A stretch of DNA of 64,000 bases from an uncultured Methylophaga sp. GTDB lineage: Bacteria; Pseudomonadota; Gammaproteobacteria; Nitrosococcales; Methylophagaceae. Shown here one piece after another: positions 1 to 64,000 of this stretch. How positions within the stretch are numbered: the stretch's first letter is position 1; the number at the start of each line of letters is the position of its first letter. The stretch is from positions 372,001 through 436,000 of the forward strand of contig NZ_CAMYKO010000004.1 of the NCBI RefSeq assembly GCF_947259025.1, given 5' to 3'. A model generated the notes under the pieces. That model was not told the origin of the DNA and did not search any database. It saw only the letters and a program-made list of their open reading frames with translations. A program made the position numbers and the translations under genes.

Positions 1-2020
1 AGACAGTGGGGAACTGTGCCATTTCACGATAAAAAGCCTGGGCATTATCGTTACTGACAAAAGCACTGCTGACAAAGTTGGCGGTGTAGTCCTCCAGTGC
101 TGTTTTGGGCAGGATCAGGTAAAAGTTGGGCTGCATCGATCCCCAGTCCACCTTGCGAATTGAGGTGATAGGCAGCGTGACCCGTTTGCCGCCGATATTG
201 ATTTCCAGTTCATCACCGAGTTGGAGATTGGCTTCCTGAGCAGCACTCTGTTCAACCGAGAGGCCATTTGCTGCAAAGTCACCGGCGACCAGCTCATTGC
301 CCTTGCCAATGCTGTCGGCCCAGGTCAGGTTGAGTTCACGCTCATATAACTCGGGTTCGCCCCTGCCCTCGGGGTAGAGCGACTGAATACTGGTGCCTTT
401 GGCGGTCACCACCCGGCCGCGCACCATGGGATACCAGTCAGAACGGGGGATAGCGAGCGCATCAGTAACTTGGTTGATGCTGTCAATCTGGCCGCTTTGA
501 ACGTTAAACAGATAATGATTGGGGGCATCGGCCGGCAGTTGCTGCTGCCAGTCCGAGACCAGGCTGGTTTTTATCCCCACCAGGATCAGCCCCAGCATGA
601 TAATCAGCGTGAACACCAGCAGCTGAAACAGGTTGGGCACCAGTCGCCGGTATAAAGACGCCAGCCCGATCTGCCAGCCGCTGGTGGCGCCCGAAGTCAA
701 TGATCGGCCCAGACGGAATACAGCAAAGCCGATGACCGACACCAGCAGACCGATACCCAGCATTGCCAGCGTCATAATGCTGGGTAATAAAAAGCCCTCT
801 GTGTAAAGGCACATCAGACCGTACATGCCGATAAAGCCAAGCCCGTAAATGATGAGGGTGTTGTGTTCCAGTTTTAACGCCGGTTGCAAAACCGACATCG
901 GCGAGATTTGAATCAGCCTTTGCATCATCGGCAGGCAGAACGCCAGCATCGATACCAGACCGGTCGCCACGCCCAGCCATAAGCGACTGACAGAAGGTGC
1001 CGGTAAGGCCGTGGACATCAGACCCGATAACAGCGAGGAAATCAGTCCCTGTATCAGCCAACCAGCAACAAGCCCGATAGCCACACCGCCGATAAACAAA
1101 AGCGAGAACTGGATCAGGAAGGTTTTCACCAGTGACCTGGGCGTGGCCCCCAGGGTTTTTAATACCGCGACCTGCATCAAATGCCGTTTGGCAAAGCGCG
1201 CTGATGCCAGTGCAATGGCGACACCGGACAGGATCACCGCCAGCGTGCCGGCCAGCAGTAAAAATGACTGGGCTTTGCCAATGGTGTCACCGATGCGCTC
1301 GCCTTTTTGTATGGGTGTTCGCCAGCGCTGGCCTTCATTGAGCTTTGGTGTCACCCAGTCTTGATAGGCCTGCAGCGCTTGCCTTTCTCCGGCCAGCAAC
1401 AGACTGTAACGAACACGGCTGCCGGGAATAATCACGCCGGTGGCTTCCAGATCAGCGTGGTTCATCACTGCCCGGGGAGATACCGCAAAGGCAGAACTGC
1501 TGGAGCCGGGATCCCTGACCAGGTAGCCGCTCACCGTTAAGCTGGTTTCACCGACTTCTACTGCATCACCGATCTCGGCATTAAGCAGGCTGGCCAGACG
1601 CGATGACAGCCAAATTTCGCCCTGCTTTGGCGAATGACTCGTGCTGGTGCCAGCACCGAACAGCGTGTTATCGACCAGATAAGCCCCTCTTAGAGGGTAG
1701 CTGTCAGTGACAGCACTGACCCAACTCAACTGCAGGGCATCGCCGGCAAAGATCATGGTCCTGAATGACGTTCTTTCCGCCTGCTCAAGCGACAAATCAC
1801 GGGCTTTTTGCCGCCAGCTTTCAGCAATTACGTCATCGCTGCGGATCTGGCGATCGGCGGCCATCAGGCTGGCTGACTCTTTCTCAAAAGACAGTTGCAA
1901 GCGGTCGATAAATAAACTGATGGCGGTGACGGTGCTGACCGAAATAATCAACGCAACGATCAAGGTCAGGATATCGCCACTTTTCAGATCACGAAGCAGT
2001 AAACGTAGCGCAAAACGCAT
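1..2020 (-). CDS. ybbP: FtsX-like ABC permease, YbbP type (partial at window edge)
   Basis: Inner-membrane permease of a MacB/LolE-like ABC system. Translation starts at the ATG at 2020 (MRFALRLLLRDLKSGD) and runs open to the window edge, about 673 codons with no stop. An N-terminal membrane segment is followed by a periplasmic domain, then a cluster of hydrophobic segments around the LKTLGATP motif typical of FtsX-domain permeases, and further membrane helices. The ATPase gene lies 2 nt upstream on the same strand and a divergent TesA-like esterase follows, the ybbA/ybbP/tesA arrangement of many gammaproteobacteria. The substrate is unknown. The C-terminus cannot be judged here. Confidence 0.88.
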   Translation of the reverse strand, partial: MRFALRLLLRDLKSGDILTLIVALIISVSTVTAISLFIDRLQLSFEKESASLMAADRQIRSDDVIAESWRQKARDLSLEQAERTSFRTMIFAGDALQLSWVSAVTDSYPLRGAYLVDNTLFGAGTSTSHSPKQGEIWLSSRLASLLNAEIGDAVEVGETSLTVSGYLVRDPGSSSSAFAVSPRAVMNHADLEATGVIIPGSRVRYSLLLAGERQALQAYQDWVTPKLNEGQRWRTPIQKGERIGDTIGKAQSFLLLAGTLAVILSGVAIALASARFAKRHLMQVAVLKTLGATPRSLVKTFLIQFSLLFIGGVAIGLVAGWLIQGLISSLLSGLMSTALPAPSVSRLWLGVATGLVSMLAFCLPMMQRLIQISPMSVLQPALKLEHNTLIIYGLGFIGMYGLMCLYTEGFLLPSIMTLAMLGIGLLVSVIGFAVFRLGRSLTSGATSGWQIGLASLYRRLVPNLFQLLVFTLIIMLGLILVGIKTSLVSDWQQQLPADAPNHYLFNVQSGQIDSINQVTDALAIPRSDWYPMVRGRVVTAKGTSIQSLYPEGRGEPELYERELNLTWADSIGKGNELVAGDFAANGLSVEQSAAQEANLQLGDELEINIGGKRVTLPITSIRKVDWGSMQPNFYLILPKTALEDYTANFVSSAFVSNDNAQAFYREMAQFPTV

Positions 2021-2022
2021 AA

Positions 2023-2700
2023 TCAGTGCTCCGCCAGTTGACCGGCTGACATCACCAGTTGCCGGTCACATTTCTTGGCGAGTTCATTGTCGTGGGTGAC
2101 CATCACCAGCGTCGTGCCCTGCGAATGATTGAGGTCAAACAACTGATCGATAATAATTTTACCGTTGCCCTCATCCAGATTACCGGTAGGCTCATCGGCA
2201 AACAGGATTTTGGGGCTGGAGGCAAAAGCACGGGCAATAGCCACGCGTTGCTGCTCACCACCGGAAAGCTGGCTGGGGTAGTGGGTCAAGCGCTCTGCCA
2301 GACCGACTTTGTCGAGTAAGGCTTCCGCTTTTTGACGGGCATCTTTATCGCCTTTCAACTCTGCCGGGAGCATCACGTTTTCCACCGCCTGCAGACTGGG
2401 TAATAAATGAAATGACTGGAAAATAAAGCCGACATACTGACCACGCAGTAATGCCCGCTGTTCTTCATCCATCTCGGAAAACGCATGGTCGTAGAGATAA
2501 ATGTCACCCGAGGTATTGATATCAAGGCCGGCCAGTAAGCCCAGCAGGGTCGACTTGCCCGAACCCGAGGCGCCGACAATGGCCACGGACTCACCTTCCT
2601 TGATTTCCATATCGATTTTTTTCAATATCGTTAAGTCGCCGGTGTTGGCAGTCACGGTATGGGTTAAATTTTTTACTCTAATTGCTGTCTTAACTGCCAT
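2023..2700 (-). CDS. ybbA: ABC transporter ATPase, YbbA/LolD type
   Basis: Cytoplasmic ATPase subunit of the YbbA-YbbP export system, 225 aa. A Walker A motif (GASGSGKST, about residue 43), the signature LSGGEQQR (about residue 145), Walker B ([12 protein letters not shown]) and the switch histidine (VTHD) are all intact, so it should hydrolyse ATP. The family is the MacB/LolD/FtsE group that couples to FtsX-like permeases. The permease begins 2 nt downstream, implying translational coupling. The divergent tesA start is 27 bp away, so the two transcripts share a very short promoter region. Confidence 0.93.
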
Positions 2701-2726
2701 CTGGGCTCACTTTAAATAAGGTATTT

Positions 2727-3350
2727 ATGTTTGTGAAAAGATGCATCGGGTTTGTATTGCTAGCTGGACTCTTGCTGAGCAAGCTGGCATTTGCCTCAAA
2801 TTTGCTGGTGATGGGAGACAGCCTCAGTGCTGCCCACAACATGCGACCAGAAGCAGGCTGGGTAAGTTTACTGGAGAATCAACTTTCTGAAACATACCCG
2901 GAGATTAAGGTCATCAATGCCAGCGTCAGCGGCGAGACCACGCAGGGCGGCCTGGCGCGTTTTGATAAGCTGCTGTCAGCGCATCAACCCCGCTGGGTCA
3001 TCCTGGAACTGGGCGCCAATGATGCGCTGCGTGGCTATCCACTGGATCAGACTACCCAGAATCTGGAAACCATGATCAAACAGGCCCGGCAAGCGGATGC
3101 CAAAGTGCTGCTGGTGGGCAATCAAATCCCCCAGAATTACGGCAAACGTTACACCGAAATGTTTTTCAATCTATACAAAGACATCGCCGAAGAATATGAA
3201 CTCGCTTATGTGCCGTTTATGCTGGAGGGCGTGGCGCTGGATAAAAGCCTGATGCAAAATGATGGGCTGCATCCTAATCAGGATGGCCAGCCAATCGTAT
3301 TGGAAAATATTTATCCGCACCTTGAGCCTTTATTAATAAAGTCAGATTAG
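2727..3350 (+). CDS. tesA: SGNH esterase / acyl-CoA thioesterase I (TesA-like)
   Basis: Periplasmic multifunctional esterase (thioesterase I / lysophospholipase L1 / arylesterase family), 207 aa. An N-terminal signal peptide (residues about 1-23, ending in LAFAS) precedes the GDSL block (MGDSLSAAH), the GETT block with Gly, the GAND block (ELGANDALRG) and the C-terminal DGLHPN with the catalytic Asp and His. All SGNH blocks are complete. It is divergent from ybbA, the usual neighbour. In the family the enzyme hydrolyses thioesters and lysophospholipids in the periplasm. Confidence 0.93.
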   Translation: MFVKRCIGFVLLAGLLLSKLAFASNLLVMGDSLSAAHNMRPEAGWVSLLENQLSETYPEIKVINASVSGETTQGGLARFDKLLSAHQPRWVILELGANDALRGYPLDQTTQNLETMIKQARQADAKVLLVGNQIPQNYGKRYTEMFFNLYKDIAEEYELAYVPFMLEGVALDKSLMQNDGLHPNQDGQPIVLENIYPHLEPLLIKSD

Positions 3351-3367
3351 TGGATAGCCTTGTCGCA

Positions 3368-5347
3368 CTAGTCGAGCGTTTTCACTCCACACTGCAACAG
3401 ATAATCATAAGTTTGTTGATAAAACGCAGCTTGACGAGTGCTGTCATTGTTGTCGCCCGCAGGAATAAATATAACCATGCCCTGCCTTGCACGGGATAAA
3501 AGAACTCGATAGGCATTAGCCAGATAATTTTGATCAGCTTCTTTTAGTCGTCGCTGCCAATTAGCGCCCCGAAAACGCCAATATTCAAATTGATTTTTTT
3601 GATAACGGAAATCAGCATCCCAGCAAACGATAGTCCAATCCAACTCAAGCCCCTGTACTAAAAACTCGGTGCCAACATCCTCCAGAAAGTGCGATGACCT
3701 GACGTCCTGTCTCTGCCCCAAGAACCAGTTGGCTGGGTCAATCTGGTTATCAACAAAAACGCCGTTTGCTTTGAGTCTTTTGCCATTCGATGAGGCAATG
3801 ATGCCTGCACTTTGCTCACCACGGCACTGACCTTTCACCCAGCGCTTAGCAACTTCTAGATCTCTGGTAACGAAGAAGGGATAGGCAGATTGAATTTGGC
3901 GCGATAGCTGGCATGCCTTGTCAGGTTGATTGTGAATGATGTAATGAACGAAATGTGAGACTCTTTCAGCCCGAAATGAGCGCATTGAACTGGCAAGGTG
4001 CAAAGAAGAAAGCTCGTTGAGCTGGTGATCTTCAAGCTGCAGCGCTTGACTGTCGCCGACATACTCAGCTTGCATAAGCTGTGGTGAATAATAAACCTTC
4101 CAGTCAGGGAAGGAGTCTGACAATGCCGTAAACCAACCTTTTAACCCGGCCTCTCCATCATGAATTTCTTGCCCACCTCCGATCAGGGCAATAATCACAG
4201 TCCAATCTTTGTGACGATCCATCACACTGATCAAGAATTCTGCTTCTGACTGATCGAAGTTATCGACACCCCGTTTCTGACGCATAAACTTAACCGCCTT
4301 TTCTCTATTCCAGGCTCTTTGAGCTTCATCGAATATCACAACATGGTTGTGTGGCGGTTTATCAGCGTCGGTTAGCATCTCATCCCGAAAATGATGAATG
4401 TTCTGGATAAAGGCTTCGGTTTCTCTTCTTGCCTCACTGATGTTCAGCGTTTTGGCCGAACGCTTTGATTTGTCTTGACGGTCCCGGGCTAGAGCCTCCC
4501 TAAGCACATGCACAAGCGGGCCATTTCCCGATAAAAAAACGGCCTGCTCTTCACCGTGTCTGTTGAAGTGCCCATTGGCGACATTTAAGCCAACCAATGT
4601 TTTGCCTGCACCAGGCACACCAGTCACAAAGCAAATCGTTTTTTGTTGATGGAGCCTCGAGTGATGGATGATATCGAGCAGTTGCTCCGAGGTATCTGTG
4701 AGGTTAATTGCTTCAGCGTCACCGCGTGATATTTCAGTCACATCATGATGGGCATAAAGAGCCTGAGCCGCCTGAATAATGGTTGGTGTTGGTTTATAAG
4801 ATGCCTTTAACCATTTCTCAGGCTCAATCTGTTCTTGTGGTGAGACTTGAAGCAGACAGTGCGAGACTAGTTCGGTGATAGTTTGAGCATTAGCTCTTAA
4901 TGGCTTGGCAACCTGATCTTGAAGTTCTAGAGGGACTAGTTCAGATGTTGGAGCATCTGTGGCAATAAGGATTGGAATAATAATTTTGTTATGGCTGGCT
5001 TCATGAAAGTGGCTCAGGTCAAGCGCATAGCCTTCAGCCTGTCTCAAACTGGTCTGGTGGAAGGATTTTTCACCGACTTTGAATTCCAGGCAAAATATCA
5101 TGCCGTCAATCAGCAATACTACATCGACGCGACGCCCCATTCTTGGAATTAGTAATTCAAAGCAAATAAAGGCATCGCTGATTTGTTCAAAAATCGAACG
5201 GATGACTTTTATTTGCTCTCGCCAAGCCCATGTTTGCTGTAAGACGATATCTTGAGAGTGGTGTTGGGCAAGTCTTCCGATGATGGTCTCGGGAGAAAGC
5301 CGCAAAAACTCATTTCTCGTGGCTGAGAAAAAGGCACGTTCAAGCAT
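3368..5347 (-). CDS. DUF2075 nuclease-helicase fusion, Schlafen-helicase-like
   Basis: Large (659 aa) cytoplasmic ATPase. The N-terminal third contains a PD-(D/E)XK-like core (VDVVLLIDGMIFCLEFKVGE, about residues 85-105), suggesting nuclease activity. A Walker A (GVPGAGKT, about residue 240) and DEAQR Walker B (about 335) start an SF1-like helicase domain of the DUF2075 family. The C-terminal LLSRARQG motif matches the last SF1 helicase motif. It overlaps the upstream HTH gene by 8 bp, so the two form an operon. Such pairs are often found among defence genes; this role is inferred from domains and context only. Confidence 0.8.
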   Translation of the reverse strand: MLERAFFSATRNEFLRLSPETIIGRLAQHHSQDIVLQQTWAWREQIKVIRSIFEQISDAFICFELLIPRMGRRVDVVLLIDGMIFCLEFKVGEKSFHQTSLRQAEGYALDLSHFHEASHNKIIIPILIATDAPTSELVPLELQDQVAKPLRANAQTITELVSHCLLQVSPQEQIEPEKWLKASYKPTPTIIQAAQALYAHHDVTEISRGDAEAINLTDTSEQLLDIIHHSRLHQQKTICFVTGVPGAGKTLVGLNVANGHFNRHGEEQAVFLSGNGPLVHVLREALARDRQDKSKRSAKTLNISEARRETEAFIQNIHHFRDEMLTDADKPPHNHVVIFDEAQRAWNREKAVKFMRQKRGVDNFDQSEAEFLISVMDRHKDWTVIIALIGGGQEIHDGEAGLKGWFTALSDSFPDWKVYYSPQLMQAEYVGDSQALQLEDHQLNELSSLHLASSMRSFRAERVSHFVHYIIHNQPDKACQLSRQIQSAYPFFVTRDLEVAKRWVKGQCRGEQSAGIIASSNGKRLKANGVFVDNQIDPANWFLGQRQDVRSSHFLEDVGTEFLVQGLELDWTIVCWDADFRYQKNQFEYWRFRGANWQRRLKEADQNYLANAYRVLLSRARQGMVIFIPAGDNNDSTRQAAFYQQTYDYLLQCGVKTLD

Positions 5348-5573
5348 CAGCCACCTCTTCGAACATCATCAGGGTGGCAGGTGAAACCTCAAGAGCATCA
5401 GCGAGCCGGAGAATATTCAATAAACTGATATTACGTTTGCCACGTTCCACGGCGCTAATATAAGTTCTGTCGAGATCTGATAGTAAGCCAAGCTTTTCCT
5501 GACTTAAGTTTTTCTCGCTACGTATTTTTCTGAGATGTCTGCCAAATGCTTGCAGATGGGGGGTGTTCATCAT
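5340..5573 (-). CDS. Small XRE-family HTH regulator
   Basis: About 77 aa. An XRE-type helix-turn-helix fills most of the protein: residues matching LRKIRSEKNLSQEKLGLL and the recognition helix RTYISAVERGKRNISL. I chose the ATG at 5573 (MMNTPHLQ); the frame is open to a TTG at 5594 and the true start is uncertain. It overlaps the DUF2075 gene by 8 bp and is probably an autoregulator of that pair. A control-protein role like those of restriction systems is possible but not shown. Confidence 0.8.
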   Translation of the reverse strand: MMNTPHLQAFGRHLRKIRSEKNLSQEKLGLLSDLDRTYISAVERGKRNISLLNILRLADALEVSPATLMMFEEVADA

Positions 5574-5687
5574 GATGAGCTCGTTTTTTGCCAATCATGA
5601 TGGTTGATAAATGTTGCCTATAAGTCTACGGACTATAAGTCACAATAGCTGATTGGCAGGGCTCTGAGCTTGATGATGAAAGTACCC

Positions 5688-6524
5688 TCAGTCTCTGTAT
5701 GCCCGAATATAGCGAGAAACATGATAGGCGATCAGATTGACCTCAGATTCATCAAGTTTTTCACTACTGTTGGAAATAAATGTGGGCAAGCCCTTGGGAT
5801 TAAGCACCCACACATCGCTACTTTTGGCATCACTGGTGGGTTCAATAAACCAGCCTGGAAATACAATCACCGGTTTGGTTGAAAAGTGTTTACCCGTCGT
5901 TTCCTTTAGTAACTCCCGAATCCAGCTACTGGCGGCTTTGACTTGAGTAATCGGCTTGTCTGTTTTATAGCCATTGCCCAAGGTAAGTTGAGAGCCATCG
6001 AAAATAATCCGGTGCGAGCCATCGTCTGACTTTGAGTAAGTTTTGGTTTCAACAACATAAATACCGCTTTTTGCGATCACAAGGTGATCAATATTGAAAC
6101 CCTTGGCAGGAATATCATGAAATACTCTGGCTGAGGTTTCCCTGAGCCTCTCCAAATATTGACCTACTGCTTTCTCACCGTCGCGGCCGAGGCGGAGCTG
6201 AGTGACCTTCCTCCGGTGTTTAAGGATGCGATAAACAAATATTGGAGCAATCAAAAGTGCGGCAATGGTCATGTTGATTGGGTGGGCATCGACCTCTTTA
6301 AACCATGTCCACCAATCCCAGACGACCAGGACCATAAGCATCGCCAAGACCGTCAAGTCTTGATTGACTTTATCGTTGATGATTTTGTCAATTTCTCTAT
6401 CCAGAGACTCGGCAGGATTGTGTAAAGGATTGTCTTTAATCGGCGACTTCAAAGCTTTTCCGTCCTTGTGAAGCAAAATTAATTTATAGTTTTGATTTGG
6501 TTTTTGGTCAATGAGAACTGTCAC
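5688..6524 (-). CDS. NERD-domain membrane protein
   Basis: 278 aa. The N-terminal part is followed by two hydrophobic helices (about residues 57-95, LAMLMVLVVWDWW and MTIAALLIAPIFV). The C-terminal half is a nuclease-related domain (NERD): GRDGEKAVGQYL, then FNIDHLVIAKSGIYVVETK with the Asp and Glu-x-Lys of a PD-(D/E)XK-like core. NERD proteins are often linked to DNA processing or defence but their substrates are mostly unknown. It lies about 90 bp from the DUF2075/HTH pair, on the same strand. Confidence 0.82.
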   Translation of the reverse strand: MTVLIDQKPNQNYKLILLHKDGKALKSPIKDNPLHNPAESLDREIDKIINDKVNQDLTVLAMLMVLVVWDWWTWFKEVDAHPINMTIAALLIAPIFVYRILKHRRKVTQLRLGRDGEKAVGQYLERLRETSARVFHDIPAKGFNIDHLVIAKSGIYVVETKTYSKSDDGSHRIIFDGSQLTLGNGYKTDKPITQVKAASSWIRELLKETTGKHFSTKPVIVFPGWFIEPTSDAKSSDVWVLNPKGLPTFISNSSEKLDESEVNLIAYHVSRYIRAYRD

Positions 6525-6570
6525 TCAGCGTCTTGAATCAGATAATGAAAACACCAGTCAGGTACGGCAG

Positions 6571-7782
6571 TTAAGTATTCGACTTCAAATATTCAGCCAC
6601 TTGCCGAGCTATCTGTAGCTCCTCGTCGGTGGCTATAACCAGAATCCGACTGGGGCTGTGTGAGTGTGAAATGTCTGCGTTGCTGGTATCAGCTTCAAGG
6701 TTTCGCTGTTGATCCAGAACAAGCCCGAATTTTTCCAGGCCCTCGCAGCATCGCGCCCGAACTTCTTCGGCGTGTTCTCCGATACCGCCGGTAAAAATAA
6801 GCGCATCAATCTCGCCCAGTGCAATGAGATAAGCGCCAATGTACTTACGCACATGATAGATAAACATATCGAGTGCGAGCTCAGCATCGGGCTCTCCCTG
6901 AGCGGCACGACTGAGAATTTCCCGCATATCATGCGACTGACAGATAGCCTGCAGGCCGGACTCAAAATTAAGCTGGTGGGCGATTTCTTCTGCTGACAAT
7001 CCCTGTTTTTGTTGCAGGTAGAGTGGAATGGAGGCATCCAGATCGCCGCTGCGACTGCCCATCATCAGGCCTTCAAGCGGGGTAAAGCCCATCGAGGTAT
7101 CCACACTCCGGCCCTGACGAATGGCACAGGCACTGTCGCCGTTGCCCAGATGCAGACTAATCAGATTAAGCTGCGACAGGGGTTTGTTCAGAATCGAGGC
7201 GGCTTCACTGGCCACATACTGATGCGAACTGCCGTGAAAGCCATAGCGGCGAATGCCAAACTCAGTGAACCAGCGTTGCGGCACCGGATAGCGATAGACA
7301 TGCTCGGGCATGGACTGGTGAAAGGCGCTATCAAAGACCGCAAGCTGAGGCGTGTCAGCAAATCGTGACAGACACAGTCTGATTCCCTGTAAGTTGCCCG
7401 GTAGATGTTGAGGTGCCAGCTCGGTCAGTGCTGCTATCTCATCGACGACCTGGTCTGTCAGCCTGGCCGGTTGGGTAAATGTCGTGCCGCCATGCACAAC
7501 ACGATGACCGATCGCCGTCAATTCAGCGTCTGCAACTGAGCCGAGGAATTGTTCCAGATCCTGATCCATCTGGGCGAAAGCAGCCTCGAAATCAGCGAAA
7601 TGCCTCTGCTGTTGAGTGGTCTCTGCATTCCCCTGCTGAATCAGCGTCAGCTGATGCTGGCCCTGCTTTTCAGCGATCCCTGTGACAGTGCCGTTGAGCA
7701 GCGTGGCTGAGTCAGGCAGGGCAATAATTTTGTATTTCAGTGACGAGCTGCCGCAGTTCACCACCAGAATATGCTGTTTCAC
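6571..7782 (-). CDS. ackA: Acetate kinase
   Basis: Converts acetyl phosphate plus ADP to acetate plus ATP. The protein is 403 aa, normal for the family. The N-terminal [12 protein letters not shown] block, the substrate-binding HGGTTF and [10 protein letters not shown] blocks, the LHLGNGDS nucleotide loop and the FTGGIGEHA motif are all present. It overlaps the phosphoketolase gene by 4 nt, so the pair forms a bifid-shunt module: phosphoketolase makes acetyl phosphate from sugar phosphates and AckA recovers ATP from it. Confidence 0.97.
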
Positions 7783-10163
7783 GGCTTATCAGGCCAGGTC
7801 CAGTCAGCATATTCCGGTTTATCAACACCAAATTCGTAGGCATAAAGTCGGCACTCAATCTGCGCATCCTTGAGTTGCTGCTTGGCATGTGCACCGATTG
7901 TCTGCAGTTTCTCCACCCGGTCGATGACATCCATGGCCAGACTGAAGCGGTCGATTTCGTTTTGAATAGCCAGCTCCAGTGGGGTGTTGATGTTGCCTTT
8001 TTCCTTGTAACCGCGGACGTGGATATTCTTGTGGTTGGTGCGGCGGTAGGCCATGCGGTGCACCAGCCAGGGATAACCGTGGAAATTGAATATCACCGGT
8101 TTATCAAGGGTGAACAGGCTATCGAAATCTGGATCATTCAGCCCATGCGGGTGCTGGCTGTCGGGCAGTAACTTGAACAGATCGACGACGTTGATGAAGC
8201 GGATCTTCAAGTCTGGAAAATGCGTTTTGAGCAGCACGATGGCAGCCAGGGCTTCCTGTGTCGGTATATCACCACAACCGACCATCACCACATCTGGCTC
8301 CTGACCCTGATCGGAACTGGCCCAGTCCCAGATACCCAGGCCCTTGGTGCAATGCTTGATCGCTTCATCCATCGTCAGAAACTGCAGATGTTTTTGTTTA
8401 TCGGCGACGATAACGTTGACGTAATTGTCGGCGCGTAGACAATGATTCGCCACTGACAGCAGGCAGTTGGCGTCGGGCGGCAGATAGATGCGGCAGACAC
8501 TGGGGCTTTTGTTAACCACCAGATCCAGAAAACCGGGGTCCTGATGAGTGAAACCATTGTGATCCTGCCGCCATACCGTGCTGGTGATCAGCAGGTTGAG
8601 CGATGAAATCGGTGCACGCCAGTCTATCTGGTTACAGATATCCAGCCATTTGGCATGCTGGTTGAACATCGAGTCAATCACATGCACGAATGCTTCATAA
8701 CTGGAGAAAAAGCCGTGGCGCCCGGTGAGCAAATAGCCTTCCAGCCAGCCTTCCAGGGTATGTTCGGAAAGCATCTCCAGAACCCGACCATCCCGTGACA
8801 GGCGGCCGCCGTCTTCATCTTCCGGTAACAGATCGGCCATCCACAGCTTGGGGCTGGCATCATAAACATCATCCAGTTTATTGGAGGAGTTTTCATCCGG
8901 GCCAAAGACTCTGAAGTTGTCCCCGTTTCTGCTCATGATGTCTCGCAGAAACCGGCCCAGTGGGCGGGTATTTTCCACCAGCTCTGCGCCGGGCGATTTC
9001 ACCTCGACCGCATAATCCTCAAACCCGGGCATTCTCAGAGCGCGGCGAATCAGGCCACCATTGGCATGCGGATTGGCGCTCATGCGCTTATGACCGCTGG
9101 GTGCCAGTGCTTTCAGTTCTGGTTTTAAGCGACCTTCATCATCAAACAATTCATCCGGGCGATAGCTGAGCAGCCAGTCTTCCAGTTGTTTCAGGTGCTC
9201 GGCATTGTCTTTGACCCCTGCCAGAGGCACCTGATGCGCGCGCCAGAAGCCCGCCACTTTATGACCATCCACATAATCCGGGCCGGTCCAGCCTTTGGGA
9301 CTGCGTAACACGATCATCGGCCAGCGTGGTCGTTCGACATGGCCTGATTGTCGGGCTTCAGACTGAATCGCCTGAATATCATTGACGCACTGCTCCATAA
9401 CGGCTGCCATTTTCGCGTGCATGGCCATGGGCTCATCGCCTTCCACGAAATGCGGCGTCCAGCCGTAGCCTTTGAGCAGGTTTTCCAGCTCATCGTGGGA
9501 AATACGTGATAACAGCGTCGGATTGTTTATCTTATAGCCATTGAGATGCAATACCGGCAACACCGCGCCGTCGCGGGCCGGGTTGAGGAATTTATTCGAG
9601 TGCCACGAAGTCGCCAGTGGTCCGGTCTCTGCCTCGCCATCCCCTACCATCACGGTAACGAGAAGGTCGGGGTTATCAAAGGCGGCCCCGAAAGCATGTG
9701 ACAGGCTGTAACCCAGTTCACCGCCTTCATGAATTGACCCCGGTGTTTCCGGTGTGCAGTGGCTGCCGATACCGCCGGGAAAAGAGAACGACTTGAAGAA
9801 CTGACGCATCCCATCCAGATCTTCACTTTTATTGGGATAAACTTCCGAGTACGTGCCTTCCAGATAGACCGGGGCCAACACACCCGGTGCGCCATGACCG
9901 GGCCCGGCCAGGAAAATGGCATTCAGATCGTATTGCTTGATCAGCCGGTTCATGTGGATATAAGTGAAACTCAGCCCGGGACTGGCGCCCCAGTGACCCA
10001 GTAAACGGTTTTTGATGTGGTCAGGTTCCAGGCGGGTGCGGAGCAGGGGATTATCCTGCAGGTAAATCATGCCGGCGGCGAGATAGTTACACGCACGCCA
10101 ATAAGCATGCATCTTTTCAAGTAGTGCGTTATCAAGCTCACTGGCATCTTTTGATGCATTCAT
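7779..10163 (-). CDS. xfp: Xylulose-5-P / fructose-6-P phosphoketolase
   Basis: Thiamine-diphosphate enzyme that splits xylulose 5-phosphate or fructose 6-phosphate with phosphate to give acetyl phosphate and glyceraldehyde 3-P or erythrose 4-P. The family blocks are clear: [17 protein letters not shown] near residue 90, [17 protein letters not shown] about 130, and the ThDP-binding [11 protein letters not shown] about 175. I chose the ATG at 10163 (MNASKDAS) because GGGAG lies just upstream; the frame is open to a TTG at 10169. About 794 aa, full length. It is the first gene of the xfp-ackA operon. Confidence 0.96.
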
Positions 10164-10329
10164 AATCAAGCGCTCCCGAGTGATATGAAAAGATTCTGCT
10201 CAGGTCATCATTAACAAACGGCTCATACAATTTGATGACACTAGCGATAGACTTGATCAGATAGGGTTGTAATTCAACTGCGGTCTTTAACAGCGCCCAG
10301 CGAGTGAGCCGGCGCATGAAAAGCCTGCT

Positions 10330-10470
10330 CTAAACACGCATCATCAACCTGATAATACTGCTGAGCAGCAGCACACTGAGCAGACCACCAAGCCACAGGA
10401 TCGCGAACCAGAGCCATTGACGCTGCTTCTCAGAGCAGTGTCTTTCAAGTAACTCAGTAATGAATTTCAT
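10330..10470 (-). CDS. DUF2474 single-helix peptide of the bd oxidase operon
   Basis: A 46-aa peptide with one transmembrane helix (WLWFAILWLGGLLSVLLLSS, residues about 20-39) and a basic C-terminus (RLMMRV). It starts inside the end of cydB, overlapping by 17 bp, and is in the same operon. Size and place fit the DUF2474 peptides found after cioAB-type operons, which are thought to act like CydX as small accessory subunits. The open frame extends upstream, but the ATG at 10470 (MKFITELLE) fits the family length. Confidence 0.8.
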   Translation of the reverse strand: MKFITELLERHCSEKQRQWLWFAILWLGGLLSVLLLSSIIRLMMRV

Positions 10471-11476
10471 CACTGGTTTTCCCCCTGAACACATAGTAGC
10501 TGTAGGCAGTGTAGGCGAGGATGATGGGAAGAAAGACAACCGTTCCAATCAACAGCAAAGACTGAGAGGTTGACACTGCGGCGGCATCCCAGACAGTAAA
10601 ACTGTAAGGCACTATCCAGGGGTAAATGCTGATAAGTACGCCCAGGTAGCCAAGCAGGAAAATCAGCACAGCCATCAGAAAAGGCCTCAACTCACGGTTG
10701 CTGTGCAGGTCACGCCACAACAGCAGAAAAGCCGCCATAGTCATCAATGGTATGACAGACAGGTACAGCATGTTGGGTAGACTGAACCACAGGTTCTGGA
10801 TACGGATATCATTCAAGGGCATGAATACGCTGACAATCAACATACCCAGCACAACATAAGCACTGACATACCTGGCTACACGCCGGGCCCAATCCTGGGT
10901 GTTGCCTTCGCTTTTCCATATCAGCCAGGTAGCGCCAATCAATGCATAGCCAAAGATCAGGGCCAGCCCTGTGACAATGGCAAAACCATTAGCCCAGTCC
11001 AGCGGCCCACCGGAAAAACTCCTCTGGGTGACAGCCACGCCCTGAACCAGATTGCCCAGAATGATGCCTTGCATAAAGGCCGCCAGGACAGAGCCGATAT
11101 GGAATGAGGCATCCCACAATTTACGATCGCGGCCCTGGGTTTTGAAACGAAATTCAAAGGCGACACCTCGAAAAATCAACCCCAGCAGCATCAGGATGAC
11201 CGGCAGGTACAGCGCCGGCATCAATATCGCATAAGCTACCGGGAAGGCTGCAAATAAGCCGCCTCCACCCAGTACCAGCCAGGTTTCATTACCATCCCAG
11301 AAAGGGGCGATGGAATTCATGATGGTGTTGCGGGACTGATCCGAGGGGGCAAAGGGAAAAAGAATGCCACAGCCCAGATCGAAGCCATCCAGCAGCACAT
11401 AAATCAGCACCGCAACCGCGATTAAACCGCCCCAGATCAGGGGTAAGTCAAGCCATGATGATGAAAAGTCGAACAT
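10454..11476 (-). CDS. cydB: Cytochrome bd-type quinol oxidase subunit II
   Basis: Integral membrane subunit of the bd/CIO quinol oxidase, about 340 aa with eight or nine hydrophobic segments. The early block LLDGFDLGCGILFPF and the WDGNETWLVLGGGGLFAAFP motif are diagnostic of CydB. The frame is open to a TTG at 11482 that overlaps the cydA stop; the ATG at 11476 (MFDFSSSWLDL) is the likely start. It is translationally coupled to cydA and the operon is probably FNR-controlled. Confidence 0.95.
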   Translation of the reverse strand: MFDFSSSWLDLPLIWGGLIAVAVLIYVLLDGFDLGCGILFPFAPSDQSRNTIMNSIAPFWDGNETWLVLGGGGLFAAFPVAYAILMPALYLPVILMLLGLIFRGVAFEFRFKTQGRDRKLWDASFHIGSVLAAFMQGIILGNLVQGVAVTQRSFSGGPLDWANGFAIVTGLALIFGYALIGATWLIWKSEGNTQDWARRVARYVSAYVVLGMLIVSVFMPLNDIRIQNLWFSLPNMLYLSVIPLMTMAAFLLLWRDLHSNRELRPFLMAVLIFLLGYLGVLISIYPWIVPYSFTVWDAAAVSTSQSLLLIGTVVFLPIILAYTAYSYYVFRGKTSDEIHY

Positions 11477-11478
11477 AA

Positions 11479-12882
11479 TCAACGCGCCCCTTGATGATCG
11501 CCGGCGATGAGAGGAGCGGCAGTCTCATGGCCGTGCTCATAATAGCCTTCTGCCTGTTGAGACTCTATCGGACCTTTGCCGATCAGTTTGAGAATGTAGT
11601 AACTGCCAGCGCCGAAGATCAATGTGTAAAAAACGATAAAAATGACAAGACTCAGCAACACCTGCTCTGCGATAACCGGTGAGATGCTCTCGCTCGTCTT
11701 CACCACCCCGTAAACGGAGTAGGGTTGGCGGCCCACTTCTGTCACAAACCAACCGGCCAGCACTGCAATAAAGCCTGTGGGCGTCATCGCCATACACCAT
11801 AACTGAAATTTCGGTGAGTCAAACAGACGCTTTCTGAAATACAGCACTGAGGCGATGACGCCGGTAAAAATCATTGCCATGCCGATCCCAACCATGATGC
11901 GGAAAGACCAGAAAACCGTGGCAACAGGTGGCCGCTCCTCTTTGGGGACATCTTTGAGACCGGGTATGACCCCATCCCCAGAACCCGTCAGCACCCAGCT
12001 GGCGCCATTGGGTATGGTAATGCCGTAGTCAGTGGTTTCAGTGTCTTCATTGGGCAGGCCAAACAGATATAACGGCTTGTTGCCGCCCTGTTCCCAGTTG
12101 CCCTCCATGGCTGCGACCTTGACCGGCTGGTGGTGCATGGTGTTCTCGCCATGCATATGGCCAATAAATAATTGCAGCGGTGAGACGAATACCGCAATCA
12201 GCATAGCCATGGAGAACATCACTTTGGCATGTTCAACATGCAGCTTACGCCAGAGGTAATAAGCACTGACCCCGGCTATCACAAAAGCAGTGGTGAGATA
12301 GGCGGCGGTGAGCATGTGGAAAAAGCGAACCGGGAAAGAAGGGTTGAAGATGACCTCCAGCCAGTTTGTGGGATAGAGCAGGCCATCAGCACCGATCTCA
12401 AACCCCTGAGGCGTTTGCATCCAGCTGTTGGCAGACAATATCCAGAAAGCTGAAATGACGGTCCCTACAGCGACGATCACCGTCGATGCAAAGTGCATTT
12501 TTTTGCTGACGCGTCCCCAGCCAAACAGCATGATCCCGAGAAATGAAGCCTCTAGGAAAAAGGCCGTCAGCACTTCATAGCCCAAGAGTGGGCCGATGAC
12601 ATTGCCCACCTTGTCCGAAAAGACTGACCAGTTGGTTCCGAACTGGTAAGACATGACCACGCCGGAGACCACACCCATACCAAAGCAGACAGCGAAGATT
12701 TTGATCCACATCCTGTAAATGTCTTCATACACCTGTCGGCCTGTTTTCAGGTATAACCCTTCAACCACTGCCAGCCAACTGGCAAGACCTATGGTGAATG
12801 CCGGAAATATGATGTGGAAGCTGATCGTGAAAGCAAACTGCAGCCTGGCAAGTAAAACGGGGTCAAGTTCTAGTCCGGCCAT
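11479..12882 (-). CDS. cydA: Cytochrome bd-type quinol oxidase subunit I, CIO-like
   Basis: Haem-carrying subunit that oxidises quinol and reduces O2. The start is MAGLELDPVLLARLQFAFTISFH, which holds the conserved high-spin haem histidine. GRQPYSVYG near residue 390 is the conserved quinol-oxidase block. At 467 aa it is shorter than the E. coli CydA (about 522 aa), as expected for the short Q-loop, cyanide-insensitive CioA subgroup. A perfect FNR-type box lies about 140 bp upstream. Confidence 0.95.
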   Translation of the reverse strand: MAGLELDPVLLARLQFAFTISFHIIFPAFTIGLASWLAVVEGLYLKTGRQVYEDIYRMWIKIFAVCFGMGVVSGVVMSYQFGTNWSVFSDKVGNVIGPLLGYEVLTAFFLEASFLGIMLFGWGRVSKKMHFASTVIVAVGTVISAFWILSANSWMQTPQGFEIGADGLLYPTNWLEVIFNPSFPVRFFHMLTAAYLTTAFVIAGVSAYYLWRKLHVEHAKVMFSMAMLIAVFVSPLQLFIGHMHGENTMHHQPVKVAAMEGNWEQGGNKPLYLFGLPNEDTETTDYGITIPNGASWVLTGSGDGVIPGLKDVPKEERPPVATVFWSFRIMVGIGMAMIFTGVIASVLYFRKRLFDSPKFQLWCMAMTPTGFIAVLAGWFVTEVGRQPYSVYGVVKTSESISPVIAEQVLLSLVIFIVFYTLIFGAGSYYILKLIGKGPIESQQAEGYYEHGHETAAPLIAGDHQGAR

Positions 12883-13018
12883 CTCAAATCCTACCCATCA
12901 ATATTCATAAAATTATTCATCACTGTTGGGACTGGTATTGCTACGCTTAATATGCAAACCGAGTATAAAACATGATTGATATTTCCGGTTGATGATACCG
13001 CCTGCAAGTTTCAAGGGT

Positions 13019-13032
13019 TTGATCTGGATCAA
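13019..13032. promoter_or_regulatory. FNR/ANR-type box
   Basis: TTGATCTGGATCAA is a perfect match to the FNR/ANR consensus TTGAT-N4-ATCAA. It sits in the 300-bp gap between the divergent cydA and diguanylate cyclase genes, about 137 bp upstream of the cydA start and 150 bp upstream of the other. Oxygen control of the bd oxidase is the obvious reading; control of the cyclase is also possible. I saw nothing else clear in this gap. Confidence 0.8.
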
Positions 13033-13182
13033 ACCTGGGCCATAGCGTCAGTGTTTCGTTCGTTTTCCCGGGGCTTAATGAGTACTGTATCCTGACTTAT
13101 TGATTGTTTATTATTTGGCCACTGGTTAATAACCGCATTCAAGAGAAATGAATGTGACCAACCCACTCATGAACGAGGTGAA

Positions 13183-14838
13183 ATGAAGTACGCCGCGCTG
13201 TCGAACAGAAAACAGATTTTTCTTCTGGTCACCTTCTTTATTCTCATCTTTGATGCTTTATTTGTCTGGAGCAACTACAAAGCCGCCAAAGACACGCTGC
13301 ATGAAAACCTCTCGCAACGTGGTGAGCAATTACAAGACAGCTATCAAATTGCACTGGCTCAACTCAGTCAGTTTATGTTGCAGACAGCGACCTACATTGC
13401 CAACGATCCGGTGGTGGCACAGCGCTTTTACGAGGGCAAAAAAGCCGTTGCTGAGGAGGGTGGTGGCGCGGGTGGTGAGAGAGCAGATCGCCTCAGAAAG
13501 CAGCTTTACAACACTGTATCCAGTGGCTGGCAGGCGCTGAGACAGGATTATAAGGTTCGCCAGCTACACTTTCATTTGCCACTGGATACCTCATTTCTGC
13601 GTGTCCACAAGCCAGAGAAGTTTGGTGATGATTTATCTGCCATTCGTCACAGTGTCGTTGCCGTCAACAGCAAATAGGTAAAGTCGAGTGGCTTCGAGTC
13701 GGGACGCGTTTATGCGGGGATACGAGGTGTTGTACCGGTTTACTTCAACAACATCGAAACAGGTGAAAAGGTCCATGTCGGCGCATTGGAAGCCGGAACT
13801 TCATTCAACCTCATGCTGCAGGATCTGCAAAAAGCCCTGTCTGCAGACTTTGCGGTGCTGATGACAATGGAGCATGCCAGGCAGACGATGTGGCCGGACT
13901 TTTTAAAATCGTATTTAAAAACAAAGACTGAGATTCAGGACTTTTTACTGGAAGCCGCCACAAACCAGCAGCAAGTAGAGGCTATTTTCGCTCAGGATTC
14001 CGCTCAAAAGCTCCTCTATTCCTCTGATACTCAGCTGATTACCGTGGATGGCATGCCCAGAGCGGTCAGTAGTTTTCCCCTCAGAGATTATCTGGGCTCG
14101 GTCGATTCTGACAGAGATGACATCGGCCGAATCGTTGTTTGGACTTCTGCAGAAAAAGAAGTCGCAGAGTTTGAGGAAAATACCAGAACCAATCTTTTTA
14201 TCGCCATCATCGGCTTTCTGGTGATTGAAAGCCTGCTGTTCTGGGCAATCAAAATGGAATCCAAATTAGAGCTGCATAAAGAGATAGCCCTGAGAGATGG
14301 TCTCACTGGTATTTTCAACAGACGTGCTTTTGATAAACGCATCTCAGAAGAGTTTTATCGTGCGAAACGTCATGATGAAGCGCTATCGGTGATCCTCTGT
14401 GATATTGATAACTTCAAAAGATACAACGATCACTATGGGCATATTGCCGGTGATCTTTGTTTGCAGAGCGTGGCTAATGCCCTGACAAAAAATCTGAAAC
14501 GGTCAGGAGATTTTCTTGCCAGGTATGGCGGAGAAGAGTTTGTGATTGTGTTGCCCTCAACAGATGAACAGCACGCATTCACGATTGCAGAACAATTAAG
14601 GGCGCAGGTTGAGTCACAAAAGCTCGAGCACCTGCAAAGCTCAACGGGCAATATTGTGAGTATCAGTTGTGGTGTGGCGACAAGCAAATCGGCCGATTAT
14701 GCAGCAGGTATGGAACCCGGCGCTTTACTCAATCAAGCGGATAATGCACTTTATGAAGCCAAGCGCAAAGGGCGCAATAGAGTCTGCACTGCCCGCATAG
14801 CGGTCAATAAGACTGCGGAGTCATTAAGAGCCTGCTGA
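13183..14838 (+). pseudogene. Membrane diguanylate cyclase interrupted by an in-frame amber codon
   Basis: One reading frame of 552 codons broken only by a TAG at 13675-13677. The first part (164 aa) has a membrane helix at about residues 12-30 and the start of a periplasmic sensor. After the TAG the same frame continues with ESGRVYAGIRGVVPVY, the rest of the sensor, a second helix (LFIAIIGFLVIESLLFWAI) and a GGDEF domain with IDNFKRYNDHYGH and RYGGEEF, so the active site itself is intact. The first ATG after the stop, within the sensor, is at 13816. Either the gene has recently died, it makes two separate pieces, or the TAG is a sequence error. Confidence 0.88.
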
Positions 14839-15066
14839 CAGCTGGCCGATTCACTCAGACGCAAAGCCCGATAAGCAGATAATGTTTTCCCAGTGATGAA
14901 TAAAAACGCTAAGCTGGCAGGATGACATTGCTATATGACTTGGGTGAAAATAACAGGCATGAAGTTTTCATCCCCAAGCATTACAGAGCGTGATGCAATT
15001 TATCCAGGACAACGTTGTCTTGAATGGCGGGCTTTAATGGCCTGTGACAAATAGAGCAAACCACAG

Positions 15067-15762
15067 ATGAACACCGCACCAAAACAAAAATCCAACTCGA
15101 TGCTGGACCTCGTGCTCAGCATTATTCTGCCTTCCGTCATTTTGATGAAATTCAGCTCAGACGACTACCTCGGCGCCAGCGGCGGTTTAGTCGTCGCGCT
15201 GGCTTTTCCGTTGGGTTGGGGGCTGTTTGATCTCATCAAAAATCGCAAGTTCAACTTTATTGCGTTGCTCGGTTTGATCAGCATTTTGTTAACGGGTGGT
15301 ATTGGGCTGCTGGCGCTGGATGTCAAATGGCTGGCAATCAAGGAGGCCGCGGTACCGGGGATTATCGGTCTCGCCGTGCTGCTGTCAGTATTCACGCCTT
15401 ATCCGCTGGTGAGAACCTTGCTGTTTAATCCGGCTGTCATGGATATCAAGCTGGTTGAAGACAAGCTGGCGCAAACCAATAACCGTCAACAGTTTGAAGA
15501 TCGCCTGATGAAAGCCACGTATTTTGTGGCCGGGTCTTTTGCCTTTTCAGCAGTGATGAACTACATCCTGGCAACAGCCATCGTGACAAGTCCGGCCGGC
15601 ACCCAGGCCTTCAATGAGGAGCTGGGCCAACTGACTTTGTATAGCTACCCGGTGATTGCCTTGCCATCGATGCTGATGACAATGGGCATTCTTTATTACT
15701 TGTGGCGAAGCATCCGTGACTTGACCGGGCTGAAGCTGGAAGAGGTGGTGGGGCCTAAGTAA
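15067..15762 (+). CDS. VC0807-family membrane protein
   Basis: 231 aa with about six hydrophobic segments. The early blocks LDLVLSIILPSVILMKF and ALAFPLGWGLFDL, the NRKFNFIALLGLISILLTGGIGLL segment and the C-terminal YYLWRSIRDLTGL match the VC0807 family, distantly like septation protein A. No enzymatic motif is visible and the function of the family is not established. The 228 bp upstream hold no clear gene. Confidence 0.75.
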   Translation: MNTAPKQKSNSMLDLVLSIILPSVILMKFSSDDYLGASGGLVVALAFPLGWGLFDLIKNRKFNFIALLGLISILLTGGIGLLALDVKWLAIKEAAVPGIIGLAVLLSVFTPYPLVRTLLFNPAVMDIKLVEDKLAQTNNRQQFEDRLMKATYFVAGSFAFSAVMNYILATAIVTSPAGTQAFNEELGQLTLYSYPVIALPSMLMTMGILYYLWRSIRDLTGLKLEEVVGPK

Positions 15763-15786
15763 GCCTGAGAGTTTATAGCTACAAGT

Positions 15787-15850
15787 AAAAAAGCCCCAAC
15801 ACCTTTCCGCATTCAGGCTTTAAACTCTGAATCCTGTCCGGGGCCGGAAT
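15787..15850. repeat. Degenerate copy of the tRNA-Leu 3' flank
   Basis: This 64-bp stretch aligns almost throughout with 18,274-18,338, which is the downstream flank of the split tRNA-Leu plus the last bases of its 3' arm. Both read AAAAAAGCCCCAACAC, then TTTCCGCATT, and both end GGCCGGAAT. Only the extreme 3' arm of a tRNA is recognisable here. It is likely a remnant from an earlier event at this tRNA locus. Confidence 0.65.
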
Positions 15851-15966
15851 GTCACTGGCAATCAAATTGAAATGATTATATTCAGTCTGGTCGCCAAATC
15901 AGCAACCCCGCTATCCAGGATAGGGTGAAGGAATGGCTCCCTCTCCCTATCACAACACAAGACGAA

Positions 15967-16461
15967 TTAGTGACCTGAAAGGTAAGTGTCATCAGAGACG
16001 GTTTCCATCCAGTGAACATTGCTGCCATCGTGTTTTTCCTGAATAGCGATATGGCTCATGCTGGTGGTTGATGTCGCACCGTGCCAATGCCTGTGACCAG
16101 GTGGGCACCAGACAGTATCTCCCTCATTGATAGTGATTTTTTTGCCATTTTCTAATTGGGTCCAACCTTTGCCAGACGTTACGACAAGTAGCTGACCTCT
16201 CGGATGGCTATGCCAGTTTGTGCGCGCGCCCGGTTTAAATGTCACTTGTGCTGAAGTGAGCACAGAGGGCGTCTGAGCTTCAAGATGAAAAGGATCTATC
16301 CAGGCCTGTCCAGTGAAATACTCTGCTGGCCCTTCAATCATTTGACGGGATTCTTTCGTTTTGTGGATCAGGGTGTCCTGCTTTTGAGTGAGTTCTTCTG
16401 CATTGATACTTACGGCGAAAAGCGCTATCAGAGCTGTAGTGAAGGGTAAAAATTTATTCAT
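15967..16461 (-). CDS. Secreted cupin-domain protein
   Basis: 164 aa with a signal peptide (residues about 1-21, ending INAEE) and one cupin domain. The metal-binding motif 1 is TNWHSHPRGQLLVV and motif 2 is WCPPGHRHWHGA, so a metal site is likely. It resembles cupin carboxymuconolactone-type or hydroxynitrile-lyase-like proteins. It lies 18 bp downstream of a cyclophilin-like gene on the same strand; the pair plus the alcohol dehydrogenase look like one operon of unknown purpose. Confidence 0.8.
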   Translation of the reverse strand: MNKFLPFTTALIALFAVSINAEELTQKQDTLIHKTKESRQMIEGPAEYFTGQAWIDPFHLEAQTPSVLTSAQVTFKPGARTNWHSHPRGQLLVVTSGKGWTQLENGKKITINEGDTVWCPPGHRHWHGATSTTSMSHIAIQEKHDGSNVHWMETVSDDTYLSGH

Positions 16462-16479
16462 AAAATCTGACTCCTCTTC

Positions 16480-16914
16480 TTAGTCATCTGCAACGGTGAT
16501 GTCCATGACAATTGTTCCAGGGTTGTTAAAAGTCGTTACATCAGCATCTATGCGGCCAATTGGTATCAGCCCTTCTGCATATTTGTCATCTTTGTAAAAG
16601 ATGGCGAGGTTATTCCAGGGTGAATAGATGGTTAACTCACCGGCGGCAGGTTTATGGCCCTCAATGGCGTTTGTGGGGGCGAGTTTTTTGGGTAAAGCGT
16701 GACTGGCTTTTTCTGTGCCAGCAAAATCACGCAACTCCAGCGACAACGGCAAGAGAGAATAAAAGTCCTTGGCCGTTTGATTGTTATCAAGCTTAGCGTT
16801 GATGGTTTTCTCACCGTTAACTTGAATGATGATGTTCATTGCTTTTTCCTCTGCCATAAGCAAGTTGCAATATAGGGTCAGCCAGATAACACAAATGAAT
16901 CGCAATTTTTTCAT
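16480..16914 (-). CDS. Cyclophilin-like fold protein with signal peptide
   Basis: 144 aa. A signal peptide (MKKLRFICVIWLTLYCNLLMAEE) precedes a small beta-barrel domain: INAKLDNNQTAKDFYSLLP, then IYSPWNNLAIFYKD and GLIPIGRI. This matches the cyclophilin-like (DUF4198/TM1367-like) fold group common beside cupin and oxidoreductase genes. No catalytic residues can be assigned. The gene lies between the alcohol dehydrogenase and cupin genes on the same strand. Confidence 0.72.
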   Translation of the reverse strand: MKKLRFICVIWLTLYCNLLMAEEKAMNIIIQVNGEKTINAKLDNNQTAKDFYSLLPLSLELRDFAGTEKASHALPKKLAPTNAIEGHKPAAGELTIYSPWNNLAIFYKDDKYAEGLIPIGRIDADVTTFNNPGTIVMDITVADD

Positions 16915-16982
16915 AGTCGGCCGGATTTAATTCGCCAGCATTGCCCTTTTTCTCTGTCCATCCTGTCAGGTGTAGCAGGCTT

Positions 16983-18032
16983 TCAGGTATCTGAAAAGCT
17001 CGCCATATCAATAACAAAGCGATACGAAATATCCCCTTTGGCTAGGTGCGTATAGGCCCCATTAATTTCATCCATGCGAATCATTTTGCAGTCCGGGTAG
17101 ATATCGTGCTCAGCACAAAAATCCAGAACCTCCTGTGTTTCCTCAATGCCGCCAATCAGAGAGCCAGCAATCCGGCGGCGACCAAAAACAAGGGGCAAAG
17201 TCATCGGTTCTTCAAGCGGACCAATCTGGCCGACAATGACCAGCGTGCCGTCTACATCCAGCAAAGGAAGGTAAGGCGTAACATCGTGTTTTACCGGGGC
17301 GGTATCAATGATGAGATCGAAAAAGTTGGCTGATTGTTGCATCTCTTTTTCATTAGTAGATGCCAAAATACCCTGAGCCCCAATTTCTTTGGCTTCATCT
17401 TCTTTCGCCTTGGAGCGACTGATCACAGTAACCTCGGCGCCCATTGCCACAGCAAGTTTCACCGCCATATGTCCGAGACCTCCCAGTCCAATGACGCCCA
17501 CCCGGCTGCCTTTTCCGACACTCCAGGTGCGCAGTGGTGAGTAAGTCGTGATACCCGCACAGAGGATGGGTGCAGCTTTGGCCAGGTCGAGTTGCTCGGG
17601 CACGTTCAAAACAAACTCCTCCCGAACTACGATATGTTTCGAGTAGCCGCCTTGAGTGGTTTCACCGGAAATGCGGTCGGGCATACCATAAGTTGCTGTC
17701 ATCCCATGTCGACAATATTGCTCTTCGCCGTCATGACACTGATCACAGTCCTGACAGCTATCAACCATGCATCCCACAGCAACGTATTGACCGATGCCGA
17801 ATTTTTGCACTTCAGGGCCAACATCGATGACACGACCCACAATTTCGTGCCCGGGAATGAGTGGATAAGGCTGAGGTCCCCAGTCACCATTAACCGTGTG
17901 CAGGTCGGAGTGACAGACACCGCAATAGAGGATTTCAATGGCAACGTCATTTTGACGTAATTCTCTACGTTCAAAATGAAATGGTTTAAGATCCGTATTT
18001 TCAGAATGAGCTGCGTAGCCGATAGTTTTCAT
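16983..18032 (-). CDS. Zinc-dependent NAD(P) alcohol dehydrogenase
   Basis: Medium-chain dehydrogenase of the YahK/cinnamyl-alcohol type, 349 aa. The catalytic zinc site is YCGVCHSDLHT (Cys about 37) with GHEIVGRV. The structural zinc lobe is CQDCDQCHDGEEQYC (about 94-108). The Rossmann loop is GLGGLGHMAVKLA (about 177). It likely reduces aldehydes with NADPH, as in the family. It heads the leftward operon with the cyclophilin-like and cupin genes. Confidence 0.92.
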   Translation of the reverse strand: MKTIGYAAHSENTDLKPFHFERRELRQNDVAIEILYCGVCHSDLHTVNGDWGPQPYPLIPGHEIVGRVIDVGPEVQKFGIGQYVAVGCMVDSCQDCDQCHDGEEQYCRHGMTATYGMPDRISGETTQGGYSKHIVVREEFVLNVPEQLDLAKAAPILCAGITTYSPLRTWSVGKGSRVGVIGLGGLGHMAVKLAVAMGAEVTVISRSKAKEDEAKEIGAQGILASTNEKEMQQSANFFDLIIDTAPVKHDVTPYLPLLDVDGTLVIVGQIGPLEEPMTLPLVFGRRRIAGSLIGGIEETQEVLDFCAEHDIYPDCKMIRMDEINGAYTHLAKGDISYRFVIDMASFSDT

Positions 18033-18319
18033 GCCTTATCCTTACAATATGAAAAAAGGTATCAATGCTTTCAATTAGTTACTGATTTATTCAGTGTAGT
18101 CATTAACTGATTAATCGGCTTGCCTGATGCTATTGCATTGATGCTTGTTTCTCTATAAGTGGGGAGTAGCGTTATAACTTACACAATGATTATCCCCAGT
18201 CAGAAGTCTGATGAGTGGACTATCCACACAGAGGAGCCGTGACTTTGTATGGTAGGCGCTTGAGTTACGCATAAAAAAAGCCCCAACACGTTTCCGCATT
18301 GAGGCTTTTATATTCTTGA

Positions 18320-18378
18320 TGGTGCCCAGGGCCGGAATCGAACCGGCACGGCCGCAAGGCCGAGGGATTTTAAGTCCC
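18320..18378 (-). pseudogene. 3' half of the host tRNA-Leu(UAA) gene
   Basis: Read on the minus strand this runs from the anticodon loop (GGGACTTAAAATC) through the variable arm, an intact T arm (GCCGGTTCGATTCCGGC) and acceptor CCTGGGC to ACCA. The 5' half is missing; after the 13-bp core the sequence is element DNA. Its partner half is at 58,522-58,562. The two join across the core into a complete 87-nt tRNA-Leu with paired acceptor (GCCCAGG/CCTGGGC) and anticodon stem (AGGGA/TCCCT). Confidence 0.93.
18366..18378 (+). repeat. attL core (13-bp direct repeat)
   Basis: GATTTTAAGTCCC is repeated exactly at 58,522-58,534. It covers the anticodon loop and one stem side of tRNA-Leu(UAA), so the integrase crossed over at an anticodon-loop site. 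This marks the left junction of the 40-kb element. The remaining bases up to the integrase at 18,514 hold the arm-type repeat but no gene. Confidence 0.92.
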
Positions 18379-18482
18379 CCAATTTGAATCCTACCAAATC
18401 GTAATAGCTTGTAACAATCCTTGTTCTGGCTTACTATGACTCATATTAAATCGTATTAAGGCATACCTAGTTGTAGTCTGTT

Positions 18483-18501
18483 TGCTACCTATCTGTTACC
18501 T
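18483..18501 (+). repeat. Putative integrase arm-type site, left copy
   Basis: TGCTACCTATCTGTTACCT recurs with one mismatch at 58,441-58,459, in direct orientation, just inside the other end of the element. Short repeats flanking both att cores are typical integrase arm-binding sites. The function is inferred from position alone. Confidence 0.55.
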
Positions 18502-18513
18502 AATTCGACCTTC

Positions 18514-19731
18514 ATGACTAGAAAAATAACTATAAGCCAAAAATCTGTTGAAGCGCTTCCAATAACGGGGAAGCAAGTAGATTATTGGGATTCAAAGCTT
18601 ACAGGTTTTGGCGTTAGGGTTTCACCTGGTGGAACCAAGTCATATTTTTATACGGGTCGCCTTGATGGTAGACAGGTTCGTTGTAGCATAGGTAAGAATC
18701 AAATATTCAAGGCCGAGGCAGCCAGGCGAAAAGCCCTGGAGTATGCAGGCCAGTTAGCATCCGGAATTGATCCCAGAAAAAAAAGAGCTGAAGGTGTTTC
18801 TTTCGGGGTGTTGCTTGAGGAGTACATTGATTATTGCCGTAGAAGGGGCGTGGTCAGCACCAAACAGATAGAAAACACTTTAAGAAGAAATATTGAAAAA
18901 GGCTATCCCTCAATATGGAATAAGCCAGTATTGAGTATTTCAGACGATGACTGCATGAAAGTCATCAGGAAGCTAACCAGTAAAGAAAAGCTTAGAACAG
19001 CTGATAGAGTTCGCTCCTACATAAAGAGTGCGTTTACATACGCAATAAATTCGAAATCCAACACGCTTGCCTCTCAGTCCGTCCAGGATATTGGGGTTAC
19101 AGTTAATCCAGTAGCACAAATGAAAAAAATAGTTGGATCAAGTAACCCCAAACAAAATGCACTGAGCGCTTCTGAACTCAAGACATACTTCAAACATGTC
19201 AGTCAATTGCCAGAGCCCACAAAATCATTGATGACACTCCATCTGTTAACAGGTGGTCAACGTCAATCGATGCTGCAAAGGGTATTGATTGATGACATTG
19301 ATATGGATGCGCAAGTCATGACTTTGTATGATCGCAAGGGGCAGAGGCATAAACCAGAAATTCACATAGTCCCTTTGCTGGACAGTGCGGTTGAGTGCAT
19401 CAAAAAAATCACTGCTGGACCATATATATTCTCTTGCGATGGCGGTATAACACCAGTTAACACGGATTACTTCAACAGCAATGCTAAGAAGATCTTTGAA
19501 AAAATGTTCCCTGAAGATCAGATGGGCAAAGGTAAATACTCTGCAGGGATTATTAGATCAACCGTGGAGACACGTCTTTTAGCGAAGCCCTACCATGTTA
19601 GTAGTGATATTTTAGCGAGCTTATTAAGTCATGGCCGAGGTGGCGTTCAACAAAAGCACTACCAGCATTATGATTTTTATGATGAGAAACTTCAGGCTCT
19701 GCACATGCTTGAAAGAATGGTCAATGGATAA
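18514..19731 (+). CDS. int: Tyrosine recombinase integrase, P4-like with DUF4102 domain
   Basis: 405 aa. The N-terminal DUF4102-type arm-binding domain (ISQKSVEALPITGKQVDYWDSKL, GFGVRVSPGGTKSYFY) precedes the core-binding domain and catalytic domain. Catalytic blocks: the box I arginine in LTGGQRQSML, the lysine in YDRKGQ, box II IIRSTVETRL, LLSHGRGG, and the nucleophile in HYQHYDFYDEK. The box II histidine is replaced, as I believe occurs in a DIRRTxET-type subgroup. It sits beside attL and is almost certainly the enzyme that inserted the element. Confidence 0.92.
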   Translation: MTRKITISQKSVEALPITGKQVDYWDSKLTGFGVRVSPGGTKSYFYTGRLDGRQVRCSIGKNQIFKAEAARRKALEYAGQLASGIDPRKKRAEGVSFGVLLEEYIDYCRRRGVVSTKQIENTLRRNIEKGYPSIWNKPVLSISDDDCMKVIRKLTSKEKLRTADRVRSYIKSAFTYAINSKSNTLASQSVQDIGVTVNPVAQMKKIVGSSNPKQNALSASELKTYFKHVSQLPEPTKSLMTLHLLTGGQRQSMLQRVLIDDIDMDAQVMTLYDRKGQRHKPEIHIVPLLDSAVECIKKITAGPYIFSCDGGITPVNTDYFNSNAKKIFEKMFPEDQMGKGKYSAGIIRSTVETRLLAKPYHVSSDILASLLSHGRGGVQQKHYQHYDFYDEKLQALHMLERMVNG

Positions 19732-20291
19732 TGCCTAGCGTTAACAACATCATGGAGTCAGCACTAGAGTTTTTAGGTCAGTTTGACGAAGCTCTCAAAA
19801 GTCCAGGGCGAGATTACAAAGATCTTTGCTTCATCGATTACAGCATGGGTTTGGTTGGTAACCATTACTTGACGGTCAGAGACTCCACCAAGATAAACGA
19901 AGATGCTCTGCAATCGTTAATCTCAGAGGTTGAGAGCAACATTCTGGCATACGATACATGCGTAGAGCTTTTTGAGAGGCTTGCGCGAAAAAACCTACGT
20001 ATACCCATGCCTCTTGTTGACACCATTTCAAAAATGGCCAGAAACGATTTAAAGAGGCCCACCCCCAGGGGGCGAAAAACTAAATACTATCAACATAGGA
20101 TAATCCGTTCGGCAATAGGCCACCTGGCATCAGAATATGAGATGCCGATTTACCATTCATCCGATAAAGATTCGGTTTGTTCGGTGGTCAAGGAGGCGCT
20201 AGAACGACTAGGCATCTACTTAAGCTACGACCAATTGGTTGATATCTATAAAGGCAAAACACAAACAAGAAAGCCACCCGGAACGTCATAA
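19731..20291 (+). CDS. Unknown protein coupled to the integrase
   Basis: 186 aa; I do not recognise it. Its ATG overlaps the integrase stop (TAATG), so it is translationally coupled and probably serves integration or excision. The protein is soluble and mixed alpha-helical, with a basic patch (MARNDLKRPTPRGRKTKYYQHR, about residues 105-126) that could bind DNA. No known motif is visible. Confidence 0.7.
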   Translation: MPSVNNIMESALEFLGQFDEALKSPGRDYKDLCFIDYSMGLVGNHYLTVRDSTKINEDALQSLISEVESNILAYDTCVELFERLARKNLRIPMPLVDTISKMARNDLKRPTPRGRKTKYYQHRIIRSAIGHLASEYEMPIYHSSDKDSVCSVVKEALERLGIYLSYDQLVDIYKGKTQTRKPPGTS

Positions 20292-20317
20292 TTTCGCAGC
20301 TCAGACTAATCCAAATT

Positions 20318-20357
20318 TAATACGAGCTAATACGAGCTAATACGAGTTAATACGTCG
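20318..20357 (+). repeat. Four tandem 10-bp repeats before the AlpA-like gene
   Basis: The unit TAATACGAGC is repeated at 20,318, 20,328, 20,338 (last base T) and 20,348 (TAATACGTCG). A period of about one helical turn suggests a protein-binding array. The inverse motif TCGTATTA also occurs at 18,451-18,458, next to attL. It is likely a site for the AlpA-like factor or integrase. Confidence 0.65.
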
Positions 20358-20447
20358 AAGGGGGACTATTCACTATATGTACCCCCCTGATATTAAATTG
20401 GAGTTGTGGCGTAATTGAGCACAAGTTGAACGTGTGGAGGGGATGTT

Positions 20448-20651
20448 ATGTCACAGCCAAATCGCTTGCCAAAAATGCTCACCCAGGAGGAAGTTGCGTC
20501 CTATCTGGGTAGGTCTAAACATTGGTGCGAAAAAGCCAGATACCAGGGTTATGGGCCCAACTATATCAAGATGGGACGACACGTAAGGTATCTGGAAGAA
20601 GATGTTTTATCTTACCTTGAGAGTTGTAAGGTGGTTCATCATGTCGATTAG
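20448..20651 (+). CDS. AlpA/excisionase-like HTH protein
   Basis: 67 aa winged-helix/MerR-like DNA-binding protein: LTQEEVASYLGRSKHWCEKAR, then YIKMGRHVRYLEEDVLSYLES. This matches the AlpA / HTH_17 family, which includes excisionases and integrase regulators. It probably directs excision of the element. The array of 10-bp repeats lies 90 bp upstream. It overlaps the HNH-type gene by 11 bp. The ribosome site GGAGGGGATGTT is good. Confidence 0.85.
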   Translation: MSQPNRLPKMLTQEEVASYLGRSKHWCEKARYQGYGPNYIKMGRHVRYLEEDVLSYLESCKVVHHVD

Positions 20652-21267
20652 ATTTCCAAAGATGATGAACCCTTCTACTGGGAAGCCCTTTGTTCGAGGT
20701 GATCCTTGGCCATTTGATTGTGATCATAAAGAATATGGTCATGGTCATATTCATTTTGGTAAAAAGTTTGATCAATATCTAACTGCAGTTCAAGACTCAT
20801 GCTTTAGAGGGTTCGCCTTCATGAGCTGGGCTGATGAGGCCAGAATTCAAAGGAATCGTAATAAGAACAAAGAAGGCATGAGGCTGAGATCTATATCTGA
20901 AGATTTAGACACACGCCTTCATCGGAGGGCGGCAAAAAAATACAATGAACTAGCCAAGCATCGCTCTCCAAATTTTACATTTGAAGAGTTTTTCAAAGCC
21001 CTGATGAAGGCGTGGGTGGGATGCCGAGATATACCGGGTGATTCCGGAGAGTTTGGCAAACTATGCCCTGTCCTTGGGGTGCCAATGTATCTAAATGCTG
21101 GATTTGAAGAAAGAGATAGCTCAGTAAGCATACATCGTATCAATAATGAACATAATTATAGTCCCAGCAATGTGATGCTTATATCTTACAGAGCTAATAG
21201 ATTAATTAGTGATGCAAGTTTTGATGAGATTCAATCTGTTTATCAGTTTATGCTGAGACACCAATAA
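20641..21267 (+). CDS. HNH-type nuclease-like protein
   Basis: 208 aa from the ATG at 20,641, which is preceded by AAGGTGG; the frame is open further upstream but overlaps the AlpA-like gene more deeply. The C-terminal third resembles phage and plasmid HNH endonucleases: LCPVLGVPMYL, then SIHRINNEHNYSPSNVMLIS and YRANRLISDA. The expected Asp-Arg is His-Arg here, so activity is uncertain. Its role in the element is unknown. Confidence 0.65.
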   Translation: MSIRFPKMMNPSTGKPFVRGDPWPFDCDHKEYGHGHIHFGKKFDQYLTAVQDSCFRGFAFMSWADEARIQRNRNKNKEGMRLRSISEDLDTRLHRRAAKKYNELAKHRSPNFTFEEFFKALMKAWVGCRDIPGDSGEFGKLCPVLGVPMYLNAGFEERDSSVSIHRINNEHNYSPSNVMLISYRANRLISDASFDEIQSVYQFMLRHQ

Positions 21268-21292
21268 TCGATCCTTATGCAATAAACGATAT

Positions 21293-21946
21293 ATGAACAA
21301 GCTATCACTTGAGAGTCAGTGTCAAATGTTATCGCTTCCTTTGGATGAGATTGAGCTGAGCTATAGTGGAAAGCCAGAGCCAGCACTACTTCAGCATTTT
21401 GAGACTCAGGGATACATTGGATCATCAAATGAGGGAATCACTTTCCACACTGTTTTGAAGGCGTTAATGCTGGATAAGCTTGCTGAGATAAACACTTTCA
21501 ACGAGAGAGCTGACGCTTGCACCAGGTATTTAGAAGCGCAGCTGACCATTCATAAAGACAAATTACCTGAAATAATCGGTTCGATTAAAGGTGCAAGCAA
21601 ACAAGCATTTTGCTTAAATTTGAAGGAAATACTTCAGCAGCCATTTATTAAAAATGAGTATCCAACCCTATCTTTTGAGTGTTGCGAGGCTTTGTTTGAT
21701 GCGATTGACCTGGACACCTTCACCAAAGTCGCTGAAAAGTTTTCTGAAGACCCTTACACCTACCGGAGTGGGTGGCCAGATTTAACCTTGGTGAAAGGAA
21801 GCGAAGTACGATTCGTTGAGGTTAAGACGACAGATAAACTTCATCAAAGTCAGTTGGTGACCATACCCGCTCTCAGGGAATGCCTCCCGTATGACTTCAG
21901 TGTTTATAGAGTCAAAAAGCTAGGATCAAGCAAGGCGTATGATTAA
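21293..21946 (+). CDS. VRR-NUC-domain protein
   Basis: 217 aa. The C-terminal region reads YRSGWPDLTLV, then VRFVEVKTTDKLHQSQ, which are the paired motifs of the VRR-NUC (virus-type replication-repair nuclease) fold with Asp and Glu-x-Lys. The N-terminal half is helical with no known motif. Such proteins are usually nucleases of phages and mobile elements. It lies 25 bp after the HNH-like gene on the same strand. Confidence 0.75.
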   Translation: MNKLSLESQCQMLSLPLDEIELSYSGKPEPALLQHFETQGYIGSSNEGITFHTVLKALMLDKLAEINTFNERADACTRYLEAQLTIHKDKLPEIIGSIKGASKQAFCLNLKEILQQPFIKNEYPTLSFECCEALFDAIDLDTFTKVAEKFSEDPYTYRSGWPDLTLVKGSEVRFVEVKTTDKLHQSQLVTIPALRECLPYDFSVYRVKKLGSSKAYD

Positions 21947-21961
21947 TACAAGGAGAGAAAT

Positions 21962-22567
21962 ATGGATATTTTCACGAAGTTTAACCGGAATAAGATTCAA
22001 GATCGGCAGGTAGACACCCTGATTGGTCTCAGTAAGGGCATTACTGCTGATGGAAAGGTAGACCAGGCTGAGGCGGAATTCTTGCAATCCTGGCTTGTGC
22101 AAAACTACCATACCGACAATCCCATCATTATGAATCTCTTGGATAAGGTCACCGTCATGCTTGAAGACGGGATTCTCGATCCTGACGAGTCTACGGAGCT
22201 GCTCTCTATTCTACGTTTGATTTCCGGTGAAGAGACAGAAATCGGGGAAGTGGCCAAGCCCTCGGCTTTGCCCGTTTGCTCTCCAGCCCCAAGTATTGCT
22301 TTTGAAGATAGCCTGTTTCTTTTCACTGGCACTTTCGCTTATGGCACACGCAAAGAGTGCCAGCAAGCCATTGAATCTCTTGGAGGCCTGAATGCCAAGG
22401 GTGTTACCAAAAACCTCAATTACCTGGTTTTGGGCACTTATGTCACAGACAGCTGGGCACATGAAAGCTTTGGTAGGAAGATCGAAAAGGCCATGGCTTA
22501 CCGTGATTCAGGCGTGCCATTGTCGATCATCACTGAAGAACATTGGGTTAATGAGGCTGGGTTTTAA
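21962..22567 (+). CDS. TerB-like plus BRCT domain protein
   Basis: 201 aa. The first half (VDTLIGLSKGITADGKVDQAEAEFL, then DGILDPDESTELL) looks like a TerB-like acidic helical repeat. The second half is a BRCT domain of the DNA-ligase type: SLFLFTGTFAYGTRKECQQAI, GGLNAKGVTKNLNYLVLG, and the aromatic W in TEEHWVNE. BRCT domains bind DNA ends or phosphopeptides. It is 15 bp from the VRR-NUC gene, suggesting a shared DNA-repair or replication role. Confidence 0.8.
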   Translation: MDIFTKFNRNKIQDRQVDTLIGLSKGITADGKVDQAEAEFLQSWLVQNYHTDNPIIMNLLDKVTVMLEDGILDPDESTELLSILRLISGEETEIGEVAKPSALPVCSPAPSIAFEDSLFLFTGTFAYGTRKECQQAIESLGGLNAKGVTKNLNYLVLGTYVTDSWAHESFGRKIEKAMAYRDSGVPLSIITEEHWVNEAGF

Positions 22568-22570
22568 TCA

Positions 22571-22969
22571 GTGAGTGCCCCGGAGCAATCTAAGGCAGAC
22601 AAAAGATACATTCTTGCAAATGCATTAATGACAGCTTCGGAAGATTTGGGCCTGGACACAACAGAACTGGCCAATGCTATTGGCGTTGATGCGGCTGAAA
22701 TTATTCAAATCAGGGAAAACTCATCTCTCGACCCTGAGAGCAAACAAGGTGAGATAGCACTTCATCTTATCCGCATATCTCGCGACTTACATGCATTAAC
22801 CAATGGCGACAAAGACTGGATACAGGCTTTCATGCGATCTGAAAACCGCGGCACCGGTGGCGTGCCAGTCAAACAAATTGCCAGTGTGGATGGCTTGATG
22901 AAGGTTGTTCGCTATATTGATGCCATGCAAGAAAGCAACGGAACCGGTCAAGTTTTTGGTAGCAGTTAA
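22571..22969 (+). CDS. Xre/MbcA/ParS-type (DUF2384) antitoxin-like protein
   Basis: 132 aa from a GTG start 3 bp after the BRCT gene stop. An HTH-like N-terminus (DTTELANAIGVDAAEIIQI) is followed by the C-terminal DUF2384-like region (ISRDLHALTNGDKDWIQAFMRSEN). Proteins of this type normally neutralise RES-domain toxins, but no RES toxin gene follows; the next gene is the convergent mazF. It is either an orphan antitoxin or part of the preceding operon. Confidence 0.7.
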   Translation: MSAPEQSKADKRYILANALMTASEDLGLDTTELANAIGVDAAEIIQIRENSSLDPESKQGEIALHLIRISRDLHALTNGDKDWIQAFMRSENRGTGGVPVKQIASVDGLMKVVRYIDAMQESNGTGQVFGSS

Positions 22970-23319
22970 CCTTCAATGATTGAAGAAAGGATAGCGCTGG
23001 CTTCATCCACAACATGCCTTGGAGCTGACTCAACCTTGACTGCTTTTCTCGCAGTCAAATCCATCATCCGAATAGCGTTAAGCAGCACCACGCCCTGAGT
23101 CTCTGTGCCGCTACCCATTAGCGGCACAGTAAACCCTTTATATCGGGCATGATTACCACCTTGAGTGATAGGCGCCACTAAAACCATACCAAGCTTGTTG
23201 AATAGCGCAGGAGATAACACCAAGCATGGTCTGAAATCACCTTGTGTTTCCCGGCCAACTGTTGGGTTAAGAGAAACCCTGACAATGTCTCCCTTGTTGA
23301 AACTCGCTCTTCTTACCAC
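22966..23319 (-). CDS. mazF: MazF/PemK-type mRNA interferase toxin
   Basis: 117 aa. The family blocks FNKGDIVRVSLNPTVGRE, RPCLVLSPALFN and VLLNAIRMMDL are clear, so the endoribonuclease fold looks complete. It overlaps the upstream antitoxin gene by 7 bp. MazF toxins cut mRNA at short motifs and are held inactive by MazE. It is convergent with the DUF2384-type gene, overlapping its end by 4 bp. Confidence 0.92.
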   Translation of the reverse strand: MVRRASFNKGDIVRVSLNPTVGRETQGDFRPCLVLSPALFNKLGMVLVAPITQGGNHARYKGFTVPLMGSGTETQGVVLLNAIRMMDLTARKAVKVESAPRHVVDEASAILSSIIEG

Positions 23320-23564
23320 ACTTCATTCCCGACAGGTTCAGAGCGATCCCATTCCTTGAGTTCTTGCGACATAGGTGCAGACTCATCGCATTTCGCCACT
23401 AAGTCCTCAAGGCGATATTTTGGCTTCGTTGAGCTGATGACAATCTTGCCATTAATCTCTTCAATGCTCACTTTGTCACCGGCCATCAGATGTAATTTCT
23501 GAAGCAAGGACGCCGGGATAATTGCGCCTTCAGAGTTGCCGATTTTTCTAATGCTTGATTCCAT
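23313..23564 (-). CDS. mazE: MazE-type (AbrB-fold) antitoxin
   Basis: 83 aa. The N-terminal AbrB/SpoVT swapped-hairpin fold (SIRKIGNSEGAIIPASLLQKL, VSIEEINGKIVI) binds DNA; the acidic C-terminus (AKCDESAPMSQELKEWD) should wrap the MazF toxin. First gene of the mazEF operon, as usual, and presumably autoregulates it. Confidence 0.92.
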   Translation of the reverse strand: MESSIRKIGNSEGAIIPASLLQKLHLMAGDKVSIEEINGKIVISSTKPKYRLEDLVAKCDESAPMSQELKEWDRSEPVGNEVW

Positions 23565-23698
23565 AAAACCACCTAATCAATTGTGATTTGTTAATGAGAG
23601 TATTCTATTTGATATCACTTAATGTTTCAACATTGTTATAACTTTAGCTGACTTTAAAAGACGTGAGAAAATATTGAGAACACGTTATAATCACATTC

Positions 23699-24118
23699 AT
23701 GTGCGGCGGCGTTTATTACCAAAAAGACGGTGAAGTACACCGGTCTTACTTCCCCAACCCCAAAGCCCAACTGCCGGTATTAACAGCCGATGGCGATCTC
23801 GAACTGGTCCAATGGGGCAGACGGGATAAACAGGACGGTGATTTACCCATGACCGGCTGGGCCCGGCTGGATTCCATCAAAGCCGGCAAGTGGGAGCACT
23901 GTCATCCGATCCCGGTCAAAATCCCGGTATTGAGCTTTATGGAAAAGGACTACCAGGGGCAAAGCCATTGGTACGATCTGAATGCTGATCAATTCATCCA
24001 GGGCTTGTTGGCCCAGGCAGGCTCAGAAAAGCGGGTTTATGTCGTGACGGTACCGCCAGAGGCAGCCAATGCCTATATTCATAACCGCTGGCCGCGGGTG
24101 TTGAGTGAACCGATTTAG
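23699..24118 (+). CDS. Short SRAP-like (YedK/HMCES-related) protein
   Basis: 139 aa, shorter than typical SRAP proteins (about 220 aa). It starts MCGG, placing the conserved cysteine at residue 2 as in SRAP proteins, which crosslink to abasic sites in single-stranded DNA. LVQWGRRDK and TGWARLDS fit the family blocks near WGL and NARAE, but the Asn is missing and I cannot see the C-terminal catalytic histidine region. A TATAAT at 23,686-23,691 leaves almost no leader, so the mRNA may be leaderless. Confidence 0.5.
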   Translation: MCGGVYYQKDGEVHRSYFPNPKAQLPVLTADGDLELVQWGRRDKQDGDLPMTGWARLDSIKAGKWEHCHPIPVKIPVLSFMEKDYQGQSHWYDLNADQFIQGLLAQAGSEKRVYVVTVPPEAANAYIHNRWPRVLSEPI

Positions 24119-24119
24119 C

Positions 24120-24530
24120 TCATCGGTACTCATAGGTCACTTTACGTCCTTTGTATTCAAACTTCCTTGATACCCGGCTATTTTTGACTGCGACTTGTCG
24201 TCCAAGTGGGATTTGATTCGTTTCACCCTGGTTATACTTATCAAACCCAGTGGTGGTGACCACCTCTACACCTAGCTTTTTAAGGGCATCTTTGGCAAGC
24301 GAGGAAATTGGCTTAACCGTGATGGTGTCTCCAGTGAGAGGCGATTTTTTTGCCTTGGCATAAACACCACGGCTGATTCGCTGAATTTTTTCCTGCTTTT
24401 CAAGCGAACGAAGCGCTCTGCTAACTTGAGCTGGATCTGAGAGGTCTGCAAAATCACGAATGAGGAACACCGAATCCTTGCTACGGGAAATGCGGTATTT
24501 GATTTTTTGCTTCAGTGTTTTTAAGGCCAT
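24120..24530 (-). CDS. DUF6088 / AbiEi-like antitoxin-type regulator
   Basis: 136 aa, with a good GGAGGT site upstream. A winged-helix N-terminus (IRDFADLSDPAQVSRALRSLEKQEKIQRISRGVYA) resembles AbiEi-like type IV antitoxins and DUF6088 proteins. The partner nucleotidyltransferase toxin (AbiEii-like) is not present on either side. It is an orphan or acts alone as a regulator. It is convergent with the SRAP-like gene (2 bp apart). Confidence 0.75.
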   Translation of the reverse strand: MALKTLKQKIKYRISRSKDSVFLIRDFADLSDPAQVSRALRSLEKQEKIQRISRGVYAKAKKSPLTGDTITVKPISSLAKDALKKLGVEVVTTTGFDKYNQGETNQIPLGRQVAVKNSRVSRKFEYKGRKVTYEYR

Positions 24531-24592
24531 GGAGACCTCCGTGAGTTATGCAGCTCGACTGATAATGTAAGTAACACTTTCTCTGCTAGAAA

Positions 24593-24847
24593 TCAGTAGT
24601 GGTACCGAAGCTGTGCAATAAGCAAAGCATCATCAGTTACCTTGTAAACAAAGCGATGTTCATCATTAATTCGCCTTGACCAATAACCAGTGAGACTGTT
24701 TTTAAGTGGTTCGGGCTTCCCTATTCCATGAAACGGATGGCGTTTGGTTTCTTTGATAAGGGTGTTCACCCTTTTTACTATTTTTTTGTCGTTTTTCAGC
24801 CAAAAAAGATAGTCATCCCAAGCATGCTCTGAAAAGATCAGCTTCAT
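24593..24847 (-). CDS. yoeB: YoeB-type mRNA interferase toxin
   Basis: 84 aa, the normal size. The sequence follows YoeB closely: MKLIFSEHAWDDYLFW, HPFHGIGKPEPLK, GYWSRRINDEHRFVY and the terminal RYHY with the catalytic His-Tyr. It should cut mRNA on the ribosome when freed from YefM. It overlaps yefM by 4 nt in the standard antitoxin-first order. Confidence 0.95.
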   Translation of the reverse strand: MKLIFSEHAWDDYLFWLKNDKKIVKRVNTLIKETKRHPFHGIGKPEPLKNSLTGYWSRRINDEHRFVYKVTDDALLIAQLRYHY

Positions 24848-25095
24848 TCAACAAGAGCCTTTTCCTTTCCACCGCCTTTTTCTAATTCGTTGATAGATTC
24901 AAGTAAACGTTTCGCATTATTTGGAGCACGCATTAGGTAAGCCGTTTCTTGCAGCGCTTCATAATCCTCAAGAGATAGCATGACAACTGATTCAGACTTG
25001 CTTCTGGTAATGATGACCGGTGAATGATCATCGCAAACTTGCTGCATGGTTTTCGCCAAATTAGTTCTGGCAGCTGTATAACTAATTGCATCCAT
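24844..25095 (-). CDS. yefM: YefM-type antitoxin
   Basis: 83 aa Phd/YefM protein: YTAARTNLAKTMQQVCDDH, then VVMLSLEDYEALQETAYL. It neutralises YoeB and represses the operon. The upstream 93 bp hold three GTAC-centred sites and are shared with a divergent Phd-type antitoxin gene. Confidence 0.94.
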   Translation of the reverse strand: MDAISYTAARTNLAKTMQQVCDDHSPVIITRSKSESVVMLSLEDYEALQETAYLMRAPNNAKRLLESINELEKGGGKEKALVE

Positions 25096-25101
25096 AATGT
25101 T

Positions 25102-25144
25102 AACCTGTACAAAATATTGTTATGTACATAATACCGTACAGGTT
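25102..25144. promoter_or_regulatory. Divergent YefM-type operator region
   Basis: AACCTGTAC (25,102-25,110) and GTACAGGTT (25,136-25,144) form an inverted repeat, with a further TGTACA-like core (ATGTACAT) between them. YefM-family repressors bind palindromes with a TGTACA core. The region separates yefM (leftward) from the orphan Phd-type antitoxin (rightward), so both may be under the same repressor. Confidence 0.65.
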
Positions 25145-25188
25145 TAGTTTTTACAATTACTAAACCTTTGCCGATTTGGAAAGATACA

Positions 25189-25443
25189 ATGAGAAAGACA
25201 AGCAAAATACTGTCATCCAAAACGATTGGAATTACGGAACTAAAGCGCAATCCCATGGCGGTTGTTAAGCAGTGCGATCCTGTCGCGGTTCTTAGCCGGA
25301 ATAAACCGGTGTTTTATGCGATTCCAGCGGAGACCTATGAAGCCATGTTGGAACGTCTGGAAGACCTGGAGCTGGCTGCCATTGTTCGAGCAAGGCAAGA
25401 TCAACCGCGTTCAGAATTAGATTGGTCCAACTTGTCGACTTAA
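25189..25443 (+). CDS. Orphan Phd/YefM-family antitoxin (StbD/RelB-like)
   Basis: 84 aa from the ATG at 25,189 (MRKTSKILSS); the frame is open to a TTG at 25,168. The blocks ITELKRNPMAVVKQCDPVAVLSRNKPVFYAIPAETYEAMLE match StbD-like antitoxins. No RelE/ParE toxin follows; the next gene is a phosphoesterase. The toxin has apparently been lost or was never present. Confidence 0.82.
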   Translation: MRKTSKILSSKTIGITELKRNPMAVVKQCDPVAVLSRNKPVFYAIPAETYEAMLERLEDLELAAIVRARQDQPRSELDWSNLST

Positions 25444-25495
25444 TGATGTTCAACTGGCAAGAGGGAGTTATAAGAGATAGCGAGAGGCAACACGG

Positions 25496-26251
25496 ATGAA
25501 ATTATTACTACAATCAGATCTGCACATGGAAATGGGGGAATTCATTGCTATCGATCAAACTGAAGCAGATGTAGTCGTGCTCGCCGGTGACATCAATATT
25601 GGTACGAGGGGGCTTGAGTGGGCCATCATGAAAGCAAAGGCGCTTTCAAAACCGTTCATTTATGTCGCTGGTAACCATGAGTATTATCGCAAGGAATACT
25701 TCGGCCTGCAGGCAGACCTTCGAGCAATGGCGGCCGAGCATGAAAACGTGCACTTCCTGGAAGAAGATGAAGTCGTCATCGATGGCGTGAGATTCTTGGG
25801 CGCGACGCTCTGGACTGATTACAAAGCGACAACGGAGTTCAGCCAGGCGGCGAACATGGGTATTGCCGGTGTTTCACTCAACGATCACAGACTCATTCGC
25901 TATGGTGATGAGCGATTCACGCCCGAGCATGCCCTGGCGTTGAACCAGAAAAGCGTTGCCTGGCTGACTGAAAAACTCGATACGCCATTTGATGGAAAGA
26001 CTGTCGTGGTGACCCATCATGGGCCCAGCCTGAAATCAGCACATCCGGAATATGGTTTGAACCAGCTGAGCACAGCATTCATTTCAAACCTCGATGACTT
26101 GGTCGAAAAAGCCGATGTCTGGTGCTTTGGTCATACCCATTCAGGTATCGATACCCAGGTCGGCAAGTGCCGGCTTGTCAGCAATCAGCGGGGTTACCCG
26201 ATGGAAAGGCTACCGGTACCGTTTAACAGACAATTCACTGTCACTGTTTAA
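25496..26251 (+). CDS. Calcineurin-like metallophosphoesterase
   Basis: 251 aa. All family metal motifs are present: SDLHMEMG (about residue 6), LAGDINIG (about 30), GNHEYYR (about 60), VTHHGPS (about 172) and GHTHSG (about 215). It is predicted to cut phosphodiester or phosphomonoester bonds, substrate unknown. It sits 52 bp after the orphan antitoxin, within the toxin-antitoxin patch. Confidence 0.9.
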   Translation: MKLLLQSDLHMEMGEFIAIDQTEADVVVLAGDINIGTRGLEWAIMKAKALSKPFIYVAGNHEYYRKEYFGLQADLRAMAAEHENVHFLEEDEVVIDGVRFLGATLWTDYKATTEFSQAANMGIAGVSLNDHRLIRYGDERFTPEHALALNQKSVAWLTEKLDTPFDGKTVVVTHHGPSLKSAHPEYGLNQLSTAFISNLDDLVEKADVWCFGHTHSGIDTQVGKCRLVSNQRGYPMERLPVPFNRQFTVTV

Positions 26252-26364
26252 CAGCCTGACAATTATTAGTTTATCGTGTCTTTGAATCGTTAGTTTATTG
26301 TGTATTTATGGCTTAAGAATGCGGGCTAGAAGGGAGTACCCCGTGCAAATGTATACCCCACTAC

Positions 26365-26682
26365 TCACCTAACCCGTTTATTCATAAGCTCAATATCAGC
26401 GAGCTTGCGCCCCAGCTCATCATCGCCGGCCACCTTCAGCAAGTCATTTTCCTGATTCAGGGTGGCCAGAACATTCATGTAATGACCAATCGCCACGCTG
26501 GGGCTGCCTTTCTCAATATTTGAGACCGTGAGCCGTGTTGTGTCTGCCCGTTGCGCCACCATCTCCATGGTGAGCTTGCGCCGCTTTCTGGCCAGTGAGA
26601 TGTTCTCACCCAGCTGCTTAAGAATGCGCTCCCTGGCCGGCAATAAGACCGGTGATTTTCCGCGTAAGTTTTTTGATGACAT
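26365..26682 (-). CDS. HipB-like XRE regulator, orphan
   Basis: About 105 aa from MSSKNLRGKS (ATG 26,682; an upstream ATG at 26,700 is also in frame). An XRE HTH (ISLARKRRKLTMEMVAQRADTTRLTVSNIEKG) is followed by a HipB-like dimerisation tail. No HipA partner follows downstream, only about 110 bp of empty DNA. It is probably what remains of a HipBA-like or other XRE-toxin pair. Confidence 0.78.
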   Translation of the reverse strand: MSSKNLRGKSPVLLPARERILKQLGENISLARKRRKLTMEMVAQRADTTRLTVSNIEKGSPSVAIGHYMNVLATLNQENDLLKVAGDDELGRKLADIELMNKRVR

Positions 26683-26760
26683 GATTAATATGCTTCGCAT
26701 TGATAATGTTTAATGTAAAGCATATCAAACAATACGCTCGATTCGGAAGCTTAATTAGTA

Positions 26761-26887
26761 TATAATCCCATATTTATAGGATTATATTGCTTAAGTAACG
26801 GTCAGGCATTATAAATCCTATTAAAATAGGACTATTCCAATATTCTCTAGCAGAAGGTATAATAATCCTACTAAACGAGGATTATAC
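26761..26887. promoter_or_regulatory. Three HipB-type operators upstream of hipBA
   Basis: Three imperfect palindromes of the form AATCC-N8/9-GGA(T/C)T: TATAATCCC...GGATTATA at 26,761-26,786, AAATCC...GGACTATT at 26,813-26,836 and AATCCTACTAAACGAGGATT near 26,865-26,884. This resembles the known HipB operator pattern TATCC-N8-GGATA. The last one lies directly before the hipB start. Autorepression of hipBA is the natural reading. Confidence 0.65.
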
Positions 26888-26889
26888 CT

Positions 26890-27144
26890 ATGGCAAAGCG
26901 TATTGTTGTCAGTGACAAACCCGAAACAGATCAGCCTGTAGACCCGGTGCTAGTCGGTGAGACGGTGCGTTTTGTTCGCACCTCGGCAGGCCTCACTATT
27001 GAAGATGCAGCGAGTCTTGCCGGTGTTTCCAAGCAAACCTTGAATGATCTGGAAAAAGCCAAGCCGGGCGCCCGCCTGGATACCATGCTGAAGGTCATGG
27101 GAAGCCTTGGCATTAAGCTCAAAATTGAATTGCCGGGAGCTTAA
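26890..27144 (+). CDS. hipB: HipB antitoxin/repressor
   Basis: 84 aa XRE-family DNA-binding protein: VRFVRTSAGLTIEDAASLAGVSKQTLNDLEKAKPGARL, followed by the beta-strand tail LGIKLKIELPG typical of HipB dimers. It lies 2 bp before hipA and directly after the operator array. It should bind HipA and repress the operon. Confidence 0.9.
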   Translation: MAKRIVVSDKPETDQPVDPVLVGETVRFVRTSAGLTIEDAASLAGVSKQTLNDLEKAKPGARLDTMLKVMGSLGIKLKIELPGA

Positions 27145-27146
27145 AG

Positions 27147-28448
27147 ATGGCTATGCTTCCCATTTACTTTAATGATAAAGAGTTAGTCGGCACCATTGGC
27201 GTCCGGGACAACCAGTTTTTCGTCGAGTACGACAAAGCCTGGCTTGAAAAAGGCTTTGCGTTGTCACCGCATATCCCGCTGGATGGCACCGGCCTGCCGG
27301 TCTCTATCGAACATTTTTTGAGTAACTTGTTTCCAGAAGGTGACCAGCTGGACGTACTGCTGCGGAGCATGCAAATTCGCAAAAGCAACGTCATGGGCAT
27401 CCTGTCAGCGATTGGCCTGGATGCGCCCGGTGCGATGGCTTATGGCGCTGCTGAGGCTGATTCCGACCGGTTGCGACCGGTCACCGGTGAAGAAATTACG
27501 GCCAAGCTTGATAGTGGTGATCCAAATGAAATCCTCGTCTGGGATGGTAAATACCGGTTAAGCCTGGCCGGTGTGCAAATGAAGCTGAACATCGTTGTCA
27601 GTGAGGGTGAGTTCTTTCTGGCCGACGGCCGGTTGGCCAGTACCCATATTCTGAAGTTTGCCAAACCTGAACACCGGCACCTGATTGCCAATGAATTTGT
27701 GTGCATGCGCCTTGCCCATGCGGTAGGTCTCGATGTAGCCCAAGTTGAGTGCCTGCAGTTTGGTGACCACCGGTCACTGTTGGTGAAACGGTTTGACCGG
27801 GAGGCAGGAACCGATACCGGTCAGGTTCGCCGGCTGCATGTCATTGATGGCTGCCAGTTGCTGGATTTGCCGCCGGAATACAAATACGAGCAGATCCACG
27901 GCGGCGGCAGAGATGTAAAACACATTCGAGACGGCGCCAGCATTCCGATGCTGTTTGATGCCATCAATCAGAGCTTGATCCCGGCCAAGGCCAGGCAGCA
28001 GCTGTTGGATCTGATTTTGTTCAATCTCATCATTGGCAATGCTGATGCCCATGGCAAAAACGTCAGTTTCAGAATTGATCAGAAAGGTTTTGAAATGGCG
28101 CCATTCTATGACCTGGTGTCTGTCTGCTTCGAAGCCAGGCAGAACCCGAAGCTCGATACCAACCTGGCCATGGCCATCGGTGATGAGTTCGATCCAGGTC
28201 AAATTACGGCTTACCACCTGATTACGATGGCTGAGAATGTCGGTATTGATCCAAATCTGTTGAAACGTCGTCTGCTCTTGATGTGTGACAAAGTGAAAAA
28301 ACTCACTGGTCAATTAAACCTTGGAGGATTAACCGGTCCTGACAGGGAAGTCGCTGACTCCCTCATTGAATTCATTCTGGCTCGCACAGAAGGGTTTGAG
28401 CAGCAGGCTGGTGAATTTCAGGCGGTGATGGATAGCCTTAAGGACTAA
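27147..28448 (+). CDS. hipA: HipA serine/threonine kinase toxin
   Basis: 433 aa, full length. The N-terminal HipA_N-like region is followed by the kinase domain: YRLSLAGVQMKLNI (the regulatory loop), catalytic LIIGNADAHGKN with Asp (about residue 300) and FYDLVSV with the metal-binding Asp. In the best known member HipA phosphorylates glutamyl-tRNA synthetase and causes persistence; the target here is unknown. It pairs with HipB 2 bp upstream. Confidence 0.93.
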   Translation: MAMLPIYFNDKELVGTIGVRDNQFFVEYDKAWLEKGFALSPHIPLDGTGLPVSIEHFLSNLFPEGDQLDVLLRSMQIRKSNVMGILSAIGLDAPGAMAYGAAEADSDRLRPVTGEEITAKLDSGDPNEILVWDGKYRLSLAGVQMKLNIVVSEGEFFLADGRLASTHILKFAKPEHRHLIANEFVCMRLAHAVGLDVAQVECLQFGDHRSLLVKRFDREAGTDTGQVRRLHVIDGCQLLDLPPEYKYEQIHGGGRDVKHIRDGASIPMLFDAINQSLIPAKARQQLLDLILFNLIIGNADAHGKNVSFRIDQKGFEMAPFYDLVSVCFEARQNPKLDTNLAMAIGDEFDPGQITAYHLITMAENVGIDPNLLKRRLLLMCDKVKKLTGQLNLGGLTGPDREVADSLIEFILARTEGFEQQAGEFQAVMDSLKD

Positions 28449-28529
28449 TCGATCATTCTATTAATACCAGTATTCTAGTAAAATGAATTATAAATTAGTC
28501 AAAATACTATTATTCTGGTAATTACAGTT

Positions 28530-28805
28530 ATGGACTCAAATCTTCAGCCCGACATTGGCGATCAACTCCGTTTGTTTCGCAAGAGACGTTACCCAAAGGA
28601 TGATCAGAAAGCCTTCGCTTTTCGAATTGGGGTTTCGCGTGCGACATTGCAAAAAATGGAGAAAGGAGACCTTTCAGTCTCAATGCAAAGCTATTTTTCT
28701 GCAGCGAGGCTGTTCGGCATTGAAGATCGATTACTGACCTTATTTGTTATGCCCAGAAACAAAAACCTGTTTGATGAGCTCTATGAGCAGAGAAGAAAAA
28801 AGTAA
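28530..28805 (+). CDS. XRE-family HTH regulator
   Basis: 91 aa. HTH: LRLFRKRRYPKDDQKAFAFRIGVSRATLQKMEKGDLSVSMQSY. The upstream 80 bp contain two related blocks, ATTCTAGTAA and ATTCTGGTAA, perhaps its own operators. It was likely the antitoxin/repressor of a lost partner; the next genes are a Phd-type antitoxin and a truncated HAD-like fragment. Confidence 0.78.
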   Translation: MDSNLQPDIGDQLRLFRKRRYPKDDQKAFAFRIGVSRATLQKMEKGDLSVSMQSYFSAARLFGIEDRLLTLFVMPRNKNLFDELYEQRRKK

Positions 28806-28812
28806 CCCAATA

Positions 28813-29055
28813 ATGAAATCCTTTAGCATTAAAGCCGCTAGAGAGAGATTTATAGAGCTGGTTTGCAGGGCTCAGCAAGGAGAAACATTTGTTATTACGG
28901 ATGCCGGAAAGCCCGTTGCGATAATGAGTTCAATAAATGATTCACCGATTAAAACAACGACAAGGATCGGATTTATGGCCGATCAGCTGAAGGTACCTGG
29001 TGATTTTGATCGAATGGGTAAGACTCACTTAGATAATGACTATGGCTTTCATTAG
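28813..29055 (+). CDS. Phd/YefM-family antitoxin
   Basis: 80 aa from the ATG at 28,813 (MKSFSIKAARERFIELV), 7 bp after the XRE gene. The Phd fold is evident: AARERFIELVCRAQQGETFVITDAGKPVAIM. The following gene is a short HAD-like fragment, so the cognate toxin appears truncated. Confidence 0.8.
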   Translation: MKSFSIKAARERFIELVCRAQQGETFVITDAGKPVAIMSSINDSPIKTTTRIGFMADQLKVPGDFDRMGKTHLDNDYGFH

Positions 29056-29064
29056 CGAATTACC

Positions 29065-29154
29065 ATGACAAATTTGACTCTCGCCCTCGACCTGGAAGGC
29101 GTTTTAATCACCAACGCAGTCAGCCAATTCCGGCGACCGGGAGTGACGATGTAA
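29065..29154 (+). pseudogene. N-terminal fragment of a HAD/NIF-like phosphatase
   Basis: A 29-codon frame, MTNLTLALDLEGVL then ITNAVSQFRRPG, which resembles the start of a HAD-type phosphatase (motif I D-x-D/E replaced by LDLEGVL). It stops where the family would continue with the rest of the core domain. It follows the Phd-type antitoxin by 9 bp and is best seen as the truncated partner gene. Confidence 0.55.
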
Positions 29155-29178
29155 ATGGCTGAACACTTGCCTTAAAAT

Positions 29179-29211
29179 AAAAAGGCGCCACTAAATAGCG
29201 GTGCCTTTTTG
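29179..29211 (+). terminator. Rho-independent terminator
   Basis: A GC-rich hairpin (AAGGCGCCAC / GCGGTGCCTT) with a T tract follows the truncated HAD fragment. It ends the rightward transcript that starts near hipB or the XRE gene. The next 130 bp up to 29,344 hold nothing I can name. Confidence 0.75.
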
Positions 29212-29343
29212 TTAGTTCGGAACATGACATTTCAGCTCTAATTGCTTGGTGTGAGAGGTTCCTTGATTGTCATTTTAAGTGATCAGCCCGTAATCGATCA
29301 AAGTAATCATCGCCCAGCCGCGTGGCCGGCATTGAAAATCTTT

Positions 29344-29565
29344 TCATGTGAATACGCCATGCTCGATTCTGCCTAGCAGGTCTATAACCTGCTTTACGCC
29401 TTCCTCTGTGCCAGCTAGTTCAAGCGGTGCCTTCCCGCTCAATGCTTTTTTGGGCGTCTTTAGCCAGCGCAGCGCCTCATCTTTGTCCTGGAAGATATCC
29501 TCCGCCTTGGCGAGCAGCCTTTCACCGCAAAAGTTACGCCCAGAATTAGTTTCGGTCATTACCAT
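29344..29565 (-). pseudogene. C-terminal piece of a DUF2384 (MbcA/ParS-type) antitoxin
   Basis: About 73 codons. The C-terminus ALRWLKTPKKALSGKAPLEL and DLLGRIEHGVF matches the DUF2384 domain of Xre/MbcA/ParS antitoxins. The N-terminal HTH half is missing; the frame starts within unrelated sequence overlapping the next gene. No RES toxin is adjacent. It is most likely a remnant. Confidence 0.65.
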
Positions 29566-29800
29566 TCATTTTATAGCTGATGGTTAACTCATTTATTGTC
29601 TCAAAACTACCTATCTTCTGATACAGAGCGCCCAATACATCTGAGACTTTATCTATTTCATGAGTAAATTCCGGCACTTTATTTAGGAGGGGGTGCTGAC
29701 CTAGAAACTCATCAACATATACGCACGCGACGGGGAGCCTGTCTACGGCCTCAATAATATGTGCATCATTGAGCTCAGGCATAGCTTTAGGATCTGTCAT
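29546..29800 (-). CDS. Unknown small acidic protein
   Basis: 84 aa, not recognised. It is acidic and probably soluble (MTDPKAMPELNDAHIIEAV, then FTHEIDKVSDVLGALYQKIG). It lies 27 bp after the zinc-ribbon gene on the same strand and overlaps the DUF2384 fragment by 20 bp. It could be part of a three-gene leftward operon of unknown function. Confidence 0.5.
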   Translation of the reverse strand: MTDPKAMPELNDAHIIEAVDRLPVACVYVDEFLGQHPLLNKVPEFTHEIDKVSDVLGALYQKIGSFETINELTISYKMNGNDRN

Positions 29801-29827
29801 TGCTTACTACCTTTATAGATAAAGACT

Positions 29828-30187
29828 TCAATCAGTAAAGCAATCATCACATAAGATCTCGATCCACTTCCCCTGGGGCCGCCCTGGCTGGCCACAATTC
29901 TCACAGACCGATTCTGATGCTTCTTCGTATCGCTCGATAACCGCGTCCATATCTTTGCCGATATCATCCATCACAACCTGCATGGTGGCATGGTGTGTCT
30001 CAACCCAGGCCAGCTTAGGCTCTTTACCATATAGCCGCTTCATTTCATGAGCCATTGGCTCCAGCTCGTCCATCATGTCTGCAATGAGTTGATACCAGCC
30101 ATCACCACAGTTCAGAAAGGGCAGATCCTCACCCCTGCAGATTGTTGGGGCTCTGAGTTTGATTTGTGCTGCGAGATGTTTTTTCAC
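29828..30187 (-). CDS. Unknown protein with C-terminal zinc ribbon
   Basis: 119 aa, not recognised. The C-terminus reads CENCGQPGRPQGKWIEILCDDC, a C-x2-C...C-x2-C zinc ribbon. The N-terminal GDGWYQLIADMMDELEP region resembles small plasmid and phage proteins of unknown function. It overlaps the next upstream gene by 4 nt, so the two are coupled. Confidence 0.65.
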   Translation of the reverse strand: MKKHLAAQIKLRAPTICRGEDLPFLNCGDGWYQLIADMMDELEPMAHEMKRLYGKEPKLAWVETHHATMQVVMDDIGKDMDAVIERYEEASESVCENCGQPGRPQGKWIEILCDDCFTD

Positions 30188-30558
30188 TGCTCATCAGTAG
30201 CTTCAGGCCCGTTATCGGGCTCGACCGGAAACTTAAGACTGACTTCAACGCGTTGCTTAAGTTCTTCGGGAGTGTTGGATAGGTAGTCGTATACTTCCTG
30301 TGCCTTAGGGTGCAGGCTGCCAGGCTCATCAAGTAATTGATACACAGATCCTGATTGGGTGAGGCCGGTATTTTCTTCAGGGTTGTACTCTTTGATCTGA
30401 CTACTGATGCGAAATTCGTTGGTGTTCACATCTAGGCCTAAAAACTTTTCCTGAATCTCACCATCAATTTCGATGACGACAATGTTCCATTCGGATAGGG
30501 CAATACGCCCTGGTGGTACTGAGTGAATCGCAGGTGCTTTCCGCATTGTTAAGTCCAT
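30184..30558 (-). CDS. Unknown protein
   Basis: 124 aa, not recognised. Beta-rich N-terminal half (SEWNIVVIEIDGEIQEKFLGLD), acidic C-terminus (VEPDNGPEATDEQ). It starts the leftward group whose second gene is the zinc-ribbon protein. The upstream 250 bp also drive parA rightward. Nothing indicates its role. Confidence 0.55.
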   Translation of the reverse strand: MDLTMRKAPAIHSVPPGRIALSEWNIVVIEIDGEIQEKFLGLDVNTNEFRISSQIKEYNPEENTGLTQSGSVYQLLDEPGSLHPKAQEVYDYLSNTPEELKQRVEVSLKFPVEPDNGPEATDEQ

Positions 30559-30749
30559 ATAGAGGCTCAGCTTCCCGCATGAAGCTTTTGTTGATGATAC
30601 AGCCCTGAATTACAGGTGCAAAAATGTACTGGGAAAAGTCGTCAAATAAGAGGTTTTTTCCTCATATTTGAGTCATTCGATTTGGCTTTATCCGGAATTC
30701 TGTCCAGATTATGAGAAAAATTTAACAAGAGCTTCCATAGGCTGCATAT

Positions 30750-30780
30750 TGTGTATTACATGTATTTCATGTAATACACA
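30750..30780. repeat. Palindromic ATGTATTAC-type site before parA (operator or parS)
   Basis: Two 13-bp arms, TGTGTATTACATG (30,750-30,762) and CATGTAATACACA (30,768-30,780), flank a 5-bp spacer. It is 28 bp upstream of the parA start. ParA/RHH systems bind such sites both as operator and as centromere. The same core is found as tandem repeats at 57,371-57,406. Upstream, GGAATTCTGTCC at 30,694-30,705 is one half of the GGACAG-type palindrome seen at 57,332. Confidence 0.7.
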
Positions 30781-30807
30781 AGTCGCTCATAATATGGAGG
30801 CAACATT

Positions 30808-31440
30808 TTGATAGTTTCATTTTTAAACCAAAAAGGTGGCACCGGGAAAAGCGCTCTAGCCAGAACACTTGCTGTTGAGTTTGTGAGGAATGATTGGTCT
30901 GTGCACGTTGCAGATATGGATGTTGCACAATCTACCAGCTTTCAATGGGCAGGACGAAGAGCTGATGGGGAGCTTTCAAATGCTGTGGATGTAGCGCTAT
31001 ACAGAGATGTTAATAATTTATCCAAGCTTGATGGGTTGTATGACCTTCTGATTGTGGATGGAAAGGCTTTTGCAGACACGCATGCGTTACAGGTTGCCAG
31101 TTTGTCCAGCCTAGTTGTTATTCCTGTTGGGGTATCAGTTGATGACTTGAAACCTGCTTTGGACCTTGCTGTTGGCTTGGTTCAAAAAGGGGTTGATAAA
31201 GAGAAAATTCTATTTGTGATCAGCAAGGTCACAGAGAATGGTGAGCGCGAGGCAATGTTTTCCAGGTCATCCATACAGAATTGGGGATTTAAGGTTACAA
31301 GAGGGTGGGTTCCACTCAAAACGGCGTACAGCCAAACATTGGATATGGGTAAATCTCTTACTGAGACTAAGTACAAAGAGCTAAACGCAAAAGCTGACAG
31401 AATCATTAAGCAAATAGCGAGTAAATTGCTAGAGAAATAG
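30808..31440 (+). CDS. parA: ParA-family partition ATPase
   Basis: 210 aa, small type Ib-like ParA. The deviant Walker A (NQKGGTGKS, residue about 7), the Walker A' region (HVADMDVAQSTS) and the DGLYDLLIVDGK switch are present. The start is a TTG with a strong GGAGG 8 bp upstream. It is followed by an RHH partner, so the pair should position or stabilise the element when it is circular. Confidence 0.9.
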   Translation: MIVSFLNQKGGTGKSALARTLAVEFVRNDWSVHVADMDVAQSTSFQWAGRRADGELSNAVDVALYRDVNNLSKLDGLYDLLIVDGKAFADTHALQVASLSSLVVIPVGVSVDDLKPALDLAVGLVQKGVDKEKILFVISKVTENGEREAMFSRSSIQNWGFKVTRGWVPLKTAYSQTLDMGKSLTETKYKELNAKADRIIKQIASKLLEK

Positions 31441-31452
31441 GGAGATATTCGT

Positions 31453-31674
31453 ATGGCAAAAATTCAACCACCCAAGAGAGAAGTCACCAGTGAGCCGAAA
31501 AGTCCACTGGATCAGGCCGCGCCCAGTGGTAACTACACAACCCTTCAGATAAGAGGCGTCTCTGATGAGCTAAGAGATGACTTTAAAGTGGCGGTTTTAA
31601 AGTCTCCATATAAGAATATGGCCCAATTGTTTGAAGCCATGCTGCAAGAGTACAAGGAAAAGCATATGCTCTGA
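31453..31674 (+). CDS. Small RHH-type partner of ParA (ParG-like)
   Basis: 73 aa. A disordered, proline-rich N-terminal tail precedes a ribbon-helix-helix-like domain (TTLQIRGVSDELRDDFKVAVLKS, then MAQLFEAMLQEY). Gene order, size and fold match ParG/Omega-type centromere-binding proteins. It lies 12 bp after parA and probably binds the palindromic site upstream of parA. Confidence 0.75.
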   Translation: MAKIQPPKREVTSEPKSPLDQAAPSGNYTTLQIRGVSDELRDDFKVAVLKSPYKNMAQLFEAMLQEYKEKHML

Positions 31675-31717
31675 CATTTTAAATCCTGGGGCATTTCCCT
31701 ATGCCCCTATGAATGAT

Positions 31718-33880
31718 TCATACAATCTCTCTTTGAATCTCTCTATCCATGTTGATTTCTAAAGGTCTGCGGTCGGTGTACTGAATGACGTCTTTAACTT
31801 CTACATTTAGTTCTGCAACGTCGGCAATATCTCTCGACATCTGTTTTATGTATGGGTTTCCATCCACGCTCACTTCATAAGCATCATAGTGCTCTTTGAT
31901 GTGGTTCATTGCCTTTAACAATGACTTCGGATCTGTTTTGTTTAAATCAACCTCACGCCCGTTATCAGTAAAGATCAGTTCCCCTTGTTCGTTGCTGACA
32001 TAAGTTGGTTCACCTGGTGCGTCAACTGATACGCTCTTAGGTATGAGCTTTGGTGATTTATCTCTGCTTGCCTGAAAGGTAATAACATCCCGTGCATCGG
32101 CGTTACCCTGTTTCGATTCTTCAATAACAAACGAATGAAAGTCTCTAGATTTGAAAAGTGACTGAACCGCTTCGAACTTCTCTTTGTATTCGTTTCTGAT
32201 TTCGTCCAATGTTTCCTGAAACCGGCTTTCCATGACACCTTTTAGGTGCCGTTTGTAATCAGTTATAGACTGAGCAATTCTCTCCCTCATCTTCTTCTGA
32301 TCGTCCTCAGACATAGTCTCTAGTTCAGCCTCTTTCTTGGCGGAAAGCGAGAAATCTTTTAACTTCGTATTGAGCTCCCTATTGAATTGTCTGCGCGTTT
32401 CTCCAATCTCGGTGGTTCGCTCAGAGTTAAGCTTTTCTTTATTTAGGGATACGGACTCTTTATTAGAGATAAACTCATTTTCGAGCTGCTGCCTCTTCCC
32501 TATTATCCCTTGATACCACTCACCCTCTTGTTGGCTCCTATTTTTGTGTTGATTTGACTCGAACTCATAGAAGGTCTGAAGTTGTTTTTCTGATAGCCCT
32601 GGACGCACCTTTGGCAATGCTTTTCTATCGTTCTCTAAATCTGGGTTATTAGGATCAAGTGCCCGACTTACCTCCGCCCATGACCCATTAGTTGATAGCG
32701 TTTCATCAAGGTTTTTTACGCGTGCCCAGCTTCCAAGTTCTCTTGCGCTAATCCTATCTTGAGGGTTGGCGTTATGTTTAATGACGTAGCCGTTGCCTTG
32801 TCTCGCAATGTGCGAATTAAACTTGTTGTTGAGCATGTCATTAAGACCCGCCCAGGAAGCTTCGTAATCGGATGAAGATATGTATTGCTGCATCTCCAGA
32901 GATATGACCTCTTGCGCAAACAACTTGAACCCACGGCCGTTGTGTGAAAAACGCTCTTTATCAACGTGGCGGTGGTCGGCAGTCTCAATAAATTTATTGA
33001 AAGCCGGTCCATTTCTGGATAATTCCTTGTCGAGTGTTTTGATGCCTGCCCAATCACCTAAGACTGATGATTTTGCTCTCTCTGCTTGATGACCACTATT
33101 TGACGCAATAACATAGCCAGAGCCATATTTCTCTAGATGGCTGTCATGTTTATCATCAAGCAGGCTGGCTAACCCGTTCCAGTCAGGAGAGTCCTGCTTC
33201 AGATAGAGTTTGATGTCTTCAGCGATGACAGTTTGTGCATATCTGGAGTAGCTGACCATTCCAGACCTGAGCTCAAAATCTCTTACACTCTGACTAATAA
33301 TGCCACGCTCATGAGGTCGCTCGAATTTTTTCAGGTATTTCGTTTTGGCAAGCCCATCCTCACCTACCACCACTCTTCCATTGTCGTCTCGGACATAGTC
33401 GGCTAAGTGTGTGTAAGTTATATCCCAGCCTTGTTTGTACTCAATCTGTTTTACTGCTTCGTGAATTGTGGTGAATGACCACTCAATATGAAGCGATCGC
33501 CCAGTCTCCGGGTGAACTCGGTTTAGAACGCCGTGTATGTGAATGGAGTCTGAATCATAGTGGACTGAGCATACAATCTGATGTCCGTTTTCAGAGCGAT
33601 CTGCCCCAATCTTTTGAAGATATATGTCCACCGCCTCTTTTAGCTGTTCATCATTAGGTTTTTCGTGTGCTGGCCAAGACAATACGAAGTGATGAATAGG
33701 GTCTTTAACATTAGGGTTTTGAGTGGCCTCAGCTTTCATCTCGGCGTGCGCTGTTTCAATACTAAGAACATTATTTGCCCATACGTGGCCTTTGGTTTTT
33801 TCATGGTCAGTTGTGTAGGCGATAATATCCTTAAAACTTGAACGACCATCGCGACGTTGAGTTGGTATTTTCCCAATCAT
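31718..33880 (-). CDS. MOBP-family relaxase, RP4 TraI-like
   Basis: 720 aa. The nuclease domain aligns with RP4 TraI: catalytic Tyr22 in SFKDIIAYTTD, Ser68 in FVLSWPAHEKP and the metal-binding HYDSDSIHIHGVLNRVHP (His107, His114, His116). Two similar segments of about 90 aa follow (residues about 215-300 and 330-410, each with a DWAGIKTLD-like or SWARVKNLD-like end), resembling TraI middle domains. A coiled region leads to a C-terminal LPD7-like domain (GELIFTDNGREVDL). It nicks oriT and carries the strand into the recipient. Confidence 0.9.
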   Translation of the reverse strand: MIGKIPTQRRDGRSSFKDIIAYTTDHEKTKGHVWANNVLSIETAHAEMKAEATQNPNVKDPIHHFVLSWPAHEKPNDEQLKEAVDIYLQKIGADRSENGHQIVCSVHYDSDSIHIHGVLNRVHPETGRSLHIEWSFTTIHEAVKQIEYKQGWDITYTHLADYVRDDNGRVVVGEDGLAKTKYLKKFERPHERGIISQSVRDFELRSGMVSYSRYAQTVIAEDIKLYLKQDSPDWNGLASLLDDKHDSHLEKYGSGYVIASNSGHQAERAKSSVLGDWAGIKTLDKELSRNGPAFNKFIETADHRHVDKERFSHNGRGFKLFAQEVISLEMQQYISSSDYEASWAGLNDMLNNKFNSHIARQGNGYVIKHNANPQDRISARELGSWARVKNLDETLSTNGSWAEVSRALDPNNPDLENDRKALPKVRPGLSEKQLQTFYEFESNQHKNRSQQEGEWYQGIIGKRQQLENEFISNKESVSLNKEKLNSERTTEIGETRRQFNRELNTKLKDFSLSAKKEAELETMSEDDQKKMRERIAQSITDYKRHLKGVMESRFQETLDEIRNEYKEKFEAVQSLFKSRDFHSFVIEESKQGNADARDVITFQASRDKSPKLIPKSVSVDAPGEPTYVSNEQGELIFTDNGREVDLNKTDPKSLLKAMNHIKEHYDAYEVSVDGNPYIKQMSRDIADVAELNVEVKDVIQYTDRRPLEINMDREIQREIV

Positions 33881-34353
33881 TTTTCTGCCCTCGCAATGCG
33901 TGCAACGGCGTCAGTTGCTCTTCCAACAAGCGTTGATGTCTCAAGCAAAATGGAAGCTGTTTTATCTGAGTTGTCTTTGCCCTCTTGTGACTCAAGAAAG
34001 ACATGCTTAATCATTCCGGTCATCCTGTTGGTCTTGGCGATCAAGTCTCTCAATGTCTTGATGGTTTTCATGTCCATCTGACTGTGAACCGGATAACCGA
34101 TTACTCTCTTCCTGGTGTAATTACTGATCGTCAGTCCACTCATTTCAGAGTCTTCAGTAATTTCGGCGTACTCTTGCTCGCTAACACGAACAGTAATGAC
34201 CTTTGTTCTATTGCCAGTGTTGGTAGCTTTTGGCTTCTTTGCATCTTTCTTTTCTTTAAGCAAATACTGTTTTTCACGAAGCCTGTTGATCTGGTCAGCT
34301 ATTATTTCGAGCGTTAAATCATCGTTATCGTAATCGTTCTTATCGACTTCCAT
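33877..34353 (-). CDS. MobC/TraJ-like relaxosome protein (RHH)
   Basis: 158 aa. An RHH-like segment (KVITVRVSEQEYAEITEDSEMSGLTISNYTRKRVIG) is followed by the helical DLIAKTNRMTGMIKHVF region of mobilization proteins. It overlaps the relaxase start by 4 nt. In related systems this protein binds oriT and loads the relaxase. The predicted oriT begins about 45 bp upstream of its start. Confidence 0.82.
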   Translation of the reverse strand: MEVDKNDYDNDDLTLEIIADQINRLREKQYLLKEKKDAKKPKATNTGNRTKVITVRVSEQEYAEITEDSEMSGLTISNYTRKRVIGYPVHSQMDMKTIKTLRDLIAKTNRMTGMIKHVFLESQEGKDNSDKTASILLETSTLVGRATDAVARIARAEK

Positions 34354-34396
34354 GGAATGGCCTTCCTTTATAAAAATAATCTGTGATTATTGGGGT

Positions 34397-34470
34397 CAAG
34401 GGGAAACCCCTTGCAAGTATCCGAACCGAGCAAATTTTTAATTTGTATTCGGTTTGGCATCTTGTCCCTT
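34397..34470 (+). other. Predicted origin of transfer (oriT)
   Basis: In the 294-bp gap between mobC-like and traK-like genes. A small hairpin (CAAGGGG AAA CCCCTTG, 34,397-34,413) is followed by a long imperfect inverted repeat (34,421-34,457, CCGAACCGAG...TTCGGTTTGG). Immediately after it comes CATCTTGTCCC (34,458-34,468), close to the MOBP nic consensus YATCCTG-Y, with the nic predicted between 34,464 and 34,465. A GGACAG box at 34,533-34,538 lies further toward the traK-like gene. Confidence 0.68.
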
Positions 34471-34647
34471 TAATTCCATCTTAATTTTGGGTGGATCGGG
34501 GTGCAAAATTTTCTGCAATCTAGAGGGCTTTTGGACAGTTTTCTGTTTTTTCTTGATTAAAAATTGATCGGAGATCCTCATTTTGTAATCATGGTTTTAG
34601 GTCGCAGTTGCGGCGACTTATTTATTAACGTGAAAGGGGTGTAACCT

Positions 34648-35007
34648 ATGACCAACAAGCGATTAGAAGTGACTAACGAGAAGGTGGAAGAACTGAGCAA
34701 TATACTTGATCAGATGCAAGAAAAAGAGCCTCCGAAAAAGAAGATGACAGGCTCAGATGTGGTGAAAAAATATAAGCCCAAAATCAAGAAACTGATCAGC
34801 AAAGGCTTCAGTTATTCGGATGTGAAGAATGCCTTCAGTCAAGCTGGAATAGAGCTCAGTGAATCCACAATCAAGTCTGCTATGCAGGGTGGGAAAAAGC
34901 ACAGGGCATCATCAAAGAAAGACCTCAAAGAGCCTGCTGAACAGCCAGTGCATAATGATGAATCTGTAAACAATACTGACGGGCAGTACAGTGTAAATAT
35001 GCCCTAA
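34648..35007 (+). CDS. TraK-like relaxosome accessory protein
   Basis: 119 aa basic protein. Residues about 45-80 (YKPKIKKLISKGFSYSDVKNAFSQAGIELSESTIKSAM) follow the pattern of RP4 TraK-like oriT-binding proteins, and the position just across oriT, divergent from the relaxase operon, is that of traK in RP4. Remaining sequence is charged and low-complexity. The nested transposon begins 23 bp after its stop. Confidence 0.65.
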   Translation: MTNKRLEVTNEKVEELSNILDQMQEKEPPKKKMTGSDVVKKYKPKIKKLISKGFSYSDVKNAFSQAGIELSESTIKSAMQGGKKHRASSKKDLKEPAEQPVHNDESVNNTDGQYSVNMP

Positions 35008-35092
35008 CTATTGCCATACCACAGCCAAATAAAAAGGGAGGCAAGGCCCTAGGCGTTAAACTAAAGTGTGTCTAGCCTGAAAAGCTGATAAC

Positions 35093-35125
35093 ATCCCCGT
35101 TACCATTTGGTAGCGGGGATTTTTT
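35093..35125 (+). terminator. Hairpin with T tract abutting the transposase start
   Basis: A 13-bp stem (ATCCCCGTTACCA / TGGTAGCGGGGAT, loop TT) is followed by TTTTT and then directly by the ATG at 35,126. The only purine-rich ribosome-binding candidate, GCGGGGA, is in the 3' arm of the stem. It should stop, or hide from ribosomes, transcripts entering from outside the transposon. Confidence 0.75.
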
Positions 35126-36931
35126 ATGTCAGGGAAGAGGCGTGGCCGCACAAGGAAATCAGTCGAGATTGCCCCATATCTGGGTATTCAAGCTAATCAT
35201 TGTAAAAATCCGGCGTGTGCCAATTTCGGTATAAGTTATGAAGATGATCCAGCCGATACCAGGTACATCAGAAGCGGCTCAACGCAAGTAACACCTCCAC
35301 TATTTAGAGAGCCCGCATCAAAAACAGCTCATCCCGCACTCGGCAGACCAAATGCCACTCTGTTTATACAATGCCGATTGTGTAGCGGAACACTTCCTCT
35401 AAAAAACAATAAAGCAATCCATTCAGTCATGAAGATCTGGAAATACCATCCAGATAATCAATCATGCCCCAGCACGTCATGTCTAAACCATGGGATACCG
35501 ATCCAACCTGGCCCATACAAAAAGAACGGCACCACCAAGTCAGGTACTATCCGGTGGTTATGTAAGGCCTGTGGCAAATCATTTGTTGAGAAAGCAGCCG
35601 TCAGGGCGCCACGTACCGGCGAAAAACCTTATCGCCGGGAAGATGTCGTAATGGGCTTTGTAAATGGCCTTGCCATTCGGCGTATGCAAGAGCTCTATGG
35701 CATTAACGCGGCAAGTATCTACCATCACCTGGAAAAGGCCTATGAGGCTTGTGTGCGATTCCACAGCGCCAGAATGGAAAGGCTTCCCTCCGTGCTCGAA
35801 AAACGTGGCTCTGTTTATTTCTCCACGGACAGGCAAGATCTCCTGGTTAACTGGACAGATCGCCATAAGCGCAATGCTGTTGTCGTAAAAGCCGTTTGCA
35901 GTGTCGATGTAGATACGGGATTTGCTTATCGTTACGACGTTGGCATAGATGACCATAATGATGCTCAGCAGATCCACCAGGAAAGCATTGATGCCGAGGA
36001 CATCGACAAGGCCTATATCTTCCGGAAATACCCACATTTATTCCTGCCCTCAGATATGTCCCATGAGCGGCGTTTAAATGCCTTTGTTGAGCAAGAGCTT
36101 ATAAAAGCCAGAAGAGAAGAACCGGATCTATCAGATGTCCAGCTTAAGTACATTGAATCTCAATTAAGGCATGATGTTGAATTGCCTTCTTTCCACCTGA
36201 CAGAAGGCACTGGTCTGCCAAAAAATAGTCTCCTGATCCGCGAAGATTATCAGCTCTATGCTCACTATCACCTGCTCGCTGAACAGTTCGGAATAAACAA
36301 TGACATCACGGTAGTGAATTACTCCGACCAGGAATCAGGTCTCAGGGCTGCCTTCATGTCTGCCTTTGGTGAAAAGGTTAAAAAACATCAGGCCGAGTTG
36401 TACTACATTCGCTTTCTGAAAGGCGCGACAAGAGAAGAGCGGGAAGCGGCATCAGCGAGGGCAGAAAAACGCATCAACGCCGTCATGAAGGGGCAAGGCT
36501 GTAGTCGTGAGCAAGCTAAGTTTATTTTGTGTGAATTAGCCCTCCAGGGACAGTTAGAGCCTGTGGGTCACTGGAATGACAGTTGGGGAGATCATCCACT
36601 GGAAACACCAACAGAAGTCTACAAATCCTATTCTCACATGACTGATTTCGGCAACAAACCATTGAGGTACAGAGCCAAATACTTGAAGAAGGCAACGCTC
36701 CACCCGGTTGATAATTATTTCATGCGCGTGCGGCGCCGTGTAAGTCAGCTGGAGCGAGGGATTCCTACAGCATCCAGCGAGCGACGAATTTGGTACGGTA
36801 AGTGTTTTTACAGGCCTGATTTGGTGAAAAAAGTATCCATGGTGTTAATGACGTATCTTAACTACGTCTCGCCTGAAGGGAAAAAACGCCGGCTGAAAAA
36901 CTTGGACTGGCAAAAGGCCCTGTTAGATTGA
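35126..36931 (+). CDS. DDE transposase with two N-terminal zinc ribbons
   Basis: 601 aa. Two tandem zinc ribbons open the protein, each C-x4-C with NxGI then C-x2-C (HCKNPACANFGI...QCRLCSG; SCPSTSCLNHGI...LCKACGKSF). A HTH-like region follows (GFVNGLAIRRMQELYGINAASIYHHLE). The DDE core is Asp in STDRQDLLVNW (about 234), Asp in VNYSDQESG (about 400) and Glu in TASSERRIWYG (about 551). It resembles IS1-like or IS1595-like transposases only in general design; I cannot place it in a named family. Confidence 0.8.
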   Translation: MSGKRRGRTRKSVEIAPYLGIQANHCKNPACANFGISYEDDPADTRYIRSGSTQVTPPLFREPASKTAHPALGRPNATLFIQCRLCSGTLPLKNNKAIHSVMKIWKYHPDNQSCPSTSCLNHGIPIQPGPYKKNGTTKSGTIRWLCKACGKSFVEKAAVRAPRTGEKPYRREDVVMGFVNGLAIRRMQELYGINAASIYHHLEKAYEACVRFHSARMERLPSVLEKRGSVYFSTDRQDLLVNWTDRHKRNAVVVKAVCSVDVDTGFAYRYDVGIDDHNDAQQIHQESIDAEDIDKAYIFRKYPHLFLPSDMSHERRLNAFVEQELIKARREEPDLSDVQLKYIESQLRHDVELPSFHLTEGTGLPKNSLLIREDYQLYAHYHLLAEQFGINNDITVVNYSDQESGLRAAFMSAFGEKVKKHQAELYYIRFLKGATREEREAASARAEKRINAVMKGQGCSREQAKFILCELALQGQLEPVGHWNDSWGDHPLETPTEVYKSYSHMTDFGNKPLRYRAKYLKKATLHPVDNYFMRVRRRVSQLERGIPTASSERRIWYGKCFYRPDLVKKVSMVLMTYLNYVSPEGKKRRLKNLDWQKALLD

Positions 36932-36975
36932 GAGATATTTTGCTTAACTGACAAATTAAATGTGATCTGAATAAC

Positions 36976-37003
36976 TTGACTTTATACATACGGTATGTAT
37001 AAT
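36976..37003 (+). promoter_or_regulatory. Sigma-70 promoter with palindromic operator for the RM operon
   Basis: TTGACT (36,976-36,981) and TATAAT (36,998-37,003) are spaced by 16 bp. The palindrome ATACATAC-G-GTATGTAT (36,984-37,000) fills the spacer and overlaps the -10 box. A repressor bound here would block the promoter. The RHH protein encoded at the end of the operon (40,028-40,195) is a good candidate. Confidence 0.72.
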
Positions 37004-37026
37004 ATGTATAAAAATGGAGCATCATC

Positions 37027-37224
37027 ATGGCAACAGAATGTGAAATCGAATTAGCTGGATCAGAGAGGATCTCATACTTCGTTATTACTGTTCATGATGT
37101 ATACCGCAGTTACCAGGTCGATATGATGTTTGATGAATTCAGTAAGGCGGAAAAATACGCCAAAGATAAAGGCTGGGTCATTACTAATGACAAATCCGGC
37201 AGTCGTCCCGGGGTGTCAGTATGA
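37027..37224 (+). CDS. Small unknown protein, first gene of the RM operon
   Basis: 65 aa, not recognised. Beta-rich sequence (ISYFVITVHDVYRSYQVDMMF), then a helix (KAEKYAKDKGWVI). It overlaps the methyltransferase start by 4 nt (ATGA). It has no HTH, so it is unlikely to be a typical control protein. It could modulate the methyltransferase. Confidence 0.6.
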   Translation: MATECEIELAGSERISYFVITVHDVYRSYQVDMMFDEFSKAEKYAKDKGWVITNDKSGSRPGVSV

Positions 37225-38957
37225 CGGACACGGAAACAGCAGCCTCAATTAATCATGCCAGGGCTTTCATTCATGAAATTATGAGCTCAATTTGGGCTGT
37301 TTATTCATCTATAACCCCAGAAAAATATCCGCATGGCATCCGTGAACTTTTTCCTCAAGTTGAGGCGCTTCCTGCTTTAAATAATGCTGAAAAGTTAGAT
37401 GCTCAAGCATTGGCCGAGAAAATGGCTTGCATGCCATTAATTGAATCCAGTTTTTTAATCGGGGAGCTTTATACAAAAAAACTTCCAAAAGATTACCGGG
37501 CGCAGTATGGGATCTATTTCACTCCTCCAGCATTAACAAGTCGGCTGCTTGATTCGCTTGAGGAAAATGGCGTTGACTGGTTGCATGTGAGCGCTATTGA
37601 TCCAGCATGTGGAGGTGGTGCATTTCTGAGCCCTATCGCGGCTCGCATGAGGACTTCGATGCATGATGCTGGTATGGATGATAATCAAGTCATCGAAAGC
37701 ATCTCTCGGCGGCTTCGAGGAAAGGAAATAGACCCATTCTCCGGATGGTTGTCACAGGTCTTCTTTGAGTTGTCGTTGATTGAAGAGATCTCTGCAACCG
37801 GGCGCACCGTTCCTGTTATTGTTGAAATTTGCGATACGCTTCGTTCTGAAGATGAGACCAAATACGATTTAGTCGTTGGTAATCCGCCTTATTCAAAAAT
37901 CAAATTAGATAAGGAAATGAGAGTACGTTATGAACGCTCTTTATACGGTCATGCAAACCTCTATGGCTTATTTACAGATAAAGCCTTCTCAATGCTGTCA
38001 GAAAGCGGCATCTTGGCCTTTGTTACTCCAACCTCGTTTTTGTCTGGCCAATACTTCAAAAATTTACGCAACCTGATTTCATCAGAGGGGAATATCCTTT
38101 CTATTGATTTTGTTGAAGCAAGAAAAGGCGTTTTTGATAGCGTTCTTCAAGAAACTTTGCTTGCCGTATTTACTAAGGATCCGACACACGATAATAAGTC
38201 AGTATCCTCAACCGTTCATGTTCGCCCTGGCAATGAATATGATGTTGAGGTAAATGGTCTGTTTAGTATTCCCTCTAAAAGCTCTGAGCCATGGTTCATC
38301 CCCAGAAATCGTGAGCATGAAAATGTATTAGCTAAGGCGCAGGCGTCACACTCTAAACTGGACGACTATGGCTATAAGGTGTCTACTGGTCCATTGGTCT
38401 GGAATCGACACAAAGAGCTACTTTCTTCAAAGAAAACTAAACATACCCTGCCGCTGATCTGGTCTGAAAGTGTCCTGAATGATGGTAGTTTTAAACATAA
38501 GGCCGAAAAGAAAAACCATGTTCCTTGGATTACCATCAAGGAGGAAAAAGATAACTGGTTAGTCGTAAGCCAGCCCTGCCTTGCTCTACAACGGACAACG
38601 GCAAAAGAGCAGCAATCGCGCCTTATTTGCGCAGTTATCCCGGAAGACTTTATTAATCAGCATGGAGGTGTTGTTATCGAAAATCACCTCAATATGATTA
38701 AACCCATTGAAGGCCGAGAGCAGTTGGTCGATCTGGAAGTGTTAAAAAGAATCTTGAAAAGTAGAACAGCAGACCTATTGTTTCGTGTTATGAATGGGTC
38801 AGTGGCTGTCTCAGCATACGAATTGGAAGCCCTTCTGCTTCCCCCTGTATCAAGAATAAAAAATATTGTAGAAGCTGTAAAAAGTGGCTTCAGTGAAGAA
38901 ACCATAGAAAAAATCATCAGGGAATCCTATGACCCAAAAATTACCAAAGCTGCCTAG
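37221..38957 (+). CDS. N6-adenine DNA methyltransferase (type II, BsuBI/PstI partner)
   Basis: 578 aa. SAM-binding motif I is DPACGGGAFLSP (about residue 130) and the catalytic motif IV is NPPYSK (about residue 221), so it is an N6-adenine methyltransferase of gamma-like order. The C-terminal part holds the target-recognition region (VSTGPLVWNRHKELL). It overlaps the endonuclease gene by 29 bp. The methylase should protect the host DNA from the following enzyme; the recognition site cannot be read from sequence alone. Confidence 0.9.
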   Translation: MTDTETAASINHARAFIHEIMSSIWAVYSSITPEKYPHGIRELFPQVEALPALNNAEKLDAQALAEKMACMPLIESSFLIGELYTKKLPKDYRAQYGIYFTPPALTSRLLDSLEENGVDWLHVSAIDPACGGGAFLSPIAARMRTSMHDAGMDDNQVIESISRRLRGKEIDPFSGWLSQVFFELSLIEEISATGRTVPVIVEICDTLRSEDETKYDLVVGNPPYSKIKLDKEMRVRYERSLYGHANLYGLFTDKAFSMLSESGILAFVTPTSFLSGQYFKNLRNLISSEGNILSIDFVEARKGVFDSVLQETLLAVFTKDPTHDNKSVSSTVHVRPGNEYDVEVNGLFSIPSKSSEPWFIPRNREHENVLAKAQASHSKLDDYGYKVSTGPLVWNRHKELLSSKKTKHTLPLIWSESVLNDGSFKHKAEKKNHVPWITIKEEKDNWLVVSQPCLALQRTTAKEQQSRLICAVIPEDFINQHGGVVIENHLNMIKPIEGREQLVDLEVLKRILKSRTADLLFRVMNGSVAVSAYELEALLLPPVSRIKNIVEAVKSGFSEETIEKIIRESYDPKITKAA

Positions 38958-40035
38958 TCTGGAGTTTATTGAAAATCGCCTGCCAGAGATTTTCCCTGAA
39001 GGTACTCAGAACAGAGCCTGGCACACGAATAATACAGCTGCAAAAACAATATTTGTGATGATGTATGTCGGTGCCGTTGAGGGAAACAATTACTGGCTTC
39101 GACCTGATCAAGTTACAAGAATGACGGATAAGCAATCTCAGCTTCTTTCTGATTCGGACAGGCTGGATTGGATTAAATTTTCAACAAAACAGATACCAAA
39201 GGACAAGCCAATTATTGGCCGGTGGTACGACATAAACAGTCGAGAACAAGTAAGGGATGATTGCATTAAGAATGCATTGATTGTCTCTGGCACTGTAGTG
39301 GTGAAGGATAACGTTCCAACGAGCTCTAGTGCTGGCAGGTATGCTTTAGAATCAGAATTTGTGGAATTGCTTAATCCCGATTTGAAGGGAAAAGACCTGG
39401 AGAAAGCAATTACTGAATGGTCAGAAAAGCACCTATCTAAAGCGGCCATTGTGAGGCAGCAAATTTTAAAACAAACGGCCAGTACAAAAGGGCATTCCCT
39501 TATCACTGTTCAACTGCCTAATGGTGATACCAGGAAACTAACTTTTGGGCCCAGTTCGGAAATAGCAAAAGCAGTGTGTGAGGATTTTGCCCCAAGGTTT
39601 CTATCTCACCCTGTGGTTATTTGGATTAGTGAAGGTGCCAACAAGGAAGATGTTAGAGACAAAGCCTTGGCAGACATGATTGGCATTAACATCGAGGCGG
39701 ATAAGCATTTGCCAGATATGATTTTAGCTGATCTTGAGGGGCATAAAACGTTAATTGTTTTTGTTGAAGTAGTGGCTTCAGATGGGCCGATCAATGAATC
39801 CAGAAAAAAGGCCCTGCTAAAGATTATCGAAGACGCGAAACTGCCGACTGAAGACGTGGCTTTCGTCACGGCTTATAAAGACAGAGAGAATAACGCGTTC
39901 AAGAAAACGTTCTCTGTACTGGCATGGCAATCTTTTGCGTGGTGCATGTCTGAGCCTGATAAGATAATTGCTTTGAGAGATGTATCAAATACACAAAGCA
40001 AACTTCAGGACTTAATGGCAAAAGGTAATGACTGA
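38929..40035 (+). CDS. BsuBI/PstI-type restriction endonuclease
   Basis: 368 aa. The C-terminal half carries the BsuBI_PstI_RE pattern: LPDMILADLEGHKTLIVFVEVVASDGPI with the PD...ExE-like catalytic residues, followed by RKKALLKII, FVTAYKDR and AWQSFAWCMSEPDKII. Members cut CTGCAG-like sites, but specificity here is unproven. It overlaps the methyltransferase gene by 29 bp and the next small gene by 8 bp. Confidence 0.88.
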   Translation: MTQKLPKLPSLEFIENRLPEIFPEGTQNRAWHTNNTAAKTIFVMMYVGAVEGNNYWLRPDQVTRMTDKQSQLLSDSDRLDWIKFSTKQIPKDKPIIGRWYDINSREQVRDDCIKNALIVSGTVVVKDNVPTSSSAGRYALESEFVELLNPDLKGKDLEKAITEWSEKHLSKAAIVRQQILKQTASTKGHSLITVQLPNGDTRKLTFGPSSEIAKAVCEDFAPRFLSHPVVIWISEGANKEDVRDKALADMIGINIEADKHLPDMILADLEGHKTLIVFVEVVASDGPINESRKKALLKIIEDAKLPTEDVAFVTAYKDRENNAFKKTFSVLAWQSFAWCMSEPDKIIALRDVSNTQSKLQDLMAKGND

Positions 40036-40195
40036 AAAAGTCAAAAAAGCAGATGAAGAGAAGGTCAGAATAAACTTTCTTATTACCAAGGATGAGCGCG
40101 ATTCTTTCAAGCGCGCCTGTATGCGTAATGAATCCCAGATGACCGATGTGCTAGTTGATTTCGTAAGGGATTATATTAAGAGAAGTAAAAAATGA
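40028..40195 (+). CDS. Small RHH-like protein of the RM operon
   Basis: 55 aa. A charged tail precedes VRINFLITKDERDSFKRACMRNESQMTDVLVDFVRDYI, the strand-helix-helix pattern of RHH repressors. Its ATG overlaps the endonuclease stop. It probably autoregulates the operon through the palindrome at 36,984-37,000, replacing the HTH control protein usual in RM systems. Confidence 0.7.
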   Translation: MTEKVKKADEEKVRINFLITKDERDSFKRACMRNESQMTDVLVDFVRDYIKRSKK

Positions 40196-40196
40196 C

Positions 40197-40859
40197 ATGG
40201 ACAGACTTACCGTAGGCGCAGCGCTTATAGCTCTATGTTTATACGGGCTATATCAAATTTGGCTTAACCTAAAATCGAGCAAGGACAATAGGAATTTTAC
40301 GGATGAATTCCTTAGCAAGCTCATGAGATATGTTAATAGTCATGGCTCCAACATGGAGGATTATGACTGGATGCTCCATAGATCAAACAAGATGCAATAC
40401 AACCTTGGCCATGCAGGAATATACGGAAGTTACAGGCCACCATATCAAAATGTTGTATACAGCAATTACCCAATCATCCTAAATATGCTCCCCGACCTCC
40501 GTAATGCACTAAATGACCAAGTGTTAAGCGGCGATGTGGCAAGCCAGTACGCACACGCGTTGCGAGAAGTCTTAATCAGGCATATTGGTGAAACAGAAGA
40601 TAGGATTAATTATCTAGTGGATGAGATCATGAATCCACTTAAATGGTTTCGCGAGGGTGTCAAGGAAGTGGTTTCGATACCTGTATACCTGTTAAGTGCA
40701 CTTGGCATACTGAGTAAGCCACTGGCTTCTAATATGTTGTCTAGCAGTTTGTTTAGTGTATTATCAGGTGTTGTAGCCCTGATAAGTTTTTTGAGTGCAC
40801 TTGTGACTATTGGCCTGGGGTGGGAGCAATTTTCACAGAAGATAATAGCTTTAATCTAG
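40197..40859 (+). CDS. Unknown membrane protein, last gene of the RM transposon
   Basis: 220 aa, not recognised. An N-terminal helix (LTVGAALIALCLYGLYQIW), a soluble middle segment and two C-terminal hydrophobic stretches (about residues 155-180 and 185-210). It starts 1 bp after the RHH stop. It might be a second defence component or a passenger; no motif decides. Confidence 0.6.
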   Translation: MDRLTVGAALIALCLYGLYQIWLNLKSSKDNRNFTDEFLSKLMRYVNSHGSNMEDYDWMLHRSNKMQYNLGHAGIYGSYRPPYQNVVYSNYPIILNMLPDLRNALNDQVLSGDVASQYAHALREVLIRHIGETEDRINYLVDEIMNPLKWFREGVKEVVSIPVYLLSALGILSKPLASNMLSSSLFSVLSGVVALISFLSALVTIGLGWEQFSQKIIALI

Positions 40860-40887
40860 CCACTATGGTTGGAATATCTGGATACTA

Positions 40888-40921
40888 AAAAGGCATCTTC
40901 AAATAATTGAAGATGCCTTTT
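40888..40921 (+). terminator. Bidirectional terminator at the end of the RM operon
   Basis: A perfect 15-bp stem (AAAAGGCATCTTCAA / TTGAAGATGCCTTTT) with loop ATAA, A-rich on one side and T-rich on the other. It lies 28 bp after the membrane protein gene and just inside the right terminal repeat. Confidence 0.85.
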
Positions 40922-41044
40922 CTGTTTTAGGGCCCTTTGTAACTATGCGTTAAAGGTTGATAGCAACACTTTAGTTTAACGCCTAGGGCAAGGCCTCCCT
41001 TTTTTACGCATTGTCCCAATGCAACTCAACCGATGAGATAAGAA

Positions 41045-41731
41045 TCAGAGCTCACAACCACCTGGCATGTAGCCAATAAGACCTGTACTAGGATTGACCT
41101 TTTTAATTGTCAGACTTCCAAAATCAGTCCCACCAGTTAGCAAGAGCATTGCTGATTGAATATCCTTCTCAGGGCCATCGTATGTATAAGGCTCATTACA
41201 TGCGTCATAAACCGTCCCACCCATCGCTCCAAACGTTCTTACAAGGACAAACTTCGGGTCTTTATGAAACTTGCTCATCCTGATTGTCCCAGCATACTCA
41301 GGTGTATTCTCATCAGACCACTCTTGTGCTTTCATTAGGGACTCTAATTTGTCGCTAGCATCCCAACCTAGAGGCGGTGTCATGTTAATCATTTGAGCCC
41401 ACTCATTTACGGATTTAGGGGAGGCCTTCGTGTGCGTGTAAAGCCACTTAAGCTTCTCAGCGTTGGAGTTGTTAATCGCTGACACGTACTCGTTGTAAAG
41501 ATCGCCATAAGGGATGCTAATTTTGCCGAGATACTGTGGAGAGCCATGCTCATCCGAGATAAAGTTTCGACACTCATTACCCTCGACCACCATCGTAACC
41601 ACACCTTCAGCTTTTGAAGAAAGCCACTCTCCGGATTTAATCTCGGCATCGTTGTAACATGCCGGTGCGGCGATGGCGCCAAAACTGAAAGAGAAGGTTA
41701 GTGCAGCAGCGAGATTGGTTAAATTTTTCAT
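41045..41731 (-). CDS. Secreted protein of unknown function
   Basis: 228 aa. A Sec signal peptide (residues about 1-22, FGAIAAPA) and five cysteines in the mature part (ACYN, NECRN, DACNE, GGCEL) suggest a disulphide-bonded periplasmic or secreted protein. I do not recognise the family. It is the last gene of the leftward operon with a large membrane protein and a small RHH-type gene, 12 bp apart. Confidence 0.7.
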   Translation of the reverse strand: MKNLTNLAAALTFSFSFGAIAAPACYNDAEIKSGEWLSSKAEGVVTMVVEGNECRNFISDEHGSPQYLGKISIPYGDLYNEYVSAINNSNAEKLKWLYTHTKASPKSVNEWAQMINMTPPLGWDASDKLESLMKAQEWSDENTPEYAGTIRMSKFHKDPKFVLVRTFGAMGGTVYDACNEPYTYDGPEKDIQSAMLLLTGGTDFGSLTIKKVNPSTGLIGYMPGGCEL

Positions 41732-41743
41732 TCGTAAAACCTC

Positions 41744-43204
41744 TTATTTAAAAATAAAACTAAAGTGAGAGCCCAATGGGTAAACCATTTGCTCAAGCTG
41801 AACCACGCCGTCCAGAAGCCATCCGGACACCCCATCAATGACTCCATTATTTGGAGCTGTTATGCAGACAACAATAAGCCCAATTATTGATGTCGATACA
41901 ATAAGTTTTCTGCTCAAACCTCCTGCTGGTATTGAAGCCAGAAGCGCGACTGCATTGGCAATACTAAATACAAGAGAGAAGGTGAGAGCCACTGGTAAAA
42001 TCAGGATTGATTCGACGAAATGCTTGCCCTGATTATCAAGATTTTCTGCTGGTGTATGAAACATAGTCATCTGCCTTTGAAATTCAGATTCAATGAGTTT
42101 TTCACCAACATGGGTTACGAAGCGGTTGAAGGTCATATCGAGCTCAACCTTGTTATCCACATCTATTCCCAACTGTTCATTGAAAGCGATACGAACCATG
42201 TCACTCCCAATAAAACTCTCCCAGGTGATCGGCTCTCCTTTCTTTTCAGGCAGACCGAGCACTTCGCGAAGTCTTTTGTCAAAGTCGCCTGGCTTCATGT
42301 TTTCACATGTATGCGTTTTAATAGTTTTATAGGTCACGCGGCCATTAAGTCTGACGGCTTTGGTTTCTGTTGTAGGGCGGCAAATCTCCTGCCATTGCAT
42401 TTGGCGACCAAACACGCTGGTTAGTTGAAGGTTGGCTTCATGCATTAAGTTTTGAAAGCAAGTCATACCCTCCTTTCCCCTGGTGTTTGTTGAACACTGA
42501 GAGGCTTTGTTCCACCAGGACATAAACCGGGTATAGTTTGCTTTTATTGCTGTCGAGATCTCCTCTTCGTTCTCATTAAGGTTACTGGCAAACTCTTCAT
42601 AGGTATCAGGAAGCGTTTCCTCTACGTAATGCTTGTATGATCTATAGGCCTCTTCAATTCTCTCGCCCATACGAGCCCTGACCTCATATTCAACAATCTC
42701 AGGAGCAGCATCTCGAACCACTTTGAGATGAGATGGGGTATGCCATGATGTGAATGTCATCAGTGATACAAATGATTTATTCGCAACCTCATTTCGAGTG
42801 ATGAAATCCGAGGCTCCTGATAATGTGGCAACCCCACTCAGTTGAGAGCTTTGCAAGAGCGTGAGATGCTGAGCCGCTTTGACATCAGTCGGTGTAGCAG
42901 CGGTGATGATGTGGTTAATAATCATTTTTTGGGCATTAAAAATGATAAAGCCGGCGATTACCGCAGCTCCAAAAGCCTGTATAGGTTTCATATTCAGCCT
43001 TGAACCAACAAGGAATCTGAATGTAATTAGTGCAGCACCAAATGCTGAGATAGTCCGCCCCATGCCCTCAAGGTTTTTAGCCTGGTCAGGGTTTGATACA
43101 GCACTAATGATTGCAGCGTTAAATCCGAGCTCAACAATAAGGTAGGCAACAGCTATAACAGTGAGCGTGTATTTCATGATCCGAGGATTTAGTTCATTGC
43201 TCAT
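41744..43204 (-). CDS. Polytopic membrane protein of unknown function
   Basis: 486 aa. Three or so hydrophobic segments in the first 105 residues (YTLTVIAVAYLIVELGF; AFGAAVIAGFIIF), a large loop of about 280 residues with paired cysteines (QCSTNTRGKEGMTC), and two or three helices near the C-terminus (ILILPVALTFSLVFSIANAVALLA; LIVSTSIIGLIVVCI). It overlaps the RHH-type gene by 11 bp. Its place beside the coupling-protein operon suggests a role in transfer or surface exclusion, but no family was recognised. Confidence 0.7.
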   Translation of the reverse strand: MSNELNPRIMKYTLTVIAVAYLIVELGFNAAIISAVSNPDQAKNLEGMGRTISAFGAALITFRFLVGSRLNMKPIQAFGAAVIAGFIIFNAQKMIINHIITAATPTDVKAAQHLTLLQSSQLSGVATLSGASDFITRNEVANKSFVSLMTFTSWHTPSHLKVVRDAAPEIVEYEVRARMGERIEEAYRSYKHYVEETLPDTYEEFASNLNENEEEISTAIKANYTRFMSWWNKASQCSTNTRGKEGMTCFQNLMHEANLQLTSVFGRQMQWQEICRPTTETKAVRLNGRVTYKTIKTHTCENMKPGDFDKRLREVLGLPEKKGEPITWESFIGSDMVRIAFNEQLGIDVDNKVELDMTFNRFVTHVGEKLIESEFQRQMTMFHTPAENLDNQGKHFVESILILPVALTFSLVFSIANAVALLASIPAGGLSRKLIVSTSIIGLIVVCITAPNNGVIDGVSGWLLDGVVQLEQMVYPLGSHFSFIFK

Positions 43205-43397
43205 TGTTTTTATCCTTCTCGAAGACCTTCTTAATTGCCCTGTCGACTTTGCTGTCTCTTCGTATGACGCTCTTTACTGCTCGCCTGATGGCCTCTGAAT
43301 GGCTGATGCCCAGCTCTTCAGAATAAGCGTGCATGACCTCATGCTGAGGCCCCTTAAACCGAAATGAAACGCCTTTCCCTGACTCGTCTTTTTTCAT
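43194..43397 (-). CDS. Small RHH-type regulator
   Basis: 67 aa, with a GGAAGGAGAAG ribosome site. A strand-helix-helix pattern (KGVSFRFKGPQHEVMHAYSEELGISHSEAIRRAVKSVI) suggests a ribbon-helix-helix DNA-binding protein. It lies divergent from the coupling-protein operon, 78 bp from that promoter's palindrome, and heads the leftward operon. A paralogue is placed the same way at 48,322-48,504. Confidence 0.7.
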   Translation of the reverse strand: MKKDESGKGVSFRFKGPQHEVMHAYSEELGISHSEAIRRAVKSVIRRDSKVDRAIKKVFEKDKNNEQ

Positions 43398-43423
43398 CTG
43401 AATACTTCTCCTTCCACAATTTT

Positions 43424-43490
43424 GGATAGTTTTTCTGGGTAAAACTCAAAGAGTTGGCTTTAATGCTACCTAGGTGCTATTATAATAGCA
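43424..43490 (+). promoter_or_regulatory. Shared promoter module 1 (coupling-protein operon)
   Basis: Perfect palindrome TGCTATTATAATAGCA (43,475-43,490) whose centre contains the -10-like TATAAT (43,481-43,486). A GGATAG box (43,424-43,429, context TTTGGATAGTTTTT) is 51 bp upstream. No good -35 box is seen 17 bp upstream, suggesting activator dependence. The same module occurs at 48.5 and 52.3 kb. Confidence 0.78.
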
Positions 43491-43511
43491 AATATAGTGA
43501 AAGGAGTTAGC

Positions 43512-44375
43512 ATGAAGTCGATAAAATTGATTTTTAATTCAGTGATTACAGCTTTATTGATGTCGCAGCAGGCGCTTGCAGCGGGCGGCATTGACCTCTC
43601 TGTTATTGAAGAACAAGAGATTGTTCCCACAAAAGCCTTTGAAAAGGAATGTGCCAATGTTCAAGTATCAGGTGTTCATGCCATCTATGAAGCCATTAAT
43701 AATGGTGCAGATGAGACAAGTGACCTGATTATCTCTGTTGAGACTATGCTGAGGACACCGCACAGCATACTGTCCAAACCCAAACAAATCGCAGTTGTCG
43801 ATCCCTTCGACTGCTCAGTCAAAGCCATGAATAGCGGTATTCCTGAAGATAAAGTGTTCATTGATATTTTCAAGCATGAGCCACTTCTGGAGTTTATTTT
43901 CAAGAACTACCTAGGCGAAATAGCGCGTATTCAGAAAAGCGTATCGCTGGATAACCTTCCCTCGGCATACGTGTATCAAAGAGCCTTGAAAAAAGTTGAT
44001 ACCGATGATCATATTGCTGCATCAAAAGCGCTTGGTGTTGAACCATTAATCTGCGGGAAAACTTCTGAAAGCGTTTCTCTTTTATGGTCTGACGTATTTC
44101 TTGCTCTGGATGGAAAGGCGCTTCCCACCACTGAACGTGAGCGCGAGGCTCATTTTTCCCGGCGAAACATCGCAAGGAGAGACGGTGGGCTTTTAATGAG
44201 CACCAACAACTTTCCTGAAGTAAATGGTGTTGTAAAAATCCGTGAGCATAGGCACATCTTTTCCTGCCGTCATGAGCGTGACAACGATCGATTTAGTCGT
44301 GCAAACGAATACCTAGCTAAACATGTGAATGAGTCACTAAAAAAGCTTGGTGCTGACTTCAGGTTTAAGGAGTGA
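43512..44375 (+). CDS. Secreted protein of unknown function, heads the coupling-protein operon
   Basis: 287 aa from the ATG at 43,512, preceded by AAGGAG; the frame is open to a GTG at 43,497. The signal peptide ends about QALAAGG. The mature protein has scattered cysteines (KECAN, PFDCS, LICGK, FSCRH) and no recognised domain. Its position as first gene of the operon with the VirD4-like protein suggests a transfer-related periplasmic role. Confidence 0.7.
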   Translation: MKSIKLIFNSVITALLMSQQALAAGGIDLSVIEEQEIVPTKAFEKECANVQVSGVHAIYEAINNGADETSDLIISVETMLRTPHSILSKPKQIAVVDPFDCSVKAMNSGIPEDKVFIDIFKHEPLLEFIFKNYLGEIARIQKSVSLDNLPSAYVYQRALKKVDTDDHIAASKALGVEPLICGKTSESVSLLWSDVFLALDGKALPTTEREREAHFSRRNIARRDGGLLMSTNNFPEVNGVVKIREHRHIFSCRHERDNDRFSRANEYLAKHVNESLKKLGADFRFKE

Positions 44376-44378
44376 TGT

Positions 44379-44624
44379 ATGCGGTTTGTTAGCGATCTTC
44401 TATCACAGATCATCATCACTCAGGTTGTTTTAGCTTTTTTATGTGTTCAGTTTGAGCTTGAAATGGTGTCTATTTTGGCGCTCCTGAGATTTTCATTTTT
44501 GTACACGATGTTTTTATTTATCTCTGTAGTGCTTGCTGTCTATTTGGCTTTTATCGTACTGAGAACGACTTTAAATGGTAGAGCGGGACAGCGTGTCGCT
44601 AATGAATCAAGGGAGTGGGAGTAA
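44379..44624 (+). CDS. Small two-helix membrane protein
   Basis: 81 aa with two hydrophobic helices (LLSQIIITQVVLAFLCVQF; FLYTMFLFISVVLAVYLAFIVL) and a charged tail. It is 3 bp after the secreted protein gene and overlaps the coupling-protein gene by 10 bp, so it is translated with it. Possibly an accessory of the coupling protein; not recognised. Confidence 0.65.
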   Translation: MRFVSDLLSQIIITQVVLAFLCVQFELEMVSILALLRFSFLYTMFLFISVVLAVYLAFIVLRTTLNGRAGQRVANESREWE

Positions 44625-46669
44625 TGTTTTGGAATATTTTGTATGAAAAGCTCAACACGCTACCGTTTGCTGCAGCCTCTGCCGGAGCTGTTATTGGTCA
44701 TGCTGTAGGCAGCGACCAACTCTATCAGCTTATGCGTTCAGAACATTATGCAGGTGTAATTTCAGGAATACCTACAGCAACTGATGTTATCAGTGCTTTA
44801 AATCCTATCGCCGGCGGGGTTCTAACGTATTGCCTTGCGAGGTCTACGGGGAATATTTTTAATTCTCATAAGGCCAGTTATCTAGCGCTACGACAATATT
44901 TATCATCAAGTGAGTTCTTTACTTATACGCTCCCAGAGTGGCCGGGTCATTCTGGGAATGGCGTTCGACTGGTTATTGGCGAGACTCACTCCGAAGATCC
45001 CTCGGATACAACTTTTTCTGACAATCCTGCGTGGTACACAATCAATGAGCGTGGTTTATATACGGGCATAATCGCTTATGGGGGCGTTGGTGCGGGTAAG
45101 ACTGCTACCTTCATGTACCCCTGTATTGAACAAATGTTTGAGTACAAAAGTAGTGATATTGAAAAGCGGGTAGGCGGCCTGGTGCTGGATGTTAAAGGAG
45201 ATTTCGTTGCTTATGTCGAAGAGCAGGCGATTAAACATGGTCGTGAAGCCAGTCTTCTAAAAATACGCCCTGGAAATGGTGTTAAGTGGAACCCAGTTCA
45301 TGAGCCAAATATGGATGTAAAGGTTCTTACATATAGGCTTCAAGGTATTTACGAGAATATGAATTCTTTTGACGAGGGCGCCAATGCTTGGGTTACCGAT
45401 GAAATGCTAAAACTTCTGGAGTGTGCCATTGGCATTATCCGCGTCTCGGAGGGTTATGTAACCATCAAGGCTGTTCATGAATTTATATTAAAAATCAGCA
45501 GGCCAGCAGCAGAGGAGGATGAGCGAGATATCAGGGATGGGTTGCCTCAAGACCCTAGGGCTCGACTGGATATGATTCGACATAAATATCGAAAACACTG
45601 TAAGAGTGAAGAACTTCGATCTGAACTTGGAGAGGGGGTAACGCCTGCAGCAAAAACCAAGGCCTGGATTGATGATATGAGTCAAAGAGAATTTGATGGT
45701 TACTATGATTATTTCGCTGATGAGTATTTAGGCAAGTCTGAACGAGAGAGAGATATTGCTAAGTCCGCACTCACTAAGATTACACAGCAATTCATGAGTC
45801 CGGTAATGCAGGACACATACTCTCCGGCAGAAGAAGATATAACATTCAAAGGTTTTGATGCCGTAATCGAAGATGGTGACATTGTTGCTTTAGACCTTGG
45901 TTCCACTAATGGTCCAATTGCGGGCGTGCTTGGAATTGCGCTGAAGCTTGCCTTTGAGAAAGCTGCACTTGCAAGGGTTGAGCGAGCCAAAAGAGATCCA
46001 TCTGTCAACACAGATAGAGTTTTAATGCTTGTTTGTGACGAGTATCAGCGGTTTGCATCTGCTGCTGGGAAGAGGTGTCCTGAAGGCGATGATGAGTTCT
46101 TCGCTCAATCCCGACAATCAAAATGCTTTCCCTTGCTCGCAACTCAGCAGCCCTCTTCTTTAATCAACTCGGTTGGCGAGAAAGCGGCGGTGAACATTAT
46201 GAACAACATCAGGACTAGGGTCGTCTTATCTATCTCAGCTGAAGATGATGCTGAAGACATAAGTCGAGGGCTGGGTAAACATGAAGTGAAGAAAAAAAGT
46301 GAGTCTGTTAATGAAAATTTCGATGGCGGGTTTAACCCTTTAACAAGCAAGGTTGAGGGCGGGAGTAGTGGTATGGGCAAGAGTGCCAGCTACAGCACTG
46401 AAAGAGATGTCCAAGTTTACCCTGAGCAGATAAGGGCACTAAGAATGGGTGAGGCTATCATTTCTGTCTTCGATGGTAGTGAGCTGCGCCCACCAAGAAA
46501 AGTCTTTCTTAAAACACACTTTATGCCGGACTTCTTTGAAGATATTTATGACAGCCCAAGGGAAATCCCTTGGAAGGAGCTTTACGAATGGCATTCCCTT
46601 GTAGGTAAGGATAAGTTTGATGCGCAGGCGGAATATAAGTCATTCAATAAAATTAGGTGGGCATTGTAA
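44615..46669 (+). CDS. VirD4/TraG-type type IV coupling protein
   Basis: 684 aa. After an N-terminal membrane region (PFAAASAGAVIGHAV; ISALNPIAGGVLTYCL), Walker A is GGVGAGKTATFMYP (about residue 155) and Walker B is LMLVCDEYQRFAS (about residue 470), followed by TQQPSSLINS. This is the ATPase that links a relaxosome to a mating pore. No VirB4-type or VirB11-type ATPase is found on the element, so it probably docks to a pore from another element. Confidence 0.88.
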   Translation: MGVMFWNILYEKLNTLPFAAASAGAVIGHAVGSDQLYQLMRSEHYAGVISGIPTATDVISALNPIAGGVLTYCLARSTGNIFNSHKASYLALRQYLSSSEFFTYTLPEWPGHSGNGVRLVIGETHSEDPSDTTFSDNPAWYTINERGLYTGIIAYGGVGAGKTATFMYPCIEQMFEYKSSDIEKRVGGLVLDVKGDFVAYVEEQAIKHGREASLLKIRPGNGVKWNPVHEPNMDVKVLTYRLQGIYENMNSFDEGANAWVTDEMLKLLECAIGIIRVSEGYVTIKAVHEFILKISRPAAEEDERDIRDGLPQDPRARLDMIRHKYRKHCKSEELRSELGEGVTPAAKTKAWIDDMSQREFDGYYDYFADEYLGKSERERDIAKSALTKITQQFMSPVMQDTYSPAEEDITFKGFDAVIEDGDIVALDLGSTNGPIAGVLGIALKLAFEKAALARVERAKRDPSVNTDRVLMLVCDEYQRFASAAGKRCPEGDDEFFAQSRQSKCFPLLATQQPSSLINSVGEKAAVNIMNNIRTRVVLSISAEDDAEDISRGLGKHEVKKKSESVNENFDGGFNPLTSKVEGGSSGMGKSASYSTERDVQVYPEQIRALRMGEAIISVFDGSELRPPRKVFLKTHFMPDFFEDIYDSPREIPWKELYEWHSLVGKDKFDAQAEYKSFNKIRWAL

Positions 46670-46851
46670 TGATGATTTCACTACTTCTAAAAGGGGTCAT
46701 TCTTTGTGTGCTGATTTTCGGGGGAATGTATCTAGCCTCAGTAAATGATGCATATGATGGTTTATGGTACCCCACACTCCTAATAGTTTTTGCACTATCA
46801 GTTCTCAGAATGCTTTGGAATGATGTTTTCAAGGGAGGGGGACGTGGTTAG
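46669..46851 (+). CDS. Small membrane protein
   Basis: 60 aa from the ATG at 46,669, which overlaps the coupling-protein stop (TAATG). Two hydrophobic helices (LLLKGVILCVLIFGGMYLA; YPTLLIVFALSVLRML). Not recognised. It overlaps the next gene by 8 bp. Confidence 0.65.
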   Translation: MMISLLLKGVILCVLIFGGMYLASVNDAYDGLWYPTLLIVFALSVLRMLWNDVFKGGGRG

Positions 46852-47410
46852 TAAAGTGATACTTACATTTACTTCGATAGTTTCACTGGTCTTGCTGGTC
46901 TACTACGCCCCGAGTGTAGAGGACAGAGTAACAAGAGCAGAGAATGCAAGAATGGCAACAAATTTTTATGATGCCTTACCATTACTTCTACCATTGGGAA
47001 GCAACCCTATGTTGGGGGTCGATAGGGATTACAAGGCCACCCTCAACAAAAGCCTGAGTGAAAAGATTGGTGACCTGAGAGGTAAAATCCAGGACGAGAC
47101 TGGATTGGAGGTTGGTGTGACCGGAGCTGAGCGAAGAATGAATGGCTTCAGAAAGCTAACCATATTTGATCCTTTCGCTATCGATGGTGACCAAGTCATG
47201 ATTCGCTCCAAAGGAGTTGAGACCAAGGTCACCCTATCAAGAGAGCCTCAAACAGTAACTATTAGAACTGGTGAGTTTTATATAAAGGCTCTGACAGATG
47301 ATGTGGCTGTTGCAATTGTGGTGCAGCATCAAAAAAATCCTTCACTGCAGAAGGTTGTGATAACTCCAGTCATATCGAAAGGTATGTCTGTTGCTGCCAC
47401 CTCACATTAA
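46844..47410 (+). CDS. Unknown membrane-anchored protein
   Basis: 188 aa from a GTG at 46,844, placed right after GGGAGGGG; the open frame extends upstream into the previous gene but this start fits better. An N-terminal helix (VILTFTSIVSLVLLVYY) anchors a soluble domain of mixed strands and helices. No motif recognised. Part of the coupling-protein operon. Confidence 0.62.
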   Translation: MVSKVILTFTSIVSLVLLVYYAPSVEDRVTRAENARMATNFYDALPLLLPLGSNPMLGVDRDYKATLNKSLSEKIGDLRGKIQDETGLEVGVTGAERRMNGFRKLTIFDPFAIDGDQVMIRSKGVETKVTLSREPQTVTIRTGEFYIKALTDDVAVAIVVQHQKNPSLQKVVITPVISKGMSVAATSH

Positions 47411-47423
47411 AAGGCTAATCCTT

Positions 47424-47837
47424 ATGAAACATGTTATAGCAATACTTGCGGCATCCATATGCTATCTGATTCTACAAGTGTCTGGACCTGAGGCAGTTGG
47501 TCTTATGGCAATAGCATTACTTGGTTACACTGCTCTGAAGATTTTGGCTGAGGCACGGCTGCTTCCATCCACTCTTTTGACACTTATGGGGGTTAAAGAC
47601 ACATCTATAACCCTAGAGCGTATACAGGCAAAAAAGAGAGAAAAAAAAGCGTCACAAGGTAAAAGCGGCGATAACGCAAGTGGTGAAAAAGTTGAACGAC
47701 ACACAGAGTCGGAGGGGGTTAAGAAAGCAGCAGAGGTAATTGAAGAAGCGCCCAACCCGTCACAGCGTCTTCGTGAGCTCAAATCAGAGGCCCAGCCTAA
47801 TATGCGTTTCGCACCAAAATGGGGTAAGAGTGAATGA
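47424..47837 (+). CDS. Unknown membrane protein with charged C-terminal tail
   Basis: 137 aa from the ATG at 47,424. Two hydrophobic helices (IAILAASICYLILQV; AVGLMAIALLGYTALKIL) precede a long lysine/glutamate-rich tail (residues about 70-137). Not recognised. It overlaps the next gene by 4 nt. Confidence 0.6.
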   Translation: MKHVIAILAASICYLILQVSGPEAVGLMAIALLGYTALKILAEARLLPSTLLTLMGVKDTSITLERIQAKKREKKASQGKSGDNASGEKVERHTESEGVKKAAEVIEEAPNPSQRLRELKSEAQPNMRFAPKWGKSE

Positions 47838-48268
47838 TTACTAAAAGTGTGCTGATTGCAAAAGCGGAATATTATGTTGCCGGAAACGGATCTCTTCTCT
47901 CTGCTCTGATATTTGGTGCTGTCGCAGCATTTACATACGTGTTGGCCAGCGCTCTTCCAATCTCTATGAGTAATCAGGAAAAGATTGATACAGCGGCGCT
48001 AGATGCTGTAATGATAGGTTTTAGAGAAGATCAAGATGTCCCAGAACATTCGCTGAAAACAAGACTTAGTCCAGCCGCTACAGCGCTAATAAATGAGGGT
48101 ATTGATGAAGTCAAAGAGCAGAGAAAAAGCAGAGTTGAGTCAGATCCCAACTATAAACTCAAACTAAAAGAACCTGAGGCTCTAACTTCGACCGAGCAAG
48201 CACCATCTGTGCTTGCGCCTCAGACCATTAGAAGCTCGGACACTATTAACTCTAATGCCCTGAACTAG
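47834..48268 (+). CDS. Unknown single-helix membrane protein
   Basis: 144 aa. One hydrophobic helix (LLSALIFGAVAAFTYVLASALP, residues about 21-42) and a soluble, charged C-terminal part. Not recognised. Last gene of the rightward operon that begins at 43,512; an inverted repeat (48,284-48,294 with 48,319-48,330) follows and probably ends transcription from both sides. Confidence 0.6.
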   Translation: MITKSVLIAKAEYYVAGNGSLLSALIFGAVAAFTYVLASALPISMSNQEKIDTAALDAVMIGFREDQDVPEHSLKTRLSPAATALINEGIDEVKEQRKSRVESDPNYKLKLKEPEALTSTEQAPSVLAPQTIRSSDTINSNALN

Positions 48269-48321
48269 AGCTGATGGTAATGGGTGGCTAGATATTCTCA
48301 TGATATGTGTGCGATTGGTAT

Positions 48322-48504
48322 CTAGCCATCCTTACTTTGTTCTCCATCCTTCTCAATAATGCGTTTTATAGCTCTTCTATGAGCTTCTAAAAGGCTCATG
48401 CCTATATCAATCATATAATGGCGCAATGGTTTCATGGCTTCTGCATCGTGACGAACAGTAATCCCTACGCTCTCATTTTCATTTTTTTTACTCTCTTTAG
48501 ACAT
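48322..48504 (-). CDS. Small RHH-type regulator, paralogue of 43,194-43,397
   Basis: 60 aa. VGITVRHDAEAMKPLRHYMIDIGMSLLEAHRRAIKRII has the same strand-helix-helix plan and a similar RRAIK end as the protein at 43.2-43.4 kb. It is placed divergent from the 48.6-kb operon, 67 bp from that palindrome. Likely an autoregulator of the shared regulon. Confidence 0.68.
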   Translation of the reverse strand: MSKESKKNENESVGITVRHDAEAMKPLRHYMIDIGMSLLEAHRRAIKRIIEKDGEQSKDG

Positions 48505-48520
48505 TTAGCTTCTCTGTTTT

Positions 48521-48590
48521 GGACAGTTTTTAAATAAAAAACCTTCCCCGCTTAACGTTCTATGGCCAAATGTGCTATTATAATAGCACA
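48521..48590 (+). promoter_or_regulatory. Shared promoter module 2 (48.6-kb operon)
   Basis: Perfect 20-bp palindrome TGTGCTATTATAATAGCACA (48,571-48,590), the longest of the three copies, with TATAAT at its centre. A GGACAG box at 48,521-48,526 lies 52 bp upstream of the common TGCTATT core. The operon start follows at 48,625. Confidence 0.8.
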
Positions 48591-48624
48591 TTCATTGAAA
48601 CAGTGCGGGGTAGGAGTGATTTAT

Positions 48625-49113
48625 ATGAAAATTTTACCAACATTAATGCTGGCCTCTCTAGTTAGTTTCCTAGGGTTTGTTTGCACTATGACGGTTATTG
48701 CTGCGAAAGACCTATATGACTCAGCTCTGCCGCAGGCTTACGTCGAGCAATCTCAACTGTTCAACTCATACGTTAATACGCGGTTTATGGGTGATCTCAC
48801 ACTTGAAAAGTTGATGTCAGCTCATGGAGGAGATCTGCTTCAACCAGGCGGCACACCATGGAATATGTTGCCGGCATCGAAAGACCTAAAGTATGTAACT
48901 AATGGAAAGGTGATCCTTTTGGGGTCAGAGGGCAGTGTTACTGAATCTGCATGCAAGGAAATCCAGCAAGAGTTCAACAAAGACACCTCTGTCTATGAGG
49001 TAAATAATAAGTCAGAGATTGGCAATGTCCTTTACTTTAACCCTCGCAATTCTAGAGGTGGGTGCATGCTTATTAAGGGCTCTGGTGCCTCACCTTATCT
49101 GATTTTGGGTTAA
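48625..49113 (+). CDS. Unknown exported protein
   Basis: 162 aa from the ATG at 48,625 (TAGGAG upstream); the frame is open further upstream but the leader fits here. An N-terminal helix (LPTLMLASLVSFLGFVCTMTVIA) is followed by a soluble domain with two cysteines (ESACKEI; RGGCMLI). The spacing of these cysteines and the VTNGKVILLGSEGSV segment recall type IVb pilin-like C-terminal domains, but there is no prepilin cleavage motif. Function unknown. Confidence 0.55.
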   Translation: MKILPTLMLASLVSFLGFVCTMTVIAAKDLYDSALPQAYVEQSQLFNSYVNTRFMGDLTLEKLMSAHGGDLLQPGGTPWNMLPASKDLKYVTNGKVILLGSEGSVTESACKEIQQEFNKDTSVYEVNNKSEIGNVLYFNPRNSRGGCMLIKGSGASPYLILG

Positions 49114-49135
49114 ACACTTTTACAGGAGAAGAGAC

Positions 49136-49402
49136 ATGACACCAACAGAAATACTTGAAAAGAAGTATGGCCATGAAATCAACTGCATCGCTTTGATAAA
49201 ACCGAACAGCAGTCTAGCTAAGCAGCTTGACCTTAATGATCCAACTTATTGCATATTGGAATATTACCCAGGAATTGCGCCTGTAATTATCAAATGGGGA
49301 GATGGCTCTTTTAACTCTGTTGAGGATGCAAAACATATTGATGATTTGGTCTTACTCACAGACCTTGATCAAGATTGCGTTGATGAAGTGTTCGGTTTTT
49401 AG
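49136..49402 (+). CDS. Unknown small acidic protein
   Basis: 88 aa, not recognised. It is acidic and soluble (GDGSFNSVEDAKHIDDLVLLTDLDQD). It lies 22 bp after the exported protein gene, with AGGAG before its start, and shares its operon. The next 128 bp hold no gene. Confidence 0.6.
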   Translation: MTPTEILEKKYGHEINCIALIKPNSSLAKQLDLNDPTYCILEYYPGIAPVIIKWGDGSFNSVEDAKHIDDLVLLTDLDQDCVDEVFGF

Positions 49403-49530
49403 GAGCCAGTTATTGTGCAACTTAAAAAGCAAACATTGAAGGCAAGTTAGCTAAAGGTGTCCTAGGGAAGGTTGCGGCTTCCCCAGGACGGCAACTCAGT
49501 AAGGACTACGTGTGAAAGGGGTAGCTATTT

Positions 49531-50595
49531 ATGAGTCACGATCAAGATTCTACTACAGCGTCAGATTTAAATACAAAAGAGCAAATCAGTATCGAGTCTG
49601 TGCAGCTCTCTGAAGAAGCACTGGATGAGCATGTAGAAGGGCTGATTAATATCAGATACGAGCCAACAAAAGATGACATTGAGTTGGCCAGCAGGGCAAG
49701 GGAGAAGCCAGTCAAAGACACGCGTGTTCTCGTTGATGATTACATGCGAATCTTGGAAGAAAGAAGCCAGGGCATTATGCGCCACATTCCAAGTGGGTTC
49801 GAAAGTTTAGACGACGAGCCCTGGTTGGAAAATGGAACACTGGTAATTATTGGCGGAAGACCCGCAATGGGTAAAACCGCCTTTGGTCAACAAATAGCTG
49901 AAAACACCTGCTCAGAAGATTCAACAACTCTTTTCTTTTCTCTTGAAATGAATGGTGTTCAAGTTACTGAGCGTTCAGTTTCTCGACGTTCAGGTGTTGA
50001 AATTCCTAAAATTAAAAAATGGGAAGTAACCGAGAAAGACGTAGATGACTTAGTTGCTGCAACTGTCGAGTTCAAGCAATTAAATCTACTGGTTGACCCA
50101 GTCTCAATGTCGATTCAGGAGTTAGTAGCCATAGCTCACAAGGTGAAGGATGGTCTTGAAAGCCGAGAATTACCTCCACTCAAATGTATTGTGATTGATT
50201 ACCTTCAAAATATTGAAGTGCTGGGGCGTGAAAATGCTGAAGAAAAAACGAAGGTTTCTTACGTATCGAGACAGTTGAAATGGTTGGCTAAGGAGCTTGA
50301 TATTCCAGTGGTTGCCCTGTGTCAGTTAAACAGGGCAGTTGAAAGTAGACAGGATAAGCGTCCTAGCCTTTCTGATTTAAAAGAGTCGGGGCAAATTGAG
50401 CAAGACGCTGAAATTATCCTTTTTATTTACAGGGATGAGTATTACAACACCGACTCTGATATGCAGGGAGTCGCTGAGATTATCCGAGCTAAATCAAGAA
50501 ATGGGAGTACCGGGACTACGTATCTGAAGTTTCATGGTAAGACGGCTACGTTTTCGGACATGAATAAGCCGGAGAGTCTGAAATGGGCGGCGTAA
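49531..50595 (+). CDS. DnaB-like replicative helicase (C-terminal domain)
   Basis: 354 aa. The RecA-fold helicase domain is complete: Walker A GGRPAMGKTAFG (about residue 110), FFSLEMN, Walker B VIDYLQNI, and the LCQLNRAVESRQDKRP block with SDLKESGQIEQDA. The N-terminal DnaB domain is replaced by about 90 residues of unrelated sequence. It likely serves replication of the excised element, together with the TrfA-like initiator whose start overlaps its stop. Confidence 0.9.
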   Translation: MSHDQDSTTASDLNTKEQISIESVQLSEEALDEHVEGLINIRYEPTKDDIELASRAREKPVKDTRVLVDDYMRILEERSQGIMRHIPSGFESLDDEPWLENGTLVIIGGRPAMGKTAFGQQIAENTCSEDSTTLFFSLEMNGVQVTERSVSRRSGVEIPKIKKWEVTEKDVDDLVAATVEFKQLNLLVDPVSMSIQELVAIAHKVKDGLESRELPPLKCIVIDYLQNIEVLGRENAEEKTKVSYVSRQLKWLAKELDIPVVALCQLNRAVESRQDKRPSLSDLKESGQIEQDAEIILFIYRDEYYNTDSDMQGVAEIIRAKSRNGSTGTTYLKFHGKTATFSDMNKPESLKWAA

Positions 50596-51482
50596 TGAAT
50601 GAGACAGTATCAGGCAGTCTGTCAGCTTTAACGACACGGCTTAAGCAAAATACTGTAAAAGCCTCAGTGGTGGATGAGGCTGTTGTTGAGGATAGGGCTT
50701 CGAACGACAGTTTTGGTTCTTCAGAGCGTGTTGTGGAGGCTATAAAGCGTTTTCCTGATGAGGTCAGCATTCTACCCACAGAGTTGACTCGGACGGCGCT
50801 TTTCCCTCTAAGGCTCAAGAAGCAAGAAAGGCGTCTCCTAAATAAAACGAAGCTAGCAAGCAGGCAGGATGTAACGCTTGAATATACCGGTATCGAATTG
50901 GACCAGGATGATGCAGATATTTGGCTGGCCTGCATTAGGCTGTCAAATGGTCATGGGTTAGGTGAGCGTGTATATACATCCGCGTCTGCCCTATTAAGAG
51001 AGTCAGGAAGAAAGGGGCGTGGTGGTGACAACATCAAGTTGCTGTTGGAGTCCCTAGATAGACTTTCATCAGCTGATATTAAAGTCACATACAAAAGGAA
51101 CGGACAAGTTCAGGATGCTCATTTATTTCTGCTGAAGAGTGGTGTTAACCACGCAACAAAAGAGATCTATTTTCGTTTAGATCCTGAGGCAGCTGAGCTG
51201 TTCAGGAACGTTGCTTACATTGGCTGGGATGCAAGGTGCAAACTCAAGAGTAGAAAAGCAAAAGCTATTCACTCATATATTTGCGGTCACAAAGCAGGGA
51301 AAAGACACACAGTAAGACTTACAGATCTCATGACATGGCTGGGCCACAAGGGCCGTAAAGCAGACTTCCTTAAGAACTTGGATACAGCTTGCAATGAAAT
51401 CGTCAATGTAAGCGAAATCACCGACCTAGATATAAATAAAAAAGCTGACAGGATCAGTTGGGTGCGCTCACATAATGCTTAA
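50595..51482 (+). CDS. TrfA-like plasmid replication initiator
   Basis: About 295 aa from the ATG at 50,595, which overlaps the helicase stop (TAATG); an in-frame ATG at 50,583 is also possible. The central part (LTRTALFPLRLKKQERRLLNK, QDVTLEYTGIELDQDDADIWLACIRLS) and the winged-helix regions resemble TrfA/RepA initiators of IncP-like replicons. The iterons directly downstream are its probable targets. Confidence 0.8.
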   Translation: MNETVSGSLSALTTRLKQNTVKASVVDEAVVEDRASNDSFGSSERVVEAIKRFPDEVSILPTELTRTALFPLRLKKQERRLLNKTKLASRQDVTLEYTGIELDQDDADIWLACIRLSNGHGLGERVYTSASALLRESGRKGRGGDNIKLLLESLDRLSSADIKVTYKRNGQVQDAHLFLLKSGVNHATKEIYFRLDPEAAELFRNVAYIGWDARCKLKSRKAKAIHSYICGHKAGKRHTVRLTDLMTWLGHKGRKADFLKNLDTACNEIVNVSEITDLDINKKADRISWVRSHNA

Positions 51483-51501
51483 TCAAACAGCAAATCACTA
51501 C

Positions 51502-51580
51502 GCGTCAGTTGGGCGTAAATCTGCGTCAGTTGGGCGTAAGGATGCGTCAGTTGGGCGTAAGGATGCGTCAGTTGGGCGTT
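51502..51580 (+). repeat. Four 21-bp iterons (predicted oriV)
   Basis: GCGTCAGTTGGGCGTAA starts at 51,502, 51,523, 51,544 and 51,565 with a 21-bp period; units 2 and 3 end in GGAT, and the last unit is truncated after GGGCGTT. The array begins 20 bp after the initiator gene. AT-rich DNA and inverted repeats (GCATTGCTATCGCAATGC near 51,707) follow up to 51,833. No gene is seen in this 350-bp stretch; it is a good replication-origin candidate. Confidence 0.82.
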
Positions 51581-51833
51581 TATGGAAGGCGAAAACCGTT
51601 GGTATGCCAGACTTTGCGCGGTGCGCTAAACAAATAAACATGTTTAACAAAAAACATGTTGTTACAGCATACCGCTCTAAGGCGGATATGCTGCAGCCAA
51701 CCATTACGCATTGCTATCGCAATGCAACTTCATCTTATGAGAAAAAAAGCGGTCCGCGGCGGAAGACTTTTTTCTTCAGTGGTTTTTGCATTCAGCAATG
51801 AATGCGTAATAGATAGCACAGGGAGATCTATTC

Positions 51834-52280
51834 ATGGCAATTGCAGACAGAGAAGTATTGGAGCTGGAAGTTAATGACTACTTAAGCTCTGTAGCAATGA
51901 AGACACTTATGACATTAGTTGAACGTCAAGACTTAATCTTCAACTCATGCTTACTCAAGAAGATTAGCTCATCTTCCCCAGAGTACGGGCTTATAGCTGA
52001 AGAATCTTTGAGAATGGTCGCGAATCTTGCTATGTGTGTGATGATGGAGAAGTATGGCTCACATAAGCTCTATTGGGCTTATTCGAATCAGGCGCATTTT
52101 GAATTATCACCTCTCCAGGAGATGATGATTTTGCATAATCTTGAGGTATGCGTTAACACAGCTACTTTCGAAACAGCCTACTCTGTAGATCAATCAGGTC
52201 AAGATGCATTTACATGGTTATATCTTGATATTGTCACAGACGCTACTTACAAAAAACCAAATCTTAAGCTGATCGCTTGA
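51834..52280 (+). CDS. Unknown protein
   Basis: 148 aa, not recognised. Predicted soluble and mainly helical (VNDYLSSVAMKTLMTLVERQDLIF, EESLRMVANLAMCVMMEKYG). It follows the iteron region and is separate from the adhesin promoter that lies about 100 bp downstream. Nothing indicates its role. Confidence 0.6.
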   Translation: MAIADREVLELEVNDYLSSVAMKTLMTLVERQDLIFNSCLLKKISSSSPEYGLIAEESLRMVANLAMCVMMEKYGSHKLYWAYSNQAHFELSPLQEMMILHNLEVCVNTATFETAYSVDQSGQDAFTWLYLDIVTDATYKKPNLKLIA

Positions 52281-52331
52281 CACCATAACCCCCCCTGGCA
52301 ATTTTGCCGCGAATTTTACCTTTTCTAATCC

Positions 52332-52398
52332 GGACAGTTTTTTCTTAGGAAAGCGCATTTCCTTCAGCTTTGCAGCCAATAATGCTATTATAATAGCA
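52332..52398 (+). promoter_or_regulatory. Shared promoter module 3 (adhesin gene)
   Basis: Palindrome TGCTATTATAATAGCA (52,383-52,398) with TATAAT at its centre, and a GGACAG box (52,332-52,337, context CCGGACAGTTTTTT) 51 bp upstream. Same layout as at 43.4 and 48.5 kb, but without a divergent regulator gene. The adhesin start is 46 bp after the palindrome. Confidence 0.78.
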
Positions 52399-52444
52399 CG
52401 GCTTGTTAAAGCCATTATCGTTTTTAGCTACGTGTGGAGGGTTT

Positions 52445-53992
52445 ATGAAACCTTTTTTTAAATTCGGGGTGATTGATGCGGCGGTTACCCTATCAGCAAT
52501 GCTTTTAGTTGCATCTGTCACTTATGCAGATAGCGTTAACATCGGTGAAAACAACGAGGTAGCTTCTGAAGCTATTGGTATAGGAACCAATATGGTTGTG
52601 GGACCGGAGTTGATGCCAACAAATCCTTACCTTGAAGAGAATGAGTATTCTCAGGGGATTGGTTACAACTCCACTGTTTCTTATGGTGGAAATTTATTCG
52701 GCCGTGAATCACGAACTGCCGGTGGGAATATATTCGGTAATTATTCTAGTGGGGGAGGAACCTCGAATCTTTTTGGTAACTATCTTGATGGAAGGAATGG
52801 TTCAATTCTGATTGGTAATGACTCATATGGTAATAACGGCAACTGCCTGGGTGATCATTGTTATGCCGTGCTTGGTGATGCAATTGGTGACTACAGTAAA
52901 GTTACAGAACACAATGTAGTGTCATTTGGTAACTCTGATATTGACTTGCAACGTCGACTAACCAATGTTGCCGAAGGGGTTGATGCTACAGACGCTGTAA
53001 ATAAGGGGCAGATGGAGGGTTATGTCGCTTCAAAGATTGTAAACGAGGACGGCGTCGTAACTTTTAGCGATGGCGAGCCTATTTACGATACTGCAGCCTA
53101 TGAGTCCGACCTTGAAGACTGGCACTCCCAGGCGCCTCAAGAAGATAGTTTTTATTCGGATGAGCCGGATATATTTGATTTCGATGAACCTGAACCAGAA
53201 TATTCTGATTATTTTGACCCTGACACTGGTACGGTTGATCAAGCCGCCTATGACGCTGCTTACGATGAATGGATCATAAACGGCCTTGATTTTGAAGCTT
53301 ACGACTCAGCGTATCAGTCCTGGTATGAAAATGAATACACACCTGGCGTTGAGCAATACAACAACGCATATGCAGATTACCAGGCAGCTAATCCTGCTCC
53401 CAATCAGTTTGATGATGCTTACATTACCAGTGATGGATATTCCAGGGTTGCGAATATTGCAGACCCCGTTGAGTCTACAGATGCTGCTAACAAGCGTTAT
53501 GTTGATGAAAATGATCAGCGAGTCCTGTCAGAAGCACAGGAATATTCAGACGAAGGTGATAGACAGGTGTTATCAGAAGCGCAAGAATATTCAGACGAAG
53601 GTGATAGGCAGGTGTTGTCTTCTGCAAATTCATACACCGATGCGAGCGTAAGCCGTTCAAACGCTGCCAGCACTGCTTACACGGATAAGAAGTTTCAAGA
53701 GAGTATCTCTTACACTAACCAGCGTTTTGATGAATTAGATTCTCGAATCGATGAGCTAGAAAGTGAGTATTCATCTGCCATTGCAGAGGTTGCCGCCATG
53801 CCGATCCTTCCGGCAATGGTCAAAGGTGATTATACAATTGCTCTAGGAACGGGGTATTACAACAAAAAGGCAGCATTAGGCATGACTTTTGGTCATCAGT
53901 TTGATCATAGGTCACTTGTATATGGAGGGGTTTCCGCTTCAACCGGTGCAAAGCCAGTTCTTAGAGCTGGTGTCAGCTTTACTTTTCGTTAA
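52445..53992 (+). CDS. Trimeric autotransporter adhesin (YadA-like)
   Basis: About 515 aa from the ATG at 52,445 (GGAGGG upstream). A signal peptide is followed by head-like repeats rich in glycine and asparagine (GGNIFGNYSSGGG, SILIGNDSYGN), a YadA-type neck (LTNVAEGVDATDAVNKGQME), a highly acidic, tyrosine-rich segment (about residues 205-320), a second neck (VANIADPVESTDAANKRYVD), a coiled stalk with repeats of about 12 residues (LSEAQEYSDEGDRQ) and a C-terminal barrel anchor (GDYTIALGTGYYNKKAALGM...VSFTF). It should be an outer-membrane adhesin. Confidence 0.88.
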   Translation: MKPFFKFGVIDAAVTLSAMLLVASVTYADSVNIGENNEVASEAIGIGTNMVVGPELMPTNPYLEENEYSQGIGYNSTVSYGGNLFGRESRTAGGNIFGNYSSGGGTSNLFGNYLDGRNGSILIGNDSYGNNGNCLGDHCYAVLGDAIGDYSKVTEHNVVSFGNSDIDLQRRLTNVAEGVDATDAVNKGQMEGYVASKIVNEDGVVTFSDGEPIYDTAAYESDLEDWHSQAPQEDSFYSDEPDIFDFDEPEPEYSDYFDPDTGTVDQAAYDAAYDEWIINGLDFEAYDSAYQSWYENEYTPGVEQYNNAYADYQAANPAPNQFDDAYITSDGYSRVANIADPVESTDAANKRYVDENDQRVLSEAQEYSDEGDRQVLSEAQEYSDEGDRQVLSSANSYTDASVSRSNAASTAYTDKKFQESISYTNQRFDELDSRIDELESEYSSAIAEVAAMPILPAMVKGDYTIALGTGYYNKKAALGMTFGHQFDHRSLVYGGVSASTGAKPVLRAGVSFTFR

Positions 53993-54065
53993 ATGTAGCC
54001 TGCTTCTCGACTGAGGGTTAAATCCTCAGTCGGGAATTTCTTTTAGCGGTGCCATGGGGATATTC

Positions 54066-54197
54066 ATGAAGAAGACAATCACTTTAAAGCTCACTGATAA
54101 TCAGCACAGAAAATTAAAGGTAATTAGTACAAAGAGGGGGGTCAGCATGAGCGCTCTAATAATAGATGAGCTTATGATCATGGCCAGGGACCTTTAA
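54066..54197 (+). CDS. Tiny RHH-type protein
   Basis: 43 aa: TITLKLTDNQHRKLKVISTKRGVSMSALIIDELM. The strand-helix-helix pattern and length suit a minimal ribbon-helix-helix regulator. It closely resembles the next gene (KKGVSMSTLI versus KRGVSMSALI), so the two are tandem paralogues. Confidence 0.6.
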   Translation: MKKTITLKLTDNQHRKLKVISTKRGVSMSALIIDELMIMARDL

Positions 54198-54331
54198 TAC
54201 CTCACTTTCTAAGGTGAAAGACTTGCGGTTTTGATTGCCCCATGATGGGTGGGCTGATAGACATATCTTTCGACAATTATGCATAATGTAATCATGAACT
54301 CTATATACACACCCATCTACCTGGGGCTGAA

Positions 54332-54550
54332 ATGAAGCCTAAAGGCATTACATTCAAGGTCCCCATGGATGAATACAAAGAATTAAAGCGGATCAGTGCT
54401 AAGAAAGGGGTTAGCATGAGCACTTTGATCAAGAATGAGCTCTATCTGATGATTGAAGATGGTTCACTTGAAGACAGAGAGCGCAGTAGTGTCATGCCTG
54501 GGGACGGCCCCTTCGATCCTTTCGATCCTTTTAAGGATTTCCCCGATTAA
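54332..54550 (+). CDS. RHH-type protein, paralogue of 54,066-54,197
   Basis: 72 aa. The RHH region (GITFKVPMDEYKELKRISAKKGVSMSTLIKNELY) is followed by an acidic proline-rich tail with a repeated FDPFDPF motif. It may control the adhesin or the convergent primase operon. The 134-bp gap before it holds no other gene. Confidence 0.65.
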   Translation: MKPKGITFKVPMDEYKELKRISAKKGVSMSTLIKNELYLMIEDGSLEDRERSSVMPGDGPFDPFDPFKDFPD

Positions 54551-54557
54551 TGCAAGC

Positions 54558-56006
54558 CTAAAGCTCTAATTCTAGACCTCTATCTCGCTTGATATCCTTG
54601 GAGAGGCAGTTAACTTCTCTGCGGTACAATTCCATATCACTCTTCATAGTAACCAACTCATCTGACCAGTCTTTTTCCAGTTTTGGCTTGTGGCGAATGC
54701 TTCCGATTAGCTCCTTATTGGCCTGTTCGGCGAACCGGTTACCGTGTTCATCATTATCAAAGCCAAGATACACCGCCTCAATATCATTCTTCACTATAAA
54801 GAGATTAATGTTCTTATAAATGTCTTTTACCGGTGCGCCGGCGGTACTTATGGTTTTGATGCCATGGATTTCGGCATATGCCAGGGAGTCAACCGCGCTC
54901 TCACAGATTGCTAGTCGGTTTTCATATTTGAGATCGTTGGGGGTGGCAGTGAAGAAAGTGCTCTTGTTAGAGCCAGGAGCAACTTGCTTGAATGTGCTTC
55001 CATCAATCATCTTTGATGTACCAACAATCTCTGCCCCGCTTTTGTTGCCTTGAATATCACGCATAACAAAAACAGCGTTTCCCTTGATGTCGGCATAGAC
55101 ATCACCAAGATCAACTGCTGACTTATCAATCCCTTTCCTTAGAAGGTAGTCGGTGACACGGCCAGATTTATTAATATCTGGTTCTGGCAACGAAAGTTGC
55201 GGTTTATTTATTGTTTTCTTCACTACAGGCTTGGGCTCGAACGTCTTGAGTGATACGCCCTCATTTAACTCTTTAACAGCATCACTGAACGAGCATTGAT
55301 TGATGTGCATTACCAAGTCTATGGCGCCAACTCCAGCTTCGTTAGTAGCCCAGTTACTCCAAACGTTGGGGTTATTTTTCTTTATGGAAATTGCACTGCC
55401 ATCGGTATCAGTTCTATGCCATCTGAATCCTGCTCTGTCATCTTGCTCATAACCAGCCCTGTGCAGGACCTCTTGGAGCGAGATTGAGCGAAGCGCATCG
55501 AGTTTGTGCTTAAGTTCAGAAGGTAGGGGGTCACCACCTTTGAATCTCGCCAAGCTTGAAACTCTCTTCTGTCCCCTGTTGAGACCTATTTCTTTTACCG
55601 CATTGGCATACTGGTCTTGCAATGATGCCAGCTTGCCTGGTGAGCCTATAAAGCTTCTTGCGCTCAGCTTATCTCCATTCAGAGGCACAAATGTGTAATG
55701 AATTTCAGGTGCGCCATTTCGCTTGGCTAATGTGACATCAATATAGTTGGACGGGCCAAAGTGTTCCTTGGCCCACTCAACAGATAAATCCTTCCACTCT
55801 CTGATTGTCCTGTTGTCGCAGGACTCATAAAACTTTTTCGATACACTCATTACAACCTCAACAGCGTGAACCGCATCTTTTCGCGGGGGGGTGCTAAGAG
55901 TGAGATCAATTTTTTCGGAGGCCAGTTTTGCTACAGACTTTCCTCTCTTCAGCTCCAATTCATTAAGCGTTTTGATCTTATTTATTTCCAACATCGCTTT
56001 ATTCAT
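54558..56006 (-). CDS. Primase: degenerate MobV-like domain fused to DUF3991/Toprim
   Basis: 482 aa. Residues about 40-148 follow the MobV (Mob_Pre) relaxase pattern: RKDAVHAVEVVMSVSKKFYE, EHFGPSNYIDVTL, IHYTFVPLNGDKLSARSF, SLQDQYANAVKEIGLNRG. The metal motif HxDExTPHxH is reduced to one His (H103), so nicking is unlikely. The C-terminal half has a DUF3991-like core (SNWATNEAGVGAIDLVMHI) and a Toprim domain (LAICESAVDSLAY; LGFDNDEHG). It probably primes DNA synthesis after transfer or in replication. Confidence 0.78.
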   Translation of the reverse strand: MNKAMLEINKIKTLNELELKRGKSVAKLASEKIDLTLSTPPRKDAVHAVEVVMSVSKKFYESCDNRTIREWKDLSVEWAKEHFGPSNYIDVTLAKRNGAPEIHYTFVPLNGDKLSARSFIGSPGKLASLQDQYANAVKEIGLNRGQKRVSSLARFKGGDPLPSELKHKLDALRSISLQEVLHRAGYEQDDRAGFRWHRTDTDGSAISIKKNNPNVWSNWATNEAGVGAIDLVMHINQCSFSDAVKELNEGVSLKTFEPKPVVKKTINKPQLSLPEPDINKSGRVTDYLLRKGIDKSAVDLGDVYADIKGNAVFVMRDIQGNKSGAEIVGTSKMIDGSTFKQVAPGSNKSTFFTATPNDLKYENRLAICESAVDSLAYAEIHGIKTISTAGAPVKDIYKNINLFIVKNDIEAVYLGFDNDEHGNRFAEQANKELIGSIRHKPKLEKDWSDELVTMKSDMELYRREVNCLSKDIKRDRGLELEL

Positions 56007-56015
56007 ATCCCCTCC

Positions 56016-57224
56016 TTAGGCTAGGTCGAGACCAACGTCAAGCTCTCTTTTTTGTGAGAGGGCATCCGAGCTGGGCAGCCTGGCTAGTGAGTTCAAGCGT
56101 TGCTTCTCCTGGTCAGACAGATGTGATGCTTCCTGATCTAACTGCTGAGTTTTGGTTGTTAGACCATCATCTCTTTCGAGAACTGTTAAATCCTTTTGCA
56201 TATTGAGCACAACAGATAGGTCGTCAGCACGGCTTTTGAATTGTTCATTACCAGATACTTTCAGCTTTACCCGACTTTCATTTTCAGCGATAGGCTTAAA
56301 TTTCTCTTGAGCATAAATCAGGCCCGCAGCAACACTTTTATTGTCTGTCATTACCATTTCAACGCTTTTACCTGTATCAATGAAAACCGCTTTACCTTCT
56401 TGATTATGGTGAACGCCAGGGTAAATTGTTGTATCTGGCTTACCCCTCATTAATTGTTCTTGAGAATACTCTTTGAGACGGACCTCAAAAGCATCCTCAA
56501 CAGGGTCGGTTTGCTGAGTTTTGTGCTGAACAAATTTTTCGAAATAATTGCCTTCAAATTCACGGGTGCCAGGGAATAACTGTTCTACAGAGTGAGAACT
56601 GCTATCAAACTCTGGAGAGGTTATGACGGGTATGTGCTGACCATTAGCTTCATAATCAATCACCTTCTGAGCGTCTGAGTTATCCTCCAAGGCTTGCTTA
56701 TGAAGGTAATCATCAAATGTTTCTGAGTGATCGTAAAGTGAATTGAGCTCATCTAGTTTTACTTGGAAGTGCTCCCTAATTTCTTCAGCTTTAGTTTGAT
56801 TCAAATTTGTAAGAAAACTCTTGTAGTCTGCTCTATCTTGTGCAGCTTTTTTCAGAAATTTACTTGCCTCGTCTTCACTCATCTCCGAAACGTTTTGATA
56901 AGCCTTGTCATAGTTTTCACGGTTGTTTAACTCACGCTCGATAGATGCGTCGATATCTTCAAGGGATTGTTGAAGCTCTTGCTCCAGCCTTTCCCTACCT
57001 ACCTTGAGGATTTGTGTATCTTGCATGTAGTCGAGTTGAAGCCTGTCCTTGAGCTTGTCCATGCCCTGACTCCAAGTTGCCTCAGTAGCATTTATAACTT
57101 CATCGTGGCTTTCGGCGGCTTCCTGAATCAAGGCTCCCCTAAGCTGTTGGTGGGCTGGCTTTGCACCGCCATCCAGGAACTCCTCGTTGTTCATCCGCTG
57201 CATCCATGAATCTTTACTACTCAT
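56016..57224 (-). CDS. Coiled-coil protein with LPD7-like domain
   Basis: 402 aa. Long helical, charged first half (residues about 40-200; LERELQQSLEDIDASIEREL-type coiled coil), then an LPD7-like segment (GKAVFIDTGKSVEMVMTDNKSVAAGLIYAQEKF). The same domain ends the relaxase (GELIFTDNGREVDL...). It is 9 bp upstream of the primase gene and in one operon with it. It may hold relaxase and primase together; this is inferred. Confidence 0.65.
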   Translation of the reverse strand: MSSKDSWMQRMNNEEFLDGGAKPAHQQLRGALIQEAAESHDEVINATEATWSQGMDKLKDRLQLDYMQDTQILKVGRERLEQELQQSLEDIDASIERELNNRENYDKAYQNVSEMSEDEASKFLKKAAQDRADYKSFLTNLNQTKAEEIREHFQVKLDELNSLYDHSETFDDYLHKQALEDNSDAQKVIDYEANGQHIPVITSPEFDSSSHSVEQLFPGTREFEGNYFEKFVQHKTQQTDPVEDAFEVRLKEYSQEQLMRGKPDTTIYPGVHHNQEGKAVFIDTGKSVEMVMTDNKSVAAGLIYAQEKFKPIAENESRVKLKVSGNEQFKSRADDLSVVLNMQKDLTVLERDDGLTTKTQQLDQEASHLSDQEKQRLNSLARLPSSDALSQKRELDVGLDLA

Positions 57225-57331
57225 TCCAATACTCCTAATTTATTAGTTGGTTCCAACAGCCTCCGCGAACTCTTAGTACGCATCTATGATTTTATCATTC
57301 TCACTTATGTTTGCGAATTTATTGGATTTTT

Positions 57332-57347
57332 GGACAGAATTCTGTCC
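57332..57347. promoter_or_regulatory. Perfect GGACAG palindrome before the primase operon
   Basis: GGACAGAATTCTGTCC is a perfect 16-bp palindrome about 110 bp upstream of the LPD7 gene. Half-copies of the same GGACAG box occur at six other element sites (30,694; 34,533; 43,424; 48,521; 52,332). Likely a binding site of an element-wide regulator. Confidence 0.7.
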
Positions 57348-57370
57348 TAAATTAGGAGTATCTATGTAAT

Positions 57371-57406
57371 ACATGTATTACATGTATTACATGTATTACA
57401 TGTATT
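57371..57406. repeat. Four tandem 9-bp ACATGTATT repeats
   Basis: Unit ACATGTATT repeated four times without gaps. The same core forms the palindrome upstream of parA (30,750-30,780). Tandem sites of this kind act as centromeres or operators for RHH partition proteins. The rest of the gap (57,225-57,452) holds no gene. Confidence 0.72.
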
Positions 57407-57452
57407 ATATTTGTAATATGTGAGATATCTGTCGCAGCTATGCGGGGTAATG

Positions 57453-58310
57453 TTATGTGTGCGAGAACACCTGCTCAAGGGTGTTTCTTCCAGTGAACTC
57501 CCTAGCCACAATCGTTCCAAACGACTGAGCAATCGTGAATGCCAGCCATAGGTCACCCCTGGTAAGGCTCTGCTCCTTATACCTTTCCTCAACCCTGGGA
57601 AATATTTTTAGATCTTTTTCAATCTTCATGAAGTCCTCATAACCTGAGACCTCAACAAAACGCTTGAGACCTTTTACTAGGTTGTGGCCAAGGCTTTTAG
57701 CCTCACTTTGTGATAAGCCTATCTTCAAAGCAATGAAGGACTTGATGAATATTTCTACGGCCATTCTGCTGTTAAGAATGGATCTTGGATCAGGTTTGTT
57801 TTGAGATAAAAGTTGAATGGCAGTTTTTAACTCTTGGCTGCCAGCAAAAAGAAGTTCTTTCCCGAAACCACTTATCTTGCCCGTCTTGGTTAGATCCTCC
57901 AGGCCATGAGCGTAGTCAACGCAGTCAGCCCAGAAAATTGTATATTTCCATAACTCATTATTCTCATTCATCAACTGAGCTTTAATGGGGGAAGGCATTT
58001 CTGCCAGAGAGTCGAGGGCGTTTAATTGAACCCTTCCGTATGAGAGTGGGATCGATATATCCCAAAACTCGCCATCGTAGAAGTAGACGGAATTGAACAA
58101 ACTTCCGATTTCGTTGGCGCCTGGTTTGGACCGTTTTTCAAACCATTTAAATATTCTGTCAGCAGTGCTTGAAGATATTGAGACAGATACGTTGTGGTCA
58201 GTCGAGTATCTTCGTAGCGCTTCCCAAGGGCGTTTCTTGTGTTCTAACCCTGAGCTACTAAATTCAGAATTTAGCTTGAGAAGGTATTCTTCGAGTGCCG
58301 AATCATCCAT
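57453..58310 (-). CDS. Unknown cargo protein, HEPN-like C-terminus possible
   Basis: 285 aa from the ATG at 58,310 (MDDSALEEYLLKL); the frame is open further upstream but runs into the antisense of the tRNA. The C-terminal part (NSRMAVEIFIKSFIALKIGLSQSEAKSLGHNLVKGL) is a helical bundle recalling HEPN-like cargo proteins, without the R-x4-6-H motif in full. It is a probable defence or addiction passenger; function not assignable. Confidence 0.6.
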   Translation of the reverse strand: MDDSALEEYLLKLNSEFSSSGLEHKKRPWEALRRYSTDHNVSVSISSSTADRIFKWFEKRSKPGANEIGSLFNSVYFYDGEFWDISIPLSYGRVQLNALDSLAEMPSPIKAQLMNENNELWKYTIFWADCVDYAHGLEDLTKTGKISGFGKELLFAGSQELKTAIQLLSQNKPDPRSILNSRMAVEIFIKSFIALKIGLSQSEAKSLGHNLVKGLKRFVEVSGYEDFMKIEKDLKIFPRVEERYKEQSLTRGDLWLAFTIAQSFGTIVAREFTGRNTLEQVFSHT

Positions 58311-58345
58311 GCCGTAAGAAGAAATAGGTGTATTGTGTTGAGGAG

Positions 58346-58432
58346 TGGTGCCCGGGGCCGGAATCGAACCGGCACGGCCTAACGGCCGCAAGATTTTAAG
58401 TCTTGTGTGTCTACCAATTTCACCACCCGGGC
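58346..58432 (-). tRNA. tRNA-Leu(UAA), complete, element-borne
   Basis: 87 nt. Acceptor GCCCGGG/CCCGGGC, D arm TGGTGAAATTGGTAGACACA, anticodon stem CAAGA/TCTTG around loop CTTAAAA (anticodon UAA), long variable arm, T arm GCCGGTTCGATTCCGGC, encoded ACCA end. It lies inside the element 90 nt from attR and on the same strand as the split host gene, so it can replace the lost isoacceptor. Confidence 0.95.
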
Positions 58433-58440
58433 AGGCGGCT

Positions 58441-58459
58441 TGCTACCTATATGTTACCT
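58441..58459 (+). repeat. Putative integrase arm-type site, right copy
   Basis: TGCTACCTATATGTTACCT, one mismatch from 18,483-18,501 and in the same orientation. It lies between the element tRNA and attR. Read with the left copy it suggests paired integrase-binding arms. Confidence 0.55.
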
Positions 58460-58521
58460 TGAAAATAAATATAATTCTTAATAAGTTGATTTTTATATGT
58501 TTTTTCCGGGGCGGTGAAGAG

Positions 58522-58534
58522 ATTTTAAGTCCCT
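58522..58534 (+). repeat. attR core (13-bp direct repeat)
   Basis: GATTTTAAGTCCC, identical to 18,366-18,378. The sequence on the element side (GGGGCGGTGAAGA) does not rebuild the tRNA 3' half, so integration destroyed the host gene rather than restoring it. Confidence 0.92.
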
Positions 58535-58562
58535 TGTGTCTACCAATTTCACCACCTGGGCA
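58522..58562 (-). pseudogene. 5' half of the host tRNA-Leu(UAA) gene
   Basis: Read on the minus strand: GCCCAGGTGGTGAAATTGG..., the acceptor, D arm and anticodon stem up to the loop, ending at the att core. The remainder is at 18,320-18,378. This stub still has the host promoter in front of it. Confidence 0.92.
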
Positions 58563-58574
58563 ACAAGCGGGGCA

Positions 58575-58604
58575 TTATAACCGAGTTTGGCTTTATTTTT
58601 CAGC
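58575..58604 (-). promoter_or_regulatory. Host tRNA promoter, now facing the element tRNA
   Basis: On the minus strand CTGAAA (58,604-58,599) and TATAAT (58,580-58,575) are 18 bp apart, with the 5' tRNA end about 13 bp after the -10 box. It would transcribe the stub and then the element tRNA-Leu about 90 nt into the element. Confidence 0.6.
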
Positions 58605-60349
58605 TATTGATGTTTGGCGGTCACGGCAGAGGGCAGTCGATAGTGTGACTCAATCGTCTCGCGGGTGAGAATGCCGTAGGTTCTCTCAATCATCGGTGCC
58701 GTCATGCGGGTGACAAACAACGCCTCGACATGATGGCTGTTGAGGGACTCGGCGGCTTCATGGAGGCTGGCATGCAAAGATATCTTATGTACATTGCGGC
58801 GGCTGGCCGGGATTTGCATCAGATCAATATGCCCTCCTTCCTCGGTACTGACGGCCCGCGCCAAATCACCGGCCGGCATCAGGGCCACCGGCTCACGGTC
58901 TTCCTTGATCAAAACCCAGTCCGGGTTGGACTCCAGTGCATGTACCGCCGCCTGGGTGCTGACTTCGCGTGACATGATAATGAAGTTACGCTGCATGGCA
59001 TTGGCCACGCTGAGCCGGCGTAAAGTCTGGGTAACCGGGTCGTTGCGAAAATCGAGACCACGGGCTCGCAGCAGCTTCATGAACAAGGCGTCTTCTTTGA
59101 AGTAGTCATGAATGACCAGGCTGGAAAAGACGATGGCCAGCATGCCGGGCAGGATAATATTGGGGTTGGCCGTCAATTCCAGCATGGCCATCAGCGCGGC
59201 CAGTGGAGCTTTGAGGGTGGCGCCCATCATCGCGCACATGCCAATCACGGCATAAAAGGTCATGGTTGATGATAACTCTGGAAACACTTTACCCCCGACA
59301 ATGCCCAAAGCGGCCCCGGCGCAGGCGCCAACGACCAAAGTAGGGCCAATCAGACCACCGGGAATACCCAGTCCCACGCAGGCGGTGGATAAGCCCAGTT
59401 TAAGCACCATCAGTATCAGCAGAGCACTCAAAACAGCTTCATTGCTGGAGATACCACTGATGGCGTTGTAGCTCATGCCCATGACCTCGGGCACCATTAG
59501 CCCGGCCAGGCCCATCAAAATACCGGCATATGTGGTTCGAAGCCAGTAGGGGTGGTTGTTAAACAGGCCTGAGAAAAAGCCCAGACTGCGCACAAACAGG
59601 GTGGCGAGCCCGCCAATCAACACGCCCATCAACACAATGTAGGGGATTTCCCATAAAGACTGCATATCAGCGGACAGGTTGGCAAAAATGGCGGTTTCAC
59701 CAAAGGTCAGACGGCTGAGCACCGTGCCGGTGACTGAGGCCAGGATGATGGGGATAAAGCTGGCGATGTGATATTCCATCATGATGACCTCCATGGCGAA
59801 AATCACACCGGCAATAGGGGTGTTAAAGGAGGCAGCAATGGCGGCTGCTGTACCACAGGCCACCAGAATGCGCACGCTGTTATTGGGTAAATCCAGCAGG
59901 CTGGCGAGTTGACTGCCACCGGCAGCACCGAGATGGACACTGGGCCCTTCACGACCAATCGAATGACCACTGATCAGGGCAATGCCGGCACCGAAAAACT
60001 GTCGTAAAGCATTCTGCCAGGGCAGGCGGCCTTCATAGGAAGAGAGCCGCTCAATAACATGCACCACACCGGTGTTGCGCTGTTCCGGCTTGAGCCCGTA
60101 AAGCAGCAAACCAATCAACAGGCCACCGGCAATGGGCAGGCCTAACACCCACTGCCAGGGCAGATTGGCGAAACCTTCAATTTCTCCGGTGGGGAACAGC
60201 CATATCTGGCCGTAATCGATAAACAGCCTGAAAGCGATGATGATGAGGCTGGCGAGCAGACCGGTAACGATCGCCAGACCATAAAGCTTTGCTGCGGAGT
60301 CACCAAAAATAAAATACTGACGAATTTTCTCCAGCATATTGCTTTGCAT
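58604..60349 (-). CDS. clcA: ClC-family chloride channel/transporter with CBS domains
   Basis: 581 aa inner-membrane protein with a ClC core and a C-terminal CBS pair. Selectivity motifs are GREGPSVHLG (about residue 135) and GIPGGLIGPTL (about residue 320). The C-terminal region (residues about 450-575) carries two CBS repeats. It moves Cl- in exchange for H+ or down its gradient. It ends 40 bp from the tRNA promoter region. Confidence 0.93.
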   Translation of the reverse strand: MQSNMLEKIRQYFIFGDSAAKLYGLAIVTGLLASLIIIAFRLFIDYGQIWLFPTGEIEGFANLPWQWVLGLPIAGGLLIGLLLYGLKPEQRNTGVVHVIERLSSYEGRLPWQNALRQFFGAGIALISGHSIGREGPSVHLGAAGGSQLASLLDLPNNSVRILVACGTAAAIAASFNTPIAGVIFAMEVIMMEYHIASFIPIILASVTGTVLSRLTFGETAIFANLSADMQSLWEIPYIVLMGVLIGGLATLFVRSLGFFSGLFNNHPYWLRTTYAGILMGLAGLMVPEVMGMSYNAISGISSNEAVLSALLILMVLKLGLSTACVGLGIPGGLIGPTLVVGACAGAALGIVGGKVFPELSSTMTFYAVIGMCAMMGATLKAPLAALMAMLELTANPNIILPGMLAIVFSSLVIHDYFKEDALFMKLLRARGLDFRNDPVTQTLRRLSVANAMQRNFIIMSREVSTQAAVHALESNPDWVLIKEDREPVALMPAGDLARAVSTEEGGHIDLMQIPASRRNVHKISLHASLHEAAESLNSHHVEALFVTRMTAPMIERTYGILTRETIESHYRLPSAVTAKHQ

Positions 60350-60451
60350 AACCCGAGCTCAGAAAGATAGTCACTCGATTTATACCGAAACTGCTGCAAA
60401 AACGCCAATGACAGCTTGGTAATAAGGTCTGAGAGCCAGCGCGTGCTGCGT

Positions 60452-61831
60452 TCAGATAACGCGGGAAAAACGCTGTCTGGCAAGCTGACTGTATTTATCA
60501 AACAGCATGCAGACATGGCGGATGAGCAGTCGGCCGGTGGGTGAAATTTCAATCCGATTCCAGTCGTATTTCAGCAAGCCGTCCTGAGCGAATTGCTCAA
60601 GCTGTGGAAATATCTCGTGAAAATACTCGGCGAAGTCTATCGGATAGCGACTTTCCAGTTCGGCAATATCCAGCGCAAAATCACAAATCAGCCGGTTGAT
60701 GATCTCGCGGCGCAATTTATCGTCGTCATCCAGTGTGATACCGCGCATCACGGGTAAACGCCCGGCTTTGATGGCCTGATCATATTCAGCCAGGGTTTTG
60801 ACATTCTGGCTGTAGGCGTCGCCCACCATGCCGATTGAAGTGATGCCTAGCCCGATCAGATCACATTGAGCATGGGTCGAATAACCCTGAAAGTTGCGGT
60901 AAAGCTGGTGGTTTCGCTGTGCAACCGCGAGCTCATCGTCGGGCTTGGCGAAGTGATCCATGCCTATGTAGACATAGCCGGCCTCATTCAGCTTGTTGAT
61001 AGTACTTTGCAGAATAGCCAGTTTAACGCTGGCACTGGGCAGATCGGCGGTGCGGATCTGACGCTGGACTTTGAAGCGCTCGGGCAGGTGGGCATAGTTA
61101 AAAACTGAGAGACGATCAGGTGACGCTGCGATCACCTTATCTAGGGTTTCATTGAAGCTGGCTACAGTCTGATGCGGCAGACCATAGATCAGATCCAGGC
61201 TGATACTGCGAAAGCCTTCCCGCCGTGCGGCTTCCAGCACGCGAAAAGTCTGTGCTTCGGTCTGAATGCGGTTGACCGCTTGTTGCACCTGCGGGTTAAA
61301 GTCCTGCAGACCCAGACTGAGCCGGTTAAAGCCAATCTCCCGCAACAGCGCAATGGTGTCGCTGTCTGCTTCACGCGGGTCGATTTCAATAGAAAACTCA
61401 CCGTTCTCATCATCAGCCAGCGTGAAAAACTGACGGGTGACGTGCATTAATTCCCGCATCTGCTGGTGGCTTAGGAAGGTGGGGGTGCCGCCGCCCCAAT
61501 GTAACTGCTCTACAACGCGATCGCTGTCGAATAGCGCTGCCTGCATGGCCATTTCCTGATGCAGATTTTCTAGATACGGTTCGGCATGAGTCCGGTTTTT
61601 GGTGATGATCTTATTGCAGGCACAGTAATAACAGACGGTATCGCAGAACGGCAGATGAAAGTACAAAGATAATGGGCCGCCACGCTGATTGGAAAGGTCG
61701 ATATGTTGTTGATAACGCGCAGCATCCAGGCTGTCATTAAATTCCAGCGCAGTCGGGTAGGAGGTGTAGCGCGGACCGGCGCTGTCGTAGCGCCTGATAA
61801 GGTCGGCATCAAATTGTAAGGCTTGCTGCAT
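60452..61831 (-). CDS. hemN: Oxygen-independent coproporphyrinogen III oxidase
   Basis: 459 aa from the ATG at 61,831 (MQQALQFDADLIRRYD; AGGA upstream); the frame is open farther upstream. Radical-SAM motif FCDTVCYYC (C-x3-C-x2-C) and GGGTPT are present, and the HemN C-terminal domain ends the protein. It converts coproporphyrinogen III to protoporphyrinogen IX without O2. An FNR-type box lies about 75 bp upstream. Confidence 0.94.
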   Translation of the reverse strand: MQQALQFDADLIRRYDSAGPRYTSYPTALEFNDSLDAARYQQHIDLSNQRGGPLSLYFHLPFCDTVCYYCACNKIITKNRTHAEPYLENLHQEMAMQAALFDSDRVVEQLHWGGGTPTFLSHQQMRELMHVTRQFFTLADDENGEFSIEIDPREADSDTIALLREIGFNRLSLGLQDFNPQVQQAVNRIQTEAQTFRVLEAARREGFRSISLDLIYGLPHQTVASFNETLDKVIAASPDRLSVFNYAHLPERFKVQRQIRTADLPSASVKLAILQSTINKLNEAGYVYIGMDHFAKPDDELAVAQRNHQLYRNFQGYSTHAQCDLIGLGITSIGMVGDAYSQNVKTLAEYDQAIKAGRLPVMRGITLDDDDKLRREIINRLICDFALDIAELESRYPIDFAEYFHEIFPQLEQFAQDGLLKYDWNRIEISPTGRLLIRHVCMLFDKYSQLARQRFSRVI

Positions 61832-61904
61832 GGTCAGATCCTGCTCAAATTTTGAGCAATTATAACCAGCCGGGATGAACAGGAGGCGCTTACTTGAGCC
61901 TGAT

Positions 61905-61918
61905 TTGACCTGGATCAA
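61905..61918. promoter_or_regulatory. FNR/ANR-type box before hemN
   Basis: TTGACCTGGATCAA matches the FNR consensus except one position in the left half. It lies 74 bp upstream of the hemN start, inside the end of the LOG-family gene. Anaerobic activation of hemN by FNR is known in related bacteria. Confidence 0.7.
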
Positions 61919-62652
61919 ATGGGCGAGCGCTGCTCGGTTTCTGATTGAGCTGACAGGCTGTCGACATAGGCCTGAATAATAGGCGGCACCTCCTCAACAT
62001 TATCAACCATCCGGAACAGAAACATATCCTCTGCATCGATACAGCCCAACTCCACCATTTCCTGTTTGAGCCAGTCAATCAGCCCCTGCCAGAAAGCTGA
62101 ACCATAAAGGATGACCGGGAAATGGCGAATCTTCTGGGTCTGAATCAAGGTCAAGGCTTCAAAGAACTCGTCCAGGGTGCCGAAACCACCGGGGAACACC
62201 ACATAGCCCATCGAGTATTTAACGAACATCAGCTTACGCACGAAGAAATAGCGAAAACTGAGGCTGGTATCCTGGTTGGGGTTAGGCGTTTGTTCATGGG
62301 GCAGCTCAATATTGAGGCCGACTGAGCGGCCGCCCTGGTTGATGGCGCCCTCATTGGCCGCACCCATAATGCCCGGCCCACCGCCGGTGATGACAGATAA
62401 ACCGGCCTGAGACAGCGCAGTCGCCACTGCTTTTGCAGCATCGTAATAGGGAGAATCGAGGTTCAGCCGTGCGCTGCCAAATATGGAGACTGCAGGCCCC
62501 AGTTCATTCAGCGTTTCTATGCCATCAATCAATTCAGCCTGGATACGAAATACGCGCCAGGCTTCTGAAGTTTTCAGATCTTCCATGCTCAGTCCAGCCT
62601 CTTCGCTGTCATGCCTGTCATTCAAGATAATTAAATGCCCATGGCTTTGCAA
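61915..62652 (-). CDS. LOG-family protein (TIGR00730)
   Basis: 245 aa. The Rossmann-fold motifs GGGPGIMGAANEGA (about residue 90) and PGGFGTLDEF (about residue 154) are diagnostic of the LOG / lysine-decarboxylase-like group, whose members release bases from nucleotide 5'-monophosphates. Its last codons overlap the FNR-type box of hemN. Confidence 0.9.
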   Translation of the reverse strand: MQSHGHLIILNDRHDSEEAGLSMEDLKTSEAWRVFRIQAELIDGIETLNELGPAVSIFGSARLNLDSPYYDAAKAVATALSQAGLSVITGGGPGIMGAANEGAINQGGRSVGLNIELPHEQTPNPNQDTSLSFRYFFVRKLMFVKYSMGYVVFPGGFGTLDEFFEALTLIQTQKIRHFPVILYGSAFWQGLIDWLKQEMVELGCIDAEDMFLFRMVDNVEEVPPIIQAYVDSLSAQSETEQRSPI

Positions 62653-62822
62653 TTGGCTGGATTGGCTGGCGTATTGGGTAACAATCCCTCTGTGATCCCG
62701 AGCGAAGTCGAGGGATCTCAGGGCTCAGCAACGGATAGATAAATCAGGCTCCTGCGCCTGATGATAGAAAGCCGGATATCAGGTATTATTATCGCCTTTT
62801 CTGCACATTTTTCGGCGAATCT

Positions 62823-64000
62823 ATGAAAGTTCTTGTAATCGGCAGTGGCGGGCGCGAGCATGCGCTGGCCTGGAAACTCAGTCAGTCTTCCCAGCAACCA
62901 CAGGTTTTTGTGGCACCCGGCAACCCCGGTACCGCGCTGGAACCTGGTATCAGTAATGTAGATATTAAAGTCGAGGATATCGACGGACTGGTGGCTTTTG
63001 CCAAAGATAACGCGATTGACCTGACCGTGGTTGGCCCCGAAGTACCCCTGGTGTTGGGCGTTGTCGATGCCTTTGAAGCGGCCGGTTTGCGCTGCTTCGG
63101 CCCCAATCAGGCAGCGGCTGAACTGGAAGCCTCCAAGAGTTTCACCAAGGACTTTCTGGCCCGCCACCAGATTCCCACCGCGGCTTACAAGGTCTTTACC
63201 GAGGTAGAGCCGGCTAAAGCTTATATTAAGGAGCAGGGCGCGCCGATCGTAGTTAAGGCTGATGGCCTCGCAGCCGGTAAGGGCGTTATTGTTGCCCAGA
63301 CCGAACTGCAGGCGATAGAGGCCGTGGAAGATATGCTGGCAGGCAATAAGTTTGGGGATGCCGGTCATCGGGTTGTGGTTGAAGAATTCATGACCGGCGA
63401 AGAAGCCAGTTTTATCGTGATGGTAGATGGTGAACATATTCTGCCATTGGCGACTTCTCAGGATCACAAAGCACGCGATGATGGCGACAAAGGCCCCAAT
63501 ACCGGTGGCATGGGCGCGTATTCACCGGCACCGGTCGTCACCGATGACGTCTATCAGCGCATTATGGATGAGGTTATCGTGCCTACCGTCAAAGGCATGG
63601 CGGCAGACGGCAGGCCCTATGTCGGCTTTCTCTATGCCGGTCTGATGATTGACGAAAACGGTGCGCCCAAGGTGGTCGAGTACAACTGCCGTTTTGGTGA
63701 CCCTGAAACGCAGCCAATCCTGATGCGTCTGCGTTCGGATCTGCTTGAACTCTGTCAGGCTGGCCTCGATGGCCGCCTTGATCATGTCTCCGTGGACTGG
63801 GATCCGCGTGCCGCAGTTGGTGTGGTCATGGCAGCAGGCGGTTATCCGGATGCCTATCGCAAAGGCGACAAGATCTCCGGCCTGACGCAGGCAGAAAGCC
63901 TGGGTAGCAAGGTCTTCCATGCCGGCACGGCATGCGAAGGCGAAGATGTGGTTACAGCGGGTGGTCGTGTGCTTTGTGTTACTGCGCTGGGTGACAGCGT
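62823..64000 (+). CDS. purD: Phosphoribosylamine-glycine ligase (partial)
   Basis: First 392 codons, cut by the window edge. KVLVIGSGGREHALAWKL at the start, GPEVPLVLG, then the ATP-grasp domain (IVVKADGLAAGKGV, GPNTGGMGAYSP, VEYNCRFGDPETQ). It joins glycine to phosphoribosylamine in purine synthesis. Confidence 0.97.
   Translation, partial: MKVLVIGSGGREHALAWKLSQSSQQPQVFVAPGNPGTALEPGISNVDIKVEDIDGLVAFAKDNAIDLTVVGPEVPLVLGVVDAFEAAGLRCFGPNQAAAELEASKSFTKDFLARHQIPTAAYKVFTEVEPAKAYIKEQGAPIVVKADGLAAGKGVIVAQTELQAIEAVEDMLAGNKFGDAGHRVVVEEFMTGEEASFIVMVDGEHILPLATSQDHKARDDGDKGPNTGGMGAYSPAPVVTDDVYQRIMDEVIVPTVKGMAADGRPYVGFLYAGLMIDENGAPKVVEYNCRFGDPETQPILMRLRSDLLELCQAGLDGRLDHVSVDWDPRAAVGVVMAAGGYPDAYRKGDKISGLTQAESLGSKVFHAGTACEGEDVVTAGGRVLCVTALGDS

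Follow-up and report, generated by a model that had tools for sequence, protein, structure and literature searches.

Judged from its sequence, the stretch of DNA analysed here, hereafter the window (64,000 nt; positions 372,001-436,000 of contig NZ_CAMYKO010000004.1 in assembly GCF_947259025.1 of an uncultured Methylophaga sp.), contains a mobilizable element of 40,155 bp that a tyrosine integrase placed within the host gene for tRNA-Leu(UAA), at the anticodon loop. The best overall explanation, which we consider highly probable, is that integration splits the host tRNA and that a tRNA carried by the element beside attP replaces it behind the host promoter. The features concerned, with their positions in the window, are:

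18320-18378, minus strand: displaced 3' half of the host tRNA-Leu(UAA), core included (attL); 100% over tRNA positions 29-87
18366-18378, no strand assigned: left copy of the 13-bp core GATTTTAAGTCCC
18379-58520, no strand assigned: inserted element, 40,155 bp including one core copy; its flanks are contiguous in relatives
18482-18501, plus strand: left arm-type repeat TTGCTACCTATCTGTTACCT
18514-19731, plus strand: tyrosine integrase, 405 aa, with arm-binding domain (Pfam)
31718-33880, minus strand: MobA/VirD2-type relaxase (Pfam)
33877-34353, minus strand: NikA-like mobilization protein
44615-46669, plus strand: TraG/TraD-type coupling protein
58346-58432, minus strand: complete element-borne tRNA-Leu(UAA) (Rfam, 60.6 bits; ARAGORN)
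58440-58459, plus strand: right arm-type repeat TTGCTACCTATATGTTACCT, two G[CT]TACCT units 11 bp apart
58521-58533, no strand assigned: right copy of the core GATTTTAAGTCCC
58521-58561, minus strand: orphan 5' half of the host tRNA-Leu(UAA), core included (attR)
58574-58603, minus strand: promoter-like site of the host tRNA-Leu (CTGAAA, 18 bp, TATAAT), 10/12 consensus matches

Integrative mobilizable elements comprise an integrase, a MobA-type relaxase, a NikA-like protein and a coupling protein. The window element, which combines an integrase with a relaxase, resembles this class but differs in its extra replacement tRNA beside attP and in its TrfA-like, DnaB-like and ParA-like genes. It does not qualify as a temperate phage, carrying mobilization genes instead, and no phage structural family scored above the cut-off among the 18 element proteins scanned with Pfam; the YadA-like protein of the element matched a T7 tail-fibre family, but below the cut-off. 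The G+C content is mostly 42-47% in the element and about 53% in the right flank. Among plasmids no close relative of the integrase was found (126 records matched, the best 20 all at 25% identity or less), nor one of the relaxase (about 31% identity over at most 43% of the query for the best 20 of 4,335 records).

As originally predicted, the two host halves rejoin across the 13-bp core into a perfect tRNA: ARAGORN recognizes the joined sequence as an 87-nt tRNA-Leu(UAA), in which the acceptor, D, anticodon, variable and T stems are all paired, and the intact gene in congener G003 has the identical sequence (100%). The left half was correctly placed at 18320-18378, while the right half, given as 58,522-58,562, was off by one base. 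The search for an empty site in relatives, proposed at the same time, was successful in all four tested (G013, G003, G015, and G002): the flanks joined across the rejoined tRNA align unbroken with the intact locus, at 79-87% identity over 306-349 bp, to which the left flank contributes only about 46 bp. Integration without restoration of the 3' half, also part of that prediction, is borne out by the split gene, the core, and attR, which runs on into sequence without tRNA 3'-half character. The host tRNA is not rebuilt because the core is short. ARAGORN also called a tRNA at 18320-18400, which was rejected since it consists of the 3' half plus element sequence and has a broken acceptor stem. 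No host terminator beside the displaced 3' half was detected in a scan of 18200-18520. Integration sub-sites were reportedly treated by Williams in 2002.

The complete tRNA-Leu(UAA) inside attR had likewise been anticipated, in the host direction and 90 nt in; it was found in that direction, beginning 88 nt inside the core. It is 87% identical to the host tRNA, and the anticodon stems differ (CAAGA/TCTTG in the element tRNA, AGGGA/TCCCT in that of the host). A search pattern made of two such 5' parts has one match in the window and occurs in none of 100 shuffles. The double G[CT]TACCT repeat is present within the window only at 58440 and 18484, flanking the core on both sides, and may represent the arm sites of the integrase. 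In principle, this arrangement could go back to an island of the conventional type in which a small insertion subsequently pushed the restored tRNA aside; the complete tRNA would then be the older, rebuilt copy and the 5' half a duplication that arose afterwards. tRNA-Leu(UAA) is indeed an island hotspot in the family of the host, with serial 3' fragments. However, the core and arm repeats sit exactly at and after the 5' half, the same order is found in 25 other loci and in the intact attP of viral contig L326 (tRNA, arm pair, core, arm pair, integrase), and the gene of G003 is matched by the rejoined halves and not by the complete copy. This scenario is thus largely refuted and we regard it as extremely improbable.

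Integration would act as follows. The host gene is split, so that its promoter and 5' half come to lie at attR and its 3' half at attL, as the sequence shows. The complete tRNA-Leu(UAA), built into the element next to attP and just beyond the arm-type repeats, would land at most about 90 bp from the orphan 5' half and in the same direction, and because of this position read-through from the host promoter should produce the element tRNA; RNase P would remove the useless leader from the read-through transcript. In the excised circle, the integrase gene, attP and the tRNA would adjoin, and the changed anticodon stem may spare the element tRNA from its own integrase. The positions fit the promoter capture that was originally proposed: the host TATAAT ends 12 bp ahead of the orphan 5' half, and on the tRNA strand the 88-bp interval holds neither a promoter-like site of 9/12 (best 8/12) nor a terminator-like site; the capture itself we infer. 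When the read-through RNA is folded from one start, the element tRNA is predicted to fold correctly, while the other start gives a contradictory result. In the window, folding from the tRNA end predicts pairing of the orphan host half with the element acceptor strand (P 0.91), and in 15 of the 26 loci with this layout the proper acceptor stem has P <0.5 (the tRNA end of L175 being poorly placed).

It is conceivable, but in our opinion rather unlikely, that within the same split-and-replace design the element tRNA has a promoter of its own, its place behind the host promoter being incidental and resulting from the adjoining attP. The tRNA of phage Fionnbharth, which overlaps another gene, has such a strong promoter (Guerrero-Bustamante and Hatfull, 2024; PMC10865867), whereas the tRNA studied here borders attP and is aligned with the host promoter; without its own promoter, the tRNA in the excised circle would have no known one. 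However, the best score in the interval of the window is 8/12, against 10/12 for the host site, and just before the element tRNA a promoter-like site of at least 10/12 occurs in none of the 26 loci, with a mean score no better than that of shuffled letters, in a scan of low power, since even among the 25 host upstream stretches just a single one attains 10/12.

Whether the cell depends on the element tRNA hinges on other copies. By BLAST no other full tRNA-Leu(UAA) was found in the genome itself (2.70 Mb in 8 contigs, 99.88% complete), and ARAGORN, applied to its 38 Rfam tRNA matches, assigned the leucine set to CAA, UAG, CAG, GAG, and a single UAA, that of the element. The second intact copy that would have argued against dependence was thus not found in the assembly, and as long as the element is integrated, its tRNA is probably the only UUA decoder of the cell. 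The proposal that it may be required holds insofar as it is the sole copy found, but only in the integrated state, because precise excision would bring the host halves together again as a perfect tRNA. A different view is that the tRNA is passive cargo or serves translation of the element, a second host tRNA-Leu(UAA) being hidden in an assembly gap. The list of 38 matches lacks tRNA-Trp, tRNA-Ile(GAU), and tRNA-Ala(UGC), so the assembly does miss some tRNA genes, and UUA use is somewhat higher in the element (125 of 8,830 codons in 24 ORFs) than in the host part of the window (61 of 5,885 in 15 ORFs). Moreover, Salinivibrio (G084), which carries the layout, retains a second, intact tRNA-Leu(UAA), showing that a second copy is possible and that dependence is not universal. 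We nevertheless judge this view improbable: among 23 congeners, 19 have one full-length match (≥89%) and none has two, and 19 of the 20 layout genomes (out of 21) that matched the tRNA 3' pattern have no intact copy besides that of the element, a pattern-based count that copies outside the pattern would escape. In four relatives without a clear tRNA-Leu(UAA), the CLC flank was not found. The third pattern match within G098 is not a tRNA according to ARAGORN.

The split-and-replace strategy is, in principle, not new, as it equals the tRNA-dependent lysogeny published for mycobacteriophages and actinobacteriophages (Guerrero-Bustamante and Hatfull, 2024). As far as described there, the shared traits are a tyrosine integrase with attB in a tRNA gene, a short core (8-17 bp there, 13 bp here) that does not rebuild the tRNA, replacement of the lost tRNA by an element-borne one of the same isotype, putative arm-site pairs around the core, and the existence of related elements that do rebuild the tRNA (here G700, of the same integrase clade, in the conventional manner). 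Another copy of the disrupted tRNA is likewise lacking in our assembly, which misses some tRNA genes, and the element tRNA would hence be essential. Those cases concern phages of Actinobacteria and tRNAs for Lys, Ile2, or Leu-CAA, whereas here the elements are a mobilizable island and further small ones, the hosts Proteobacteria and the tRNA Leu-UAA. In Sinorhizobium meliloti, two prophages reside in tRNA-Leu(UAG) and supply a foreign replacement whose identity to the host tRNA does not exceed 80.6% (PMC11476347); these are likewise proteobacterial and disrupt a tRNA-Leu mid-gene, but they are phages and the isoacceptor is UAG, and the passages of that paper on these prophages mention no placement downstream of the host promoter. 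According to a sister paper (PMC12429752), prophages residing in tRNA-Leu(UAA) rebuild the tRNA, and tRNA disruption in archaea is the topic of PMC3293823. Conventional tRNA-targeting islands share the tyrosine integrase, the anticodon-loop attachment and the displaced 3' fragment, but Islander relies on a restored target gene (PMC4383910), and the target in the window is not restored. In the open-licence PMC literature, represented mostly by abstracts, no satellite or mobilizable element of this design was found. What appears to be new is its adoption by an island that is mobilizable and not a phage, and by small elements that are in part satellite-like, together with the location of the tRNA at the edge of attP, which places it behind the host promoter once the element integrates. 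This would extend a phage strategy described only recently to mobile elements of other kinds and to another bacterial phylum, with a spare part that comes with a built-in means of expression.

The layout recurs in the sequences of other mobile elements of many proteobacteria. A pattern scan covering 80 of 99 matching genome stretches, of which 79 were classified, gave 22 cases of a half followed by a complete tRNA, or 21 after L256 was dropped because repeats interrupt its upstream copy; at least 21 more genome loci and 4 of 9 viral contigs thus have this layout. Since the scan itself required the same direction and close spacing, only cases found through the integrase test the layout; it is present in G417, G941, and viral contig L326, whereas G700 rebuilds its tRNA in the conventional way. 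Searching genome contigs with the window integrase matched 32 stretches but yielded no confirmed relative; the related integrases first surfaced via the layout pattern. Integrases of seven other elements with the layout are 44-47% identical to that of the window, and five related integrases adjoin the 3' half, oriented inward. Among phages, 27 records matched the Vreelandella integrase, the best 20 at 28% identity or less, with no close element among the matches listed, and the gene following the window integrase (19731-20291) is, by BLASTP, unlike that at the same position in Vreelandella. The displaced 3' half was located in 11 of the 21 layout genomes, and ARAGORN calls a tRNA-Leu in none of these 11. 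Rejoined host halves have 7/7 acceptor pairs (G-U allowed) in all 12 sets, including the window, while a hybrid of host 5' and element 3' parts would lose acceptor pairs in 11 of the 12. In L223 and L173 the same element tRNA follows host halves that differ between the two, and in all 26 loci the anticodon stem of the element tRNA is unlike that of the split tRNA.

As a tentative reading, possible though less than probable, integrase gene, attP and self-sufficient tRNA-Leu(UAA) may together form a transferable module traded among satellites and mobilizable islands of Proteobacteria, which would capture the host promoter, be self-immune owing to its changed anticodon stem and finally become the sole UUA decoder as the orphan halves decay; G417 gives a first hint of such decay. 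It would be free of the host tRNA body because it targets the near-universal anticodon loop and brings a whole tRNA. Such a module might have a broad host range and could be a genetic tool. The recurrence suggests that it is not rare for essential tRNA genes present as single copies to be replaced horizontally, and islands of this class would tend to be missed by methods based on restored tRNAs. At other tRNAs, conventional handling was observed in G246 (Lys) and G355 (Met), and in G137 (Phe) a 3' half only is present, on a short contig.

The host tRNA-Leu(UAA) gene, which lies on the minus strand, is interrupted in its anticodon loop, and the element inserted there carries a tRNA of its own:

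18378 to 18320, minus strand: 3' half of the host tRNA, 40 kb from the 5' half
58561 to 58521, minus strand: 5' half of the host tRNA, which has kept a promoter-like site, CTGAAA-18-TATAAT
58346-58432, minus strand: complete element tRNA-Leu(UAA)

Both host halves contain a 13-bp core and, when rejoined, give 87 nt with a perfect tRNA fold, identical to the intact gene of a congener (G003). The empty site is indeed represented, since the joined window flanks align in one piece with the intact locus in all four relatives tested. The complete, 87% identical tRNA-Leu(UAA) is situated inside attR (the side of the orphan 5' half), 88 bp from the core and in the same direction as the host gene, and its anticodon stem differs from that of the split host tRNA. 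Between core and element tRNA sits a 20-bp double repeat, of which a second copy with one mismatch precedes the integrase at 18482; these are probably arm-type sites of the integrase. In one fold, the orphan half is paired with the element sequence just inside attR (58505-58520), which comes close to being complementary to the 5' end of the host tRNA.

No other copy of tRNA-Leu(UAA) was found in the organism's own genome with BLAST, Rfam or ARAGORN, the last run at each of the 38 tRNA matches. A second, hidden copy is unlikely, though possible, because the genome is 99.88% complete yet also misses tRNA-Trp, tRNA-Ile(GAU) and tRNA-Ala(UGC). Decoding of UUA needs this isoacceptor, and among the 5,885 codons of 15 host ORFs in the window, 61 are UUA.

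The layout of a broken host 5' half followed by a complete tRNA was searched for as two tRNA-Leu(UAA) 5' parts separated by 81-141 nt, in IMG/VR (9 matching stretches) and in 84,980 species genomes (99 matching stretches, 80 of these retrieved). ARAGORN classed 79 of the 80 as 54 tandem intact pairs, 22 "half then complete" and 3 "complete then half"; one of the 22 (L256) was taken out on reading. By record title, the remaining 21 comprise 12 gamma-, 6 alpha- and 2 betaproteobacteria and 1 member of the Bdellovibrionaceae. Four of the nine viral stretches have the same layout, which with the window makes 26 loci. The longest word repeated within the interval has its copies spaced 11 bp apart in 14 of the 26. 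A displaced 3' half was detected in 11 of the 21 genomes, on the same contig in 10 (at 8.0-10.3 kb in seven, and at 2.5, 14.6 and 50 kb), and none of the 11 was called tRNA-Leu by ARAGORN. In the remaining genomes the tRNA 3' pattern matched the element tRNA alone (nine) or nothing (G087). Only Salinivibrio, among the 20 genomes with a match, has a second intact tRNA-Leu(UAA).

Pairing was compared in 12 sets, the window and the 11 genomes with a 3' half, not all of them independent because two Vreelandella elements are near-copies. Rejoined host halves keep 7/7 acceptor pairs (G-U allowed) in all 12 and 5/5 anticodon stem pairs in 11, and the same counts hold for the element tRNAs. Joining a host 5' half to an element 3' half would cost acceptor pairs in 11 of 12. 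In Ruegeria (L246 2600-2860, L316 3600-3860) an element-like arm motif precedes the split tRNA half, as if the tRNA of a first element had been split by a second.

What the sequences themselves show is the interrupted host gene with its core and repeats, the empty site, the complete tRNA and the recurrence. In line with the original prediction of promoter capture, read-through from the host promoter would transcribe the element tRNA; the transcript would then be processed, and the cell would need the product. A promoter-like site of 10/12 occurs just before the element tRNA in none of the 26 loci, and the host upstream stretches reach 10/12 in just 1 of 25. Anticodon stems of element and split tRNA differ in 26/26 loci; 16/26 host stems, vs 1/26 element stems, belong to the three commonest host types (Fisher p 1.3e-5, for a stem set picked after looking and related elements that are not independent). 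A self-immunity of the element tRNA through its differing stem is thereby suggested. Another carrier, G417, has atypical bases in both orphan halves (GGTATAC; one variable-stem pair is gone), which may point to decay once the element tRNA had taken over.

A search led by the integrase tested the layout independently of the tRNA pattern. Within the class, five of 369 genomes, including that of the window, had matches at 1e-60 or better; at 1e-100 or better there were 2 of 390 in the order and 4 of 275 in the family of Vreelandella. Six of the seven distinct genomes at 1e-100 or better have the replacement layout (the window, G417, G941, G081, G092 and G098), and G700 rebuilds its tRNA conventionally; mapping the 21 pattern loci to genomes had not yielded G417, G941 or G700. 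In G246 (Lys) and G355 (Met), which are more distant, the tRNA also appears to be rebuilt conventionally, and G137 (Phe) has a 3' half only. In the integrase tree the replacement type is not proven to form one clade, and the window has a long branch. Five layout elements (two Vreelandella, two Marinobacter, one Halomonas) have integrases with 44-46% identity to that of the window, and in each the integrase adjoins the 3' half and points inward. Integrases of the Saccharospirillum, Roseobacter and Salinivibrio carriers had no BLASTP match to the window's at 1e-3, which implies repeated origin or spread of the design.

Shifted by 8,997 bp, the viral contig L326 (1-18208) matches itself, exactly so over 8,334 of the 9,211 bases that overlap; it may be a concatemer that was packaged, or a tandem insertion. 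It contains an intact attP in the order tRNA, arm pair, core, arm pair, integrase. L326 and the Marinobacter ELB17 element are alike only in the integrase (96%), a 210-bp stretch and the region of tRNA and attachment site (92%); BLASTN aligned nothing beyond these, which suggests that the module moves between elements. Two different host halves (L223, L173) precede one element type carrying the same tRNA.

The window element reads as an integrative mobilizable element, with a tyrosine integrase, a MobA-type relaxase, a NikA-like protein and a TraG/D coupling protein, TrfA-like, DnaB-like and ParA-like genes, and a restriction-modification pair, HipA, a PemK/MazF-type protein and an AbiEi-like protein. 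Three of its regions are:

37221-40035: BsuBI/PstI-type restriction enzyme and type II methyltransferase, cargo
52403-53992: gene for a YadA-like trimeric autotransporter, within the element
57453-58310, same strand as the element tRNA: gene for a hypothetical protein, directly downstream of it

The last gene might share the captured promoter with the element tRNA. The Vreelandella element L306, the only one annotated in detail, is satellite-like, with a VapE-type helicase-primase and a terminase large subunit.

The replacement-tRNA principle is already known as tRNA-dependent lysogeny (PMC10865867), and two prophages of S. meliloti follow it as well (PMC11476347). The window element works likewise but is not a phage and is, therefore, not classed with them; it differs in element type, host group, isoacceptor and in-line position of the tRNA at attP.

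Across 57 genomes of the window's family tRNA-Leu(UAA) is an insertion hotspot. G017 and G062, for example, have several 3' fragments alongside an intact gene, the conventional outcome of tRNA-rebuilding elements. The intact-gene pattern matched no tRNA-Leu(UAA) copy in G009, G033 and the 99%-complete G066; on a contig of the latter (L158, 1-20000) eight partial 3' matches of this tRNA lie in series.

Follow-up and report, generated by a model that had tools for sequence, protein, structure and literature searches.

The window analysed here, a 64,000-nucleotide stretch of a contig from an uncultured Methylophaga sp., carries a restriction-modification (RM) operon between inverted ends, and the locus raises the question of what kind of element bears these genes and how it chooses its insertion sites. 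We find that it is very probably a 5.94-kb DDE-type transposon of an unnamed family that, judging by sequence, targets the palindromes of intrinsic terminators, brings its own replacement terminators, and carries exchangeable cargo.

Ends, duplication, and host locus

The inverted arms of the locus (35031-35074 and 40961-41004; 44 nt, 89% complementary) look longer than its true terminal inverted repeats (TIRs), because the target site duplication (TSD) and the halves of a target terminator extend the inverted match. The TSD, GGCAAGGCC, is a perfect 9-bp direct repeat outside the TIRs (35040-35048 and 40987-40995). Beyond its two copies lie the halves of a single intrinsic terminator, AAAAAGGGA-GGCAAGGCC-TCCCTTTTTT, split at the loop: the left half, AAAAAGGGA, at 35031-35039 and the right half, TCCCTTTTTT, assigned from sequence and folding, at 40996-41005. 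Rejoined around one TSD copy, they form a 12-bp stem (-17.7 kcal/mol). An earlier note on this DNA had described inverted ends of 39 bp; the inversion is real, the true repeats are ∼21-25 bp, and the remainder is TSD plus half of the target terminator. The left TIR (35049-35073, plus strand) starts with CTAGGCGTTAAACTAAAGTGT and fits the family consensus, C(A/T)AGCCGTT..(C/T)TTAAGGTGTTG; the right TIR (40962-40986, minus strand) was placed by comparison of the inverted arms, TIRs, and own-genome copies. CTAGGCGTTAAACTAAAGTGT occurs exactly twice in its own genome, in inverted orientation (35049-35069 and 40966-40986), and the element is present there as a single copy. The TIRs and TSD bound the transposon at 35049-40986 (5938 bp). 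With these ends, the perfect duplication, and an intact transposase with an RNase-H fold, the locus has the general features of a DDE transposon, as the earlier note had proposed.

The insertion lies between two convergent host genes, one on the plus strand (34648-35007) that stops 23 bp short of the target terminator and the other on the minus strand (41045-41731) that stops 39 bp beyond it. No empty site was found for this insertion; the joined flanks match only their own genome and a 31-bp terminator-like stretch, and the flanking genes have no plasmid relatives. The surroundings had been taken for a mobilizable plasmid. The transposon instead sits on a 553-kb contig, in an ∼40-kb element that encodes an integrase and a relaxase and is bracketed by two tRNA-Leu copies; its host is, from these sequence features, an element of roughly 40 kb integrated at tRNA-Leu.

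Target sites and the transposase

We found 112 relatives of the transposase in GTDB species genomes, 80 of which were fetched, and matches to the family in 15 of the 397 genomes sampled from the phylum. A search of genome contigs with the window transposase as a single sequence gave no matches, and the family was reached there only with an alignment of seven sequences as the query. Neither viral contigs nor phages contain relatives, and plasmids hold no near DNA match; the relatives in plasmid records are labeled "hypothetical protein," and no published description of the family was found in the literature covered, which excludes subscription papers and ISfinder. Both TIRs together with exact TSDs delimit 45 elements (TSDs of 9 bp in 31, 10 bp in 12, and 8 bp in two), without any use of target structure. 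Only elements with the transposase gene adjoining one end were admitted, a rule that would leave out any other layout; one locus (L003), with ends 6 kb apart and no matching TSDs, was left uncounted. One Paraburkholderia assembly holds two 2072-bp copies that are 100% identical and have different TSDs, and two Noviherbaspirillum species hold 99.85% identical copies at different sites. The search for the ends with other cargo, suggested in the earlier note, found related ends with different cargo in dozens of genomes. Neither outcome that the note had named as contrary occurred: Beyond a zinc/HTH segment, the transposase matches no named IS family in Pfam or NCBIfam, and related ends do recur outside this locus.

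The main point, overlooked in that note, is the family's insertion site, the dyad of an intrinsic terminator. Among the 45 reconstructed target sites, 35 are terminators with a hairpin and A/T-tracts, compared with 31 of 4500 random positions (P = 2e-60, Fisher's test). The TSD centre lies within 0.5 nt of the hairpin axis in 30 of the 34 sites with a stem of at least 7, and the inner arms pair at 5.11 of six positions, versus 3.30 with swapped halves (highest value in 500 shuffles, 3.78). Empty sites tell the same way for L019, relatives of whose host retain an intact rpoH terminator, AAAAAAGCCCGCATCGTAACGCGGGCTTTTTT, in which the TSD sequence stands only once. The terminator preference is strong and not absolute, since about a fifth of the sites are not recognizable as terminators; the exceptions include two insertions inside IS genes (L005 and L006) and three without a clear hairpin (L034, L053, and L089).

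We propose that the family aims at the palindromes of intrinsic transcription terminators, which are usually bidirectional. Its transposase would bind the ∼25-bp ends and join them to both target strands across a 9-bp stagger whose centre is the dyad; as is seen in the sequence, the loop is thereby duplicated and the two stem arms come apart. Recognition is probably by a transposase dimer that reads the two-fold palindrome (A-tract/GC-arm/GC-arm/T-tract) in duplex or cruciform form, and we infer that the target is chosen by palindrome symmetry. It is quite plausible, if somewhat short of an even chance, that insertion is directed not by the duplex palindrome but by an extruded cruciform, a single-stranded loop, or a paused or terminating RNA polymerase: The TSD and the loop occupy the same bases, stem-loops are found at gene ends, and a stem-loop structure has been proposed as the target of IS1272 (PMC5678879, PMC4923244), whereas the regular 9-bp stagger resembles ordinary duplex strand transfer.

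The transposase (35126-36931, plus strand) is a single ORF of 601 aa with two zinc ribbons, an HTH, and an RNase-H fold core with an insertion; its relatives have about 550-660 aa. The two ribbons reported earlier are borne out by eight cysteines, in two CxxxxC...CxxC pairs, that are invariant in 65 relatives. The AF2 model (pTM 0.89) has its best PDB fold match in ISCth4 of the IS256 family (Z 12.9, rmsd 3.8, 244 residues, 12% identity), followed by Tn5 (Z 10.6) and Hermes (Z 9.7). Candidates for the catalytic acidic triad are three residues that do not vary among the 65 relatives: D235 in beta 1, D401 following beta 4, and D529, with which the last core helix starts. The third catalytic residue may be D529, E497 (invariant), or E543 (near-invariant). 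C2H2 zinc fingers, the sole matches in a profile search of PDB sequences, were set aside as a side effect of the zinc ribbons.

The fold likeness to ISCth4 would suit membership in a named IS family (IS1, IS1595, or IS256), the element being an ordinary if diverged representative with RM cargo, as would the weak matches of 62 of the 65 members to the NCBIfam IS1 model (E ≤ 0.001, over the zinc ribbon and HTH). We nevertheless consider such membership unlikely. In the window protein, the one among the 65 members to which the cut-off comparison applies, the IS1 model scores 33.5 bits, where the cut-off is 100, and covers the zinc ribbon and HTH only. There is no Pfam transposase match, and the full-length IS256 sequence model has no match, a model of the N-terminal 4-Cys domain alone matching. 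The placement of the 601-aa protein outside named families is upheld in Pfam and NCBIfam, which name none beyond the zinc/HTH segment. A length of 600 aa with two ribbons also speaks against these families, and in the literature covered, no such target specificity is described for IS1, IS1595, or IS256.

The strongest signal in the target logo comes from A-tracts at -17 to -10 and T-tracts at +10 to +17. This would be expected if A-tract/T-tract DNA or gene ends attracted the transposase, the palindrome being unread and the terminators incidental, a reading that we regard as quite improbable: Among A/T-framed sites, 27 of 30 insertions are palindromic, compared with 159 of 922 in the background (P = 3e-17), and insertions keep to the hairpin axis with a tolerance of 0.5 nt. 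Survivor bias, in which insertion is random and only harmless insertions into terminators persist, is strongly disfavoured. Intergenic terminators are permissive, and convergent gene ends flank 14 of the 45 insertions, but selection for harmlessness can neither place the TSD centre on the hairpin axis to half a base nor single out the loop from other intergenic positions.

Proposed replacement terminators and cargo

Most elements have predicted inward terminators at their own ends (left, 29 of 45; right, 32 of 45; 1.1% of random windows). In the window, the left end holds a terminator-like hairpin and T-run (35093-35120, plus strand; leader -29.9 kcal/mol, z -4.6; the same in relatives), whose 3′ arm includes the Shine-Dalgarno sequence GGGGA (35115-35119) directly before the transposase ATG. 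Near the right end is a predicted bidirectional terminator, AAGGCATCTTC..GAAGATGCCTT (40887-40922; -22.9 kcal/mol, z -8). The Shine-Dalgarno sequence lies wholly inside the 3′ hairpin arm in 33 of 37 transposase leaders versus 105 of 468 flanking genes; this strict measure was used because a looser one (at least three Shine-Dalgarno bases paired), positive in 279 of 468 controls and dropped, does not discriminate. The split host terminator would be replaced by those inside each element end, and since the left one holds the Shine-Dalgarno sequence, read-through from host genes would be stopped and not easily translated. An element that lands at a gene end and supplies its own terminators should have little effect on the host.

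Exchangeable cargo, most often complete RM systems, follows the transposase gene. In the window, the cargo region opens with a probable promoter/operator of the cargo operon (TTGACT-16-TATAAT, near-palindrome ATACATACGGTATGTAT; 36978-37005, recognized by inspection), followed by five genes, all like it on the plus strand: a small ORF of 65 aa (37027-37224); an adenine-N6 DNA methyltransferase with an NPPY motif (37221-38957; Eco57I 5e-19, N6_Mtase 5e-10, PADLOC type II methyltransferase 2e-197); a BsuBI/PstI-type restriction endonuclease (38929-40035; BsuBI_PstI_RE 1.5e-41, BsuBI_PstI_RE_N 1e-26); a 55-aa RHH (ParG-like) protein, a possible regulator (40028-40195; ParG E 1.8e-4, just above the Pfam cut-off); and a 220-aa protein with, by eye, apparent hydrophobic C-terminal stretches (40197-40859). 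The first and last have no Pfam/NCBIfam match. The endonuclease domains adjoin an intact adenine-N6 methyltransferase, and the operon looks complete; the earlier identification of a BsuBI/PstI-type RM operon and a small RHH gene stands.

RM cargo is present in 14 elements and comprises BsuBI/PstI, type IIG, NotI-like, and type III systems. Methyltransferases account for 14 of 74 cargo ORFs (window excluded) versus at most one of 77 flanking ORFs (P = 2e-4). Along the transposase tree, the RM label switches nine times, and supported branches force six or more of these changes; L048, from Mariprofundus, is a second, distantly related carrier of a BsuBI/PstI system. IS21 genes in L023 were rejected as cargo, being a secondary insertion, and weak HEPN and ApeA matches (L066 and L073) were excluded from the defence count.

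Given known RM behaviour, such cargo would make it costly to lose the transposon or the integrated mobilizable element that bears it. There is nearly an even chance, in our estimate, that the transposase of this large family gauges the two-fold symmetry of the terminator (as a duplex palindrome, as a cruciform, or by way of terminating RNA polymerase), that the element exchanges each terminator it destroys for its own, and that the family, nearly invisible to its hosts, has thereby become a dedicated carrier of RM and other defence systems. This would be a concrete, testable answer to how RM systems pass between unrelated bacteria, and a "safe harbour" strategy at non-coding terminators for a bacterial transposon. 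A transposase that aims at a hairpin dyad with little regard to sequence could be a useful insertion tool, and the family ends could serve as a search key for undiscovered defence genes in cargo.

Comparison with known systems

The closest precedents are IS1272/TnSha1, for hairpin targets, and IS256-like folds. IS1272 and TnSha1 (IS1182 family, Staphylococcus) insert into inverted repeats, several of them confirmed transcription terminators, and can bring along a passenger gene (PMC4923244, PMC5678879). They produce no TSD and partly delete or replace the target hairpin, whereas the present family makes exact TSDs centred on the dyad; in place of such IS1182-type target loss, the 45 elements have exact 8-10 bp TSDs and conserved stems. 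The transposase without a named-family match and the RM cargo are further differences.

A likeness to the IS256 family (ISCth4) is suggested by the RNase-H core with an insertion. IS256-family TSDs are 8-9 bp. The present family differs in its two N-terminal zinc ribbons and in lacking a full-length IS256 sequence-model match, and IS256 insertion has been described as random (PMC3942029). To IS1 and IS1595, the likeness is a match over the N-terminal zinc ribbon and HTH (NF033558, 3.8e-8; NF050000, 5.5e-8), but their transposases have about 230-330 aa, against about 600 here, and the catalytic part has no match. IS1 also makes 9-bp TSDs. Its transposase is short (∼230 aa) and often encoded in two ORFs by frameshift, in contrast to the single ORF of the window, and its TIR is presumably unrelated in sequence to that of the present family.

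The Mutator-like TnGBS, ISLre2, and ISKra4 (p-MULT 3 and 4) are DDE elements that insert at a fixed distance upstream of sigma-A promoters (PMC3942029). They share with the present family a transcription-linked target, which is the promoter there and the terminator here, and no sequence model of theirs matches. Group IIC introns use intrinsic terminators as insertion sites; they are retroelements that insert beside the hairpin, without TIRs or a TSD. As for BsuBI/PstI type II RM systems, the cargo methyltransferase and endonuclease match the expected domain families, and here the system is carried inside a TIR-bounded transposon.

Composite ends and target of the window element

The inverted arms at 35031-35074 and 40961-41004 (44 nt, 89% complementary) are composite, with three layers that run from inside to outside as terminal inverted repeat (TIR), target site duplication (TSD) and target half. 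The true TIR, CTAGGCGTTAAACTAAAGTGT, lies at 35049-35069 and inverted at 40966-40986, and the 2.7-Mb genome has no further match even when three mismatches are allowed. Outside it come an exact direct repeat of 9 bp, GGCAAGGCC (35040-35048 and 40987-40995), and then the target halves AAAAAGGGA and TCCCTTTTTT; the element itself is 5938 bp long. An earlier note had read these arms as 39-bp ends of a transposon of 6 kb. The transposon and the inverted similarity are present, but the ends are not transposon sequence throughout, the outer part being TSD and split target terminator.

Joined with one copy of the 9-bp repeat, the target halves give AAAAAGGGAGGCAAGGCCTCCCTTTTTT (12-bp stem, 3-nt loop, -17.7 kcal/mol), which we identify from its sequence as an intrinsic terminator that reads in either direction. 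It is split between the convergent genes 34648-35007 (+) and 41045-41731 (-). Since the halves rejoin as a terminator hairpin between convergent genes, we conclude that the element inserted in the loop of a bidirectional terminator.

Target choice and terminators across the family

Our script, which searched for nothing but ends in inverted orientation and an identical repeat flanking them, delimited 45 elements of 1.9-9.0 kb, with TSDs of 9 bp (31 elements), 10 bp (12) or 8 bp (two) and the TIR consensus C(A/T)AGCCGTT...(C/T)TTAAGGTGTTG. Insertion sites were rebuilt with one TSD copy and compared with random positions in the same loci. A hairpin with an A- or T-tract occurs at 35 of 45 rebuilt sites versus 31 of 4500 random positions (P = 2e-60). 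Among the 34 sites whose stem is 7 or longer, 30 have the hairpin axis no more than 0.5 nt from the TSD centre, and 33 no more than 2 nt. Inner-arm pairing reaches 5.11 of six positions, compared with 3.30 when halves are swapped between sites. Sites framed by A/T-tracts are palindromic in 27 of 30 insertions versus 159 of 922 background sites, so the tracts alone are insufficient to explain site choice. At 28 of 45 insertions a neighbouring gene has its 3' end within 150 bp (7% of random positions).

The elements also carry terminators of their own: among the 45, 29 left ends and 32 right ends have an inward-reading intrinsic terminator within 125 bp, compared with 1.1% of 100-bp windows chosen at random. 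The left-end one is a hairpin upstream of the transposase gene, with the Shine-Dalgarno sequence in its 3' arm and a T-run that usually precedes the start codon. That sequence is wholly paired within the 3' arm in 33 of 37 transposase leaders (flanking genes, 105 of 468), and the pairing is maintained among members with highly variable stem sequences. The end terminators would restore termination for both host genes, and the left-end hairpin may block transposase expression from read-through transcripts. IS10 and IS50 are known examples of elements whose ribosome-binding site is occluded against read-through.

Transposase and cargo

The window transposase (601 aa) contains two CxxxxC...CxxC ribbons, as the earlier note had described, and their eight cysteines are invariant across 65 relatives. 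That note could not place its DDE core in a named family; Pfam has no match to the transposase, and in NCBIfam only the second ribbon and helix-turn-helix match (IS1 model, 33.5 bits; cut-off, 100). None of the 65 aligned members has a full-length Pfam or NCBIfam model. A search of GTDB species genomes with a seven-member alignment recovered 112 relatives (80 fetched), mainly in Pseudomonadota and Thermodesulfobacteriota. In a phylum draw, 15 of 397 genomes match at E 1e-30, about nine of them with shorter relatives from one genus. In that genus, g146, nine genomes (e.g., G252, G348, and G482) each have one such relative, whose open frame (~495-526 aa) fits the family profile over positions 8-410 only; these are perhaps domesticated or a distinct subfamily.

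The AlphaFold2 model of the transposase is confident (pLDDT 86.9, pTM 0.89) and has an RNase-H core. Among solved structures it best matches ISCth4, from the IS256 family (12% identity; Z 12.9, rmsd 3.8 over 244 residues), followed by Tn5 and then Hermes. D235, D401, and D529 are invariant and, in alignment and predicted structure, fit a DDD triad, with E497 and E543 as alternatives.

The window cargo operon bears out the claim of a BsuBI/PstI-type restriction-modification (RM) operon with a small RHH gene: after a 65-aa ORF come genes for an adenine-N6 methyltransferase, a BsuBI/PstI endonuclease, a ParG-like RHH protein of 55 aa, and an uncharacterised protein of 220 aa. Upstream, at 36978-37005, a promoter-like stretch has the near-palindrome ATACATACGGTATGTAT in its -35/-10 spacer, which might serve the 65-aa or RHH protein as an operator.

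Cargo varies among elements, and 14 carry RM genes. These are BsuBI/PstI (window element and locus L048), N6-methyltransferase with specificity subunit (L019, L053) or with unknown partner (L028, L033), type IIG-like proteins of 1060-1165 aa (L022, L026, L034, L090), D12 methyltransferase with NotI-type endonuclease (L027), N6/N4-methyltransferase with putative endonuclease (L046, L078), and type III Mod and Res (L056). Other cargo includes AbiEii (L024), a Fic-domain protein (L063), and CoiA-nuclease/DUF6035 proteins (L042, L063, L067). Methyltransferases make up 14 of 74 cargo ORFs, window excluded, versus at most one of 77 ORFs sampled from the regions flanking these loci. In a quick tree of the transposases, the RM label changes nine times (at least six forced by supported branches) and is also somewhat clustered. 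Close relatives differ in cargo (L022/L028/L031; L062/L070), so the cargo slot has been exchanged.

Recurring cargo proteins in L042, L062, L063, and L067 are mutually related (three with DUF6035/DUF7830/CoiA-like nuclease domains, one alongside the Fic protein) and are candidates for unrecognised defence genes. L059 and L076 each have one unannotated cargo gene, of 396 and 361 aa respectively, and that of L076 matches the PADLOC candidate PDC-M14A (E 1e-13). At L004 (Polaromonas sp. JS666 plasmid 2), an AAA-domain protein, an HNH endonuclease, and two more genes adjoin the 3' side of the transposase (9783-16333); no right end was found for this element. An IS21-type istA/istB pair sits within the element of L023 (12346-14641).

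Mobility, host context, and known systems

Relatives of the L019 host retain AAAAAAGCCCGCATCGTAACGCGGGCTTTTTT behind rpoH as an empty site, one of them with 94% identity over 178 bp of joined flanks and a single TSD copy. For the window element, single copy in its genome, a search with joined flanks and flank genes found no empty site. One Paraburkholderia elongata assembly has two 100% identical 2072-bp copies, each at its own site and with its own TSD; a 2629-bp element (99.85% identical) recurs at different sites in two Noviherbaspirillum species. Both cases reflect recent transposition or transfer.

The earlier note had placed the window element in a mobilizable plasmid. It lies on a 553-kb contig, on which two tRNA-Leu(TAA) copies (18320-18400 and 58346-58432) with a common 25-bp repeat, GGGCCGGAATCGAACCGGCACGGCC, bound ~40 kb (18320-58432) containing a tyrosine integrase (18514-19731), a MobA/VirD2-like relaxase (31718-33880), a TraG/TraD coupling protein (44615-46669), a NikA-like protein, a HipA-like kinase, a DnaB-like helicase, and a YadA-like adhesin. 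This region is best described as a probable integrative mobilizable or conjugative element at tRNA-Leu, not as a demonstrated plasmid, and the transposon inside it would therefore be able to travel with it.

The earlier interpretation is right in kind, but what is most interesting about the element lay concealed in the supposed long ends, namely insertion centred on the dyad of terminators, together with terminator replacement and a cargo bias towards RM. We found no description of the family in the literature searched, and we call it unnamed on the basis of Pfam, NCBIfam, and record annotation, ISfinder being outside our scope. Promoters are the targets of Mutator-like TnGBS, ISLre2, and some ISKra4 elements (PMC3942029). 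The nearest precedent for terminator-hairpin targeting is IS1272/TnSha1, in which the hairpin is deleted or replaced (PMC4923244, PMC5678879); no TSD is formed there, whereas the present family has one.

Follow-up and report, generated by a model that had tools for sequence, protein, structure and literature searches.

A plasmid-like element in a tRNA-Leu gene

The window analyzed here, a stretch of 64,000 nucleotides from an uncultured Methylophaga sp., contains a 40-kb integrated, mobilisable, plasmid-like element. The element is bounded by a 13-nt core, GATTTTAAGTCCC, at positions 18366-18378 and 58521-58533. The cores sit inside a tRNA-Leu(UAA) gene that is split at the anticodon loop, with its halves 40,155 bp apart, and joining the flanks in silico rebuilt the tRNA-Leu(UAA). 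A complete tRNA-Leu(UAA) is carried near the right end of the element (58346-58432). No other intact close copy was found in the genome by DNA search, the next match being a tRNA-Leu GAG.

A tyrosine integrase is encoded at 18514..19731 (plus strand). It is followed by a ParA-type ATPase (30808..31440, plus), and the small ORF directly past parA (31437-31668) resembles a DNA-binding partition protein and is a candidate partner. The mobilization genes encode a MobP-type relaxase with an intact H-x-D-x3-H-x-H motif and an LPD7 C terminus (31718..33880, minus), a NikA-like accessory protein (33877..34353, minus), and a TraD/TraG-like type IV coupling protein (44615..46669, plus). The coupling protein is of a rare type, with relatives of about 31% identity on Agarilytica pSU3 and in two genomes of the gammaproteobacterial class; these sister elements (Agarilytica pSU3, G268, and G172) gave no MobV or TOPRIM match. 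For replication, the element encodes a DnaB-like helicase (49531..50595, plus) and a TrfA-like initiator (50583..51482, plus). Directly after the latter gene, a 21-bp unit is tandemly repeated 3.7 times (51502-51579) and may represent origin iterons; in an overlapping ORF, the same unit codes for the repeat ASVGRKD. A YadA-type trimeric autotransporter-like protein is encoded at 52403-53992.

The gene studied here lies at 54558..56006 (minus) and encodes P0001, a protein of 482 aa in which a degenerate MobV (HUH) domain is followed by DUF3991 and a TOPRIM primase. Its frame is open from end to end, and its ATG, with a strong Shine-Dalgarno sequence (AAGGAGGGGAT) in front, lies 9 bases past the stop of the upstream gene. 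A frameshift pseudogene was ruled out by this open frame and good ribosome site. The upstream gene, in the same apparent operon, encodes an LPD7-domain protein of 402 aa (56016..57224, minus), which is similar to the C-terminal region of the MobP relaxase encoded by the element (E=3e-12). This LPD7 protein had no plasmid match, and within the same order it was found in its own genome only.

The promoter region of the operon (57332..57409) contains a palindrome, GGACAGAATTCTGTCC, at 57332-57347 and 9-bp repeats, ATGTATTAC, at 57364-57409. A second cluster of ATGTATTAC is found upstream of parA (30751..30779), and these two promoters are the only places in the window with such clusters. The 18-bp pattern of the repeats matched 12 times, vs 0.07 matches expected. 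The palindrome GGACAGAATTCTGTCC had no further good match elsewhere in the window. The shared 9-bp repeats are likely a common operator or centromere.

A relaxase domain without its active site, joined to a primase

Profile searches placed Mob_Pre (E=1.2e-14, aa 38-148), DUF3991 (E=1e-5, aa 297-352), and Toprim_2 (E=1.2e-8, aa 367-450) in this order in a single ORF, with all three Pfam matches exceeding the curated cut-offs. The NCBIfam MobV profile also matched (E=1.5e-21), at 77.3 bits, which is under its 100-bit equivalog cut-off, and it aligned from profile position 45 onward only. A PDB sequence search gave a sole match, the MobM relaxase (4lvi; E=2.2e-5, residues 40-155). Judged from these Pfam, NCBIfam, and PDB matches, the likeness of P0001 to MobV relaxases is one of homology and not of chance. 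A previous reading, made from the sequence only, had fitted residues 40-148 to the Mob_Pre pattern and taken the C-terminal half for a DUF3991-Toprim primase. Both assignments were borne out, the Mob_Pre match being significant; the extent was set too short, as the Mob-like region reaches approximately residue 1. From the Pfam match and the structure match described below, the MobV-like HUH domain without an active site was assigned to residues 1-155 (55542..56006, minus).

The former metal-binding motif III (residues 94-103; 55698..55727, minus) reads A-K-R-N-G-A-P-E-I-H. Compared with H-x-D-E-x-T-P-H-x-H, the protein has A94, R96, N97, A99, P100, E101, and H103, so that H103 is the only metal-ligand histidine left in the motif. 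Where all aligned relatives have L-H-x-D-E-x-T-P-H, P0001 reads L-A-K-R-N-G-A-P-E-I-H. The sequence-only reading was correct that one of three histidines is kept and overlooked the loss of motifs I and II. In an alignment with full-length relatives, P0001 is some 25 residues short in the motif I/II segment (HTAR...TPNAD): the motif I catalytic histidine, with E18 or a gap in its column, is lost or unrecognisable, and motif II (NAD) is deleted. Having lost both the segment with the histidine nucleophile and the ligands for the metal, the HUH domain should not nick DNA. In addition, since the element has an intact-looking MobP relaxase of its own, along with TrfA, a DnaB-like helicase, and ParA, P0001 is unlikely to be the nickase of the element.

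An AlphaFold model was built with an alignment of 52 relatives that are intact in the relaxase domain, and the pLDDT was >90 across most of residues 1-140. When the model was compared with DNA-bound MobM (5n2q), residues 2-155 were superimposed with a Z of 18.1 and an rmsd of 2.9 over 152 aligned residues (VIA-align), vs a Z of <10 for relaxases of other families; the relaxase-like fold proposed earlier was thus recovered in the prediction. MobM of pMV158 (MOBV1; 4lvi and 5n2q), which shares this fold, differs from P0001 in that it has no primase half and is active as a histidine relaxase. Both the alignment and the model retain the beta-1 strand (residues 2-12); residues 1-13 align with the first strand, and K10 and K12 are conserved. 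The structural positions R42, V46, W78, P100, P108, Q130, R144, and G145 are also kept, whereas the catalytic ones are lost. When residues 1-150 were folded alone without an alignment, the pLDDT was 47.8 and no confident fold was obtained; the modeled fold is partly carried by the intact relatives in the alignment and gained no independent support from this run. The dead domain probably retains the HUH shape.

The primase half (residues ~165-458; 54633..55514, minus) consists of a CHC2-like region, DUF3991, and TOPRIM. E369, D417, D419, D446, and W447 are retained, among them the catalytic Glu and DxD of TOPRIM primases (E369, D417, and D419). The CHC2-like segment has no Cys/His zinc ligands, and the aligned DUF3991-TOPRIM relatives likewise lack them. 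In the model, residues 269-457 matched the T7 gp4 primase with a Z of 15.7; across T7 gp4 and DnaG primases, which share the TOPRIM core (residues 269-458) and have no HUH domain, Z ranged from 10 to 15.7. We infer primase activity for this half. No ATG occurs from codon 54 to codon 232, and no strong Shine-Dalgarno-led start lies by the domain border; thus, the primase half is not easily made without the Mob domain.

Relatives of the fusion protein

A tblastn search of plasmids with P0001 returned 24 records that spanned at least 80% of the protein, mostly from Nostocales. Among the records were also the alphaproteobacterial fusions of Paracoccus aestuarii pAES1 (= p2926) and Zymomonas pZMOBP6. 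These fusions, like those on the Nostoc/Calothrix plasmids, resemble P0001 in full domain order at 26-30% identity; they keep motif I and H-x-D-E-x-x-P-H, neither of which is present in P0001. The architecture is therefore not unique to P0001; it is known and has gone unremarked. The records are usually annotated "MobV family relaxase," and in the available part of its report the pAES1 protein is termed a MOBV2 relaxase, with the primase half going unmentioned there (PMC3832669). A literature search found no paper joining MOBV, relaxase, TOPRIM, and primase, and no description of the primase half of such fusions.

The sequence-only reading had pointed to RSF1010 MobA-RepB as an analogous but unrelated fusion. 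The RSF1010-type protein (MobA-RepB') does join a relaxase to a primase, and MobA gave a Z of 9.5 against the P0001 model. However, its relaxase is active, and both of its domains belong to families other than those of P0001: the relaxase is MOBQ, and the primase has an unrelated archaeo-eukaryotic fold (PMC5862659). The intact MobV-DUF3991-TOPRIM fusions, which are widespread on cyanobacterial plasmids, are the nearer comparison. Stand-alone DUF3991-TOPRIM proteins on Xanthomonas and Pseudomonas plasmids resemble the primase half at about 30% identity and have no relaxase domain; on X. albilineans plasmIII, such a gene stands beside trfA, in a TrfA-type replicon, as for P0001. No hidden Mob_Pre was found in DUF3991-TOPRIM proteins with long N-terminal extensions.

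From plasmids and genome contigs, 67 other ORFs with both halves were collected, one of them truncated by a contig end. Some are near-copies, and at 70% identity they formed 24 clusters. H-x-D-E-x-x-P-H was kept in all 66 fusions with motif III in view, a count biased to intact relaxases because motif III was one of the two recruiting patterns; searches with P0001 itself, which are free of this bias, also returned intact relaxases only. A second dead-relaxase fusion was not found in approximately 1,100 genomes, plasmids, phages, or viral contigs, among them the searched genomes of the same order, class, and phylum and of one other class. Peptide-pattern scans of genome contigs and viral contigs gave no close relatives of P0001.

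At the TOPRIM Glu position, the fusion clusters (L004-L096) have Lys in 16/24, Glu in 7/24, and Phe in 1/24, and a few relatives have lost DxD as well. Most cyanobacterial fusions have Lys where P0001 keeps Glu; pAES1, pZMOBP6, and P0001 all retain Glu and DxD. Given the known role of the residue, Lys at this position would abolish catalysis. Since the Lys-bearing fusions keep the relaxase motif and P0001 keeps the TOPRIM residues, the two halves appear to have decayed reciprocally, one lineage dropping primase residues and keeping the relaxase, and P0001 doing the opposite.

Constraint was assessed at columns conserved in the cyanobacterial fusion proteins at a 95% threshold. P0001 keeps 3/13 catalytic-motif columns, 16/41 other Mob columns, and 35/54 primase columns; the corresponding values are 12/13, 26/41, and 45/54 for pAES1 and 11/13, 23/41, and 40/54 for pZMOBP6. 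By these counts (3/13 catalytic vs 16/41 other Mob columns), loss in P0001 is heaviest at the relaxase active site, yet not limited to it. The net charge of the Mob domain is +9, vs a mean of 2.9 (standard deviation, 3.0) in intact relatives. In the Mob tree, P0001 is the longest branch (2.66 vs a median of 0.25). By phylogeny, its TOPRIM half belongs with proteins from outside the cyanobacteria, some of them fused and others stand-alone (95/99 support). The trees would fit an inherited fusion and an independent fusion alike, and column retention, charge, and branch length are compatible with a new binding role as well as with decay.

Possible roles of the dead domain

The best reading, which we hold tentatively, is that P0001 is a primase of the element in which the dead HUH domain serves as a DNA-binding tether. 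The ancestor of P0001 would have been a relaxase-primase with the MobV-DUF3991-TOPRIM architecture. The dead HUH domain would bind the element at a putative site, either a hairpin or single-stranded DNA, and hold the TOPRIM half there, and primers might then be laid on the element DNA in TrfA/DnaB-driven replication or on the strand transferred by MobP. This reading is favored by the Mob_Pre and TOPRIM matches, the MobM-like predicted fold, the basic Mob domain, the loss centered on the active site, and the retained TOPRIM residues. The Mob domain being made with the primase was also counted in favor, as were an element with its own MobP, TrfA, DnaB-like helicase, and ParA and the 9-bp repeat common to the operon and parA promoters. 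Speaking against it are the failure of the searches of approximately 1,100 sequence sets to turn up a close relative with such a dead domain, the long Mob branch, and the lower retention of non-catalytic Mob columns (16/41) than of primase columns (35/54).

A DNA-binding guide, as the sequence-only reading had proposed, is plausible. Its suggested target, the transferred strand, is weakly supported by the element's own MobP; the TrfA, the DnaB-like helicase, and the shared repeats suit replication or maintenance at least equally. Because the two promoters share repeats and the element carries TrfA and a DnaB-like helicase, we lean toward replication over transfer. If the dead domain still binds DNA, P0001 would be a natural case in which a nickase of conjugation became a primase-targeting module, and it would account for the way a small element directs its primase to the starting place.

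Nearly as likely as the tether is a vestigial Mob domain, a serious possibility on the present evidence. Here, a relaxase-primase would have entered a MobP-bearing element, redundant nicking would have been lost, and the primase half alone would work. The MobP relaxase in the same element would make nicking by P0001 redundant, the Mob branch is very long, and the TOPRIM half keeps a larger share of its conserved residues than the Mob half does. However, the frame is intact and the predicted core fold persists, although the frame alone is weak proof with the primase downstream in the same frame. The retention of structural positions while catalytic ones were lost, and of a net basic charge, also speaks against simple decay.

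A role of the dead domain as a regulator, binding its own promoter and controlling the LPD7-primase operon, is unlikely. MobM of pMV158, which binds oriT/promoter repeats, offers a precedent, as it was proposed to self-regulate via an inverted repeat at its own promoter (PMC5863519), and palindromes as well as 9-bp repeats occur in the promoter of the operon. However, the 9-bp repeats also lie upstream of parA and are more likely an operator or centromere for the candidate DNA-binding partner.

Even less probable is that the primase half is inactive too, leaving P0001 as a structural or accessory factor. The CHC2-like region without zinc ligands would agree with this, but the ligands are missing in the aligned relatives as well, P0001 retains E369, D417, and D419, and its predicted fold is that of T7 and DnaG primases. 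Finally, nicking of DNA by a different chemistry, for which H103 and possibly R21 are left, is highly improbable, since P0001 has lost the histidine position of motif I, all of motif II, and 4/5 metal-site residues.

With the tether as the preferred role, a broader and more speculative view, which we consider doubtful, is of a lineage in which either half is dispensable. The dead HUH domain of P0001 would then be a sequence- or hairpin-specific placer of the primase, and the Nostocales proteins would have an active relaxase with a non-catalytic TOPRIM. The reciprocal catalytic loss makes the purpose of the fusion testable by comparing both kinds.
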